Assembly (NCBI GenBank): GCA_947626795.1
Contig: CANQTH010000014.1
Coordinates: 1 to 45,896 of the forward strand
DNA: 45,896 bases
Reading direction: 5' to 3'
DNA from: an uncultured Lachnospiraceae bacterium
GTDB lineage: Bacteria; Bacillota; Clostridia; Lachnospirales; Lachnospiraceae
The translations under genes were made by a program, and so were the position numbers. How positions within the stretch are numbered: the first letter of the stretch is position 1; the number at the start of each line of letters is the position of its first letter. Under the pieces are notes generated by a model. That model saw only the letters and a program-made list of their open reading frames with translations, was not told where the DNA came from and did no database searches. Shown one piece after another: positions 1 to 45,896 of this stretch.

Positions 1-60
1 TTCGATTTTGACAAAAAAATAAAGCCAGTCAAGGCTTTTGAGATTATTCAATACAGTTAG
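1..60 (+). CDS. Possible 3' end of a truncated upstream gene
   Basis: One frame is open from the window edge to a TAG at 58-60 and encodes about 19 residues beginning FDFDKKIKPVKAFE. The other two forward frames close within the first 21 bases. The same frame continues after the stop with a Lys/Glu-rich stretch that ends at 121-123. No family can be recognised from so short a tail. It is only the most plausible end of a gene entering from the left; it could also be non-coding. Confidence 0.25.
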   Translation, partial: FDFDKKIKPVKAFEIIQYS

Positions 61-177
61 ACTGTCAAACTACCGAGGCTGAAAGAGAAGATTGCGCAGA
101 TGGAAGCCCAGATTGGGAAATAGCATTTCCGGCCTCCGTGATTCCAGGCCGAAGAAGCGATGGCAAATTTGAAATGT

Positions 178-226
178 GCCGGATTCCGTAACTGTGAGGC
201 CGAAGGCTGAACAGTTACGGACGGTT
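178..226 (+). repeat. Intergenic mosaic repeat, module C
   Basis: Contains GGATTCCGTAACTGTGAGGC followed by CGAAGGCTGAACAGTTACGG. The ends, GTAACTGT and ACAGTTAC, form an inverted repeat, and GGCCGAAGGCT lies between them. The same module recurs near 4331, 10660 and 36640 and inverted near 22610. It precedes the pyr operon and lies outside any gene. Confidence 0.75.
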
Positions 227-245
227 GACGGTTACAGGTTTGATG

Positions 246-271
246 AAAAGGAGGTTGCCCCTCCTTTTTTT
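246..271 (+). terminator. Intrinsic terminator before the pyr operon
   Basis: A 9-bp stem (AAAAGGAGG with CCTCCTTTT, loop TTGCC) is followed by a T run. It could end an upstream transcript or act as an attenuator for pyrC, whose start lies 134 bases further on. No PyrR-type anti-antiterminator was recognised. The rest of 1-404 shows no gene. Confidence 0.65.
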
Positions 272-404
272 GTATGTTAAAATATAAGATAACAGGGCTG
301 AACTGTTGCAACAGGAAAGGAACGCAGGATCTTAGGAGGTAACTGTGTGGGGCGGGCGGCGGAAGCGCGCCTGCAGGAAAATTTTTCAGAAAGGATCATA
401 AATT

Positions 405-1679
405 ATGCTGCTTTTGATTAAGAATGGGACGGTGGTCAATCCGGGAGACCAGACGGAGGTAAAGGCGGATGTTCTTGTGGAGGATGGGGTGATCAAGAAG
501 ATCGCCCCGCGCCAGTCGGTCAGGGCGGAACGCGTGATCGACGCGAAGGGCTGTTATGTCATGCCTGGCTTTATCGATATGCACGTGCATCTGCGCGACC
601 CGGGTCAGGAGTACAAGGAGACGTTGGAGACAGGCGTGAAGGCGGCGGTTCACGGCGGGTTCACGACCGTGGTCGCGATGCCGAACACGAAGCCTGTCGT
701 GGACAACGAGGACGTCGTGAATTACGTCCATCACAAGGCGCAGAATATCCGGCTGGCCAACGTGCTGCAGACCGGGGCTGTCACGAAGGGGCAGCGCGGC
801 GAGGAACTGGCGGATATCGAGAAAATGGTGGAGGCGGGCGTCCCGGCGATCAGCGAGGACGGGAAGACCGTGATGAACGCCCAGTTGTGCCGCGAGGCCA
901 TGGCGCTTGCCGTAAAATACGGCATCCCGCTCCTGGCGCACTGCGAGGACGCGAACCTGGCGGGCAACGGCGTGGTGAACGCGGATGAGGCGACGGAGAA
1001 GATGGGATGGAAGGGCATTTCCAATTCCGTGGAAGACGTGATCCTGGCGCGCGACATCATCCTGGCGAAGGAGACAGGGGCCGCGCTCCATCTGTGCCAC
1101 TGCTCCACGAAGTTTGGCGTCCGCATGGTGGAGTTCGCGAAGCAGGAGGGCATCCGGGTGACGGCGGAGGTATGCCCGCATCATTTCACACTGACGAGCA
1201 GCGACATCAAGGAGAACGACGCCAATTACAAGATGAACCCGCCGCTGCGCACGAAGGAGGACGTGGAGGCCTTGCGCGAAGGGCTGAAGTCCGGCGTGAT
1301 CGACGTGATCGCGACCGACCACGCGCCGCATACGGCGATCGAGAAGGGCGAAGGGATGAGCCGCGCGCCGTTCGGCGTCGTGGGGCTGGAGACGGCGGCC
1401 GCCATAACGATGACGGAGCTGGTGGACAAGGGCTGGCTCACGATCATGCAGATGGCGGAAAAGATGAGCTACAACCCGGCGCGGATCCTCGGCCTGGACA
1501 AAGGGGTAGTGGAAGAAGGGAAGCCGGCGGACCTGGTCGTATTCGACGCTGAGAAAGAATATACGGTCGACCCGGACAGCTTTTATTCCAAAGGACGGAA
1601 CACGCCGTTCGCGGGCAGGAAAGTCAAGGGGATGGTCATGGCGACGGTCGTAGGCGGGAAGATAGCCTACCAGGAGTAG
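405..1679 (+). CDS. pyrC: Dihydroorotase
   Basis: Cyclises N-carbamoyl-L-aspartate to dihydroorotate, the third step of de novo UMP synthesis, in the cytoplasm. The 424-residue protein has the class-I dihydroorotase layout. DMHVHLRDPG near residue 60 supplies the first metal-binding His pair (H60, H62) and a substrate Arg. PNTKPVVDN follows, then the His motifs AHCED and CPHHF, and ATDHAPHT carries the catalytic Asp near residue 305. The start is an ATG preceded by AGAAAGGATC. It is the first gene of pyrC-pyrF-pyrK-pyrD, and pyrF begins 16 bases downstream. Codon use matches the neighbours. Confidence 0.97.
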   Translation: MLLLIKNGTVVNPGDQTEVKADVLVEDGVIKKIAPRQSVRAERVIDAKGCYVMPGFIDMHVHLRDPGQEYKETLETGVKAAVHGGFTTVVAMPNTKPVVDNEDVVNYVHHKAQNIRLANVLQTGAVTKGQRGEELADIEKMVEAGVPAISEDGKTVMNAQLCREAMALAVKYGIPLLAHCEDANLAGNGVVNADEATEKMGWKGISNSVEDVILARDIILAKETGAALHLCHCSTKFGVRMVEFAKQEGIRVTAEVCPHHFTLTSSDIKENDANYKMNPPLRTKEDVEALREGLKSGVIDVIATDHAPHTAIEKGEGMSRAPFGVVGLETAAAITMTELVDKGWLTIMQMAEKMSYNPARILGLDKGVVEEGKPADLVVFDAEKEYTVDPDSFYSKGRNTPFAGRKVKGMVMATVVGGKIAYQE

Positions 1680-1695
1680 GAGAAAGGATAAGGAT

Positions 1696-2625
1696 ATGAT
1701 CGATAAGTTAGCGGCAAAGATCCAAAAGACCCATGCCCCGGTCGTCGTGGGCTTGGACCCGATGCTTGGGTACATACCGGAACACATAAGGCAGGCGGCG
1801 TACGCGGAATGCGGGGAGACGCTCGAAGGGGCCGCGGAGGCGGTCTGGCGGTTCAACAAAGAGATCGTTGACTGCGTATACGACCTGATCCCGGCGGTAA
1901 AGCCGCAGATCGCCATGTATGAGCAGTTCGGGATCCCGGGGCTTATGGCGTTTAAGAAGACCGTGGATTACTGCCATGGGAAGGGCCTGATCGTCATTGG
2001 GGACGTAAAGCGCGGGGATATCGGCTCGACGTCCGCGGCGTATGCCGCGGGGCATATCGGGACGGTGGAGGTCGGGAGCAAGTCCTACCGCCCGTTTGAC
2101 GAGGATTTCGTCACAGTCAACCCCTATCTGGGGACAGACGGCGTCAAGCCGTTCGTGGACGCCTGCAGGGAAGGGGGGAAGGGGCTGTTCATCCTGGTGA
2201 AGACGTCCAACCCCTCCAGCGGCGAGTTCCAGGACAGGCTGATCGACGGCAGGCCGCTCTATGAGCTGGTCGGGGAAAAAGTGGCGGAGTGGGGCCGGGA
2301 CTGCATGGGAGGCTCCTACAGCCGCGTGGGCGCGGTCGTCGGGGCGACTTACCCCGAGGTGGGGAAAGCCCTGCGCAAGATCATGCCCAAGAGCTTTATC
2401 CTCGTGCCTGGATACGGCGCGCAGGGCGGAAAAGGGAAAGACCTCGCGCATTTCTTCAACGAGGACGGCCTGGGGGCGATCGTCAATTCTTCCCGGGGGA
2501 TCATCGCGGCGTACAAGCAGGAGGAGTATGCTTCTTTCGGGGAAAGGCATTTCGGGGAAGCGTCCCGGGCCGCCGTGGAAGCAATGGTGAAGGATATCAA
2601 CGGGGCATTGCAGGCCGCGAAGTAA
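1696..2625 (+). CDS. pyrF: Orotidine-5'-phosphate decarboxylase, long form
   Basis: Decarboxylates OMP to UMP, the last step of de novo pyrimidine synthesis. At 309 residues it belongs to the longer PyrF subfamily rather than the roughly 230-residue classical form. The active-site signature GDVKRGDIGSTSAAYA at residues 102-117 gives the Asp-Lys-Asp set (D103, K105, D108). GLDP near residue 19 is the N-terminal substrate motif, and a phosphate-binding VPGYGAQGG motif lies near residue 240. A good ribosome site (AGAAAGGATAAGG) precedes the ATG. It sits between pyrC and pyrK and is probably co-transcribed. Confidence 0.96.
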   Translation: MIDKLAAKIQKTHAPVVVGLDPMLGYIPEHIRQAAYAECGETLEGAAEAVWRFNKEIVDCVYDLIPAVKPQIAMYEQFGIPGLMAFKKTVDYCHGKGLIVIGDVKRGDIGSTSAAYAAGHIGTVEVGSKSYRPFDEDFVTVNPYLGTDGVKPFVDACREGGKGLFILVKTSNPSSGEFQDRLIDGRPLYELVGEKVAEWGRDCMGGSYSRVGAVVGATYPEVGKALRKIMPKSFILVPGYGAQGGKGKDLAHFFNEDGLGAIVNSSRGIIAAYKQEEYASFGERHFGEASRAAVEAMVKDINGALQAAK

Positions 2626-2653
2626 CGCGGCAGGCGCATTGAAGGAGAAGCGT

Positions 2654-3421
2654 ATGGCGGAAAAATTTAAGGAACAGGCGGTTGTGATCTGGCAGGAAGC
2701 GATTTCCTACGGGGTGTTCAGCCTGTGGCTGAAGACGGACCGGATCGCGTCTGGCGCAAAGCCGGGGCAGTTTTTGTCCGTCTATTGCCGGGATGGGAGC
2801 AGGCTGCTCCCGCGCCCGATCAGCATTTGCGAGATCGACAGGCACGACATGGCCGTCCGCCTGGCGTACCGCGTGGTCGGGAAAGGGACGGAAGAGCTGT
2901 CGCATCTGCAAAGGGGGGACAGCCTGGAAGTCGTGGGGCCGTTGGGGAACGGGTTCCCGCTCAAGGAAAAGAAGGCGTTTTTGATCGGCGGCGGGATCGG
3001 GATCCCTCCCCTGCTGCAGTTGGCGAAAGAGCTGCAGTGCGAGAAGCGGATCGTCCTGGGATACCGTGATTCCGTATTTTTGAAGGAGGCCTTTGAAAAA
3101 TACGGGGAAGTGTACGTGGCGACGGAGGACGGGAGCGAAGGGACGGAAGGCACCGTGCTGGACGCGATCCGGGCAAACGGGCTGGACGCGGAGATCGTCT
3201 ATGCCTGCGGCCCGACCGCCATGCTGCGCGCCGTGAAGGAATACGCGCGGGAGCGGAAGATGGAATGCTGGGTGTCGCTGGAAGAGCGGATGGCCTGCGG
3301 TATCGGGGCCTGCTTAGGCTGCGTGTGCAGGTCGAAGGAAAAGGACAGGCATACGAACGTGCGCAATAAGCGCATTTGCAAGGAAGGCCCGGTATTCCGT
3401 GCGGAGGAGGTGGAGTTTTAG
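2654..3421 (+). CDS. pyrK: Dihydroorotate dehydrogenase electron-transfer subunit
   Basis: This FAD/[2Fe-2S] partner of PyrDB carries electrons from dihydroorotate to NAD+. RPIS at residues 54-57 is the FAD-binding motif of ferredoxin-reductase-like proteins, and the Gly-rich IGGGIGIPPL at 111-120 contacts nucleotide. C215, C220, C223 and C242 are in the spacing expected for the [2Fe-2S] cluster. I chose the ATG at 2654 because AAGGAG lies 6 bases upstream; an in-frame TTG at 2639 would add five residues but has no ribosome site. The stop codon abuts the pyrD ATG, so translation is probably coupled. The length, 255 residues, is normal. Confidence 0.95.
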   Translation: MAEKFKEQAVVIWQEAISYGVFSLWLKTDRIASGAKPGQFLSVYCRDGSRLLPRPISICEIDRHDMAVRLAYRVVGKGTEELSHLQRGDSLEVVGPLGNGFPLKEKKAFLIGGGIGIPPLLQLAKELQCEKRIVLGYRDSVFLKEAFEKYGEVYVATEDGSEGTEGTVLDAIRANGLDAEIVYACGPTAMLRAVKEYARERKMECWVSLEERMACGIGACLGCVCRSKEKDRHTNVRNKRICKEGPVFRAEEVEF

Positions 3422-4321
3422 ATGGATATGAGGGTGGAAGTAGCGGGCGTTACGCTGAAAAACCCCGTCATGACGGCGTCTGGGACGTTTGGCTCGGGGG
3501 AAGAATTTGCGGAGTTCGTGGATCTTAACAAGCTGGGGGCCGTCGTGACGAAGGGCGTCGCGAATGTCCCGTGGGAGGGCAACCCGACCCCGCGCATCGC
3601 GGAGACGCACGGGGGGATGCTCAACGCCGTGGGGCTGCAGAACCCGGGCGTCGATGTGTTTATCGAGCGCGATATCCCGTTTTTGGCAAAATATGACACG
3701 AAGGTCGTCGTGAACGTATGCGGGAGATCCGTGCGGGATTACTGCGAGGTGGCGGAGCGGCTGTCGGATCAGGACGTGCATATGCTGGAGATCAACATTT
3801 CCTGCCCCAATGTGAAAGAGGGCGGCATCGCGTTCGGCCAGGATCCGAGGGCGGTGGAGGAGATCACGCGCGAGGTGAAAAAATACGCGAGGCAGCCGAT
3901 AGTCATGAAGCTAAGCCCGAATGTCACGGACATCACGGAGATGGCGAAGGCGGCGGAGGCGGGCGGCGCGGACGCGGTTTCTTTGATCAACACGCTCACG
4001 GGCATGAAGATCGACGTCCATCGCAGGACGTTCGCGCTTGCGAATCAGACCGGGGGGCTGTCCGGCCCCGCCATCCATCCGGTGGCCGTCCGCATGGTAT
4101 ACCAGGCCGCCCACGCCGTGCAGATCCCGGTGATCGGGATGGGCGGGATCGCGTCGGCGGAGGACGCGGTCGAGATGATCCTGGCGGGCGCGACGGCGGT
4201 GGCGGTCGGGACGGCGAATTTCAACAATCCCACGGCGACGATGGAGATCGTGGACGGCATCCGGGACTATATGAAAACGTACGGCGTAGCGGATATAAAA
4301 GAGCTGATCGGGGCAGTATAA
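3422..4321 (+). CDS. pyrD: Dihydroorotate dehydrogenase B, catalytic subunit
   Basis: FMN-dependent oxidation of dihydroorotate to orotate with PyrK as partner, giving an NAD+-linked cytoplasmic enzyme suited to anaerobes. The 299-residue protein has the class-1B pattern. NPVMTASGTFG is near the N-terminus, and EINISCPN carries the catalytic Cys (C128) in place of the Ser of class-2 enzymes. GMGGI and AVGTANF form the C-terminal FMN phosphate site. It starts on the base after the pyrK stop; the GGAGGTGGAG at the end of pyrK can serve as ribosome site. pyrE does not follow, unlike many clostridial pyr operons. Confidence 0.96.
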   Translation: MDMRVEVAGVTLKNPVMTASGTFGSGEEFAEFVDLNKLGAVVTKGVANVPWEGNPTPRIAETHGGMLNAVGLQNPGVDVFIERDIPFLAKYDTKVVVNVCGRSVRDYCEVAERLSDQDVHMLEINISCPNVKEGGIAFGQDPRAVEEITREVKKYARQPIVMKLSPNVTDITEMAKAAEAGGADAVSLINTLTGMKIDVHRRTFALANQTGGLSGPAIHPVAVRMVYQAAHAVQIPVIGMGGIASAEDAVEMILAGATAVAVGTANFNNPTATMEIVDGIRDYMKTYGVADIKELIGAV

Positions 4322-4330
4322 GGATATATG

Positions 4331-4375
4331 GGAAGATTCCGTAACTGTGAAGACGAAGGCTGAGCTGTTATGGGA
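4331..4375 (+). repeat. Mosaic repeat, module C, at the pyrD-glycosyltransferase junction
   Basis: A diverged copy of the module seen at 178: GATTCCGTAACTGTGAAGAC followed by GAAGGCTGAGCTGTTATGG. It fills most of the gap after pyrD and happens to be open in the frame of the next gene, giving a false 14-residue N-terminal extension. Confidence 0.7.
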
Positions 4376-4388
4376 AAAGGAGAATGAG

Positions 4389-5405
4389 ATGAAATTATTA
4401 TCAGTGGCGATCCCGAGCTATAATTCGCAGGATTACCTGGAACGCTGCGTGGAGTCCCTGCTCCCTGGCGGGGAGGACGTGGAGATCCTCATCATCGACG
4501 ACGGGTCGACGGACCGCACGGCGGAGATCGCGGATGCCTACGCGGAAAAATATCCTTCCATGGTGACGGCAATCCACCAGGAGAACGGCGGGCATGGAGA
4601 GGCTGTGAATACGGGCGTGCGCAATGCTTCCGGCCTGTATTTTAAGGTGGTGGACAGCGACGACTGGGTAGACGGGGCGGCATATCAGCAGATTTTGTCC
4701 AAGCTCCGGGAATTGTCGGGCGGCAACCAGGCCCTGGACATGATGGTGAGCAATTTCGTTTACGAGAAGGAAGGGGCGAAGCACAAAAAGGTGATGAAAT
4801 ATGCCGGGATCTTGCCGGAAGGCCGGATCTTCGGCTGGAACGAGGCGGGGCATTTCCGGAAGGGGCGGTACATCCTGATGCACTCCGTGATCTACCGCAC
4901 CCAATTGCTGCGGGAATGCGGGCTGGAATTGCCGAAGCACACGTTTTACGTGGACAATATCTTCGTCTATGTGCCGCTGCCCTATGTGAAGAATATGTAT
5001 TACCTGGACGTGGATTTCTATCGGTATTACATCGGGCGGGAGGATCAGTCCGTCAATGAGAAGGTCATGATCCGGCGCATCGACCAGCAGATCAAGGTCA
5101 ACAAGCTCATGGTGGAGGCCGTGGATCTTTGGAAGCTTTCCAACCGCAAGCTGCAAAAATATATGTTCAATTACCTGGAGATCATTACCGTCATTTCCAC
5201 GATCATGCTGATCCGCTCCGGCACGCAGGAGAACCTGGAGAAAAAGAGAGAGCTGTGGAAGTATCTGAAAGAATATGACATCCGCCTGTTCTGGCGCCTG
5301 CGGCGCGGGATCATGGGGCAGGTGATGAACCTGCCGGGCAGGAGCGGCAGGAAGATCTCGGTCGCGGCGTATAAGATCTCGCAGAAAGTCGTGGGGTTCA
5401 ATTAA
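4389..5405 (+). CDS. Family 2 glycosyltransferase
   Basis: Transfers a sugar from a nucleotide-sugar donor; the acceptor is unknown. The 338-residue protein opens with the GT-A fold signature SVAIPSYNSQDYLERCV, then LIIDDGSTDRT, the NGGHGEAVNTG motif and the metal-binding DSDDWVDG near residue 95. The C-terminal 200 residues lack an obvious membrane segment, so it is probably cytoplasmic or peripheral. I start it at the ATG at 4389 behind AAAAGGAGAATGAG. The earlier in-frame ATG at 4347 lies in repeat sequence. It follows the pyr operon and may share its transcript, but its function looks unrelated (surface polysaccharide or teichoic-acid work is a guess). Confidence 0.85.
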   Translation: MKLLSVAIPSYNSQDYLERCVESLLPGGEDVEILIIDDGSTDRTAEIADAYAEKYPSMVTAIHQENGGHGEAVNTGVRNASGLYFKVVDSDDWVDGAAYQQILSKLRELSGGNQALDMMVSNFVYEKEGAKHKKVMKYAGILPEGRIFGWNEAGHFRKGRYILMHSVIYRTQLLRECGLELPKHTFYVDNIFVYVPLPYVKNMYYLDVDFYRYYIGREDQSVNEKVMIRRIDQQIKVNKLMVEAVDLWKLSNRKLQKYMFNYLEIITVISTIMLIRSGTQENLEKKRELWKYLKEYDIRLFWRLRRGIMGQVMNLPGRSGRKISVAAYKISQKVVGFN

Positions 5406-5460
5406 GCCCGAGCGGCCGGGGGAAGTACAAAACGCATGGCGGAAAGCATTTAAAAATTCC

Positions 5461-5489
5461 TTGACAGGAAGCCGGGCATCCGCTATAAT
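5461..5489 (+). promoter_or_regulatory. Consensus sigma-A promoter of the thi operon
   Basis: TTGACA at 5461-5466 and TATAAT at 5484-5489 with a 17-base spacer: a perfect consensus match. Transcription would begin near 5496, only about 20 bases before the hairpin at 5516. Confidence 0.85.
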
Positions 5490-5515
5490 ACGATTCAGAG
5501 TGCGGCGGCAAGATG

Positions 5516-5560
5516 CACGAAGGGGTACACCACCACGGGTGTAGTTCCTTCGTGTTTTTT
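5516..5560 (+). terminator. Intrinsic terminator in the thiS leader
   Basis: CACGAAGG (5516-5523) pairs with CCTTCGTG (5547-5554). An inner TACACC/GGTGTA stem has loop ACCAC, and TTTTTT follows. It sits between a perfect promoter and thiS, so full thi expression needs read-through or antitermination. No TPP riboswitch core was seen. Confidence 0.75.
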
Positions 5561-5637
5561 CTTGTCAGGGATCGCGCTGCGGCGGATCAAAAAGCAGCCG
5601 CGGGCGGCGCACGGAAAAAAGAGATCAGGAGGAAGAC

Positions 5638-5832
5638 ATGACGGTCAACGGCGTAAAAAAAGAAGCTGCTGGGGGTGTTTCCCTGGCGGAATTGTTGAAG
5701 CAGGAAGGATTTGAGGCGGGCAGGGTCGCCGTGGAGCTAAACGGGGAGATCGTCCCGAAGGCATTGTACGGGGAGACGTTCCTTAGCGAAACGGACAAGC
5801 TGGAAGTCGTAAGCTTTGTGGGCGGCGGCTGA
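5638..5832 (+). CDS. thiS: Sulfur carrier protein ThiS
   Basis: This small ubiquitin-fold protein carries sulfur as a C-terminal thiocarboxylate for thiazole synthesis. It is 64 residues long, typical of the family. It starts MTVNGVKKE and ends VVSFVGGG, with the Gly-Gly tail needed for adenylation and thiocarboxylate formation. ATCAGGAGGAAGAC is the ribosome site. It is the first gene of thiS-thiG-thiH-thiE. The activating enzyme ThiF is not in the window and must be supplied elsewhere. Confidence 0.93.
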   Translation: MTVNGVKKEAAGGVSLAELLKQEGFEAGRVAVELNGEIVPKALYGETFLSETDKLEVVSFVGGG

Positions 5833-5875
5833 TCGGCGATCGGCGGCGGGGCAAGGCGAGAAACTGCAGGGGGAG

Positions 5876-6052
5876 ACGCGGGAAGCAGGCGTTTTCCTTA
5901 AACGGAAGGAAGCAAAGGGGACGCGGGAAGCAGGCGTTTCCTTAAACGGAAGGAAGCAAAGGGGACGCGGGAAGCAGGCGTTTCCCTAAACGGAAGGAAG
6001 CAAAGGAGACGCGGGAAGCAGGCGTTTCCTTTGAGCGAAAGGATAGGAGGAC
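5876..6052 (+). repeat. 44-45 bp tandem repeat between thiS and thiG
   Basis: Four head-to-tail units start at 5876, 5921, 5965 and 6009, each beginning ACGCGGGAAGCAGGCGTTT. The first three contain TTCCTTAAACGGAAGGAA or a one-base variant, a hairpin with stem TTCCTT/AAGGAA. The fourth diverges after GCGTTTCC into the thiG ribosome site. The array replaces what would be a short spacer inside the operon. Confidence 0.9.
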
Positions 6053-6055
6053 AAG

Positions 6056-6856
6056 ATGGGAGAGGAAAAGGCAAAGGATGAAAATCAGAAAAAGGATGTC
6101 TGGACGTTAGGCGGGCGGGAATTTCATTCAAGGTTTATTTTAGGATCGGGGAAATACAACGTGGAATTGGTCAAGGCTGCCGTGGAGCAGGCCGGGGCGG
6201 AGATCATCACGCTGGCGGTGCGCCGCGCAAATTCCAGCGGGGAGGGGAACATCCTGGATTTTATCCCGGAAGGCGTCACCCTCCTGCCCAATACGTCCGG
6301 CGCGCGGAATGCCGAGGAGGCCGTGCGGATCGCGGGGCTTTCGAGGGAATTGGGCTGCGGGGATTTTGTCAAGGTCGAGATCATGCGGGATTCCAAGTAT
6401 TTGCTGCCGGACAACCAGGAGACGGTAAGGGCGACGGAGATCCTGGTAAAAGAAGGTTTTTTTGTGCTTCCTTATATGTACCCGGACTTAAATACGGCGC
6501 GTGACTTAGCCGGCGCGGGCGCGTCCGCAGTCATGCCGCTCGCGGCGCCGATCGGCTCGAACAAAGGGCTTGCCACAAAAGAATTTATCCAGATACTCAT
6601 TGACGAGATCGACCTGCCGATCATCGTGGACGCAGGGATCGGAAGGCCGTCCCAGGCCTGCGAGGTGATGGAGATGGGCGCGGCCGCCGTCATGGCGAAT
6701 ACGGCGATCGCGACAGCAGGGGATATCCCGCAGATGGCGTCTGCGTTTAAGAAGGCGATCGAGGCAGGGCGGGAAGCGTACCTCTCGGGGCTTGGGCGCG
6801 TCCGGGAACGCGGCGGGGAAGCGTCTTCCCCGATGACCGGATTTTTGCGGGATTAA
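6056..6856 (+). CDS. thiG: Thiazole synthase
   Basis: Condenses 1-deoxyxylulose-5-phosphate, dehydroglycine and ThiS thiocarboxylate into the thiazole phosphate of thiamine. The 266-residue TIM-barrel protein has [12 protein letters not shown] near residue 24 and the Schiff-base lysine K106 in GDFVKVEIM. Phosphate-binding motifs near the C-terminus are PIIVDAGIG and MANTAIA. The first 14 residues are a charged extension ([14 protein letters not shown]) not needed for the fold. GGATAGGAGG lies 5 bases before the ATG, inside the last unit of the tandem repeat. Confidence 0.96.
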
Positions 6857-6877
6857 CAGAAGGGAAGGGAAAAGACG

Positions 6878-8065
6878 ATGGAACAGGGAAAAAGAGCCGG
6901 ACATATGGAATATATGGAGGGCATGGAACAGATCGAGTCCGATCTCTTGGACAAGGTGATAAGCGCGCGGAAAGGTTATGACCCGGAAGCGTATACGGCG
7001 CGGGATGTGCGAAAAGCGCTGGACGCAGACAACCGGACAGCGGAGGATTTCGCGGCGCTGCTGTCCCCGGCGGCGGAGCCGTTTTTGGAGGAGATGGCGG
7101 CGAAGGCGAAGGAGGAGACGGGAAAGCATTTCGGCAATTCCGTTTACTTGTTCACGCCGATCTACATTTCCAATTATTGCGAGAATTACTGCGTGTACTG
7201 CGGGTTCAACTGCCACAATCGGATCCATCGGATGAAGCTGGACCGGGACGGGATGGAAAAGGAGATGTCCGCGATCGCGAAGACCGGGTTAGAGGAGATC
7301 TTGATCCTGACGGGGGAGAGCCGCGCGCAGTCGGACGTGAAGTACATCGGGGAAGCCTGCAAGATCGCCCGGAAGTATTTCCGCATGGTGGGGATCGAAG
7401 TGTATCCGATGAACAGCGACGAGTACGCGTACCTGCAGAAATGCGGCGCGGATTATGTAACGGTGTTCCAGGAAACGTATGACCCGGACAAATACGAGAC
7501 GCTCCATCTGGCGGGCCATAAGCGCGTGTTCCCTTACCGTTTCCACGCGCAGGAGCGTGCGCTGATGGGCGGGATGCGCGGCGTGGCGTTCGCGGCCCTG
7601 TTGGGTCTGGCGGATTTCCGGAAAGACGCGTTTGCGACTGGGCTCCACGCGTATTATATCCAGCGGAAATACCCGTATGCGGAGATCTCGTTCTCCTGCC
7701 CGCGCCTGCGCCCGATCAATACCTTGTCGGAAGACGGGAAAGAGATCGTTTCGGTGACGGGAGATGGGGAAGTGAGCGAGCGGCAGTTGTTCCAGGTCAT
7801 GTGCGCGTACCGCCTGTTCCTGCCGTTTGCCGGGATGACGATCTCGACGCGGGAGCGTGAGGGCTTCCGCAACCACGTCATCGGCGTGGCGGCCACGAAG
7901 ATTTCCGCCGGGGTCAGCACGGGGATCGGCAGCCATTCCGAGGAAATGGCGGAGCAGGGGGACAACCAGTTTGAGATCGCCGACAACCGGAATGTTGACG
8001 AAGTGTTCGCGGCAATCAAGGAGCGGGGCCTGCAGCCCGTGATGAACGATTATGTCTACGTTTAA
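6878..8065 (+). CDS. thiH: 2-iminoacetate synthase (radical SAM)
   Basis: Cleaves tyrosine by radical SAM chemistry to give dehydroglycine for ThiG. The 395-residue protein has the CxxxCxxC cluster motif in YCENYCVYCGF (C101, C105, C108). ILILTGESR carries the GE motif that contacts SAM amino groups, and a conserved C-terminal segment is present. This anaerobic-type enzyme, rather than glycine oxidase ThiO, fits a strict anaerobe. The chosen ATG has AAGGGAAGGGAAAAG upstream; a start at 6905 would trim nine weakly conserved residues. The 3' end overlaps thiE by 14 bases. Confidence 0.95.
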   Translation: MEQGKRAGHMEYMEGMEQIESDLLDKVISARKGYDPEAYTARDVRKALDADNRTAEDFAALLSPAAEPFLEEMAAKAKEETGKHFGNSVYLFTPIYISNYCENYCVYCGFNCHNRIHRMKLDRDGMEKEMSAIAKTGLEEILILTGESRAQSDVKYIGEACKIARKYFRMVGIEVYPMNSDEYAYLQKCGADYVTVFQETYDPDKYETLHLAGHKRVFPYRFHAQERALMGGMRGVAFAALLGLADFRKDAFATGLHAYYIQRKYPYAEISFSCPRLRPINTLSEDGKEIVSVTGDGEVSERQLFQVMCAYRLFLPFAGMTISTREREGFRNHVIGVAATKISAGVSTGIGSHSEEMAEQGDNQFEIADNRNVDEVFAAIKERGLQPVMNDYVYV

Positions 8066-8774
8066 ATACATTGCGGTGTCGAATCGGGAATTGTTCCAGG
8101 AGTTCTGCGGGAAGCGGGATCTGGAAAGCTACGCGGGATTTTTGGCATGGCTTGCCTGCGGTTTTTTCGCAGAGGAAGGCGGGCAAGGACAGCCGATGGG
8201 CTTTTGCGCAGAAGAAGGCGTGGAAGGGCGGCCGACAGGCTTTTGCGCAGAGGAAGGCGGGAAAAGGCGGCCGGATATCCTGACCGTCCGGGAAAAAGAG
8301 CTGGATGAGGGCGCGTACGTGGAATTGTTTTCCAATGTCTGGGAGAAATGCAGGAGCCTGGCGTCTGGGCACCATGCCTTGCTGACGCCGCACACCTGCC
8401 TTGCGGCCGCGCGAAAGACAGGTTGCCCCCGCATCCATTTGCCCCTGCGCTTGCTGCGCGAGCATAGGGAAGCGGGAACGCTTGCGGGGATAGAGGAAGT
8501 CGGCGTGTCCGTCCATTCCGTGGAAGAGGCGCGGGAGGCGGAGCAGCTCGGGGCGTCTTATCTCACGGCGGGCCATATTTTCCGCACGGACTGCAAGCGG
8601 GGCGCGCCGCCCAGGGGAACCGCGTTTTTGGAGGAAGTCTGCGAAAGCGTTGAGATCCCGGTATACGCGATCGGCGGGATCCATCCGGAGACGCTGCCCG
8701 AGGTTTTTCAGACGCGGGCGGCGGGAGCCTGCATGATGTCGGAATATATGGGATGCTGGGAAATCAGCAGGTAA
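8052..8774 (+). CDS. thiE: Thiamine-phosphate synthase with a repeat insertion
   Basis: Joins HMP-pyrophosphate and thiazole phosphate to thiamine phosphate. The TIM-barrel features are clear in the second half: VSVHSVEEA, GASYLTAGHIF, the phosphate loop around CKRGAPPRG and VYAIGGI. Residues 37-75 are three in-frame 13-residue repeats (GFFAEEGGQGQPM, GFCAEEGVEGRPT, GFCAEEGGKRRPD) that split the N-terminal region and are not a family feature. TenI, a paralogue, is possible, but the operon position favours ThiE. It starts inside the last codons of thiH. The stop codon lies in the terminator stem. Confidence 0.85.
   Translation: MSTFKYIAVSNRELFQEFCGKRDLESYAGFLAWLACGFFAEEGGQGQPMGFCAEEGVEGRPTGFCAEEGGKRRPDILTVREKELDEGAYVELFSNVWEKCRSLASGHHALLTPHTCLAAARKTGCPRIHLPLRLLREHREAGTLAGIEEVGVSVHSVEEAREAEQLGASYLTAGHIFRTDCKRGAPPRGTAFLEEVCESVEIPVYAIGGIHPETLPEVFQTRAAGACMMSEYMGCWEISR
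8160..8276 (+). repeat. 39-bp in-frame tandem repeat inside thiE
   Basis: Units start at 8160, 8199 and 8238, each about GGCTTTTGCGCAGAGGAAGG plus a G-rich remainder. The period is a multiple of three, so the reading frame survives. Confidence 0.9.
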
Positions 8775-8811
8775 CAGGGAAGCCTTACGGCTTCCCTGTT
8801 ACCTGCTTTTT
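8767..8811 (+). terminator. Terminator of the thi operon
   Basis: A perfect 18-bp stem (8767-8784 with 8789-8806), loop TTAC, then TTTTT. The arms include the last codons and stop of thiE. The GTAACAGGGAAGCC arm resembles the mosaic repeat family. Confidence 0.9.
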
Positions 8812-8826
8812 GCAGTGCGAACGCGC

Positions 8827-8985
8827 TTAAATCTCGAACTGTTTTACCATCTCATTCAACATGGCGGCCTGCGCGGCAAACTGCTGCGATGTTGCGGAGC
8901 TTTCTTCCGCCGTTGCGGAGTTGTCCTGGATCCCTTCGGAAATATCCTCGATCCCAAGCCGGATCTGTTCCATGCTCTGCGCCTG
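8827..8985 (-). pseudogene. C-terminal remnant of a methyl-accepting chemotaxis protein
   Basis: The minus-strand reading from 8985 gives QAQSMEQIRLGIEDISEG, then IQDNSATAEESSATSQQFAA and a stop after MVKQFEI. This is the standard last 50 residues of an MCP signalling domain (the NSATAEESSA block and the terminal helix). The sensor, membrane and HAMP regions and most of the signalling hairpin are missing; upstream there is a run of 15-bp repeats and then a tRNA. The fragment is therefore a dead 3' tail. It shows that the lineage had chemotaxis. No ribosome site or plausible start precedes it. Confidence 0.85.
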
Positions 8986-9043
8986 GACGACGGAAACATG
9001 GACGACGGAAACATGACGACGGAAACATGACGACGGAAACATG
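8986..9043 (+). repeat. 15/14-bp microsatellite abutting the MCP remnant
   Basis: Four units: GACGACGGAAACATG twice, then ACGACGGAAACATG twice. The array begins exactly where MCP similarity ends, so it marks the break point of the deleted gene. Confidence 0.9.
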
Positions 9044-9104
9044 AAAAAAGCCCTTGCTTTTTAAGGCGTATTATGGTATCATAAATTCATGTGAGGAAAG
9101 ATTC

Positions 9105-9187
9105 GCCGGCGTGTCGGAATGGCAGACGAGGCAGACTCAAAATCTGTTGTGGGCAACCACGTGCGGGTTCAAGTCCCGCTGCCGGCA
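9105..9187 (+). tRNA. tRNA-Leu (CAA anticodon)
   Basis: An 83-base class-II tRNA. Acceptor arm GCCGGCG pairs with TGCCGGC and the discriminator is A at 9187. The anticodon loop CTCAAAA is flanked by CAGA/TCTG, giving CAA. A long variable arm (TTGTGGGCAACCAC region) and a T arm with GGTTCAAGTCC follow. CCA is not encoded: the genome reads CTA after the discriminator. Confidence 0.95.
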
Positions 9188-9195
9188 CTATTTTC

Positions 9196-9239
9196 AAATG
9201 CTGAGGCCCTTGTAGTACCAGAGGGTTTCGGCATTTTTT
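9196..9239 (+). terminator. Terminator after tRNA-Leu
   Basis: AAATGCTGAGGCCCT pairs, with G-T wobbles, with AGGGTTTCGGCATTT, and a T run follows. Confidence 0.8.
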
Positions 9240-9300
9240 ATGTCAGGTCGGAGAAGGCCCGGCCTCTGTAGGGGGAGCGGCGATTTTGGATCGTCAGGGA

Positions 9301-9398
9301 TTTTTGCGGAGGGCGCAAAGCCCTGGTCTGAACAGTCGGAGAACCGCATCCGTACGCGGGAACAATTTTTGCGGAGGGCGCAAAGCCCTGGTCTGAAC
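9301..9398 (+). repeat. Two 33-base identical direct repeats, 65 bases apart
   Basis: TTTTTGCGGAGGGCGCAAAG followed by CCCTGGTCTGAAC occurs at 9301-9333 and 9366-9398. The tails (GAACAGTC and GAACGGTTATG) resemble the ends of the mosaic intergenic repeats. The surrounding 9240-9437 holds no gene. Confidence 0.85.
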
Positions 9399-9437
9399 GG
9401 TTATGATTTTTCCGGGCGGAATTGACGGAAACCGTGT

Positions 9438-9464
9438 TTAAGATTTGCGGGAATGAGCCGATAT
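9438..9464 (+). promoter_or_regulatory. Candidate sigma-28 (SigD) promoter
   Basis: TTAA at 9438-9441, 15 bases, then GCCGATAT at 9457-9464. This is close to the flagellar sigma consensus TAAA-N15-GCCGATAA/T. It lies 145 bases upstream of the coiled-coil gene, and a near-identical site precedes the FliD-like gene at 45054. Confidence 0.55.
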
Positions 9465-9609
9465 AAAACTTGTATGGAAACAGCAGGAAGATTTGCATGG
9501 AAGGCATGGGCAAGGGGCTGGAAAGGCACTGCCCGGACGCGATGGACGGACTTTAGACGCGCCCGGCTGTCCTGACGGCCCGCGGCTGTGCCTGGACGGA
9601 GGGATTTGC

Positions 9610-10551
9610 ATGAGTCTTTTTTCGACGATCGGGGCGGCAGGCGCCCGCAGCGGGGAACAAGGCTCCGTATTTGCGGGGAATCTGTGCCTTCTTGGGGGCG
9701 GGAATTTAAAAAGCACGCAGGATAAGCTGGAACGCCAGCAAAAGGCGGACAGGCAGATCGCATTTTGGGAAGGGCAGAAAGAAAATTTAAAAAGCATGAA
9801 GTGCGATACGGTGGAAGAGATCAAGGAAAAGCTCGAAATGTTCCATCATTATGAAGAAGAGGTCGCGGCGGCGAAAAAGCAATATAATATGGAGCAGATG
9901 AAGCATATTTTGGATGAAGCGCAGGAGATGGGCGAGCAGAATGCCAAGGCGGCCGAGCAGGCCGAGCCGAAGACGCCGGAAGAACGCAGGGAAGAGATGC
10001 GGGAGGAAGCGCTGGGCGAAGAGAAGGACGAGAGCGTTCTGGAAGAGATGCTCGAAGAGATGCCGGAAGAGTTAAAAGAGCTGGAAGAGGTTATCTCGGA
10101 AACCCAAAAGGAGCAGGAGGCCGAACTGGAGGAGCAGTCCATGGAGGCCCAGACGGAATATGCGGCGGATGCAGAAAAACTGGAGGAGCAGTCCTTAGAG
10201 GCGCAGGCGGAGCGCGCGGCGGAAGCGGAAGAGCTGGAGGAGCAGTCCTTAGAAGCGCAGGCGGAGCGCGCGGCGGAAGCGGAAGAGCTGGAGGAGCAGT
10301 CCTTAGAAGCGCAGGCGGAGCGCGCGGAATTGGAAGAGCAGTCCTTAGAGGCCCGGACAGAGCGCGCGGAATTGAAAGAGCAGTCCGTGGAGACATGGGC
10401 AGAGCGCGCGGAAGAATTAGAAGAGCAGTCCTTAGAGGCCCGGGCGGAGCGCGCGGCGGAAGCGGCGGGCAGAAAAGGAAGGGCCGCATATCATGTTTGG
10501 CGGGAGAATGAATGGAAGCGCCGATACTACGGGATGGATGTGAAGGTTTAG
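9610..10551 (+). CDS. Coiled-coil repeat protein of unknown function
   Basis: I do not recognise a family. The 313-residue protein starts MSLFSTIGAAGARSGEQG behind a GGACGGAGGG ribosome site. Residues 40-175 are strongly charged and helical, with KLERQQKADRQIAFWEGQKE and a MEQMKHILDEAQEMGEQ stretch. From residue 174 there are about seven degenerate copies of EEQSLEAQAERAAEAEEL with 18-, 14- and 15-residue periods, ending in a basic tail (RKGRAAYHVWRENEWKRRYY). No signal peptide or membrane segment is seen, so it is probably cytoplasmic or a secreted flagellar-type protein without a leader. The sigma-28-like site upstream suggests co-regulation with motility genes. The repeats are near-identical in DNA, so copy number should vary between strains. 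Confidence 0.75.
   Translation: MSLFSTIGAAGARSGEQGSVFAGNLCLLGGGNLKSTQDKLERQQKADRQIAFWEGQKENLKSMKCDTVEEIKEKLEMFHHYEEEVAAAKKQYNMEQMKHILDEAQEMGEQNAKAAEQAEPKTPEERREEMREEALGEEKDESVLEEMLEEMPEELKELEEVISETQKEQEAELEEQSMEAQTEYAADAEKLEEQSLEAQAERAAEAEELEEQSLEAQAERAAEAEELEEQSLEAQAERAELEEQSLEARTERAELKEQSVETWAERAEELEEQSLEARAERAAEAAGRKGRAAYHVWRENEWKRRYYGMDVKV
10129..10466 (+). repeat. Tandem coding repeats, units of 54, 42 and 45 bp
   Basis: Seven units, each beginning with a variant of GAGGAGCAGTCCTTAGAGGC. The first three are 54 bp, the next two 42 bp and one 45 bp, all in frame. Confidence 0.85.
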
Positions 10552-10568
10552 GCAATGATCTCGCCCAG

Positions 10569-10690
10569 GGCTTTGCGCTTGCTGCAAAGTCCGTAAGAAC
10601 GCGTAAATTTTGCCGAGTGGGAATCCGGCTCTTTGCCGAAGGCAAAGAGCCGGATTCCGTAACTGTGAGGCCGAAGGCTGAACGGTTATG
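10569..10690 (+). repeat. Full mosaic intergenic repeat (modules A-B-C)
   Basis: Module A is GGGCTTTGCGCTTGCTGCAA with its pair. Module B starts GTAAGAACGCGTAAATTTTG and contains a perfect 18-bp hairpin, arms 10620-10637 and 10641-10658 with loop GAA. Module C starts GTAACTGTGAGGCCGAAGGC. The same order is found at 36541-36683, and the reverse order inverted at 22602-22748. Confidence 0.85.
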
Positions 10691-10709
10691 GGTTTAGGGA
10701 GCGGGAGCT

Positions 10710-11474
10710 ATGAAATTTTTGGAAAAGGCATTGGACTGCGCGATCGTCGTCGCGTGCGCGGTTTTCGCGGTTTTGGCATATGCGAAATTTGACCTGGAAA
10801 AGATCCTCTGGGAAAAGAGCGGGCAGGAAGCAGTAGAAAGCAGCGAGATCGCCGAAGACCTGGCGGGGGATTACCTTGGGAAGCCGGCAGGGGAAGGCAT
10901 CCGGGAGATCGACGGGAAAGAGGCCTGGGAAGATCTCTTAAACGATATGGAGTATGCGACTGCAGCGCCGAAGTCCATTGTCAAGACGGATGTGTACAGC
11001 CTTGCAGAATGGGCGGATCCTTATGTCAGGCGGCGGAACGGGACGGTGAGGCGCAGGAAAGCGGAAGCCCGGCAGACGCCGCTCGATCTTTTTACCGATT
11101 ATACGCCTTATTATGTCGTTGAGTTAGAAGACGGCAGCCATATTTTGGCGCAGATGAGCCGCGGGATTGCCGCCGATATCGAAAAAGGCCGGGCGGACAG
11201 GCTTCCGATCGGGCAAAAGCATGGGGTGCGGCAGGGGGCGAAGGAGCTTCTCGCGCCGATCTGCGAAGCATATGGGGCGTCTGCGGACTACGTGTTTTAT
11301 GCGGTTGACAATGCCTGGCAGGAGAGCCATTCGTTTGCGGTCTTTCTTGGAAAGGCTGCGGTTGGGACAGCCGTGTTTTTTGTTTTGGCGGTTCTTTTGC
11401 TGCTTTTGAAAGGAAAGGTTGTCGAAGTTTTTTTAAGCCAGCATCTTGACAAAAGAAAAGATCTGCGTTTATAA
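10710..11474 (+). CDS. Bitopic membrane protein of unknown function
   Basis: No family recognised. The 254-residue protein has an N-terminal hydrophobic helix (DCAIVVACAVFAVLAYA, residues 9-25), about 180 polar residues and a second helix near residues 218-238 (VGTAVFFVLAVLLLLLKG), leaving a short basic tail. The middle would be extracytoplasmic if both ends are inside. It contains DLFTDYTPYYVVELEDGSHI followed by acidic and basic patches. The ATG follows GGGAGCGGGAGCT. It lies behind the coiled-coil gene, separated by a mosaic repeat. The ssrA promoter overlaps its last codons and stop. Confidence 0.75.
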   Translation: MKFLEKALDCAIVVACAVFAVLAYAKFDLEKILWEKSGQEAVESSEIAEDLAGDYLGKPAGEGIREIDGKEAWEDLLNDMEYATAAPKSIVKTDVYSLAEWADPYVRRRNGTVRRRKAEARQTPLDLFTDYTPYYVVELEDGSHILAQMSRGIAADIEKGRADRLPIGQKHGVRQGAKELLAPICEAYGASADYVFYAVDNAWQESHSFAVFLGKAAVGTAVFFVLAVLLLLLKGKVVEVFLSQHLDKRKDLRL

Positions 11475-11475
11475 T
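11446..11475 (+). promoter_or_regulatory. ssrA promoter inside the 3' end of the preceding gene
   Basis: TTGACA at 11446-11451 and TATAAT at 11470-11475 with an 18-base spacer. The -10 box overlaps the stop codon of the membrane-protein gene. The tmRNA begins 40 bases further on. Confidence 0.85.
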
Positions 11476-11514
11476 AAATACTTGCAGAACAGCGACTGCA
11501 GCCAGGGGTTGTAC

Positions 11515-11847
11515 TGGTTTCGACGGGGGTTGTGAAGCTATGGAAGCCATTGGCGGCTCCTGACCGCCTCACCAACGGGAAAAGAAAAATAAACGCTGAA
11601 GATAATTTAGCAATCGCTGCCTAAGGGCGGCAGTCGGGCTTAGGCCACCCACAGCTTAAGAATCCGGCTTCGACGATGTGGGAAACGACATATGCAAAGC
11701 TTTGCGCATGTGGGCGTATCATGAAGCTACTAAAACCAGGAGCTTGTCATTAGGCGTCTGGCGGAGGGAATGTCAAAGTAATGACTGTAATGGGAGATGC
11801 CATAGTGGATTGGCTTTCGGACAGGGGTTCGATTCCCCTCAGCTCCA
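11515..11847 (+). ncRNA. ssrA: tmRNA
   Basis: Rescues stalled ribosomes and tags the incomplete peptide for proteolysis. The 5' GGGGTTG pairs with 3' CAGCTCC to form the tRNA-like acceptor, and the 5' signature GGTTTCGACGGGG is intact. The T arm is GGGGTTCGATTCCCC with discriminator A at 11847; CCA is not encoded. The tag reading frame near 11592 reads NAEDNLAIAA then stop, so the appended tag ends AEDNLAIAA, as in clostridia. The 333-base length is typical. Confidence 0.95.
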
Positions 11848-11850
11848 CTT

Positions 11851-11903
11851 AAGCGATCGTCAGCCGAACAGATAAAGATCGGCCGGGCGGTCGCTTATTT
11901 TTA
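11851..11903 (+). terminator. tmRNA terminator
   Basis: AAGCGATCGTCAGCCG pairs with CGGCCGGGCGGTCGCTT (one bulge, G-T wobbles), then ATTTTTAT. Confidence 0.8.
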
Positions 11904-11998
11904 TCGGATGGACTCTTGCAAATATTTTTTTGCAGATTGAAAAAAGAAGCGAGACTTTTTGGCGGTTCATGCGACTAATAAGCAGAAGGGAGCGCGAG

Positions 11999-12055
11999 GT
12001 AACAGTTCAGCTTAGGACTTTGCACTTGCTGCAAAGTCCTGAGTTGAACTGTTAC
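11999..12055 (+). repeat. Mosaic repeat module A as a 26-bp hairpin
   Basis: Arms 11999-12024 and 12030-12055 pair over 26 bases around loop CTTGC. The only two deviations are G-U compatible. The outer arms read GTAACAGTTCAG and CTGTTAC, and the core is GGACTTTGCA/TGCAAAGTCC. Confidence 0.85.
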
Positions 12056-12089
12056 AGCGTAAGCGCGTCTTTTGGAGAGGAGAAGATCG

Positions 12090-12449
12090 ATGGACAACGG
12101 TGCAGGCAGCTACCGCCGTTTCCTTGACGGCGACGACGAGGGGATCGTTGAGATTGTCGGAGATTACAAAGACGGCCTGATCCTTTTTCTGAACGGCTAC
12201 GTCAAGAATATTTTCCTTGCCGAGGAACTGACGGAAGACACGTTTTTTCGGCTGATCGTCAAAAAACCGAGATATTCGGGGATGAGCCAAGAAAGACGCG
12301 AAAAGGATGGCGGCGATCATGTCAGGGCGCGCTGCCCGCGTGCCCTGCTTTCCTATATAGTAACAGAAAATGATCTGCCGCGGCGTCATTTGTCCGCAAA
12401 TGCCTTTCGGGGCAGGATCCGCCCGCCTGCCCCGCCCAGTTCCCGGTAA
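12090..12449 (+). pseudogene. Truncated ECF-type sigma factor
   Basis: The first 64 residues (YRRFLDGDDEGIVEIVGDYK, then DGLILFLNGYVKNIFLAEEL and TEDTFFRLIVKKPRYSG) match the N-terminal half of sigma region 2 in clostridial ECF sigma factors. After residue 64 (about 12281) similarity is lost. The DNA-binding parts of region 2 and all of region 4 are absent, and the frame runs on into the convergent MATE gene. A good ribosome site (GGAGAGGAGAAG) and ATG survive at 12090. It cannot act as a normal sigma factor. The break point is not marked by a visible mobile element. Confidence 0.75.
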
Positions 12450-13828
12450 GTCCGGCGGATCAGGAAGGCGGCGATGAAAAACGTCAGCAAGTCGGACACA
12501 GGCATGGAGAAAAGCACCCCGTCTAAGCCAGAGAATAAGGGGAGCAGGAGCGCGAACCCCACGCCGAAGACGATCTCACGCACCATGGAGAGCATGGTTG
12601 ACGCAGCCGCTTTTCCCATCGCCTGCAGGAAAATGAAGCAGGCTTTGTTGACGCAGGCAAAGGGGATCATGCACAGGTAGATCCGGAACGCCTTTTTTGC
12701 AAATTCCGCATAATATACGCTTTCGTTCGCCGCGCCGAAAATGGAAATGAGCTGGGCGGGGAATAATTCCACGATCAGGAAGGCAATTGTCCCGACCAGG
12801 GCCTCCGCGGCCAGCAGCTTCGAGAAGAGCGACCGCACACGCTGGCGAAAGCCCGCGCCCATGTTGTACCCGGCGATGGGGATGCATCCGGCGGCCATGC
12901 CGACGACGATGGAGATGACGATCTGGAAAAATTTCATCACGATGCCGACGACAGCCATGGGGATCTGCGCGTATTGCCCCTTGCCAAAGATCGGGTCTAA
13001 CGCCCCGTATTTTTGGATCATGTTGTTGATGGCGGCCATGGCCGCGACAAGGGAGATCTGGGACAGGAAGCTTGTGACGCCAAGGAGCAGCGTTTTTTTG
13101 GCAATCCCAAAGTCTATGCGAAGATCCGCTCTTTGCGGGCGGACCAGCTTCATGTGAAAGAGGTACCACGCGGCTAAGGCGGCCGTGACGACCTGCCCGA
13201 TCACAGTAGCGACGGCGGCTCCCATCATCCCCCATTGGAAGGCGAAAATGAACAAGGGGTCAAGCACGATGTTCAGCGCCGCCCCGGCCAGGGTAGAGGC
13301 CATTGCGAATTTCGGGGATCCGTCCGCCCGGATGACCGGGTTCATGGCCTGCCCGAACATATAGAACGGGACGCCGAGGGAGATATAGAAAAAATATTCC
13401 ATGGAGCATCGGAACGTTTCTTCGTTTACCGTGCCGCCGAACAAGGTGACGATGGGGGCTGCGAAGGCCAAGTAGAGCGCGCAGAGTGCCACGCTGGATA
13501 AAAGGGTCAGGACGACGGAATTTCCCACGCTCTTTTTCGCGCTGGCGCCGTCCTTGCGCCCGAGGCTCAGGCTGACGAAAGCGCAGCACCCGTCCCCAAT
13601 CATGACGGCGATCGCGAGCGCGATGACGGTGAGCGGGAACACGACGGTGTTGGCGGCGTTCCCGTATGAGCCGAGGTAATCGGCGTTTGCGATGAAGATC
13701 TGATCCACGATGTTGTACAAAGCCCCGACCAGAAGGGAAATGACGCAGGGGACGGCATACCGCCCCATGAGCTTCCCGATCGGTTCTGTCCCTAAAAACT
13801 GGTTTGCCTGGTTTGAGTTGGATTCCAT
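12386..13828 (-). CDS. MATE-family efflux transporter
   Basis: Cation-coupled multidrug or toxin exporter of the inner membrane. The 480-residue protein has the twelve-helix MATE layout. It starts MESNSNQANQFLGTEPIGKL, typical of clostridial members. ALYNIVDQIFIA follows in helix 1-2, then a MNPVIRADGSPKFAM loop, and GYNMGAG lies near the start of the second half. I place the start at 13828 behind AAGGAGGAAAAAAC; an in-frame extension to 13957 uses a TTG and runs through a terminator hairpin. The substrate cannot be told from sequence. The 3' end overlaps the decayed sigma gene on the other strand. Confidence 0.92.
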   Translation of the reverse strand: MESNSNQANQFLGTEPIGKLMGRYAVPCVISLLVGALYNIVDQIFIANADYLGSYGNAANTVVFPLTVIALAIAVMIGDGCCAFVSLSLGRKDGASAKKSVGNSVVLTLLSSVALCALYLAFAAPIVTLFGGTVNEETFRCSMEYFFYISLGVPFYMFGQAMNPVIRADGSPKFAMASTLAGAALNIVLDPLFIFAFQWGMMGAAVATVIGQVVTAALAAWYLFHMKLVRPQRADLRIDFGIAKKTLLLGVTSFLSQISLVAAMAAINNMIQKYGALDPIFGKGQYAQIPMAVVGIVMKFFQIVISIVVGMAAGCIPIAGYNMGAGFRQRVRSLFSKLLAAEALVGTIAFLIVELFPAQLISIFGAANESVYYAEFAKKAFRIYLCMIPFACVNKACFIFLQAMGKAAASTMLSMVREIVFGVGFALLLPLFSGLDGVLFSMPVSDLLTFFIAAFLIRRTYRELGGAGGRILPRKAFADK

Positions 13829-13935
13829 TTGTTTTTTCCTCCTTGTTTCTGAATCAAAGCGGCGATGCGGGCGGAAGCGCGGCCGTCGTTTGTGGCGGGA
13901 TGGCCGTGCCGCCTCCGTTTGCTTTTTGCCGCAAA

Positions 13936-13990
13936 TAAAAAAACGTGCGGCGCTCAACTGGACTTATGCCTGGAACGCTGCACGTTTGCA
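13936..13990 (-). terminator. Possible attenuator in the MATE leader
   Basis: Read on the minus strand, AAACGTGC and GCACGTTT enclose a 31-base loop region that can pair further at GCG/CGC, followed by TTTATTTG. It lies between a candidate promoter and the MATE ATG, leaving a 110-base leader beyond it. Confidence 0.55.
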
Positions 13991-13993
13991 ATT

Positions 13994-14022
13994 ATCCTAT
14001 CAGAAACCGGAAACGGTGTCAA
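13994..14022 (-). promoter_or_regulatory. Candidate promoter of the MATE gene
   Basis: On the minus strand TTGACA is at 14022-14017 and TAGGAT at 13999-13994 (17-base spacer); GATAAT three bases further is an alternative -10 with a long spacer. Confidence 0.45.
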
Positions 14023-14044
14023 AGGCAATTTTGCACAAAAATAA

Positions 14045-14115
14045 TAACCATTCAGCCCAGGACTTTGCACTTGCTGCAAAGCCCGTAACCAGGAAGCCGA
14101 AGGCTGAATCGTTAC
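14045..14115 (+). repeat. Mosaic repeat modules A and C
   Basis: TAACCATTCAGCCCAGGACT starts module A, with CTTTGCACTTGCTGCAAAG as core, followed by a module-C end GAAGCCGAAGGCTGAATCGT. Module B is absent. Confidence 0.75.
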
Positions 14116-14134
14116 CAAAATAGGGGAGGGGCGG

Positions 14135-14392
14135 TCATTCCTCCGCGCCCGATTGGATCCCGTCCAGATAGTCGTTCAGGGAATCCAGGTTGATCTCGGT
14201 CTGGGCGACGGTATCCGTCGTGTCGTCGGAATGGAAATACCCGAACGCGGAATATCCGATCCAGCACACGACGGCGGCGCATACGATGACGCCGCAGACA
14301 GCGGCCGCGCCGCGCTTTGCCTTCTCGCGCTTGAGGTTCTTCTTGCGGTTTGCTTTTTCCGCTTTATAACGGTCTACTTTTGCTTGGCTCAT
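14135..14392 (-). CDS. Small single-pass membrane protein
   Basis: The function is not recognised. The 85-residue protein has a strongly basic N-terminus (MSQAKVDRYKAEKANRKKNL, then KREKAKRG), one membrane helix (AAAVCGVIVCAAVVCWIGYSA, residues 29-49) and an acidic C-terminal tail (NLDSLNDYLDGIQSGAEE). The charge pattern predicts N-in, C-out. The start is backed by TAAGGAGAGAGACC. Similar short basic-TM-acidic proteins occur in Lachnospiraceae. It stands alone, divergent from thyA, with TATACT on the minus strand at 14531-14526 as a possible -10. Confidence 0.75.
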   Translation of the reverse strand: MSQAKVDRYKAEKANRKKNLKREKAKRGAAAVCGVIVCAAVVCWIGYSAFGYFHSDDTTDTVAQTEINLDSLNDYLDGIQSGAEE

Positions 14393-14582
14393 GGTCTCTC
14401 TCCTTAAATCTTATGATATTGCAGGCGGAACTGCCGCGGGACGCCCCTGCCCACGCAGGCTGCGGCCTCTTTGCGCCGATCGGGCGGCTTGGCCCTCCCG
14501 CGCGGCAGCCGTGGCTGCAACTTACAGTATACACCATTTCATCGGAAAAATCTTTCTTTTTTTGAAAAAAAATAAAAAAATG

Positions 14583-14611
14583 TTGTTTTCCGCAAATAAG
14601 ATTGATAGAAT
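14583..14611 (+). promoter_or_regulatory. Promoter of the thyA-folA operon
   Basis: TTGTTT at 14583-14588, 17 bases, TAGAAT at 14606-14611. A small hairpin (GCCCCGTGGCTTGCTGCGGGGC) lies at 14645-14666 in the leader. Otherwise 14393-14701 holds no gene; 14412-14520 is GC-rich and unassigned. Confidence 0.6.
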
Positions 14612-14701
14612 AGCAGGTAAGCGATTAAAAACAGGCTAAGTCGCGCCCCGTGGCTTGCTGCGGGGCATTTGACTTCAGAAAGAAGCGGAGAGGGAAGAGG
14701 C

Positions 14702-15550
14702 ATGAGCTTAGCAGACCATATTTTCATATCCATGTGCCGGGATATCTTGGAAACAGGCATAAGTACGGAAGGAGAGAAGATCCGTCCCCATTGGGAGGAC
14801 GGGAGCAGCGCGTACACAGTCAAGAAATTCGGCGTCGTCAACCGATACGACTTATCCAAGGAATTCCCGGCGATCACGCTGCGCAGGACGGCCATCCGGA
14901 GCTGCACGGACGAGATTCTCTGGATCTGGCAGCGGAAATCCAACAACATCCATGACCTGAGCAGCCATATCTGGGACGCATGGGCGGACGAGGACGGCTC
15001 GATCGGGAAGGCGTACGGGTACCAGATGGGCGTGCGGCATTCTTATCCGGAGGGCATGATGGACCAGGTGGACCGCGTGATCTACGACCTGAAGCATAAC
15101 CCGTACAGCCGCAGGATCATCACGAACCTCTATGTGCATCAGGACTTGAGCGAGATGAACCTTTATCCCTGCGCCTACAGCATGACGTTTAACGTGACGC
15201 GGCGGGGCGGGCAGCGGAAGCTGGTCTTAAACGCGATCCTGAACCAGCGGTCGCAGGACGTTTTGACGGCGAACAACTGGAATGTCTGCCAGTATGCGGT
15301 TCTGATGCATATGCTGGCGCAAGTCTGCGACATGGAGGTGGGCGAGCTGGTGCATGTGATCGCGGACGCCCACATTTACGACCGCCATATCCCGCTGGTG
15401 AAGGAGCTGATCGAGCGGGAGACGCATCCAGCTCCGGATTTTTGGCTGAACCCGGATGTGAAGGATTTTTATCAATTTAAAAAAGAAGACGTCCGTCTGG
15501 ACAATTACGTGACCGGGCCGCAGATCGAGCATATCCCGGTGGCGGTATAG
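14702..15550 (+). CDS. thyA: Thymidylate synthase (ThyA type)
   Basis: Methylates dUMP to dTMP with methylene-tetrahydrofolate and yields dihydrofolate. The 282-residue protein has the nucleophile C157 in NLYPCAYSMTF, the SRR phosphate-binding residues near 137, NQRSQDV and the C-terminal HIYDRH motif. I use the ATG at 14702, where homology begins; the ribosome site GAGAGGGAAGAGG is close but acceptable, and an extension to 14669 lacks one. It lies 11 bases before folA, which recycles the dihydrofolate it makes. Confidence 0.95.
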   Translation: MSLADHIFISMCRDILETGISTEGEKIRPHWEDGSSAYTVKKFGVVNRYDLSKEFPAITLRRTAIRSCTDEILWIWQRKSNNIHDLSSHIWDAWADEDGSIGKAYGYQMGVRHSYPEGMMDQVDRVIYDLKHNPYSRRIITNLYVHQDLSEMNLYPCAYSMTFNVTRRGGQRKLVLNAILNQRSQDVLTANNWNVCQYAVLMHMLAQVCDMEVGELVHVIADAHIYDRHIPLVKELIERETHPAPDFWLNPDVKDFYQFKKEDVRLDNYVTGPQIEHIPVAV

Positions 15551-15561
15551 GAGGGGCAGGC

Positions 15562-16059
15562 ATGAATCTGATCGCGGCGGTTGACAGGAACTGGGGCATC
15601 GGGATGAACAACAAGCTGCTGGTGCGCATCCCGCAGGACATGAAGTTTTTCAAGGAAATGACGACGGGGAAGGTCGTCGTGATGGGCCGGAAGACGCTTG
15701 AGAGCTTCCCGAACGGCACGCCCCTGAAAGATCGGGTGAACATCGTGCTGACGAGGGACAGGAGCTATCAGGCGAAAGGCGTCTTAGCGGTGCATGACAT
15801 GGAAGAGCTGGAGCGCGAGCTTGCGCGGTACGACAGCGGCGACGTATATGTGATCGGCGGCGAGAGCGTGTACCGCCAATTGCTGGACAAATGCGACGTG
15901 GCGCATATCACGAAGATCGACTATTGCTACCAGGCGGACGCATGGTTCCCGAACCTGGACGAGCGGGAGGATTGGGAGATCGTGGCGGACAGCGAGGAGC
16001 AGACGTATTTTGACCTGGAATTTTATTTTCTGGAATATAAGAGGAAAAAACAGAGGTGA
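15562..16059 (+). CDS. folA: Dihydrofolate reductase
   Basis: Reduces dihydrofolate to tetrahydrofolate with NADPH. The 165-residue protein shows AAVDRNWGIGMNNKLL, the catalytic acid D26 in IPQDMKFFKE, VVVMGRKTLES for cofactor binding and YVIGGESVYRQLL near the C-terminus. The ATG follows GGAGGGGCAGGC. The stop codon lies within the ribosome site of ilvB (GAGGTGA), so expression of ilvB is probably coupled to it. Confidence 0.96.
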   Translation: MNLIAAVDRNWGIGMNNKLLVRIPQDMKFFKEMTTGKVVVMGRKTLESFPNGTPLKDRVNIVLTRDRSYQAKGVLAVHDMEELERELARYDSGDVYVIGGESVYRQLLDKCDVAHITKIDYCYQADAWFPNLDEREDWEIVADSEEQTYFDLEFYFLEYKRKKQR

Positions 16060-16064
16060 ATCAT

Positions 16065-17789
16065 ATGGCGATGGACATAGCCGGGAGGAAATTATTTGTA
16101 AAGGCGTTGTTGGAGGAAGGCGTAGACACGGTCTTCGGGTATCCGGGCGGGATGGTCACGGATCTCATGGACGAGCTGTATCGGCACGGCGAGATCAGCC
16201 TGGTGCTGCCGCGGCATGAGCAGGGGCTGATCCACGAGGCGGAAGGATACGCGAAGGCGACCGGGAAGGTGGGCGTATGCATCGTGACGAGCGGGCCGGG
16301 GGCGACGAATATCATCACGGGGCTTGCGGACGCCCATTATGACAACATCCCCCTGGTGTGCGTCACGGGACAGGTGTCGCTTAATATGATCGGGAACGAC
16401 GCGTTCCAGGAGGTGGACATCGTGGGCATGACGCGGAGCGTCACGAAGTACGGCGTGACGGTGCGCGACCGGAAGGATCTGGGCAGGATCTTGAAAATGG
16501 CGTTCCATATCGCGCGGACGGGGAAGCCAGGCCCGGTCCTGATAGACCTTCCCAAGGACATCCAGACCGCGCTGGGGCCGGGCGAGTACCCGGAAACGGT
16601 GGCGATCCGCGGGTACAAGCCCAGCGAGGGCGTCCACGTCGGGCAGCTCAAGCGCGGCTATAAGCTCTTAAAGGCAGCAAAGAAGCCGCTGTTCTTGATC
16701 GGGGGCGGCGTCAATATCGCAAGGGCCAACGACAAGATGGAGGAGCTGATGGAACGGACGCGGGTCCCGGTGGTCACGACCGTGATGGGCAAAGGCGCGG
16801 TTCCGACCGACCACCCGTATTATGTCGGGAACAGCGGGATGCACGGGCGGTATGCGGCGAATATGGCGGTCGGGGAATGCGACGTCTTATTTTCCATCGG
16901 CACGCGGTTTAACGACAGGATCACGGGGGATTTAAACGAGTTTGCGCCCAACGCGCAGATCGTCCATGTAGATATCGACACGGCGTCCATTTCCAGGAAC
17001 GTCGTGGTGGACGTGCCGATCGTGGCGGACGCGGGGCTTGCGATCGAAAAGCTGCTGGAATGGGCGGAGCCGCAGGAGACGGGCGCGTGGCTTGCGCAGA
17101 TCCGGGCGTGGGATGAGGAGAACCCGCTGGAGATGCGCAGAGACAGGGGCATGACGCCGCAGATGATCTTAGAGCAGATCAACCGGGAGTTCCCGGAAGG
17201 GATCGTCGTCACGGACGTGGGGCAGCATCAGATGTGGGCGTCGCAGTATATTGAGATGAAGAAAGGGAAGCAGTTCATCACGTCCGGCGGCCTTGGGACG
17301 ATGGGCTTCGGGTTTCCGGCGGCGATCGGGGCGAAGATCGGCTGCCCGGACCGGGAGGTGATCTGCATCAGCGGCGACGGCGGGATGCAGATGAACATCC
17401 AGGAACTCGCGACGGCCATGACGCAGGGCGTGAAAGTCATTGTATGCATTTTCAACAACCATTGCCTGGGCATGGTGCGCCAGATGCAGCAGTTGTTTTA
17501 CGGAAAGCGCTACGCGGCGACCTGCCTGCGCAGGCGGAAAAGCTGCCCGGGGGACTGCAAGGGGCCGCAGGAGGCCTGCCCGCCTTACGAGCCGGATTTC
17601 GTGAAGCTCGCGGAGAGCTACGGGGCGAGCGGCGTCCGCGTCCGCACGGAAGAAGAGATTGCGCCCGCCTTGGAATGGGCGAAGGGGGAGGCGCAGACCG
17701 TCTTTCTTGAGTTCATGGTGGCGACGGACGAGCTTGTGCTTCCGATGGTAAAGAGCGGGAATCCGATGACGGAGATGATCTTAAAGTAG
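16065..17789 (+). CDS. ilvB: Acetolactate synthase, large subunit
   Basis: This ThDP- and FAD-dependent enzyme makes acetolactate (or acetohydroxybutyrate) from pyruvate for valine, leucine and isoleucine. The 574-residue protein has FGYPGG, the catalytic Glu region VLPRHEQGLIHEAEGYA, TSGPGATN and the ThDP motif starting GDGGMQMNIQEL. Residues about 486-506 (TCLRRRKSCPGDC, then KGPQEACPPY) form a four-cysteine insertion just after the MVRQMQQLFYGKRY segment. The ATG at 16065 follows GAGGTGA by five bases; a GTG at 16056 overlaps the folA stop but lacks spacing. ilvN follows. Confidence 0.95.
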   Translation: MAMDIAGRKLFVKALLEEGVDTVFGYPGGMVTDLMDELYRHGEISLVLPRHEQGLIHEAEGYAKATGKVGVCIVTSGPGATNIITGLADAHYDNIPLVCVTGQVSLNMIGNDAFQEVDIVGMTRSVTKYGVTVRDRKDLGRILKMAFHIARTGKPGPVLIDLPKDIQTALGPGEYPETVAIRGYKPSEGVHVGQLKRGYKLLKAAKKPLFLIGGGVNIARANDKMEELMERTRVPVVTTVMGKGAVPTDHPYYVGNSGMHGRYAANMAVGECDVLFSIGTRFNDRITGDLNEFAPNAQIVHVDIDTASISRNVVVDVPIVADAGLAIEKLLEWAEPQETGAWLAQIRAWDEENPLEMRRDRGMTPQMILEQINREFPEGIVVTDVGQHQMWASQYIEMKKGKQFITSGGLGTMGFGFPAAIGAKIGCPDREVICISGDGGMQMNIQELATAMTQGVKVIVCIFNNHCLGMVRQMQQLFYGKRYAATCLRRRKSCPGDCKGPQEACPPYEPDFVKLAESYGASGVRVRTEEEIAPALEWAKGEAQTVFLEFMVATDELVLPMVKSGNPMTEMILK

Positions 17790-17820
17790 CGCGGGGCTGC
17801 AAAGAGGAGGGATGGAGAGC

Positions 17821-18342
17821 ATGAAGAACAGATGGATCGCGTTGTATGTGGAGAATCAGGTGGGCGTCCTTGCGAAAGTGTCCGGCCTGTTTTCCGGGAA
17901 ATCCTATAACCTGCAGAGCCTTACGGTAGGCACGACGGAAGACGAGACGGTGTCCCGCATGACGATCTGCGTGACCAGCGACGACGTGACGTTTGAGCAG
18001 ATAAAAAAACAGTTGAACCGGATGGTGGAGGTCATCAAGGTCATCGATCTGACGGATATGCCGATCCATATGAAAGAGATCTTGTTCGCGAAGGTGAGGA
18101 ACTGTTCCGTAGAGGATAAGGCGGAGCTGTTCCAGATCGCGCAGGTGTTCCATGTGGAGGTCGCGGACATCGGCACGGACAGCGTGCTGTTAGAGTGCAA
18201 GCTGACGGAGCGGCGCAATAACGAGCTGATCGATCTGCTGCGCAGCAAATACAAGAATATCGAGATCGTGCGGGGCGGGGCGGTGGCGATCGAGTCCATC
18301 AGCACATCCTGCGCCGGAAGGTCGGAATATTTCCGGAAATAG
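17821..18342 (+). CDS. ilvN: Acetolactate synthase, small regulatory subunit
   Basis: The ACT-domain subunit that activates IlvB and confers feedback inhibition by valine. The 173-residue protein has the N-terminal ACT domain NQVGVLAKVSGLFSGKSYNL with a typical ESLTVG-like QSLTVGTTED loop, and a C-terminal domain ending near residue 160. The ATG at 17821 is nine bases from GAGGAGGG; the ATG at 17812 is too close to it. It lies 31 bases after ilvB. IlvC is not in the window, while ilvE (20463) and ilvD (40393) are at separate sites. Confidence 0.94.
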   Translation: MKNRWIALYVENQVGVLAKVSGLFSGKSYNLQSLTVGTTEDETVSRMTICVTSDDVTFEQIKKQLNRMVEVIKVIDLTDMPIHMKEILFAKVRNCSVEDKAELFQIAQVFHVEVADIGTDSVLLECKLTERRNNELIDLLRSKYKNIEIVRGGAVAIESISTSCAGRSEYFRK

Positions 18343-18352
18343 GGGGATAGGA

Positions 18353-18880
18353 ATGCGGAAAGTCTTAGTTGTAGTCGATATGCAGAAGGATTTCATTGAC
18401 GGGAGCCTTGGGACGAAAGAGGCGCAGGCGATCGTCGGTCCGGTCCTGGACAAGATGCGGTCTTACCGCAGGCAGGATATTTACGTGACGCGGGACACGC
18501 ACGGCGCGGATTACCTGGATACGGCGGAAGGGAAAAAGCTCCCGGTTGTCCACTGCGTTAAGGGGACGGAAGGATGGGCACTTCACCCGGGCGTGGAAGC
18601 CCTCGCGGAGCCGTCCCGGATCGTGGACAAGCCGACGTTCGGCTCGTTGGGGCTGATGGAGGACTTAGCGCGGGAAAATGAGGCGGAGGCCCTTGAGATC
18701 GAGCTGGTAGGTCTTTGCACGGATATCTGCGTCGTGAGCAACGCGCTGCTGTTAAAGGCGGCGATGCCGGAGACGAAGATCAGCGTGGACGCGTCCTGCT
18801 GCGCCGGGGTCACGCCGCAGTCGCATGAGGCGGCGCTTACGACGATGCGGATGTGCCAGATCGACGTCATGGGGGATTAG
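18353..18880 (+). CDS. Nicotinamidase (isochorismatase fold)
   Basis: A cysteine hydrolase most likely converting nicotinamide to nicotinate for NAD salvage. The 175-residue protein has the triad D9 (VVDMQKDF), K93 (VDKPTFGS) and C126 (LCTDICVVSN), and VHCVKGTEGW near residue 67, which fits PncA-like members found in Clostridia. The family also holds other amidases, so the substrate is inferred. It starts 10 bases after ilvN with a GGGGGATAGGA ribosome site and ends the thyA-folA-ilvBN transcription unit. Confidence 0.85.
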   Translation: MRKVLVVVDMQKDFIDGSLGTKEAQAIVGPVLDKMRSYRRQDIYVTRDTHGADYLDTAEGKKLPVVHCVKGTEGWALHPGVEALAEPSRIVDKPTFGSLGLMEDLARENEAEALEIELVGLCTDICVVSNALLLKAAMPETKISVDASCCAGVTPQSHEAALTTMRMCQIDVMGD

Positions 18881-18906
18881 AATAGTGACTGAACAAAGAA
18901 AAATTC

Positions 18907-18935
18907 TTGATGTTTTCTTTGGTTTGGCATATAAT
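18907..18935 (+). promoter_or_regulatory. Promoter of the toxin-antitoxin pair
   Basis: TTGATG at 18907-18912, 17 bases, TATAAT at 18930-18935. It lies in a locally AT-rich stretch 24 bases upstream of the antitoxin ATG. Confidence 0.75.
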
Positions 18936-18958
18936 AAAGCGTGAAAGGAGCGTTGGTT

Positions 18959-19216
18959 ATGGCACGGGTAGTTAATGTAAATTTCAAGTTGGACGAAGAT
19001 GTGAAAAAGAGCATGGAGCAGGCTTGTAATGAATTAGGACTTTCCATGAGTGCGGCGTTTTCGATCTTTGCAAGGAAAGTAGGCAAAGAGAAGCGTATTC
19101 CCTTTGAAGTGAGCGTTGACCCTTTCTATTCCGATGAAAATATGGCAAGGCTGAGAAAAGCCATTCAAGATCTCGATGCGGGAAAGGGAACGGTGCATGA
19201 GGTAGGCTATGAATAA
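18959..19216 (+). CDS. RelB/DinJ-family antitoxin
   Basis: A ribbon-helix-helix antitoxin that should bind the following toxin and repress the operon. The 85-residue protein begins ARVVNVNFKLDEDVKKSMEQ, then ACNELGLSMSAAFSIFARK and RIPFEVS, the standard RelB/DinJ pattern. The C-terminal 35 residues would wrap the toxin. The ATG at 18959 is eight bases from AAGGAG; a GTG at 18941 is less likely. The pair is richer in A+T than its neighbours, which suggests acquisition. The gene overlaps the toxin by eight bases. Confidence 0.9.
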   Translation: MARVVNVNFKLDEDVKKSMEQACNELGLSMSAAFSIFARKVGKEKRIPFEVSVDPFYSDENMARLRKAIQDLDAGKGTVHEVGYE

Positions 19217-19472
19217 GATTTGGCAGGATGAAGCGTGGGAGGATTTTGAGTATTGGACGAAGCAGGATCGGAAGACTCTCAAACGCATTCTCCAACTCTT
19301 GCAGGACATCGACAGAAACGGTTATGAGGGAATAGGAAAGCCGGAGCCGCTAAGAGGCGATTTGAGCGGTTTTTGGAGCCGCAGGATAGACGACACAAAC
19401 CGTCTTGTATATCGCATAAGGAACGGCAACATAGAGATAGCGCAGTGCGGTTCCCATTATCGGGACAAATGA
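19209..19472 (+). CDS. yoeB: YoeB-family toxin (ribosome-dependent endoribonuclease)
   Basis: Cleaves mRNA at the ribosomal A site when free of antitoxin. The 87-residue protein has the same numbering as E. coli YoeB for the key residues: E46 in GKPEPL, R65 in TNRLVYR, and H83 and Y84 in GSHY at the C-terminus. All are present, so it should be active. Its partner here is of RelB/DinJ type rather than YefM. It is translated from within the 3' end of the antitoxin gene. Confidence 0.92.
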   Translation: MNKIWQDEAWEDFEYWTKQDRKTLKRILQLLQDIDRNGYEGIGKPEPLRGDLSGFWSRRIDDTNRLVYRIRNGNIEIAQCGSHYRDK

Positions 19473-19552
19473 GAACGAATCGGCGGGATCGGATCATAAA
19501 TTTAGATAATTCCCCGGCGTATTTGATATCTGGTCGCGAGTTTCCGGATAAT

Positions 19553-19615
19553 TGCGCCCTGTATGGCCGGACGCTTGCATAATCGCGGGCGTCCGGCCAT
19601 ACAGGGCGCATCTTT
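19553..19615 (+). terminator. Long perfect hairpin between yoeB and the flavin reductase gene
   Basis: A perfect 22-bp stem (19553-19574 with 19589-19610), a 14-base loop and TCTTTTCC. It lies between convergent genes and probably terminates from both sides. Its core GCGTCCGGCCATACAGGGCG is not part of the other repeat family. Confidence 0.8.
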
Positions 19616-19627
19616 TCCTCTCAGTCT

Positions 19628-20143
19628 TTACCGCGCCAGGATCTCCAGGATCTCGCCGACGTACATGGTGTGGAAATTATCCTCGTCCTTGCCGGAATAC
19701 CATTTTTCCTTGATCTCCGGGAGGAGGAAATGCTCTTCCCGGATCGGGACGGCCGCCATTTTTTGGCAGAGGACGATGAAATTCCCCTCGTCCACGAACG
19801 GGATGCCTCTTTTGTAATTCAGGTTCAGTTTGGCCGCCTTGAACTTGTCCTCCTGCCTGCCGGAAGCGGCGCCGAAGTATTTCAGGGCATTCTTGTATTT
19901 TGGCCCGAAGAAGCAGCAGGAGAAATACTCCCCGTTGTCGATGAATTCTTTCGTGTACCTGCTTTCGCGGACAAAGATGACAGCGATATTTTTACCCCAG
20001 AGGACGCCGAGGCCGCCCCAGCTCGCCGTCATGGCGTTCGCCTTCCTGCGGTCCCCCGCCGTGATCAGCATCCATTCGTTGGACAGCTTGGTAAAAGGGT
20101 TAAATTCTAACAGATCGATCGGATATGGTTGAAATTCATGCAT
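19628..20143 (-). CDS. Flavin reductase-like protein
   Basis: A flavin-binding oxidoreductase of the FMN-binding split-barrel family; the electron acceptor is unknown. The 171-residue protein has NEWMLITAGDRRKANAMTAS near residue 22 and WGKNIAVIFVRESRYTKEFI, the flavin phosphate-binding half. GEYFSCCFFGPKYKNALKYF holds a Cys pair. The ATG at 20143 is backed by AAAGGAGC. An upstream in-frame extension to 20362 is unsupported. A TATACT (20305-20300, minus) may be its -10. The gene runs against ilvE. Confidence 0.85.
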   Translation of the reverse strand: MHEFQPYPIDLLEFNPFTKLSNEWMLITAGDRRKANAMTASWGGLGVLWGKNIAVIFVRESRYTKEFIDNGEYFSCCFFGPKYKNALKYFGAASGRQEDKFKAAKLNLNYKRGIPFVDEGNFIVLCQKMAAVPIREEHFLLPEIKEKWYSGKDEDNFHTMYVGEILEILAR

Positions 20144-20401
20144 CGTAAAGCTCCTTTCTTTCGATGGGGCGCCGCGCAAAAGGATTGAAGAGCAAGGCCC
20201 GGCGTCCTTTGATTCCGGATCTTGCGCTATCGCGGCAGCCCCATAGGGGCTGTTCCCGCCGAAATGGCTAAGGGACGTCCCTGCGATTAAGATATCTTGA
20301 GTATACCGCATTTTATGATCCAGTAGATATGCAGAAAAGTTATTGCGGGACTGTTCTGGCATAAGTTGAGGTTATGGAAAGCATAAGCCCTGGGAATAAT
20401 C
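20144..20401. other. Divergent intergenic region, flavin reductase to ilvE
   Basis: About 260 bases without a gene. Contains a small hairpin (GCAGCCCCATAGGGGCTGT near 20232) on the flavin-reductase side and the candidate -10 TATACT on the minus strand. No T-box or other riboswitch was recognised for ilvE. Confidence 0.5.
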
Positions 20402-20430
20402 TTGACAGGGCAAAAAAAAAGTATAATAAT
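20402..20430 (+). promoter_or_regulatory. Candidate ilvE promoter
   Basis: TTGACA at 20402-20407; AATAAT at 20425-20430 lies 17 bases on, and the better TATAAT at 20422-20427 has a 14-base spacer. Either is possible. Confidence 0.5.
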
Positions 20431-20462
20431 TGAGAAAAAGGAAATAGGATGGAGGAGTTTTT

Positions 20463-21527
20463 ATGGACATTAAATTTATAAAAAGGGACGTGCTGAAGGA
20501 AAAGCCGGATCAGAAAAACCTTGGCTTTGGCAAGTATATGACGGATTATATGTTCTCCATGGACTGGGAGAAGGAGAAGGGCTGGCATGACGCGCGGATC
20601 GAGCCGTACGGCCCGGTGGAGATCAACCCGTCCTGCGTGACTTTGCATTACGCGCAGGAGACGTTCGAGGGCTTGAAGGCGTACCGCACGAAGGAGGACA
20701 AGATCCTGCTGTTCCGCCCGGAGATGAATGCAAGGCGCATGATCAAGTCGAACGAGCGTCTCTGCATGCCGGCGTTCCCGGAGGATATGTTCGTGGAAGC
20801 GGTGGAGGAGCTGGTGAAGGTGGAGCGGGACTGGATCCCTTCCGAGCCGGAGACATCCCTGTATATCCGCCCGTTCATGTTCGCGACGGAGGCTTCCCTG
20901 GGCGTTCATATGGCGGTTTCCTACCGCTTCATGGTCATCTGCTGCCCGGTGGGCGCATACTACCCGGAAGGCATCAACCCGGTGAAGATCTTAGTGGAAG
21001 ACGAGCTGGTGCGCGCGGTCAAAGGCGGGACGGGCTTCACGAAATGCGGCGGCAATTACGCGGCGTCCATCTTAGGCCAGGTGCGCGCGGAGGAAAAAGG
21101 CTGCACGCAGGTGCTTTGGCTTGACGGCGTGAACCGCAAGTATGTCGAGGAAGTCGGGACGATGAACATCATGTTCAAGATCAGCGGCGAGATCTACACG
21201 GCCCCGATCGAGGGGACGGTGCTTGCGGGCGTCACACGGGATTCCATCATCCATATTTTGAAGGATTGGGGCTACAAGGTAAACGAGACGCATCTGTCCG
21301 TGGACGACCTGATGAAGGCGGGCCATGACGGCACGTTGGAAGAGGCGTTCGGCACGGGGACGGCGGCCGTGGTTTCCCCGGTCGGGGAATTTGTCTACAA
21401 GGACGATTCCGTGATCGTGAACGATTTCAAGATCGGCAGCCTGACCCAGAAGCTCTACGATTACCTGACGGGGATCCAGTGGGGCAACGAAGAAGACAAA
21501 TACGGCTGGACGTTAGAAGTAAAATAA
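20463..21527 (+). CDS. ilvE: Branched-chain amino-acid aminotransferase
   Basis: PLP-dependent last step of valine, leucine and isoleucine synthesis, and first step of their breakdown. At 354 residues it is the longer, eukaryote-like BCAT form. K194 in GGTGFTKCGGNYAAS is the PLP lysine. YAQETFEGLKAYR and RPEMNARRM near residue 70-95 and EEVGTMNIMF near 225 are typical. The ATG follows GGATGGAGGAG. It stands apart from ilvBN and ilvD. Confidence 0.95.
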   Translation: MDIKFIKRDVLKEKPDQKNLGFGKYMTDYMFSMDWEKEKGWHDARIEPYGPVEINPSCVTLHYAQETFEGLKAYRTKEDKILLFRPEMNARRMIKSNERLCMPAFPEDMFVEAVEELVKVERDWIPSEPETSLYIRPFMFATEASLGVHMAVSYRFMVICCPVGAYYPEGINPVKILVEDELVRAVKGGTGFTKCGGNYAASILGQVRAEEKGCTQVLWLDGVNRKYVEEVGTMNIMFKISGEIYTAPIEGTVLAGVTRDSIIHILKDWGYKVNETHLSVDDLMKAGHDGTLEEAFGTGTAAVVSPVGEFVYKDDSVIVNDFKIGSLTQKLYDYLTGIQWGNEEDKYGWTLEVK

Positions 21528-21649
21528 GGAAGCCGCAGGGCTGAACCGTTATAAAATATAACATAAGTTTACAGTGGGGCTGTCGCATTGCTGAGTGGAA
21601 ATCTGTGAAGCGGCAGCCCTGTTTCTACATAAGGAGAGGAGATAAGACG

Positions 21650-22090
21650 ATGGAAAGACGGAAGACATACCTGGCGTATTTCTTATGCGCCGTGCTGGCC
21701 GCGTCGCTCGCGTTCGCGGGCTGCGGCGGGAACAGGGAAGAGAGCGCGCCCGGAGAAGAGTCCGGCGCGGCCTTAGAAGGCGGCGAGCTTGGGGAAGGGA
21801 GCAGGGAGTTCGCGTTTTCCGTAGTGGACGGGGATGGGGAAGAGACGCGGTTTTCCATCCATACGGACAAGGAGACGGTCGGGGAGGCCTTAGAAGAGCT
21901 TGGCCTGATCGAAGGGGAAGAAGGGCAGTACGGCCTTTATGTCAAGACGGTCAACGGCATAACGGCGGATCCGGAGGAGGACGGCGCATACTGGGCGTTT
22001 TACGAGGATGGGGAGTACGCGGGTTCGGGTGTTGACGGCACGGCGATCGAGGAAGGCGTGGAATACGCCCTGCGCCTGGAAAAAGAGTGA
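21650..22090 (+). CDS. DUF4430-type lipoprotein
   Basis: A 146-residue secreted lipoprotein. The signal peptide TYLAYFLCAVLAASLAFAGC ends at lipobox cysteine C25. An acidic linker follows (residues 27-50), and then a domain resembling DUF4430 (FSIHTDKETVGEALEELGLI, YWAFYEDGEYAG, YALRLEKE). In Clostridia such proteins sit beside ECF-type transporters and may bind a vitamin-like ligand; that role is inferred. I start at the ATG at 21650 with AGGAGAGGAGATAAG; an extension to 21605 is not needed. The stop overlaps the next gene (GTGA). A small hairpin (GGGGCTGTCGC with GCGGCAGCCC) precedes it near 21576-21618. Confidence 0.8.
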   Translation: MERRKTYLAYFLCAVLAASLAFAGCGGNREESAPGEESGAALEGGELGEGSREFAFSVVDGDGEETRFSIHTDKETVGEALEELGLIEGEEGQYGLYVKTVNGITADPEEDGAYWAFYEDGEYAGSGVDGTAIEEGVEYALRLEKE

Positions 22091-22605
22091 GGCTGACGAC
22101 AAGGGAGACGGCCGTGTTCGCGATGTTAGGCGCGTTGATGTACGCATCCAAGATGATGATGGAAGTCCTGCCGAACATTCATCTTGTGGGCGCGCTTACG
22201 ATCGCCTATACGCTCGTCTACCGGAAAAAGGCGCTGTATCCCATCTACCTGTATGTGTTCCTGGACGGCGCGCTCTGCGGCTTTGCGGCGTGGTGGGTCC
22301 CTTATCTGTATATCTGGGCGGCACTCTGGGGCGCGGCGATGCTCCTGCCGAAGGATATGCCGAAAAAAGCGGGCGCGTTCGCCTGCATGCTCCTGTGCGC
22401 GGCGCACGGCTTCCTGTTCGGGACGCTCTACGCCCCGGCGCAGGCGATCCTGTACGGGCTGGATTTCCGGGGGATGGCTGCCTGGATCGTCGCGGGCCTG
22501 CCGTGGGATTTTTTGCACGGGGTAAGCAATTTCTTCTGCGGCGCGCTCATCCTGCCGATCGCGGGCGTGCTGCGCCTTGCCGAGCGGGACGCGAAGGATT
22601 TGTAA
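22087..22605 (+). CDS. ECF transporter S component
   Basis: Substrate-binding membrane subunit of an energy-coupling-factor importer. The 172-residue protein has about six hydrophobic segments. It begins RLTTRETAVFAMLGALMYAS, followed by KMMMEVLPNIHLVG, the pattern of small S components. The GTG start overlaps the stop of the DUF4430 gene, so the two are translationally coupled. The A, A' and T subunits are not in the window and are likely shared. The substrate is unknown; a vitamin or similar compound is a guess. Confidence 0.8.
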   Translation: MRLTTRETAVFAMLGALMYASKMMMEVLPNIHLVGALTIAYTLVYRKKALYPIYLYVFLDGALCGFAAWWVPYLYIWAALWGAAMLLPKDMPKKAGAFACMLLCAAHGFLFGTLYAPAQAILYGLDFRGMAAWIVAGLPWDFLHGVSNFFCGALILPIAGVLRLAERDAKDL

Positions 22606-22748
22606 CAGGGCGGCCTTCCGGCTGCCCTGTTACGGAATCCGGCTCATTTTAAGTTTGCCTTCGGCAAAGAGCCGGAATCCCGCCTGGCAAAATTTACACG
22701 TTCTTACGGACTTTGCAGCAAGTGCAAAGTCCGGGGCTGCCCTGTTAC
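22602..22748 (-). repeat. Inverted copy of the A-B-C mosaic repeat
   Basis: From the plus strand it starts GTAACAGGGCGGCCTTCCGG, a hairpin at 22602-22633. It then has the B hairpin with GGCAAAGAGCCGGAATCC and reversed GTTCTTACGGACTTTGCAGC, and ends CTGTTAC. It lies between the ECF gene and the ara operon. Confidence 0.8.
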
Positions 22749-22776
22749 AGAGATTTCCATTAATTTTGAAAAAGGG

Positions 22777-22806
22777 TTGACTATCCCATAGGTAATAAAG
22801 TAAAAT
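22777..22806 (+). promoter_or_regulatory. Promoter of the arabinose operon
   Basis: TTGACT at 22777-22782, 18 bases, TAAAAT at 22801-22806. The transcript would start near 22814 and include the inverted repeat. Confidence 0.6.
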
Positions 22807-22821
22807 AGAGAAGTGGAAGAT

Positions 22822-22860
22822 CCGATTTGTTTTATGAGTATTTCCTATAAAATAAATCGG
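22822..22860 (+). promoter_or_regulatory. Inverted repeat in the araA leader
   Basis: CCGATTTGTTTTAT (22822-22835) and ATAAAATAAATCGG (22847-22860) pair over 14 bases with one G-T, loop 11. Just downstream of the promoter, it may be the operator of an arabinose repressor or an RNA hairpin. Confidence 0.6.
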
Positions 22861-22911
22861 CGGAAGGATGTTTTTTATAAAATATTAATATAAAAAATAG
22901 GAGGTCATGAC

Positions 22912-24411
22912 ATGAAGTTACAAAAAAATTACAAATTTTGGTTCTGCACTGGATCCCAGGACCTGTATGGGGACGAGTGCCTGAAAAATGTGGCGGAGCA
23001 TTCACGGATCATCGTAGAACAGTTGAACAAGTCCGGCGTGCTTCCGTTTGAGGTAGTCTTGAAGCCGACGCTGATCACGAACGAAGTGATCCGCAAGACC
23101 TTTAACGAGGCGAATATTGACGAGGAGTGCGCGGGCGTCATCGTATGGTGCCACACATTCTCTCCGGCAAAGTCCTGGATCTTAGGGCTTCAGGAATACC
23201 GCAAGCCGCTTCTCCACTTACATACGCAGTTCAACGAGGAGATCCCGTACGATACCATCGACATGGATTTCATGAATGAGAACCAGTCCGCGCACGGCGA
23301 CCGTGAGTGGGGCCATATGGTGACGCGCATGGGCATCGAGCGCAAGGTTGTGGTTGGCCACTGGACCAGCAAGGAAGTGCAGGAGAAGATCGCTTCCTGG
23401 ATGCGTACGGCGATCGGCATCGTGGAGAGCAGCCATGTGCGCGTAATGCGCGTGGCGGACAATATGCGCAACGTAGCGGTTACGGAAGGCGACAAGGTAG
23501 AGGCTCAGTTGAAGTTCGGCTGGGAAGTGGACGCATATCCGGTAAACGAGATCGCGGAGGCTGTCGCGGCTGTTTCCGAATCCGACACGAACGCGCTTGT
23601 TGACGAGTATTATGACAAATACGAGATTCTCTTAGAGGGCAGGGACGCGGATGAGTTCAAGAAGCACGTAGCCGTACAGGCGCAGATCGAGATCGGGTTC
23701 GAGCGTTTCCTGGAAGAGAAGAATTATCAGGCGATCGTTACGCACTTCGGCGACCTGGGCGCATTGAAGCAGCTTCCGGGCCTCGCGATCCAGCGGCTGA
23801 TGGAGAAGGGCTACGGATTCGGCGCGGAAGGCGACTGGAAGGTTGCGGCTATGGTCCGCGTGATGAAGCTGATGACCGCCGGCATGAAGGACGCGAAGGG
23901 CACGTCCATGTTAGAGGACTACACATACAACTTAGTGCCGGGCAAGGAAGGCATCCTGCAGGCGCATATGCTGGAGATCTGCCCGACGATCGCGGACGGC
24001 CCGATCAGCATTAAGTGCCAGCCGCTCTCCATGGGCGACAGGGAAGATCCGGCGCGTCTTGTATTTACGGCGAAGGAAGGCACGGGCATCGCGACGTCCC
24101 TGATTGACTTAGGCGACCGCTTCCGCCTGCTGATCAACACGGTAGAGTGCAAGAAGACGGAGAAGCCGATGCCGAAGCTCCCGGTAGCGACCGCATTCTG
24201 GACGCCGCAGCCGAACCTGACGGTTGGCGCGGAAGCATGGATCTTAGCGGGCGGCGCGCACCATACGGCGTTCACCTACGACCTGACGGCGGAGCAGATG
24301 GGCGACTGGGCAGCGGCTATGGGCATTGAGGCGGTTTACATCGACAATAATACCAATATCCGCGACTTTAAGAAAGACCTGATGTTAGGGAACGTTGTAT
24401 TTGGAAAATAA
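22912..24411 (+). CDS. araA: L-arabinose isomerase
   Basis: Isomerises L-arabinose to L-ribulose with Mn2+. The 499-residue protein is the full family length. It starts FWFCTGSQDLYG and has VIVWCHTFSPAKSWI, the catalytic Glu/His set around FGAEGDWK and MLEICPTIADGP, and the metal-site segment GGAHHTAF near the end. The ATG follows AATAGGAGGTCATGAC. It heads an operon of six enzymes ending at araD. The DNA is unusually clean with few rare codons, as expected of a strongly expressed gene. Confidence 0.96.
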   Translation: MKLQKNYKFWFCTGSQDLYGDECLKNVAEHSRIIVEQLNKSGVLPFEVVLKPTLITNEVIRKTFNEANIDEECAGVIVWCHTFSPAKSWILGLQEYRKPLLHLHTQFNEEIPYDTIDMDFMNENQSAHGDREWGHMVTRMGIERKVVVGHWTSKEVQEKIASWMRTAIGIVESSHVRVMRVADNMRNVAVTEGDKVEAQLKFGWEVDAYPVNEIAEAVAAVSESDTNALVDEYYDKYEILLEGRDADEFKKHVAVQAQIEIGFERFLEEKNYQAIVTHFGDLGALKQLPGLAIQRLMEKGYGFGAEGDWKVAAMVRVMKLMTAGMKDAKGTSMLEDYTYNLVPGKEGILQAHMLEICPTIADGPISIKCQPLSMGDREDPARLVFTAKEGTGIATSLIDLGDRFRLLINTVECKKTEKPMPKLPVATAFWTPQPNLTVGAEAWILAGGAHHTAFTYDLTAEQMGDWAAAMGIEAVYIDNNTNIRDFKKDLMLGNVVFGK

Positions 24412-24429
24412 GAAAGCGAGGAAGCGGGA

Positions 24430-25083
24430 ATGAGATTTTTTATCGATACAGCCAATGTGGAAGATATCCGTAAAGCAAATGACATGGGAGTGATTTGCGG
24501 GGTGACGACGAACCCGTCCCTGATCGCGAAAGAGGGCAGGGATTTCAACGAGGTGATCAAAGAGATTACGACCATCGTGGACGGACCTATCAGCGGCGAA
24601 GTCAAGGCGACGACCGTAGATGCAGAAGGCATGGTGAAGGAGGGACGCGAGATCGCGGCGATCCATCCCAATATGATTGTGAAAATTCCAATGACCGCGG
24701 AAGGCTTAAAGGCGGTGAAGATCCTGTCGTCGGAAGGCATCAAGACGAACGTGACGCTGATCTTCACTGTGAACCAGGCGCTTTTGGCAGCAAGGGCGGG
24801 GGCGACGTACGTCTCCCCGTTCCTGGGCCGCCTGGACGACGTCAATCAGAGGGGCGTCGGCTTGATCGAGGATATCGCCCTGATTTTTCAGAATTACGGG
24901 CTGGAGACGGAGATCATAGCGGCGAGCATACGCAACCCCATCCATGTGACGGAATGCGCGCTTGCGGGCGCGGATATCGCGACTGTACCATACGCGGTGA
25001 TCGAGCAGATGACGAAGCACCCGATGACGGATATCGGGATCGCGAAGTTCCAGAAAGATTACAGGGCAGTTTTTGGCGATTGA
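24430..25083 (+). CDS. Transaldolase, fructose-6-phosphate aldolase type
   Basis: A small class-I aldolase of the TalC/FSA family. It transfers dihydroxyacetone units between sugar phosphates, or cleaves fructose-6-phosphate. The 217-residue TIM barrel has [16 protein letters not shown] and [14 protein letters not shown], the Schiff-base lysine in MIVKIPMT (near residue 86), and SPFLGRLDD. With split transketolase next to it the transaldolase role is the better guess. It starts 18 bases after araA with GAAAGCGAGGAAGCGGG as ribosome site. Confidence 0.9.
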
Positions 25084-25116
25084 TAGTTTAGTGAAAAAGG
25101 TAAAGGAGACATTTTC

Positions 25117-25956
25117 ATGGATAATTTAGAACTTCAGAAAGCGGCCAATGAGATACGAAAAGGTATCGTGACGGCTGTCCATGCCGCAAAGGCAGGGCAT
25201 CCCGGCGGATCGCTCTCATCGGCGGACGTATATACTTATCTTTATTTTGAAGAAATGAACATAGACCCGAAGGATCCGAAGAAGGCGGACCGCGACCGTT
25301 TCGTCCTCTCGAAAGGCCATACGGCGCCAGGGCTTTATTCCACGCTCGCGAACCGCGGCTTTTTCCCGGTTGAGGACTTGAAGACGCTGCGCCAGATCGG
25401 CTCCCACCTGCAGGGGCATCCGTGCCTGCAGCATACGCCGGGCATCGATATGTCCAGCGGCTCCTTGGGACAGGGGATCTCCGCTGCGGTCGGGATGGCT
25501 TTATCCGCAAAATTGAGCAATGACAGCTATCGCGTCTATACGCTTTTGGGCGACGGCGAGATCCAGGAAGGGCAGGTATGGGAAGCGTCCATGTTCGCAG
25601 GCCACAGGAAGTTAGACAATCTCGTGGTCATCGTGGACAACAACGGGCTGCAGATCGACGGCAAGATCGACGACGTATGCTCGCCTTATCCGATCGACGA
25701 GAAGTTCAAGGCGTTCAATTTCCATGTGATCAACGTCGCGGACGGGAATGATTTCGACCAGCTCCGCGCGGCCTTCAAGGAGGCAAGGGAGACAAAGGGG
25801 ATGCCGACCGCCATCGTCATGAAGACGGTGAAGGGGAAAGGCGTGTCCTACATGGAGAACCAGGCCGGATGGCATGGGAAGGCCCCGAACGACGAGGAAT
25901 ATGCAATCGCAATGGAAGAATTAGAGAAAGCAGGTGAAGCATTATGCCAGAAGTAA
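25117..25956 (+). CDS. Transketolase, N-terminal subunit
   Basis: The ThDP-binding half of a split transketolase that interconverts pentose and triose/hexose phosphates. The 279-residue protein has GHPGGSLSSAD, the GDGE(27-residue)N cofactor motif beginning LLGDGEIQEGQVWEA and ending IVDNNGLQ, and GHTAPGLYS. It overlaps the C-terminal subunit by 13 bases, so the two are co-translated. The ATG follows AAAAAGGTAAAGGAG. The split form is usual in Clostridia. Confidence 0.95.
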   Translation: MDNLELQKAANEIRKGIVTAVHAAKAGHPGGSLSSADVYTYLYFEEMNIDPKDPKKADRDRFVLSKGHTAPGLYSTLANRGFFPVEDLKTLRQIGSHLQGHPCLQHTPGIDMSSGSLGQGISAAVGMALSAKLSNDSYRVYTLLGDGEIQEGQVWEASMFAGHRKLDNLVVIVDNNGLQIDGKIDDVCSPYPIDEKFKAFNFHVINVADGNDFDQLRAAFKEARETKGMPTAIVMKTVKGKGVSYMENQAGWHGKAPNDEEYAIAMEELEKAGEALCQK

Positions 25957-26888
25957 AGAAAATCGCGACCAGGGACAGCTATGGGAACGCATTGGTAGAG
26001 TTGGGAAAAGAACATGAGAATCTGGTAGTATTGGATGCTGACCTTGCAGCGGCAACCAAGACCGGAGTATTTAAGAAGGCATTCCCGGAAAGGCACATTG
26101 ACTGCGGGATCGCGGAGTGCAACATGATGGGGATCGCGGCAGGCATCGCGACGACGGGGAAGGTGCCGTTCGTAAGCTCTTTCGCCATGTTCGCAGCAGG
26201 CAGGGCGTTCGAGCAGGTAAGGAACTCCGTGGGGTATCCGCATCTGAACGTGAAGATCGGGGCGACCCACGCGGGGATCTCCGTAGGGGAAGACGGGGCG
26301 ACCCACCAGTGCAACGAGGATATCGCGCTGATGCGGACGATCCCGGGCATGACGGTGATCAACCCATCCGACGACGTGGAGGCGAAGGCGGCCGTTCAGG
26401 CGGCTTATGAGATAGACGGCCCGGTATATTTACGGTTCGGGCGTCTTGCCGTTCCGGTGATCAACGACAGGCCGGATTATAAATTTGAAGTGGGGAAAGG
26501 CGTTCTTTTAAGGGAAGGGACAGACGTTACGATCGTGGCGACAGGGCTTTGCGTGGGGGCGTCCCTGGAAGCTGCGGAGAAGCTCGCGGCGGACGGGATC
26601 AACGCGGAGGTCATCAACATCCATACGATCAAGCCGTTAGACGAGGAGATCATCCTCAATTCCGCGAAGAAGACCGGGAAGGTAGTCACAGCGGAAGAGC
26701 ATTCCATCATTGGGGGATTGGGAAGCGCGGTATGCGACTGCCTCAGCGCGAAAGCACCGACCCCGGTATGCAAGATCGGCGTGAACGACGTGTACGGGGA
26801 ATCCGGCCCGGCAGTGAAGCTGCTTGAGAAATATGGGCTTGACGCGCAGGGCATTTACGCGAAGGTAAAGGAATTTGCAAAGGCATAG
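25944..26888 (+). CDS. Transketolase, C-terminal subunit
   Basis: Completes the transketolase. The 314-residue protein contains the pyrimidine-binding domain (FVSSFAMFAAGRAFEQVRNS, with CGIAECNMMGIAAG holding the catalytic Glu) and the C-terminal domain with VTAEEHSIIGGLGSAV. It starts inside the end of the N-terminal gene. 1-deoxyxylulose-5-phosphate synthase is similar in fold, but the partner gene shows this is transketolase. Confidence 0.95.
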   Translation: MPEVKKIATRDSYGNALVELGKEHENLVVLDADLAAATKTGVFKKAFPERHIDCGIAECNMMGIAAGIATTGKVPFVSSFAMFAAGRAFEQVRNSVGYPHLNVKIGATHAGISVGEDGATHQCNEDIALMRTIPGMTVINPSDDVEAKAAVQAAYEIDGPVYLRFGRLAVPVINDRPDYKFEVGKGVLLREGTDVTIVATGLCVGASLEAAEKLAADGINAEVINIHTIKPLDEEIILNSAKKTGKVVTAEEHSIIGGLGSAVCDCLSAKAPTPVCKIGVNDVYGESGPAVKLLEKYGLDAQGIYAKVKEFAKA

Positions 26889-26909
26889 AAGGTTGGAGGA
26901 ATTTTTAAT

Positions 26910-28511
26910 ATGGACAAGAACCGTATCATAGAAGATATTCAGAATGGGAAGACCGCCCTCGGGATTGAGTTCGGCTCGACCAGGATCAAGGCCATCCTGA
27001 CGGGGAGCGACAATGTCCCGATCGCATCCGGGGCGCACGACTGGGAGAACCAGTACGAGAACCACATCTGGACCTACAGCCTGGACGCGATCTGGAACGG
27101 CCTGCAGGACTGCTATGCGAAGATGGCGGAGGACGTCAAGGCGCAGTACGGCGTGACCCTGGAGACGGTCGGCGCGCTTGGCTTCAGCGCGATGATGCAC
27201 GGCTATATGGCATTTGACAAGGACGGGGAGCTTCTTGTTCCGTTCCGTACCTGGCGGAATACCATTACGGAAGAAGCGTCTAAGAAGCTGACGGAGGTAT
27301 TCCAGTTCAACATTCCGCAGCGGTGGAGCATCGCCCATCTGTACCAGGCAATCCTGAATAAAGAAGAACACGTAAGCTCGATCGCGTATTTCACGACGCT
27401 TGCGGGCTATGTGCATTGGAAGCTGACCGGGGAGCAGGTATTAGGCGTAGGCGAGGCCTCCGGTATGTTCCCGATCGACATTGCGACGAAGGATTTTGAC
27501 AAGAAGATGATGGGGCAGTTCAACGACCTGGTAGCGTCCGAGAATTTCCCGTGGAAGCTTGAGGACATCATCCCGAAGGTGTTGGTCGCGGGCGAGAAGG
27601 CAGGGACGCTTACGGAAGAAGGCGCGAAGCTATTGGACGTAAGCGGCAACTTGAAGGCAGGCGTTCCGCTCTGCCCGCCGGAAGGCGACGCGGGGACGGG
27701 CATGACGGCGACCAAGAGCGTAGAGAAGCGTACCGGGAATGTTTCCGCTGGGACGTCCGTATTTGCGATGGCGGTGCTTGAGGACAATCTGAAGAAGGTG
27801 CATCCGGAGATCGACCTTGTGACGACCCCGGACGGGAGCCTGGTGGCGATGGTCCATTGCAACAACTGCACGTCGGATCTGAACGCATGGGTCAACCTGT
27901 TCAAAGAGTTTGCGGAGAATTTCGGCGTGGAAGTCGATATGACGAAGCTGTTCTCCGTCTTGTACAACAAGGCACTGGAAGGCGACGCGGACTGCGGCGG
28001 GCTGCTGGCGTACAACTATTTCTCAGGGGAGCATGTGACCGGGTTCGAGGAAGGGCGGCCGCTCTTCGTGCGCACGCCGGACAGCAAGTTCAACCTCGCG
28101 AACTTTATGCGCGTGCATCTGTTCACGGCTCTGGGCGCGTTGAAGACGGGCCTGGACATCCTGATGAAGGAAGAGAATGTCAAGCTGGACGTGCTGATGG
28201 GCCATGGCGGGCTGTTCAAGACGAAAGGCGTTGGGCAGAAGATCATGGCGGCGGCTGTCAATACCCCGGTTTCCGTTATGGAGACGGCTGGGGAAGGCGG
28301 CGCCTGGGGGATCGCCCTGCTGGCTTCTTATATGTTGAACAAGGCGGACGGTGAGACGTTGTCCCAGTATCTTGAGGATAAGGTATTTGCGGGGCAGGAA
28401 AGCGTCACGTTAGAGCCGGACGCGAAAGACGTGGAAGGGTTCGACGTATTCATCAAGCGTTACAGCGAAGGCCTCCCGATCGAGCGGGCAGCCGTTGATT
28501 CTTTGAAATAA
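26910..28511 (+). CDS. FGGY-family pentulokinase, probably L-ribulokinase
   Basis: Phosphorylates a pentulose with ATP. The 533-residue protein has the FGGY N-domain ([14 protein letters not shown], residues 15-28) and [27 protein letters not shown] and [10 protein letters not shown] lie in the middle, and the C-domain phosphate motif [14 protein letters not shown] near residue 430. It is not the classical AraB, being nearer to other clostridial FGGY kinases. Its place between araA and araD makes L-ribulose the likely substrate; xylulose cannot be excluded. A ribosome site GAAGGTTGGAGGAA precedes the ATG. Confidence 0.85.
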
Positions 28512-28523
28512 AAGCAAATGTCA

Positions 28524-28553
28524 GGATACCCCGCAGCTTGCTGCGGGGTATCC
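28524..28553 (+). other. Hairpin after the pentulokinase gene
   Basis: 13-bp arms GGATACCCCGCAG and CTGCGGGGTATCC with loop CTTG. No T run follows, so it is more likely a processing or stability element than a terminator. Confidence 0.6.
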
Positions 28554-28560
28554 ATGCACT

Positions 28561-28760
28561 GGAGCGGGGCCGCGCGTGATGCGCGGAAAAAGACATATGC
28601 AGGAGCAGGGCCGCGCCATGCGCGGGAAAAGACTTATGCAGGAGCGGGGCCGCGCGTGATGCGCGGGAAAAGACTTATGCAGGAGCAGGGCCGCGCCATA
28701 CGCGGGAAAAGACTTATGCAGGAGCGGGCGCGCGTGATGCGCATGAAAAGATATGTGCGG
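28561..28760 (+). repeat. Alternating 41/39-bp tandem repeat before araD
   Basis: Five units start at 28561, 28602, 28641, 28682 and 28721. Type A (41 bp) contains GGGGCCGCGCGTGATGCGCG, type B (39 bp) contains GGGCCGCGCCATGCGCGGG; the order is A-B-A-B-A'. All carry a GCGCG-type hairpin and GAAAAGACTTATGCA. Spacers are absent, so it is not a CRISPR array. No supported coding region crosses it, as the frame shifts between units. Confidence 0.9.
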
Positions 28761-28802
28761 CCTGAGATATTAATGATATAGAAGAAATAGGGAGGGAACG
28801 TG

Positions 28803-29504
28803 ATGTTAGAAGAACTGAAGAAAGCGGTATACGAAGCGAATATGGATCTGCCCCGTTATGGGCTTGTGACCTTTACCTGGGGGAATGTCAGCGGCATCGA
28901 CCGGGAAAAGGGCTTGTTTGTCATCAAGCCGAGCGGCGTGGATTATGATAAGTTAAAGCCGGAAGATATGGTAGTCATCGATCTGGAAGGGAATAAGGTG
29001 GAGGGGCGTTACAACCCGTCTTCGGATACAGCGACCCATTTGGAACTGTATAAGGCGTTCCCGGAGATCGGCGGCGTCGTGCATACGCATTCTTCCTATG
29101 CGACGAGCTGGGCGCAGGCAGGCAGGAGCATTCCGTGCTATGGCACGACCCATGCCGATTATATGTACGGGGAGATCCCGTGCGTGCGCTGCTTGACGAA
29201 GGAAGAGATCGAGGGCGCGTATGAAGAGAATACCGGGCATCTGATCGTCGATTCCTTCAAGGCGATGGATAAGGACGTGATGGCGGTTCCGGCGGTATTG
29301 TGCAAGAACCATGGGCCGTTCGCATGGGGCAAGGACGCGCATGAGGCCGTCCACAACGCGGTTGTCCTCGAAGAGGTCGCGAAGATGGCATACCGGGCGG
29401 AGACGATCAACCCGCGGATCCAGCCGGCTCCGCAGGAATTGCAGGATAAGCATTATTACAGGAAGCATGGCGCGAATGCGTATTATGGGCAGAAGGAAGA
29501 GTAG
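28803..29504 (+). CDS. araD: L-ribulose-5-phosphate 4-epimerase
   Basis: Turns L-ribulose-5-phosphate into D-xylulose-5-phosphate, the link to transketolase. The 233-residue class-II aldolase-fold protein has [24 protein letters not shown], the zinc-binding VVHTHSSYA and the C-terminal KNHGPFAWG. The ATG at 28803 is six bases from GGAGGGAACG; a GTG at 28800 is adjacent. It is separated from the rest of the operon by the tandem repeat but probably belongs to it. Confidence 0.95.
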
Positions 29505-29519
29505 AGGGCGCTATTATTT

Positions 29520-29563
29520 AAGAGAGAAAAAGGGATGCCGCGCGGCATCCCTTTTTCTCTCTT
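29520..29563. terminator. 44-bp perfect palindrome between araD and the purine permease
   Basis: AGAGAGAAAAAGGGATGCCG and its exact complement, centre at 29541/29542. A-rich and T-rich flanks make it a bidirectional intrinsic terminator for the two convergent genes. Confidence 0.92.
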
Positions 29564-29598
29564 TCATGAATGCGCGAAGCACATTCTTTTTTCTATTC

Positions 29599-30966
29599 TT
29601 ATAAGAAAATATACTTCAAGATGAATACGACGGTCAGGATGTACATCAGCACGCTGATCTTCTTTTCCTTTGCCTTCCCGGTGATCAGGTTGATCAAAGT
29701 CCAGGAAATGACGCCGATCGCGATGCCTTCGGAAATGCTGTAAGCGAGCGGCATCGTGATGATGCACAGGAAAGCCGGGATCGCGTCCGTCATGTCTTCA
29801 AAGTCGATCTTTGCGACGGAACCCATCATGTAGAATCCGACGATGATCAGCGCCGGGGCGATGGCAAACGACGGGATGCTCAAAAACAGCGGCGAGAAGA
29901 CAATGGATAACAGGAACAGGACCGCCGTCGTAAGGGCCGTAAGCCCGGTGCGGCCGCCTTCCGTCACGCCGGAAGCGCTCTCGACGTAAGTCGTCGTCGT
30001 GGACGTGCCGAAGACCGCGCCGACGGAGGTCGCGATGGCGTCGGATAAAAGCGCGGGTTTGATGCGCGGCAGCTTGCCGTCTTTGTCCAGCATATCCGCT
30101 TTGGAAGACACGCCGATCAAAGTCCCGATCGTGTCAAACATATCTACGAACAGGAATGAGAACATGATAACGATGAAATCGCCGATCTTGACAGCCCCGA
30201 AGTCCGCGGTGAACACAGCCCCGAAAGTCTTGGAGAAAGAAGAGAAGTCCAGGCTGACGATCCCGGAAGGGATCACGGAGTACATGCCGGCATCGGGAGA
30301 CGGCACGTAGATGCCTGCCAGCTCGCAGAGGATGCCAAGAACCCAGGTGGCAAGGATGCCGATCAGGATGCCGCCCTTGACGCGCTTTACCAAGAGGATG
30401 GCGGTGATCAGGACGCCGACTAAGGCAAGGATGGCGCCCACGCCGACCGAGTGGAACGTCTCGCCTTTGAACGTCTGGTAAGTGAGCAGGGTGGAATCAC
30501 TGTTCACGATGAGCTTCGCGTCCTGCAGGCCGATAAAGGCGATGAACAGGCCGATGCCTACGCTGACGGCTGATTTCAGGGTGGAAGGGATCGCGTTGAA
30601 GATCGCCTCGCGCACATTCGTTAAGGATAAGATAATGAAGATGATGCCCTCGACGAATACGGCGAGCAGGGCGATCTGCCAGGAGTACCCCATCCCGATG
30701 ACTACCGTGTAGGCAAAATAGGCGTTCAGGCCCATGCCCGGGGCAAGCGCGAACGGGTAGTTCGCAAGGAGCGCCATAAGGAGCGTCCCGACAAATGACG
30801 CGAGCGCGGTGGCGATCAGGATGGCGTTCTTATCCATCCCGGTCTCGGACAGGATGTTCGGGTTCACGGCAAGGATGTACGCCATGGTCATGAACGTCGT
30901 GACCCCGGCGACGATCTCCGTCCGCAGCGTCGTGTTGTTTTCTTTCAGTTTGAAAAGTTTTTCCAT
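29599..30966 (-). CDS. NCS2/AzgA-type purine permease
   Basis: Imports hypoxanthine, guanine or a similar base. The 455-residue protein has about 12-13 membrane segments. It starts MEKLFKLKENNTTLRTEIVA, followed by GVTTFMTMAYILAVNP, the AzgA/PbuG family signature, and FGTSTTTTYVESASGVTEGG lies in the conserved loop near 320. The ATG at 30966 is backed by AGGAGGAATTTTTG; a TTG immediately upstream adds one residue. I saw no purine riboswitch in the leader. It converges on araD and diverges from the HPr-like gene. Confidence 0.93.
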   Translation of the reverse strand: MEKLFKLKENNTTLRTEIVAGVTTFMTMAYILAVNPNILSETGMDKNAILIATALASFVGTLLMALLANYPFALAPGMGLNAYFAYTVVIGMGYSWQIALLAVFVEGIIFIILSLTNVREAIFNAIPSTLKSAVSVGIGLFIAFIGLQDAKLIVNSDSTLLTYQTFKGETFHSVGVGAILALVGVLITAILLVKRVKGGILIGILATWVLGILCELAGIYVPSPDAGMYSVIPSGIVSLDFSSFSKTFGAVFTADFGAVKIGDFIVIMFSFLFVDMFDTIGTLIGVSSKADMLDKDGKLPRIKPALLSDAIATSVGAVFGTSTTTTYVESASGVTEGGRTGLTALTTAVLFLLSIVFSPLFLSIPSFAIAPALIIVGFYMMGSVAKIDFEDMTDAIPAFLCIITMPLAYSISEGIAIGVISWTLINLITGKAKEKKISVLMYILTVVFILKYIFL

Positions 30967-31262
30967 CAAAAATTCCTCCTTTTTCTGAGTGGTTGTATGT
31001 AAAACTCTGCTGCTGGAAATAATGATACCATATTAGCCGCAAAAAAGCTATTTTTTTATGGCAGTTCAAATTTTCAATTTTTTAATCTTTTCAGAATGGG
31101 AAAATGCTTAGTATATAGGAAGAAATTCCAAAGCGGGCGCATTTGGGCGGAAGAGGGGGGCGCCCAGGTTAAAAATTTAATGGAAAAGGCAAAAAAGTGT
31201 TCATTTTTTTTTGGATAAAAACCGTTCTTTCGTTGAAAATTAACAGTTTTTAAGAAAAGCAC
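30967..31262. other. Intergenic region without recognised gene
   Basis: About 300 AT-rich bases between the divergent permease and HPr-like genes. A GC-rich block near 31135-31170 (GGGCGCATTTGGGCGG with downstream GGGCGCCC) could form a hairpin. Runs of A and T (31201-31215) suggest a promoter or bent DNA. No riboswitch is recognised. Confidence 0.5.
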
Positions 31263-31291
31263 TTGAAAAAAAAGAGCAATTGGAGTATATT
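31263..31291 (+). promoter_or_regulatory. Promoter of the HPr-like/DUF6465 genes
   Basis: TTGAAA at 31263-31268, 17 bases, TATATT at 31286-31291. Confidence 0.75.
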
Positions 31292-31351
31292 TGTCCATGG
31301 CAGAGATATGAGGAACATGAGAACAGTTAGGTCAAAGCGGTACGGCAGTAC

Positions 31352-31377
31352 ATGAGGAGATAAGATGAGGAGATAAG
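31352..31377 (+). repeat. Duplicated ribosome site, 13 bp twice
   Basis: ATGAGGAGATAAG occurs at 31352-31364 and again at 31365-31377. Each copy carries a GAGGAG ribosome site and an ATG; the second site leads to the ATG at 31378. Confidence 0.8.
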
Positions 31378-31632
31378 ATGAGCGGGAAGAAGATTATTGT
31401 ATCTGATGTGGCGAAAGAGTACAGCAATCCAATTGCAGAGTTAGTACAGGTCGCGTGTCGGTTTGACAGCGAGATCCGATTGGAGAACAATGAAGCGCGA
31501 ATCAATGCAAAGAGTATCATGGGAATCATGGCATTTAATCCGTCAAAGGGAATGACTGTAAATATAGTGGCTGATGGAAGCGATGAAGAAGAAGCTTTAT
31601 TGGCAATGGAAAAGTTTTTGGTATGTCAATAA
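31378..31632 (+). CDS. HPr-like protein lacking His15
   Basis: An 84-residue HPr-fold protein. NAKSIMGIM places S46 exactly where HPr kinase phosphorylates HPr, and the C-terminal TVNIVADGSDEEEALLAM matches the family. The active-site loop GLHARP is replaced by EYSNP, so position 15 is Tyr and Arg17 is Asn. It cannot accept phosphate from enzyme I in the usual way. This parallels Crh of Bacillus (Gln15), which acts only in CcpA-type catabolite control. The ATG follows GAGGAGATAAG. It leads a two-gene unit. Confidence 0.88.
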   Translation: MSGKKIIVSDVAKEYSNPIAELVQVACRFDSEIRLENNEARINAKSIMGIMAFNPSKGMTVNIVADGSDEEEALLAMEKFLVCQ

Positions 31633-31657
31633 AAAGAATCTAGGAGGAGAGAGAGAA

Positions 31658-32143
31658 ATGGAAAACAAAGCAACGAAAGTAACCCCCGAAAAAGTAACTT
31701 CAACGAAAGCAGCAGCCGTAAAAGAGGACATTTCCGTAAAAGCGGCAAGCCCGGCGGTTTCCGTAAAGGAGACGAAGGAAGCGGCGAAACCGGGAAGGCC
31801 GGCGGCGGAGCCGAAGAAAGAAGCGGTGAAGGCGGCGGAAGAGCCGAAGAAAGAAGCGGTAAAGGCGGCGGAAGAGCCGAAGAAAGAGACGGCAAGGAAG
31901 ACGCCCGGAAGGAAGAGGGGCCCGGCGAAGAAAAAGGAAGTAGAGAAAGTGGAAGAGATCTACGTGCAGTTTGGCGGGAGCGAGATCCTGACAAAGGATA
32001 TCGTGGCAAAAGCAAAACAGGATTACGTAGCGGACGGGCATCGCGAGTCTTCGATCAAGACGCTTCGGGTGTACCTCAAGCCGGAAGAGGGGATGGCTTA
32101 TTATGTCATCAACGATAAGTTCTCCGGCAGCATGGGGATGTAA
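31658..32143 (+). CDS. Basic, DUF6465-like protein
   Basis: A 161-residue protein with a long low-complexity N-terminus (residues 1-95, Lys/Ala/Glu/Pro). It contains the tandem unit PKKEAVKAAEE three times and an RKTPGRKRGPAKKKE stretch resembling an H1- or AT-hook-like DNA-binding tail. The C-terminal 65 residues (IYVQFGGSEILTKDIVAKAK, then QDYVADGHRESSIKTLRVYL and VINDKFSGSMGM) look like the DUF6465 domain of Lachnospiraceae. Its role is unknown; nucleoid binding is a guess. TAGGAGGAGAG lies before the ATG at 31658. It follows the HPr-like gene by 25 bases. Confidence 0.8.
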   Translation: MENKATKVTPEKVTSTKAAAVKEDISVKAASPAVSVKETKEAAKPGRPAAEPKKEAVKAAEEPKKEAVKAAEEPKKETARKTPGRKRGPAKKKEVEKVEEIYVQFGGSEILTKDIVAKAKQDYVADGHRESSIKTLRVYLKPEEGMAYYVINDKFSGSMGM

Positions 32144-32177
32144 GAAAGCAGGAAGATGAGGCGCAAGGCCTTTGTTG

Positions 32178-32210
32178 GGCAGGAAACTGGTTACAGCTTC
32201 CTGCCTTTTT
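32178..32210 (+). terminator. Terminator after the DUF6465 gene
   Basis: GGCAGGAA...TTCCTGCC with an inner ACTG/CAGC extension and a GTTA loop, then TTTTT. Confidence 0.85.
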
Positions 32211-32238
32211 GTAACGCGCCGGGAGGGGAGGATGCCGG

Positions 32239-32910
32239 ATGTATAGAATATTGATCGTGGAAGACGACGCGGTCATCGCAAAGGCAATGAGGGGCTATCT
32301 GGAAAGCTGGGGGCATGAGGCCGCCTGCGTGGAGGATTTTCGGTCGGTCCTGCAGGAGTTCGCGGCCTATGGGCCGCAGCTTGTCCTGCTGGACATCTCC
32401 CTCCCGTTTTACAACGGGTACCATTGGTGCAGCGAGATCCGCAAGATCTCGAAAGTCCCGGTCATTTTCATCTCCTCGGCCTCGGACAACATGAATATCG
32501 TGATGGCCGTCAATATGGGCGGGGATGATTTCCTCGCGAAGCCCTTTGACCTGGACGTGCTTGGCGCGAAGGTGCAGGCGATCTTGCGCAGGGCGTACGA
32601 CTTCGCGGGCGAGGGAAGCCTGCTGGAGCATAACGGGCTGATCTTCGACCGGGAGCGCGGGACCGTGTCGTGCGGGGACGCGCAGGCGGAGCTTACCAAA
32701 AATGAGATCGGGATCCTGCAGGCGCTGTTCGAGAAAAAAGGGCGGACCGTAAGGCGCGACAGGCTGATGGAAAAGCTCTGGCAGTCCGACAGCTTCATAG
32801 ACGACAACACGCTGACCGTCAACGTGGCGCGTTTGCGGAAGAAGCTGGAGGAAGTGGGGGCGCACGACATGATAAAGACGAAGAAAGGGATCGGGTATGC
32901 GCTGGATTAG
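32239..32910 (+). CDS. OmpR-family response regulator (BceR-like)
   Basis: A 223-residue receiver plus winged-helix DNA-binding regulator. The receiver has acidic pocket E8-D9-D10, phospho-acceptor D52 in LLDISLPFYNG and the switch region around FISSASDN. The C-terminal half (residues 125-220) is the OmpR winged helix with TKNEIGILQALFEKKGRTV and IDDNTLTVNVARLRKKL. The overall form is that of BceR-type regulators of antimicrobial-peptide resistance. The ATG follows GGGAGGGGAGGATGCCGG. It overlaps the kinase by 14 bases. Confidence 0.93.
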   Translation: MYRILIVEDDAVIAKAMRGYLESWGHEAACVEDFRSVLQEFAAYGPQLVLLDISLPFYNGYHWCSEIRKISKVPVIFISSASDNMNIVMAVNMGGDDFLAKPFDLDVLGAKVQAILRRAYDFAGEGSLLEHNGLIFDRERGTVSCGDAQAELTKNEIGILQALFEKKGRTVRRDRLMEKLWQSDSFIDDNTLTVNVARLRKKLEEVGAHDMIKTKKGIGYALD

Positions 32911-33946
32911 TTCTTATCTGAGGCGCCATCGGGTCGGGATTGGGCTGTATGCAGTCTTTGCCGCGGTCTTTGCGGGCGTGTTCAGCCTGTACCATCTTCC
33001 GCTTGATCCGGTGTGCTATTGCCTCGAACTGTGCGCTGCCGTCGCTTTTCTTGTACTCCTCGTCGACGGCGTAAGATACCGGAGGCGGGCGGGGGAACTG
33101 GAACGCCAGAGAAAAGCGGTGAAAAACGGCGTGGAATTTTTGCCAGACCCGGAGGATGGGATCGAGCGGCTTTATCAGGAGCTGCTAAGAAGCTCGCAGG
33201 AGGAACGCATCCGCCAGGTGGCGGAGCTGATGCGGGAAAAAACGGACCTGACGGATTATTTTACCTTGTGGGTGCATCAGGTGAAGACGCCGATCGCGGC
33301 GATGCGCCTGCTTTTGCAGGAGGAGGCGGGCCGCCTGGAACGTTTCGGCGCCGCCCGTCAGGAAGAGCGGGCCGGGCGCCATGAATGGGACGCGGACGGG
33401 TCGATCGCGTGGCTGGGCGAGCAAAAACAGGAGATGGAAGCGGAGTTGTTTGAGGTCGAGCAGTATGTGGGGATGGCCCTGCAATACATCCGGCTGAAAA
33501 GCGGGACGAATGATTTCGTGCTGCGGGAGTACGAAGTGGACGGGATCGTGCGTCAGGCGGTCCGCAAGTACGCGCCGATGTTCATACGCAAGAAGCTCTC
33601 GCTTTCTTACGAGCCGCTTGGGATGAAGGCCGTCACGGATGAGAAGTGGATGGTGTTCGTCTTAGAACAGATTTTGGGAAACGCCGTCAAGTATACGGCT
33701 TCCGGCAGCATTTCCATTTACCGGGAAAATTCCTGCCTGACCGTGGAAGATACCGGGATCGGGATCTTGGAAGAGGATCTGCCGCGGATCTTCGAGAAAG
33801 GCTACACGGGATACAACGGCAGGAGCGACAAAAAGGCGTCCGGGATCGGGCTGTATTTGGTAAAAGGGATCTTAGACAAGCTCGGGCATAAGGTCAGCGT
33901 GGAATCGGAAGCGGGAAAAGGGACGAAAGTGCGGCTGATGTTTTAA
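32897..33946 (+). CDS. Sensor histidine kinase (BceS-like, intramembrane)
   Basis: A 349-residue kinase with two N-terminal membrane helices (residues 14-32 and 39-57) joined by a very short external loop, so it probably senses through a transporter or membrane signal. H127 in YFTLWVHQVKTPIAAM is the phospho-acceptor. The ATP-binding domain follows, with QILGNAVKYT, DTGIGI and GIGLYLVKGIL. Such kinases normally sit with BceAB-type ABC exporters; here the next gene is a UvrA paralogue. The ATG overlaps the regulator gene. Confidence 0.93.
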   Translation: MRWISSYLRRHRVGIGLYAVFAAVFAGVFSLYHLPLDPVCYCLELCAAVAFLVLLVDGVRYRRRAGELERQRKAVKNGVEFLPDPEDGIERLYQELLRSSQEERIRQVAELMREKTDLTDYFTLWVHQVKTPIAAMRLLLQEEAGRLERFGAARQEERAGRHEWDADGSIAWLGEQKQEMEAELFEVEQYVGMALQYIRLKSGTNDFVLREYEVDGIVRQAVRKYAPMFIRKKLSLSYEPLGMKAVTDEKWMVFVLEQILGNAVKYTASGSISIYRENSCLTVEDTGIGILEEDLPRIFEKGYTGYNGRSDKKASGIGLYLVKGILDKLGHKVSVESEAGKGTKVRLMF

Positions 33947-34041
33947 AGGAGAATTGCTTATGGAAAAGAAGGCGGCGCCGCGTGAGCGGAGGAGCGCCTC
34001 GGCACGGATGTTTTAAAGGAGAATTGCTTATGGAAAAGAAG
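33937..34041 (+). repeat. Direct repeat at the kinase-UvrA junction
   Basis: A 35-base block is present at 33937-33971 and again at 34007-34041, 70 bases apart. It spans the last codons of the kinase, an AAAGGAGAATTGCTT ribosome site and the first codons (ATGGAAAAGAAG) of the UvrA gene. Only the second copy leads into the long gene. Confidence 0.9.
33960..34016 (+). other. Possible 18-codon open frame made by the duplication
   Basis: The first copy of the duplicated start gives MEKKAAPRERRSASARMF and a stop. It has the same ribosome site as the true start. It may be a by-product, or a short leader peptide that affects translation of the downstream gene. Confidence 0.35.
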
Positions 34042-36528
34042 AGTCTGCCGTCGCACATTGAGGTGCGGGGTGCGAAGGCGCATAATCTGAAAAATGTGGA
34101 CGTGGATATCCCGCTTCATAAGATCGTCGGGATCGCGGGCGTTTCCGGCTCCGGGAAGTCGTCCCTCGCGCTCGGCGTGGTGTACGCGGAAGGGTCGAGG
34201 CGTTATCTGGAGTCGCTTTCCACCTATACCAGGCGGCGCATGTCTCAGGCGCAGAAAGCGCAGGTCGACGAGGTCTTGTATGTCCCGGCTTCGCTGGCCC
34301 TGCGTCAGCGCCCGGGCGTGCCGGGCATCCGCAGCACGTTCGGGACGGGAACGGAATTGCTGAACAGCCTGCGGCTCATGTTTTCCCGCCTTGCCTCGCA
34401 TCGCTGCCCGAACGGGCATTACCTTTTGCCGTCGCTGAACGTCGCCGCGGAACGGGAGCTTGTCTGCCCGGAATGCGGCGCGCGCTTTTACGCCCCCGGC
34501 GCGGAAGAGCTGGCGTTTAATTCGGCCGGGGCCTGCCGCAGCTGCGACGGAACGGGGACGGTCCGGACGGTGGATGAGTCGACGCTTGTCCCGGACGATT
34601 CCCTTACGATCGAGGAAGGCGCGGTCGCGCCGTGGCAGACGCTGATGTGGTCGCTGATGAAGGATATCGCCAGGGACCATGTGGGCGTCCGCACAGACGT
34701 GCCGTTCCGTGACCTGACGGAGCGGGAGAAGGAGCTGGTGTTCCACGGGCCTGCGAAAAAATACCATGTGCTTTATCATAATGAAAAGACGAATACCGCG
34801 GGGGAAATGGATTTTACCTATTTTAACGCGGTTTACACGGTGGAGAACGCGCTTTCCCATGTGAAGGATGAGAAAGGCATGAAGCGCGTGGAGAAGTTTT
34901 TGAAAACCGGGCCATGCCCCGCGTGCGGCGGCAGCAGGCTGTCGGAGGAAGCCCGCGCGCCGAGGATCCGGGGGATTTCCCTGGCGCAAGCCTGCCAGAT
35001 GCCGCTTTTGGACCTGACAGCCTGGGTCGGGGGCGTCCCGGCGTCGATGCCGGAGGAGATGCGGCCGATGGCGGAGAGCATTTGCGAGTCCTTCCTGCAC
35101 GCCGCCAAGCGGCTGCTGGACTTAGGGCTGTCTTATCTGTCCCTTGACCGCGAGGCGTCCACGCTTTCCACGGGGGAACGCCAGAGGATGCAGCTTGCCC
35201 GCGCGGTCCGCAACCGCACGACCGGGGTCTTATATGTGCTGGACGAGCCGTCCATCGGGCTGCATCCGCAGAACTTAAAGGGCGTCACGGGCGTGATGGA
35301 CGATCTGGTCGCGGACGGGAACTCGGTGCTTTTGGTCGACCACGACACGAATATCTTATCCCACGCGGACTGGCTGATCGAGCTTGGCCCGGAGGCGGGC
35401 GCAGGAGGCGGGACTGTCATAGCGGAAGGGACGATCCCTGATATCGTGAAAAACAAAAAGTCAAGGATCGGGCCTTTTTTGTCCGGGGAAGAGGCGGTGG
35501 CCAGGAAGCGGGACGAGGATCCGGCAGGCCTTTTTTCACAGGGCAGGATCCATTTGTCCACGGGGCGGATCCATACCGTGCAGCCGCTTGAGGTGGATTT
35601 CCCGAAAGGGCGCCTGATCGCCGTTACCGGGGTCTCCGGCTCGGGCAAGACGACGATGGCACTTGAGAGCCTGGTTCCCGCGCTGGAGTCCGCGATAAGC
35701 GGCGAAAAGCTCCCGGGCCATGTGAAGGCTGTCGCGGCGGAGGGGATCCGCCATGTGAAATTGATCGACGCGACGCCGATCGGGATCAACGTGCGCTCTA
35801 CGGTCGCCACTTACGCCGACGTCCACGACGAGCTTCGTAAGGCGTTCGCCCGGACGGAAGAGGCGAAGGCTAAAGGCTATAAGGCGGGCGATTTTTCCTA
35901 TAATACCGGGAAGCTGCGCTGCCCGCTCTGCGATGGGACGGGGATGGTCAGCCTGGACGTGCAGTTTTTGCCGGACGTGGACATCCCCTGCCCGGACTGC
36001 CGCGGCTCGCGGTATTCTAAGGAGGCGTATCGGGTGAGGCGGTTCCCGAAAAAAAGCAGGGAGGGCTTCTCGCTGCCGGAATTGATGGACATGAGCGTGG
36101 ACGAGGCGTTCGCGGCCTGCGCGGATATGCCGAAAGTGCGCCGGAAGCTCGAAACGCTGCGCAGCCTTGGGCTTGGCTACCTCACTCTGGGAGAAGAGAC
36201 GCCGGGGCTTTCGGGCGGCGAGGCGCAGCGGCTGAAATTGGCCAGCGAGATGGGGCGCGGGCAGGAAGATTCCGTGTTTGTCTTTGACGAGCCGACCATC
36301 GGGCTGCATCCGTTAGACGTCCGGACGCTGCTGTCGGTCTTCCGCCGCCTGACGGAATCCGGCGCGACGGTCGTCGTCATCGAGCATGACCTGGACATGA
36401 TCAAAAATGCGGATTACTGCATTGATATGGGGCCGGGCGGCGGCGTCCACGGAGGACGCGTCGTCGCGGGCGGGACGCCGGAGGAGATCAAAGAAAATAA
36501 GGAGAGCGTGACGGGCAGGTATCTGTGA
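34030..36528 (+). CDS. Class-II UvrA-like ABC protein
   Basis: An 832-residue tandem-ABC protein of the UvrA family, shorter than housekeeping UvrA (about 940). The first Walker A is GVSGSGKSSLALG (near residue 38), the second GVSGSGKTTMALE (near 545). Both signature segments are present (STGERQRMQLARA and SGGEAQRLKLASE). The zinc-type CxxC pairs (CPECG with CRSCDG, CPLCDG with CPDCRG) remain. A shortened N-terminal insertion suggests loss of the UvrB-binding region. Class-II UvrA proteins are implicated in drug or DNA-adduct resistance. I use the ATG at 34030 after AAAGGAG. Its association with the two-component system is unusual. Confidence 0.92.
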   Translation: MEKKSLPSHIEVRGAKAHNLKNVDVDIPLHKIVGIAGVSGSGKSSLALGVVYAEGSRRYLESLSTYTRRRMSQAQKAQVDEVLYVPASLALRQRPGVPGIRSTFGTGTELLNSLRLMFSRLASHRCPNGHYLLPSLNVAAERELVCPECGARFYAPGAEELAFNSAGACRSCDGTGTVRTVDESTLVPDDSLTIEEGAVAPWQTLMWSLMKDIARDHVGVRTDVPFRDLTEREKELVFHGPAKKYHVLYHNEKTNTAGEMDFTYFNAVYTVENALSHVKDEKGMKRVEKFLKTGPCPACGGSRLSEEARAPRIRGISLAQACQMPLLDLTAWVGGVPASMPEEMRPMAESICESFLHAAKRLLDLGLSYLSLDREASTLSTGERQRMQLARAVRNRTTGVLYVLDEPSIGLHPQNLKGVTGVMDDLVADGNSVLLVDHDTNILSHADWLIELGPEAGAGGGTVIAEGTIPDIVKNKKSRIGPFLSGEEAVARKRDEDPAGLFSQGRIHLSTGRIHTVQPLEVDFPKGRLIAVTGVSGSGKTTMALESLVPALESAISGEKLPGHVKAVAAEGIRHVKLIDATPIGINVRSTVATYADVHDELRKAFARTEEAKAKGYKAGDFSYNTGKLRCPLCDGTGMVSLDVQFLPDVDIPCPDCRGSRYSKEAYRVRRFPKKSREGFSLPELMDMSVDEAFAACADMPKVRRKLETLRSLGLGYLTLGEETPGLSGGEAQRLKLASEMGRGQEDSVFVFDEPTIGLHPLDVRTLLSVFRRLTESGATVVVIEHDLDMIKNADYCIDMGPGGGVHGGRVVAGGTPEEIKENKESVTGRYL

Positions 36529-36540
36529 GGGGGAGAGAGC

Positions 36541-36683
36541 CGTTATACCCAGGACTTTGCGCTTGCTGCAAAGTCCGTAAGAACGTGTAAATTTTGCCGA
36601 GTGGGAATCCGGCTCTTTGCCGAAGGAAAATTTTAAATGAGACGGATTCCGCAACAGGGAAGCCGGAAGGCTGAACTGTTACG
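36541..36683 (+). repeat. Mosaic repeat, modules A-B-C
   Basis: CAGGACTTTGCGCTTGCTGC begins module A, then GTAAGAACGTGTAAATTTTG (B), and a C end GAAGCCGGAAGGCTGAACTG. Same order as at 10569, but the B hairpin is interrupted by AAAATTTTAAATGAGAC. Lies between the UvrA-like gene and mscL. Confidence 0.8.
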
Positions 36684-36721
36684 GCGCGCCTGTCATACGC
36701 CTGCCGTTCCGGCGCCGACGC

Positions 36722-36750
36722 TTGCAATTTGCTAAAAAGTGGGGTATAGT
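36722..36750 (+). promoter_or_regulatory. mscL promoter
   Basis: TTGCAA at 36722-36727, 17 bases, TATAGT at 36745-36750. Confidence 0.65.
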
Positions 36751-36778
36751 AGGGACAAAGCACAAAGGAGGATGCGCG

Positions 36779-37174
36779 ATGAAAAAATTTATGGCGGAGT
36801 TTAAGGAATTCATTTCAAGAGGGAATGTCATGAGCATGGCGGTCGGGATCATCATCGGGTCGGCGTTCACGGCGATCATTACGTCTTTAGTGGAGGACGT
36901 CATCAGCCCGGTGATCGGGATCATCATCGGCGGCCTGGATTTCAGCGGGATCGCGCTGACCGTGGGCAGCGCGCACATCATGGTCGGCAATTTCATCAAT
37001 GCGGTGATCAATTTCCTGCTGACGGCGTTTTGCCTGTTCCTTGTCTTGAAGGTCGTAAATAAGTTCCAGAGGAAGCGCGAGGAAGAAAAGGAAGAAGAGA
37101 AAGAGGAAGAGATCCCGGCGGACGTCCAGCTTTTGACGGAGATCCGCGACCTGCTCCAGGAAAAGGGGCGGTAA
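36779..37174 (+). CDS. mscL: Large-conductance mechanosensitive channel
   Basis: Membrane safety valve that opens under hypo-osmotic stress. The 131-residue protein has the MscL layout. FKEFISRGNVMSMAVGIIIG is the N-terminal helix and TM1, followed by AFTAIITSLVEDVISPVIG, and TM2 is NFINAVINFLLTAFCLFLVL. The C-terminal tail is highly charged (KFQRKREEEKEEEKEEE) and then amphipathic. The ATG at 36779 has AAAGGAGG upstream. It is the first gene after the mosaic repeat. Confidence 0.95.
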   Translation: MKKFMAEFKEFISRGNVMSMAVGIIIGSAFTAIITSLVEDVISPVIGIIIGGLDFSGIALTVGSAHIMVGNFINAVINFLLTAFCLFLVLKVVNKFQRKREEEKEEEKEEEIPADVQLLTEIRDLLQEKGR

Positions 37175-37229
37175 GGGAGGCCGCAAGGACGCGCAGAAAG
37201 GCAAGAAGGAGGCGGCAGACAGGAGATTT

Positions 37230-38168
37230 ATGGAGATATCGTTTAAGAAAGTGGAGCTTGAGGACAGGGAGGCCATTGACGGCTTCCTTCGCATGAAAAA
37301 GTATCGGGGCTGCGATCTGTCATTTCCAAATATTTACTTATGGGGCAGGAAATACCCGACAAAGTTCGCGATCGTGGATCAGACGCTGGTTTTCTTAGGA
37401 AGGGCGGAAAACGGCGGGCCGAGCGTCACCTTTCCGGCGGGAGAGGCCGGGCAGGCGCGGCAGGCGGTCGATACGATGATGCGATGGTTTGCGGAGCGGC
37501 AGGCGGAATTTCGGATGCATCTCGTGCAGGAATGGGAATTTGAGCTGCTCGAAGAATGGTATCCCGGGAAATTCCAGATCGCGTACCAGAGGGATCTGGC
37601 GGATTACGTCTATGAGACGGAAAAGCTCACGACGCTCGCGGGGAAGAAGCTGCACGGGAAGCGCAACCATATCAACAAGTTCAAGGAGAATTATCCCGAT
37701 TGGGCTTATGAGCCGATCACGCCGGAAAACGTGGAGGATTGTTTCCAGATGGCGCTGAAGTGGCGGAGAGAGGCGGGCTGCGAGGAAGACCTGGATAAGC
37801 GGGACGAGATGTGCGTCGCGCTGAACGCGCTGCGCCTCATGGAGGAGCTGAGGCTGAAGGGCGGCCTGCTCCGGACGGAGCCGGGCGGCGAAGTGATCGC
37901 GTTCACGGTCGGCGAGCCTCTGACAGAGGAGATGTTCGTCGTGCATATTGAGAAGGCGTTCGCGGGCGTCCAGGGGGCGTACCAGATGATCAACCAGCAG
38001 TTCGTGACGCATGAGGCGCAGGGGTACCGCTATGTGAACCGTGAGGAAGACACGGGGGCGGAAGGCTTACGGAAGGCGAAATTGTCTTATCATCCGGCAT
38101 TTTTGCTGGAGAAAGGCGTCGTAACATATCAATCACAAGCTCAGGAAAGTCAGGAGGGTCAGATATGA
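37230..38168 (+). CDS. DUF2156-family (GNAT-like) protein
   Basis: A 312-residue protein matching the DUF2156 domain, related to the acyl- or aminoacyl-transferase half of phosphatidylglycerol lysyltransferases but without its membrane part. FLRMKKYRGCDLSFPNIYLW is near the N-terminus. AGKKLHGKRNHINKFKENYP at about residues 146-165 is the most typical segment, and YQMINQQFVTHEAQGYRYVN lies in the C-terminal half. Its substrate is not known. It overlaps the CobW gene by four bases (ATGA), so the two are likely co-translated. Confidence 0.88.
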   Translation: MEISFKKVELEDREAIDGFLRMKKYRGCDLSFPNIYLWGRKYPTKFAIVDQTLVFLGRAENGGPSVTFPAGEAGQARQAVDTMMRWFAERQAEFRMHLVQEWEFELLEEWYPGKFQIAYQRDLADYVYETEKLTTLAGKKLHGKRNHINKFKENYPDWAYEPITPENVEDCFQMALKWRREAGCEEDLDKRDEMCVALNALRLMEELRLKGGLLRTEPGGEVIAFTVGEPLTEEMFVVHIEKAFAGVQGAYQMINQQFVTHEAQGYRYVNREEDTGAEGLRKAKLSYHPAFLLEKGVVTYQSQAQESQEGQI

Positions 38169-39397
38169 CGAAAATAGATATTATCTCAGGTTTTTTAGGC
38201 GCAGGGAAGACGACCTTCATCAAGAAGATGCTCAAGGACGTGTTCCAGGGAGAAAAGATCGTGCTGATCGAGAATGAATTTGGCGAGGTAGGCATCGACG
38301 GCGGCTTTATGCGGGATTCCGGCATTGAGGTCAGCGAGCTGAATTCCGGGTGCATCTGCTGCTCGCTGGTGGGGGATTTTGGGCGGAACCTGCGTGAAGT
38401 CATGGAGCGTTTCCATCCGGACCGCATTTTGATCGAGCCTTCCGGCGTGGGGAAGCTCTCTGACGTCATGAAGTCTGTCCGCGATGTGGAAGCGGAAAAT
38501 GAGGTGAAGCTGATCGGCCGGGTCACAGTCGTGAATACGTTAAAAGCGACGAAGCAGATGAAGGCGTTCGGGGAGTTCTTCAACAACCAGATCGAATACG
38601 CGACGGTCATCGTGTTAAGCCGCACGCAGAACGTCAAGACGGAGCAGACGGAAGCCGTCGTGAAGGCGATCCGGGAAAAGAATCCGAAAGCGGCGATCAT
38701 CACGACGCCCTGGGACGAGATCGACGGGAAGCAGATCTATAAGGCGATCGAGGAGCAGAAATCCCTGCAGGAAGAGCTGATGGAGGAGCAGGAACTCCGC
38801 GATCATGAGCATCATCATCACGAGCATGGGCCGGGACATCATGACCACGACCACGATTATGAGCATGGGCCGGATCATCACGACCACGATCATGAGCATC
38901 GCCATGACCACGAGCATGGGCCGGGACATCATGACCACGATCATGAGCATCATCATGACCACGAGCATGATCACGATCACGAGCATCACCATGACCGCGA
39001 GCATGATCACGATCACGATCATCATCACGATCACGACCACGACCACGAGCATCATCATGACCATGATCACGATCACGGGCATCATCATCATGAGCATGGG
39101 CCGGGACATCACCATGCGGATGAGATCTTCACGAGCTGGGGGAAGGAGACGCCCCATGTATTTACAAAGGAGACGATCGAGCGCGCGCTGAAGGCGTTTT
39201 GCGAAACCGAGGATTACGGCGCGGTGCTGCGGGCGAAAGGCATGGTGCCGTCCGAGGACGGGACATGGATCTACTTTGACATGGTAGACGGCGAATACGA
39301 GCTGCGCTCCGGGGAAGCGGATTACACCGGGAGGCTTTGCGTCATCGGATGCGATCTCGCGGAAGAAAAGATTGAGGAGCTTTTCGGGCTGGCTTGA
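38165..39397 (+). CDS. CobW/P47K GTPase with a His-rich loop
   Basis: A metallochaperone-type GTPase, probably for zinc. The 410-residue protein has P-loop GFLGAGKTT (residues 9-17), the metal-binding CxCC motif SGCICCSL (C63, C65, C66) and a C-terminal CobW domain from about residue 322. Between about residues 212 and 318 lies a loop with more than fifty histidines, in DHEH, DHDH and HGPGHH units. Such runs bind several metal ions and could act as a store. It precedes a second CobW-like gene and follows the DUF2156 gene. Confidence 0.9.
   Translation: MTKIDIISGFLGAGKTTFIKKMLKDVFQGEKIVLIENEFGEVGIDGGFMRDSGIEVSELNSGCICCSLVGDFGRNLREVMERFHPDRILIEPSGVGKLSDVMKSVRDVEAENEVKLIGRVTVVNTLKATKQMKAFGEFFNNQIEYATVIVLSRTQNVKTEQTEAVVKAIREKNPKAAIITTPWDEIDGKQIYKAIEEQKSLQEELMEEQELRDHEHHHHEHGPGHHDHDHDYEHGPDHHDHDHEHRHDHEHGPGHHDHDHEHHHDHEHDHDHEHHHDREHDHDHDHHHDHDHDHEHHHDHDHDHGHHHHEHGPGHHHADEIFTSWGKETPHVFTKETIERALKAFCETEDYGAVLRAKGMVPSEDGTWIYFDMVDGEYELRSGEADYTGRLCVIGCDLAEEKIEELFGLA
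38802..39118 (+). repeat. Coding repeat of the His/Asp-rich loop
   Basis: About 105 codons of degenerate 6- to 18-bp units built from CATGACCAC, GATCACGAT and ATGGGCCGGGACATC. Its length is likely to vary between strains. Confidence 0.85.
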
Positions 39398-39419
39398 CAG
39401 AAGGAAAGGTTGTGTGGAA

Positions 39420-40358
39420 ATGGAAGTTCCGGTATATTTGTTTTCCGGATTTATGGACAGCGGGAAAAGCACGCTGATTAAAGAGACGCTGATCGACGGC
39501 GATTTCGGGGAAGACGGCAGGACGCTCCTGATCCTGTGCGAGGACGGGGAAGTGGAGTTTGAGGAAAGCGAGCTGAAAAAAGCGAACACGAAAATGGCCC
39601 TGATCGAGGAGGAAGAAGAGTTCACGGAAGAAAAGCTGAAGGAATTGAACCGGGAATACCTGCCTGACCAGGTTTTCCTTGAATATAACGGGACGTGGCA
39701 GATGGCGACGTTTTTGGAGATGAGCCTTCCGAAAGACTGGGTTTTGGTGCAGTCCTTAGCGACCGTGGACGCAGGCACGTTCGAGATGTACCTGACGAAT
39801 ATGCGCGCGATGGTGATGGAGCAGATCTTCGCGGCGGACGTCGTCATCATCAACCGCTGCGACGACGATACGCCCAAGGGCAAATTCCGCCGGGCGATCA
39901 AGATGGTGAACCGCCGGGCGCAGATCGCCTACGAGCGGGAGAATGGCGAGATGGACGAGAGTGAGGAAGAGCTGCCGTACGATTTGAGCCAGGACGTCAT
40001 AGAGATCCTGGATATGGACTATGGAATCTGGTATATGGACGCGCTGGACGACACGCGTCGGTACGAAGGGAAAAAAGTGCGATTCCTCGCGCAGGCGTAT
40101 CGGCCGGATAAGATGAAGAAAGGCGTGTTCGTCCCGGGGCGGTTCGCAATGACCTGCTGCGTGGAGGACATCACGTTCATCGGGTTCAAGTGCAAGTACG
40201 ACAAGGCGTCGGAGTTGGCGCACAGATCCTGGGTGACGGTGACGGCTGAGATCCGGAATGAATTTGCGATGGAGTATAAAGGGAAAGGCCCGGTCTTGTA
40301 CGCCATAGACGTGCAGCCGGCCGAGAAGCCGGAAGACGAGCTGGTTTATTTTAATTAG
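39420..40358 (+). CDS. CobW-like GTPase with a DUF1980-like C-terminus
   Basis: A 312-residue protein. P-loop GFMDSGKSTLI is at the N-terminus, and NRCDDD replaces the usual NKxD. The CxCC metal motif of the first GTPase is missing. From about residue 225, RFLAQAYRPDKMKKGVFVPG, then RFAMTCCVEDITFIGFKCKY and a VYFN end resemble the C-terminal domain of YcgQ-type proteins (DUF1980). The fusion suggests a metal-handling partner of the upstream gene. I start at the ATG at 39420; a GTG at 39414 is also possible. ilvD follows. Confidence 0.82.
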   Translation: MEVPVYLFSGFMDSGKSTLIKETLIDGDFGEDGRTLLILCEDGEVEFEESELKKANTKMALIEEEEEFTEEKLKELNREYLPDQVFLEYNGTWQMATFLEMSLPKDWVLVQSLATVDAGTFEMYLTNMRAMVMEQIFAADVVIINRCDDDTPKGKFRRAIKMVNRRAQIAYERENGEMDESEEELPYDLSQDVIEILDMDYGIWYMDALDDTRRYEGKKVRFLAQAYRPDKMKKGVFVPGRFAMTCCVEDITFIGFKCKYDKASELAHRSWVTVTAEIRNEFAMEYKGKGPVLYAIDVQPAEKPEDELVYFN

Positions 40359-40392
40359 ATGACAAGCATGAGAAAGGAAAGAGGGAAAGGAA

Positions 40393-42066
40393 ATGAGAAG
40401 TGACAATGTGAAAAAAGGGATGCAGCAGGCGCCCCACCGTTCGTTGTTCAACGCGCTGGGATTTACGCAGGAGGAGATGGATAAGCCGCTGGTGGGGATC
40501 GTAAGCTCTTACAATGAGATCGTCCCGGGGCATATGAACTTAGATAAGATCGTGAACGCCGTGAAGCTTGGCGTGGCGGAAGCGGGGGGCGTCCCCGTGG
40601 TGTTCCCGGCGATCGCGGTCTGCGACGGGATCGCTATGGGTCATACCGGGATGAAATATTCCCTGGTGACGCGCGACCTGATCGCGGATTCCACGGAATG
40701 CATGGCTTTGGCGCATCAGTTTGACGCGCTGGTCATGGTGCCGAACTGTGACAAGAATGTGCCGGGCCTTCTGATGGCGGCGGCGAGGATCAACGTTCCG
40801 ACCGTGTTTGTCTCCGGCGGGCCGATGCTGGCGGGCCATGTCAAAGGCAGGAAGACGAGCCTTTCTTCGATGTTTGAGGCTGTCGGCTCTTATGCGGCGG
40901 GGACGATGACGGAAGAGGACGTCTGCGAGTTTGAGCAGAAAGCCTGCCCGACCTGCGGCTCCTGCTCCGGCATGTATACGGCAAATTCCATGAACTGCCT
41001 GACGGAGGCCCTGGGCATGGGCCTGCAGGGGAACGGCACGATCCCGGCCGTATATTCCGACCGCCTCCGCCTGGCGAAGCACGCGGGCATGGCGGTGATG
41101 GAGATGTACCGCAAGAATATCTGCGCGCGCGACATCATCACGAAGGACGCGATTTTAAACGCCCTGACCGTAGACATGGCGCTGGGCTGCTCTACGAACA
41201 GCATGCTGCACCTTCCGGCCATCGCGCATGAGATCGGGTTTGATTTTGACATAGGCTTTGCGAATGAGATCAGCGAAAAGACGCCGAACCTCTGCCATCT
41301 GGCCCCGGCAGGCCCGACTTACATGGAGGACTTGAACGAGGCGGGCGGCGTGTACGCCGTTATGAACGAGCTGGCGGAGCTTGGGCTTCTGCATCTGGAC
41401 TGCATGACGGTGACGGGCAGGACGATCGGGGAGAATATCAAGGGCTGCGCGAACCGGAATCCGGAGGTGATCCGCCCGGTCGAGAACCCGTACAGCAAGA
41501 CGGGCGGGCTTGCCGTCTTGAAGGGCAACCTTGCGCCGGACGGTAGTGTGGTGAAGCGTTCCGCCGTTGCGCCGGAGATGATGGTGCATGAAGGCCCGGC
41601 GCGCGTGTTTGACTGCGAGGAAGACGCGATCGAGGCCATCAAGGGCGGGAAGATCGTGGCGGGGGACGTCGTGGTCATCCGTTACGAAGGGCCGAAAGGC
41701 GGCCCGGGGATGCGCGAGATGCTGAACCCGACTTCCGCGATCGCCGGGATGGGGCTTGGCTCGACCGTGGCCCTGATCACGGACGGGCGATTTTCCGGCG
41801 CGAGCCGCGGCGCGTCCATCGGCCATGTTTCCCCGGAGGCGGCGCTCGGAGGCGCGATCGCTCTGGTGGAAGAGGGGGACACGATCAAGATCAACATCCC
41901 GGAAATGAAGCTGGAGCTGGCCGTTTCGGATGAAGAGCTTGCAAAGCGGCGCGAGAATTGGAAGCCAAGGGAGCCGAAGGTGACGGAAGGCTACCTGGCG
42001 CGTTATGCGCAGATGGTGACGTCCGGGGCGACCGGGGCGGTCTTGAAGAAGGATCTGGGATGTTAA
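40393..42066 (+). CDS. ilvD: Dihydroxy-acid dehydratase
   Basis: Dehydrates dihydroxyisovalerate and dihydroxymethylvalerate, the third step of branched-chain synthesis. The 557-residue protein has the Fe-S cysteines in PNCDKNVPG and [34 protein letters not shown] is present, and [20 protein letters not shown] lies near the C-terminus. The ATG follows AAAGAGGGAAAGGAA. The last codons overlap the start of nfo. Its separation from ilvBN and ilvE leaves the pathway in three transcription units here. Confidence 0.96.
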
Positions 42067-42896
42067 GGATCGGATGCCATCTTTCTTCCGCGAAGGGTTT
42101 CCTCGCGATGGGGAAAGACGCCGTGAAGATCGGGGCGAACACGTTCCAGTTCTTCACGCGCAACCCGCGCGGCGGGAAAGCGAAAGAGCTGGACTTAAAG
42201 GACGTGGCGGCCTATCTGGAATATGCCGGGGAGAACGGCATTGCGCAGATCCTGGCCCACGCCCCGTATACGCTGAACGCCTGCGCGAAGGACGCGGGGC
42301 TTCGGACGTTCGCCTATGAGACGATGCGCGACGACCTGGATCGGCTGTCGCATTTTCCGGGCGCGATGTACAATTTCCATCCCGGGAGCCATGTCGGGCA
42401 GGGGGCGGAAGCGGGAATCGCCGCGATCGCCGACCTGCTGAACCGGATCAACGAGAAAGAGAGCGCGGTGACGATCCTGCTGGAGACGATGTCCGGGAAA
42501 GGGACGGAGATCGGAAGAAATTTTGAGGAGCTAAGGCAGATCATAGACCGGGTGGAGGACACGGGCCGCCTCGGCGTTTGCATGGACACCTGCCACGTAT
42601 TGGACGCCGGATATGATATTGTCGGACATTTAGAGGAAGTATTGGAAGAGTTCGACGCGGTGGTCGGGCAGGAGCGGCTGAAGGCCATGCACTTAAATGA
42701 CAGCATTTACGGGCTTGGAAGCCACAAGGACCGCCACGGGAAGATCGGGGAAGGCAAAGTGGGGCTGGATGCGTTCCGGGCGATCGTCAACCATCCGAAG
42801 CTGCGGCATCTCCCGTTTTTTTTAGAGACGCCGAATGATCTGGAGGGCTACGGGCGGGAGATCGCACTGCTAAAAAGCGTCCGGGAGGAGCCGTAA
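42060..42896 (+). CDS. nfo: Endonuclease IV (AP endonuclease)
   Basis: Incises DNA 5' to abasic sites for base-excision repair. The 278-residue TIM barrel has [24 protein letters not shown] and [12 protein letters not shown], then the three-metal site residues in [23 protein letters not shown] and [13 protein letters not shown], and a C-terminal [18 protein letters not shown] start at ATG 42060, which overlaps the ilvD stop by seven bases; a longer frame upstream is only ilvD in another frame. The pairing with ilvD looks accidental. Confidence 0.94.
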
Positions 42897-43127
42897 TGTC
42901 AAAAAAGCGTGGGGCATGGGCACAGGAAGCGCGGTGTCAGGGACTGACCAATCCCATCGGCAGGATGGGTTTTGCGAAGCTGTGCGCGGCACGGGAAGAG
43001 CGGCGCTAGGGGGCGGATTGCGAAGCTGTGCGCGAACAAAGGAAGAGCGGCCGTCTGAGAGGCTGATTCTAAAGCAGCAGGACGGGCTTTACGAACCGTG
43101 CGAGGCCGCAGGAAGGGAGGATGAGGC
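42897..43127 (+). other. Intergenic region with two similar segments
   Basis: GCGAAGCTGTGCGCG occurs at 42975 and 43020, each followed some bases later by GGAAGAGCGGC. The intervening bases differ. No supported gene is present; an open frame across it has no ribosome site or known domain. AGGAAGGGAGGATGAGGC at the end is the ribosome site of the next gene. Confidence 0.55.
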
Positions 43128-43772
43128 ATGGCAAATGACAAGTATGTGGAATATTTGAAATATGTGAAAGAATATCTTACGAAGAACCAGGGGATCGAAT
43201 CCCCCAACCCGCTGCATCCGTTCCGCTCCCGGTTCCAGCATACCATCCGCGTGCTGCACTGGTGCATCCGCTTAACGGAGGGCGTGGAAGGGATCGACCG
43301 GGAGGCGCTGTACACCGCCGCGGTGTTCCACGACATCGGCTATACGAACCGGGACAATGAGAACCACGCGAAGCGCAGCGGGGACGCGTTCCATGAATAC
43401 GCCGTTTCGCGGCAGATGGAAGAGGGATTCCGGGAAAAAGTGGAAGCGATGATCTACAACCATTCGGACAAGGAGCTGCTGCAGAAGCTCGATACCAGCA
43501 GGGAAATGGTCGCGCTTCTGGAAGCGGACCTGCTGGACGAGGAGGGGGCGATGGGCATCGTCTGGGACTGCATGGTCATGGGAAACGTCCATGCGTCAAG
43601 CTATGCCAAGGCTTACTACCACATCATGGAAAGCTCCAATAAGAAAGAGCCGAACAGGCTGGTGACGGAAAAAGGGAGGAAGTACTGGGAAGAGAAGAAG
43701 CGGCTCGTCTCCGAGTTCGCCTCCGTGCTGGAACACGACCTGATGATAGGAAGCCCTTATTTTGATATCTGA
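43128..43772 (+). CDS. HD-domain phosphohydrolase
   Basis: A 214-residue metal-dependent phosphohydrolase. H38, then VFHDIGY with H68 and D69, a further NHAKRSGDAF near residue 79 and LLEADLLDEEG near 137 give the HD set. The protein is fairly close to HDIG/HDDC-type nucleotidases or phosphodiesterases, but the substrate cannot be assigned. The ATG follows AGGAAGGGAGGATGAGGC. It ends before a bidirectional terminator. Confidence 0.85.
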   Translation: MANDKYVEYLKYVKEYLTKNQGIESPNPLHPFRSRFQHTIRVLHWCIRLTEGVEGIDREALYTAAVFHDIGYTNRDNENHAKRSGDAFHEYAVSRQMEEGFREKVEAMIYNHSDKELLQKLDTSREMVALLEADLLDEEGAMGIVWDCMVMGNVHASSYAKAYYHIMESSNKKEPNRLVTEKGRKYWEEKKRLVSEFASVLEHDLMIGSPYFDI

Positions 43773-43797
43773 AGGTGCAGGTCTTGATGATCGGCCG

Positions 43798-43832
43798 CAA
43801 AAAAAGAATCTCGCTCGCGAGATTCTTTTTTG
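43798..43832. terminator. Bidirectional terminator
   Basis: AAAAAAGAATCTCG pairs with CGAGATTCTTTTTT around a short loop. It lies between two convergent genes. Confidence 0.9.
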
Positions 43833-43863
43833 AACGTCTTATTTTACTTAACTTAGCAGGAGC

Positions 43864-45054
43864 TTAAAAGGCCGTATCGAACCGGAAGCCCCCCTGCACG
43901 TTGTAGGTTCCATTCGCCGTGTAATTGTTGGACGCGCCTGCCTGCGTGGTCATGTAATAATTTACGAGCGATACGTTCGTGGCGATGGAAGAACCGTACG
44001 ACTTGAAGAATTTCTGTACCTTCGCCATATCCGAGCCTTTGAACGCGTCTTCGTTGATTTTCATCTTCCCTTTCCCGTCCACGCTGATCCCGAACTGTTC
44101 GAGCATACTCTTGTTCTGCGCGGTCTTTGCCTTGATCTGCGCCAAGTTCGACGATACGCCGGAATTAAAGCTGAGGCCCGCGGCGTCGAGCATATTGTTG
44201 TAATTGCTCGCAAAGCTCTTCGCGGCTGCAAAGATCCGGTCGATATCATATTGCTCCTCGCCGTCCTCGCCTTTGATCTTCTCGTATAAGGAAGCGGACG
44301 TAAGATCCGCGATGTCCGTCTTTAAGGAAGCGGCCGCCCCTGTGGACGCCGTGTCGTCCTGTACTTCCTCCTCCTTTTTTGTCTCCTCTGTCGCGCCGGA
44401 AGAAGAAACGCCTGAGGATATGCTCGCAAAATTGAGGCGGGAAGCCACTGTGGAGCCATAGCTCATGATATCCTTGTTCGAGAAGAGATCCTGCACTTTG
44501 GAGATCTCAGTTGTCTTTAACTGGTTCTCGTTCAACTGCAGCGTGCCGTTCTGGTTGATTGTGATGCCGATCCCCGCTAACTTATCTGCGTTCGCCTTTG
44601 TGGCGTTCATCATGCTCGCGATATGCGACGTCTTGTTCGTCAGCGTGGACTTCTTCGCCGCATTGACGACATCGTTGTATTGCGCCACATAATCCTTTAT
44701 GGCGGAAACGACCTTGTCCGTCGCGCTCGTCCCGTCGTCCGAAGCCTTGTAAGTGTCGTCCTTCTGCAGTGTGGAAATGGAATTTTTCAAGGACGAGATC
44801 GAAGTGGTCAGGGTGGAGTTCGCCTCCTGCACTTCCTTGGAGGCCGTCGGATGCTTCCGCTCCTCCAAGATCTGGTCGAGGACGTAGCCGGACTTGCTCT
44901 TGTTCCCGGAGGACGAGGAGTTTGCGTCGTTTACATAATTATAATGCCATTTCAAAAGCTTGTAATAGCTGCCGTTCCTGATACTGGACCAATCGGACAA
45001 GAAGTTCGCGTTCCCATAATTGCTTGTTGAGAATAAGCTGGAAAAATTAGCCAT
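43864..45054 (-). CDS. FliD-like protein with two C-terminal-type repeats
   Basis: A 396-residue protein that starts MANFSSLFSTSNYGNANFLS. It is rich in Ser, Thr, Asn and Lys and has no signal peptide, as expected of a flagellar export substrate. Two regions resemble the coiled C-terminal part of the filament cap FliD: about residues 120-195 (AIKDYVAQYNDVVNAAKK, GIGITINQNGTLQLNENQL, KVQDLFS) and about 280-350 (AAKSFASNYNNMLDAAG, FGISVDGKGKMKINEDAF, KVQKFFK). It ends GGFRFDTAF. The true role is not known; a cap or filament-associated part is a guess. GAAAGGTGATG precedes the ATG. A sigma-28-like site is upstream. Confidence 0.78.
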   Translation of the reverse strand: MANFSSLFSTSNYGNANFLSDWSSIRNGSYYKLLKWHYNYVNDANSSSSGNKSKSGYVLDQILEERKHPTASKEVQEANSTLTTSISSLKNSISTLQKDDTYKASDDGTSATDKVVSAIKDYVAQYNDVVNAAKKSTLTNKTSHIASMMNATKANADKLAGIGITINQNGTLQLNENQLKTTEISKVQDLFSNKDIMSYGSTVASRLNFASISSGVSSSGATEETKKEEEVQDDTASTGAAASLKTDIADLTSASLYEKIKGEDGEEQYDIDRIFAAAKSFASNYNNMLDAAGLSFNSGVSSNLAQIKAKTAQNKSMLEQFGISVDGKGKMKINEDAFKGSDMAKVQKFFKSYGSSIATNVSLVNYYMTTQAGASNNYTANGTYNVQGGFRFDTAF

Positions 45055-45107
45055 AATATCATCACCTTTCCTAATATGAAAACATTGATACCTAAAATTC
45101 TATTCCT

Positions 45108-45144
45108 ACTATAGCATATATCGGAAAAATTTTCAAGAAATTAA
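45108..45144 (-). promoter_or_regulatory. Overlapping sigma-A and sigma-28-like promoters
   Basis: On the minus strand TTGAAA (45136-45131) and TATAGT (45113-45108) are 17 bases apart. TTAA (45144-45141), 15 bases and TCCGATAT (45125-45118) also fit a flagellar sigma site. The start codon lies 63 bases downstream of the second -10. Confidence 0.6.
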
Positions 45145-45205
45145 TCCTTGGAAAACATCTGGTGAAAACATCCGGCGGTTTCGTAAAACAAAAAGAAGTT
45201 GGCTC

Positions 45206-45234
45206 TTGAAGTCGCGGCGGAAAGATGGTATGAT
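45206..45234 (+). promoter_or_regulatory. Promoter of the Rpn-like gene
   Basis: TTGAAG at 45206-45211, 17 bases, TATGAT at 45229-45234, 23 bases before the ATG. Confidence 0.65.
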
Positions 45235-45256
45235 ACAGGCAGGAAAGGAATCGCAT

Positions 45257-45877
45257 ATGGCAAATGTATACGACGGGGCGTTCCACACGATCTTAAACGA
45301 CTGCCGGAAGCTGATCATCCCGGTGATCAACGAGATCTTCGGGGAGACTTACACGGGGGAGGAGGAGATCCAGTTCTTCCCCAATGAGCATTTCATAGAC
45401 CAGCAGGGCGGGGCGGACAAGGAGCGCATCACGGACACGAACTTCACAGTCTTCGGGGAGATGCCGAAGAAATACCATCTCGAGTGCGAGAGCAGCCTGC
45501 CGGACGGGAGGATCACGATCAGGCTTTTTGAGTACGACGCGCAGATCGCGCTGGACGAGGGGGAGGTCACGGAGGAGACGCTGACCGTGACGTTCCCGAA
45601 CACGGCGGTCCTGTACCTTCGGACGTACAACAAGACGCCGGACAAGATGAAGTATGTGATCGTCACGCCGGGCGGGATCGTGCAGTATGACGTGCCGATC
45701 ATGAAGGTTCAAGCGTATTCCCTTGATGATATTTTTGAGAAGCGTCTGCTGATGCTGATACCATTTTATATTTTCTCGCATGAGAGCCGCCTCCCGGAGT
45801 ATAATAAGGATGAGAGGAAGTATAATGTACCCTATAAGGTAGACACGGCAAGAAAAAGGGATTGCTTGAAATGTTGA
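45257..45877 (+). CDS. Rpn-type PD-(D/E)XK nuclease family protein, perhaps truncated
   Basis: Starts MANVYDGAFHTILNDCRKLI, then PVINEIFGETYTGEEEIQFF and RITDTNFTVFGEMPKKYHLE with ECESS, fitting the recombination-promoting nuclease/transposase-like families common in Lachnospiraceae. The Asp and Glu of the core are D in TDTNF and E in LECES. The 206-residue product ends soon after IFSHESRLPEYNKD, whereas relatives are usually about 300 residues; the C-terminus KVDTARKRDCLKC looks unrelated, so it may be a truncated copy. The ATG follows AGGAAAGGAATCGCAT. The window ends 19 bases later. Confidence 0.7.
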   Translation: MANVYDGAFHTILNDCRKLIIPVINEIFGETYTGEEEIQFFPNEHFIDQQGGADKERITDTNFTVFGEMPKKYHLECESSLPDGRITIRLFEYDAQIALDEGEVTEETLTVTFPNTAVLYLRTYNKTPDKMKYVIVTPGGIVQYDVPIMKVQAYSLDDIFEKRLLMLIPFYIFSHESRLPEYNKDERKYNVPYKVDTARKRDCLKC

Positions 45878-45896
45878 TTACCGCTAGGGGAAACAA

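What the first reader, a model, noticed from the sequence alone, without database searches (positions are those of the whole stretch)
178..36683. A mosaic family of hairpin-forming intergenic repeats
Three sequence modules (A: GGACTTTGCACTTGCTGCAA; B: GTAAGAACGYGTAAATTTTG plus an 18-bp stem; C: GTAACTGTGAGGCCGAAGGC) recur at 178, 4331, 10569, 11999, 14045, 22602 (inverted), 36541 and, in pieces, at 8767 and 21528. Modules occur singly, in pairs or as A-B-C. Some deviations between arms are G-U compatible, which suggests selection as RNA. All copies are between genes. This looks like a REP/MITE-type element, but I know of no description that matches; there is no matching transposase in the window.
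Basis: seen in the sequence. Interest (0 to 1): 0.75.

Follow-up and report, generated by a model that had tools for sequence, protein, structure and literature searches.

The report
MITE likely moved by IS66 transposon
The repeated hairpin sequences are copies of a tiny jumping element that carries no gene of its own, present in some 200 copies in this bacterium and also in many relatives, and very probably moved by the enzyme of a larger IS66-type transposon that has the same ends.

Summary
Modules A, B and C are parts of one 146-147 bp element with 14-bp terminal inverted repeats (TIRs: GTAACAGTTCAGCC...GGCTGAACTGTTAC), two internal hairpins and a terminal hairpin; single modules are end remnants or shortened forms. 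The host genome holds an extrapolated 200 or more copies. Copies carry 8-bp target duplications: exact in 33 of 69 end pairs from other genomes, with a peak only at length 8. It is therefore a MITE, not a REP. A likely mobiliser was found: an intact 1,813-bp IS66-type element (494-aa ORF), six identical copies in one genome of the same family, with the same 14-bp ends and exact 8-bp duplications in the five copies with readable flanks. No such transposase was found in the host genome. Hairpin B changes between genomes with pairing kept. Within the genome G-U and pair-breaking transitions are equal (53 vs 52), so the G-U argument for RNA selection fails. Copies lie just after stop codons, mostly co-oriented with tandem genes (53:16), which is confounded with replication direction. 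The transposition history is well supported; the hairpins' role is open.

The parts
22602..22748 (-). Full-length 147-bp element, both TIRs, hairpins A, B, C; flanked by AAGGATTT / AGAGATTT (6 of 8 match)
   Evidence: model R1 167.7 bits; flanks; the stop codon of the called gene 22087-22605 lies in the first bases of the element
36536..36682 (+). Near full-length element, left TIR decayed (no recognisable 8-bp duplication, 3 of 8), right TIR perfect; starts 8 bp past the end of a UvrA-like gene
   Evidence: 158.9 bits
10552..10689 (+). Near full-length element, left TIR decayed, target duplication AGGTTTAG / GGGTTTAG (7 of 8)
   Evidence: 147.2 bits; flanks
11999..12055 (.). 57-bp compact form: TIR - hairpin A - TIR, nearly palindromic; duplication AGCGCGAG / AGCGTAAG (6 of 8)
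14044..14115 (+). 72-bp compact form, hairpin A + terminal hairpin C, hairpin B missing; flanks 5 of 8
   Evidence: 61.4 bits
8771..8802 (.). Solo terminal hairpin (module C); lies in a perfect 19-bp inverted repeat 8766-8807 followed by TTTTT; flanks show no duplication (1 of 8); contains the stop codon of the upstream ThiE-like gene
   Evidence: (I18); the terminator scanner made no call there
188..218 (+). Right-end remnant: hairpin C, preceded (from about 158) by part of the 3' side of hairpin B
   Evidence: flanks 1 of 8
4341..4371 (+). Right-end remnant (hairpin C) with a trace of the hairpin B arm before it
   Evidence: flanks 2 of 8
21523..21552 (+). Right-end remnant: 3' part of hairpin C and right TIR (GGCTGAACCGTTAT)
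   Evidence: (D10)
22594..22601 (.). Left copy of the target duplication of the 22602-22748 element (right copy 22749-22756)

Best explanation
[quoted passage not shown] Shown: a 146-147 bp element with 14-bp terminal inverted repeats and 8-bp target duplications, in an extrapolated 200 or more copies here and in tens of copies in many genomes of the same family; shortened forms with their own 8-bp duplications; an intact transposon with identical ends and the same duplication length in a relative. Inferred: the IS66-type transposase (ISBst12-like, single ORF) binds the shared ends and moves the MITE in trans; in this genome the transposase was present once and has been lost, or lies in the missing part of the draft. 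Inferred, with less support: the internal hairpins A and B do not serve transposase recognition (the parent and other elements with the same TIRs lack them) but keep the inserted DNA or its transcript harmless or useful between genes, so that lineages with intact stems persisted.
For: TIR: 310 matches against 1 control. Target duplications: in other genomes the mean identity of flanks is 0.73 at length 8 against 0.28 shuffled, near background at other lengths from 3 to 13; 33 of 69 pairs 8/8 and 46 of 69 at least 7/8. Own copies: 47 of 97 with readable flanks have at least 6/8. Of 8 compact forms (57-101 bp) in other genomes 5 have 8/8, one 6/8, one 2/8 and one is unreadable. Parent: six identical 1,813-bp copies in G429, perfect 14-bp TIRs, 8/8 duplications in the 5 copies with readable flanks, 494-aa ORF, PF03050 73.6 bits against cut-off 23.1. 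Related transposase genes of at least 60% identity in other genomes end next to the same TIR (L185, L195, L205, L209, L210, L211, L212, L240, and L186 with one mismatch). L205 is an internally deleted parent with both TIRs and AAAAAATT on both sides. The published ISBst12-group element ISDge4 has ends GTGACTACTCAGCA / GTAACTGCTCAGCA, an 8-bp repeat and one ORF (PMC12898284, passages). Other TIR-sharing elements of 326-701 bp without hairpins A and B also have 8/8 duplications (3 of 5 inspected).
Against: No IS66-type transposase was found in the host genome. Transposase relatives of at least 60% identity were seen in only 6 of the 39 genomes searched (G200, G201, G203, G207, G213, G215; my reading), and the genome with the intact parent has only 2 weak MITE matches among 92 scored candidates. 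Trans-mobilisation is inferred from shared ends, not shown. The internal A/B sequence has no source in the parent. NCBIfam's IS66 model scores the intact transposase below its curated cut-off (151.6 against 180), so it is a divergent member.
Confidence: 0.92

Rival explanations
1. REP/BIME-type repeats spread by a tyrosine (Y1, RAYT) transposase.
For: Short hairpins between genes, GTAA at hairpin feet, positions right after stop codons.
Against: Clear 8-bp target duplications and 14-bp TIRs shared with a DDE transposon; Y1 transposition makes no duplication (recalled). No search for a Y1 transposase was made genome-wide.
Confidence: 0.02
2. A conserved RNA element (for example a post-stop stabiliser, processing site or attenuator) spread by transposition and kept by selection on the host transcript.
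For: Hairpins A and B diverge less (about 4%) than linker (7%) and TIRs (8-13.5%); in the 47 copies with good duplications 3.5% against 7% and 5-8%. Compensated stem changes between genomes. Co-orientation with tandem genes 53:16 (p 9e-6) and 23:10 in other genomes (p 0.035); median 11 bp (own) and 29 bp (others) after the upstream stop.
Against: G-U-compatible and pair-breaking single transitions are equal (53:52); the 80 best copies have only 4 compensated pairs; orientation is confounded with the leading strand (42:16; only 4 lagging-strand tandem cases, 2:2); loss of ends inflates TIR divergence in copies without duplications; no Rfam family reaches its gathering score at the elements, only sub-threshold matches at one of them.
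Confidence: 0.25
3. Stem compensation is a mutational by-product: template switching between the arms of palindromes rewrites both arms at once; no selection on structure.
For: Double changes are Watson-Crick in 23 of 25 cases while G-U intermediates are not favoured, as expected if both arms change together.
Against: Most doubles (19 of 23) sit in the 19 lowest-ranked copies, which include a second subfamily, so the number of events is small; it does not explain why hairpins diverge less than the linker.
Confidence: 0.35

Closest known systems
IS66 family, ISBst12 group (for example ISDge4; PMC12898284, passages read)
   Same: Ends beginning GTAAC and containing TCAGC, 8-bp duplication, single transposase ORF with DDE_Tnp_IS66 domain in the parent
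   Different: The MITE has no ORF; its hairpin core is absent from the parent; the parent's transposase is below the NCBIfam cut-off
BOX elements of Streptococcus pneumoniae (PMC3049150, passages read)
   Same: Short modular A-B-C repeats, strong predicted folding, TIRs resembling those of an IS (ISSpn2), internal module can be absent
   Different: No relation of sequence is claimed (none was tested); here the parent is IS66-type with 8-bp duplications, and I did not see hairpin B in tandem arrays
Prokaryotic MITEs in general (review PMC10969869, passages read)
   Same: Short, folded, mobilised in trans, found between genes
   Different: The review's main text as held does not contain the word IS66
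REP/BIME elements (recalled)
   Same: Position just after stop codons, hairpins, high copy number
   Different: Target duplications and DDE-type ends here

Membership tests
MITE | Short non-coding element with terminal inverted repeats | tested here: met
   146-147 bp, 14-bp TIRs
MITE | Target site duplication of fixed length | tested here: met
   8 bp, peak only at k = 8; 47 of 97 own copies at least 6/8
MITE | Ends shared with an autonomous transposon | tested here: met
   1,813-bp element in G429 with identical 14-bp ends and duplication length
MITE | Mobilised in trans by that transposase | not testable with these tools
   needs an experiment
IS66 family (parent element) | DDE_Tnp_IS66 transposase | tested here: met
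   PF03050 73.6 bits, cut-off 23.1; but NCBIfam NF033517 151.6 bits is below its cut-off of 180
IS66 family (parent element) | Ends starting GTAA and 8-bp direct repeat | tested here: met
   the rule itself is recalled, supported by ISDge4
ISBst12 group (parent element) | Single ORF | tested here: met
   one ORF of at least 150 aa within the 1,813 bp, 494 aa
REP/RAYT | No target duplication | tested here: not met
   8-bp duplications
REP/RAYT | Associated Y1 transposase | not tested
   20 of 43 called window proteins were scanned against Pfam and none matches a transposase family; no genome-wide search for Y1
BOX | Sequence homology to boxA/boxC | not tested
   no BOX sequence was aligned; resemblance is of design only
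Rfam family | Match over gathering score | tested here: not met
   only tmRNA and a tRNA in the window; two sub-threshold matches in 36500-36720

The most novel reading that the evidence does not exclude
The hairpin A-B core is a functional post-stop element acting in the transcript (or as a DNA hairpin at the fork) that IS66-type transposition has spread across a whole bacterial family, and it is under selection at many loci after insertion, so that hundreds of operons per genome share one mobile regulatory module.
Probability: 0.22. Interest if true: 0.7.

Novelty: new member of a known kind. Interest (0 to 1): 0.45.

Why it matters
It gives this repeat a boundary and a likely engine. Genomes of this family carry many copies, and several contigs of one short-read assembly end inside it. 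The parent element makes trans-mobilisation by an IS66-type enzyme directly testable, a family whose transposition mechanism is called insufficiently characterised in PMC12898284 (passage). The dense, post-stop, mostly co-oriented insertions offer many natural experiments on how hairpins between genes change expression.

Tried and rejected
Independent modules: rejected, they are parts of one element. REP/RAYT: rejected on duplications. High-scoring IS66 elements of MITE-bearing genomes as parents: of the 30 IS66 loci searched for the TIR with up to 2 mismatches, 5 showed any TIR-like site (L159, L168, L172, L180, L181); L172 and L180 had one at the end of a transposase stretch and the divergent subgroup around L180 was followed. 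Selection as RNA from G-U changes: not supported. A MAFFT alignment across genomes put hairpin B out of register, so stem arms were measured from fixed anchors; a first version picked wrong anchors in the linker and was replaced, where 42 of 105 pattern occurrences were measured and 63 left out (I did not sort them; other stem type, contig ends and compact forms are among them); one of the 20 arm combinations kept (L114) is not a hairpin. Parent in viral contigs: none; in plasmids: 60 records, all below 60% identity. Solved structures: no match to the parent transposase by sequence. Promoter/terminator scan at 8600-9000: nothing at the solo hairpin. Replication against transcription as cause of the orientation bias: could not be separated. 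Printed descriptions, by listing unless said: searches found 0 papers (searched letters of the TIR and hairpin A); three papers, none on topic by title and abstract start; eight papers, of which passages of PMC9769881 and PMC3189936 were read and name IS66 only in tables of insertion sequences; one search counted 481 papers for two of three terms and listed 8, all on eukaryotic elements, so it decides little. The library lacks most subscription journals.
Full report
Observation. The window (G000:C14, a 2.89-Mb draft in 144 contigs) holds the repeats at all places named. Alignment of copies from the genome shows one element of 146-147 bp: left TIR GTAACAGTTCAGCC; hairpin A GGACTTTGC-ACTTGCT-GCAAAGTCC; linker GTAAGAACGTGTAAATTTTGCCGAGTG; hairpin B (12-bp outer stem GGAATCCGGCTC/GAGCCGGATTCC with an inner 6-bp stem and a bulge); hairpin C, whose 3' arm is the right TIR GGCTGAACTGTTAC. 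Compact forms lack B, or B and C; solo C hairpins are end remnants or the smallest form.

Copy number. The TIR pattern with up to one mismatch occurs 310 times against 1 for the reversed pattern. A covariance model built from 32 copies finds 95 matches at E <= 0.1 in 777,547 bases of this genome (the window plus 39 stretches of contigs C1-C10), 58 of them at E < 1e-5; scaled to the genome, about 216 at the stricter level. Some near-palindromic copies are counted on both strands in the looser set.

Mobility. For end pairs 26-200 bp apart, the flanks were compared at lengths 3-13. In 69 pairs from other genomes (70 found, one with repeated flanks dropped) mean identity at length 8 is 0.734 against 0.276 for shuffled partners, and close to background at other lengths; 33 of 69 are 8/8, 46 of 69 at least 7/8; the pairs include internal C hairpins, which are expected to fail. 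In 29 own pairs it is 0.526 against 0.274. In 97 own copies with readable flanks (99 aligned, 2 unreadable) 47 match at 6 or more of 8. In the window, 10552-10689 has 7/8, 22602-22748 and 11999-12055 have 6/8, the others tested 5/8 or less. Of 8 compact forms of 57-101 bp in other genomes, 5 have 8/8, one 6/8, one 2/8, one unreadable, so compact forms move as units.

The parent. PF03050 (IS66) has no match in the host genome. In 28 genomes that hold the MITE's left end (chosen from the pattern hits), 18 have PF03050 matches. Most IS66 loci inspected do not have these ends (25 of 30 without a TIR-like site), but a divergent group does: L180 and its relatives end next to the TIR, L172 is a short element with both TIRs and a transposase remnant, without a clear duplication, and L205 is an internally deleted copy with both TIRs and an 8/8 duplication. 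Several of this group (L180, L205, L242) have a small hairpin at their ends like module C. Searching the genus of G399 gave G429, with six identical 1,813-bp copies; both 14-bp ends are perfect and the duplication is 8/8 in the five copies whose flanks can be read, the sixth being flanked by N. Its only ORF of at least 150 aa is 494 aa, PF03050 73.6 bits, NCBIfam IS66 151.6 bits, below that model's cut-off of 180. ISDge4, an ISBst12-group IS66 element caught transposing, has very similar ends, an 8-bp repeat and one ORF (PMC12898284, passages). The G429 parent has no hairpin A motif and no significant similarity to the MITE core, and the same holds for five 326-701 bp elements with the same TIRs in the host's own genus (a MITE from another genome as positive control matched at 4e-31); none of the five resembles the parent and three have 8/8 duplications. 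So the TIRs seem sufficient for mobility, and the hairpins must have another reason. Against this picture: parent-like transposases of at least 60% identity are present in only 6 of 39 genomes searched (my reading), and G429 itself has only 2 weak MITE matches among 92 scored candidates.

Distribution. The 104 stretches returned (scan stopped at its limit; 80 printed there, the other 24 seen) are titled as Lachnospiraceae, Eubacterium, Clostridia, unclassified bacteria or named genera such as Mediterraneibacter, Parablautia and Hominisplanchenecus; that all belong to one family is my inference. Exact TIR matches occur in 115 of 397 genomes drawn from the host's family, host included, with at least 5 matches in 47 by my count of that listing; the reversed control has a match in 13 of 397, never more than one (my count), so one or two matches can be chance. 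In the host's genus 24 of 29 (host included) have at least one, 11 have 10 or more, and the counts run from 0 to 142. A DNA search with the full element matched 7 of 200 family genomes, the host among them. The distribution is patchy within one genus, as for a mobile element. The 34 genomes all match the model, with 1 to 92 matches (92 is the scoring cap), but most were chosen as carriers; the same-genus G176 has one weak match.

Structure. Folding of three copies gives z-scores of -7.4, -9.7 and -7.0. Between genomes the hairpin B arms change together: of 20 distinct arm combinations, 88 of 100 cells in the first five variable pairs form a pair, against a mean of 70.7 and a maximum of 84 in 2000 reshufflings; slid partners pair in 18-49% (42 of 105 occurrences measured). 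A second stem type (GCATCAAGCC/GGCTTGATGC) is also present. Within the genome there is little such signal: in 32 copies one double change, reached by 105 of 500 shuffles; in 99 copies (2,673 cells) 2,459 unchanged, 54 gaps, 53 single G-U-compatible, 52 single broken transitions, 30 single broken transversions, 23 double Watson-Crick, 2 double broken; 19 of the 23 doubles are in the 19 lowest-ranked copies, several of which form a second subfamily. The equality 53:52 argues against strand-specific RNA selection on copies. Hairpins A and B diverge less (about 4%) than linker (7%), right TIR (8%) and left TIR (13.5%), leaving out subfamily positions. Part of the TIR excess is probably end loss: in the 39 copies with eroded duplications (3 of 8 or less) the TIRs are worse while A and B are nearly unchanged. 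In the 47 copies with good duplications the order remains (left TIR 8%, linker 7%, right TIR 5%, A and B 3.5%). This is a modest sign of constraint, not proof.

Context. With gene calls from my own codon-usage script (coding fraction 0.838), 106 copies (58 from the window and C1-C10, 48 from stretches fetched around copies) fall as 69 between tandem genes, 13 divergent, 8 convergent, 11 without a called neighbour and 5 mostly inside an ORF. Between tandem genes 53 have the direction of the genes and 16 the opposite (p 9e-6); the median distance is 11 bp from the upstream stop and 87 bp to the next start. In other genomes 33 of 47 copies are tandem, 23:10 (p 0.035), medians 29 and 96 bp (several copies per genome, so not fully independent). 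The genome is strongly leading-strand biased, so orientation also follows the leading strand as judged by GC skew (42:16); only four tandem cases lie on the lagging strand (2:2). Transcription and replication cannot be told apart here.

Conclusion. A MITE family of IS66 (ISBst12-like) type; transposition history firmly supported, mobilisation in trans inferred, role of the hairpins open. I found no description in the papers searched (limits in Tried and rejected), in a library without most subscription journals. It is a new member of a known kind, of more than routine interest because the likely parent, the structured core and the insertion pattern are all in hand.

Noticed in passing
L337, L338, L339, L340 (G434) and L341 (G449): Relatives in the host's own genus carry other non-autonomous elements of 326, 501 and 698-701 bp with the same 14-bp TIRs and no detected similarity to the IS66 parent or the MITE core; 3 of the 5 inspected have exact 8-bp duplications.
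   Followed up: partly
window 8766-8807: A solo hairpin C sits in a perfect 19-bp inverted repeat (longer than the element's arms) followed by TTTTT right after a ThiE-like gene, as if taken over as a terminator; the scanner did not call it.
   Followed up: partly
window 38787-39123: Long run of CAT/GAC-rich repeats inside a 410-aa ORF (38165-39397), by the codons a His/Asp-rich, possibly metal-binding stretch (D1, 4).
   Followed up: no
window 5872-6043: Four units about 44 bp apart (GGAGACGCGGGAAGCAGGCGTTT...) between called genes (D8/D9, 71).
   Followed up: no
window 10110-10464 and 28561-28759: Tandem repeats of 42-54 bp spacing within the ORF 9493-10551, and of about 40 bp within 28518-28781 (D2-D4, 4).
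   Followed up: no
L059, L060, L067, L086, L095, L113, L136, L151 (IMSAGC_002): Contigs of this assembly end 27-53 bp inside the element, so the repeat breaks the assembly.
   Followed up: no
L196, L203: Other IS66-type elements with a 558-563-aa open frame have similar but different ends (GTTACTGTTCAG...), suggesting several end specificities in one group.
   Followed up: no
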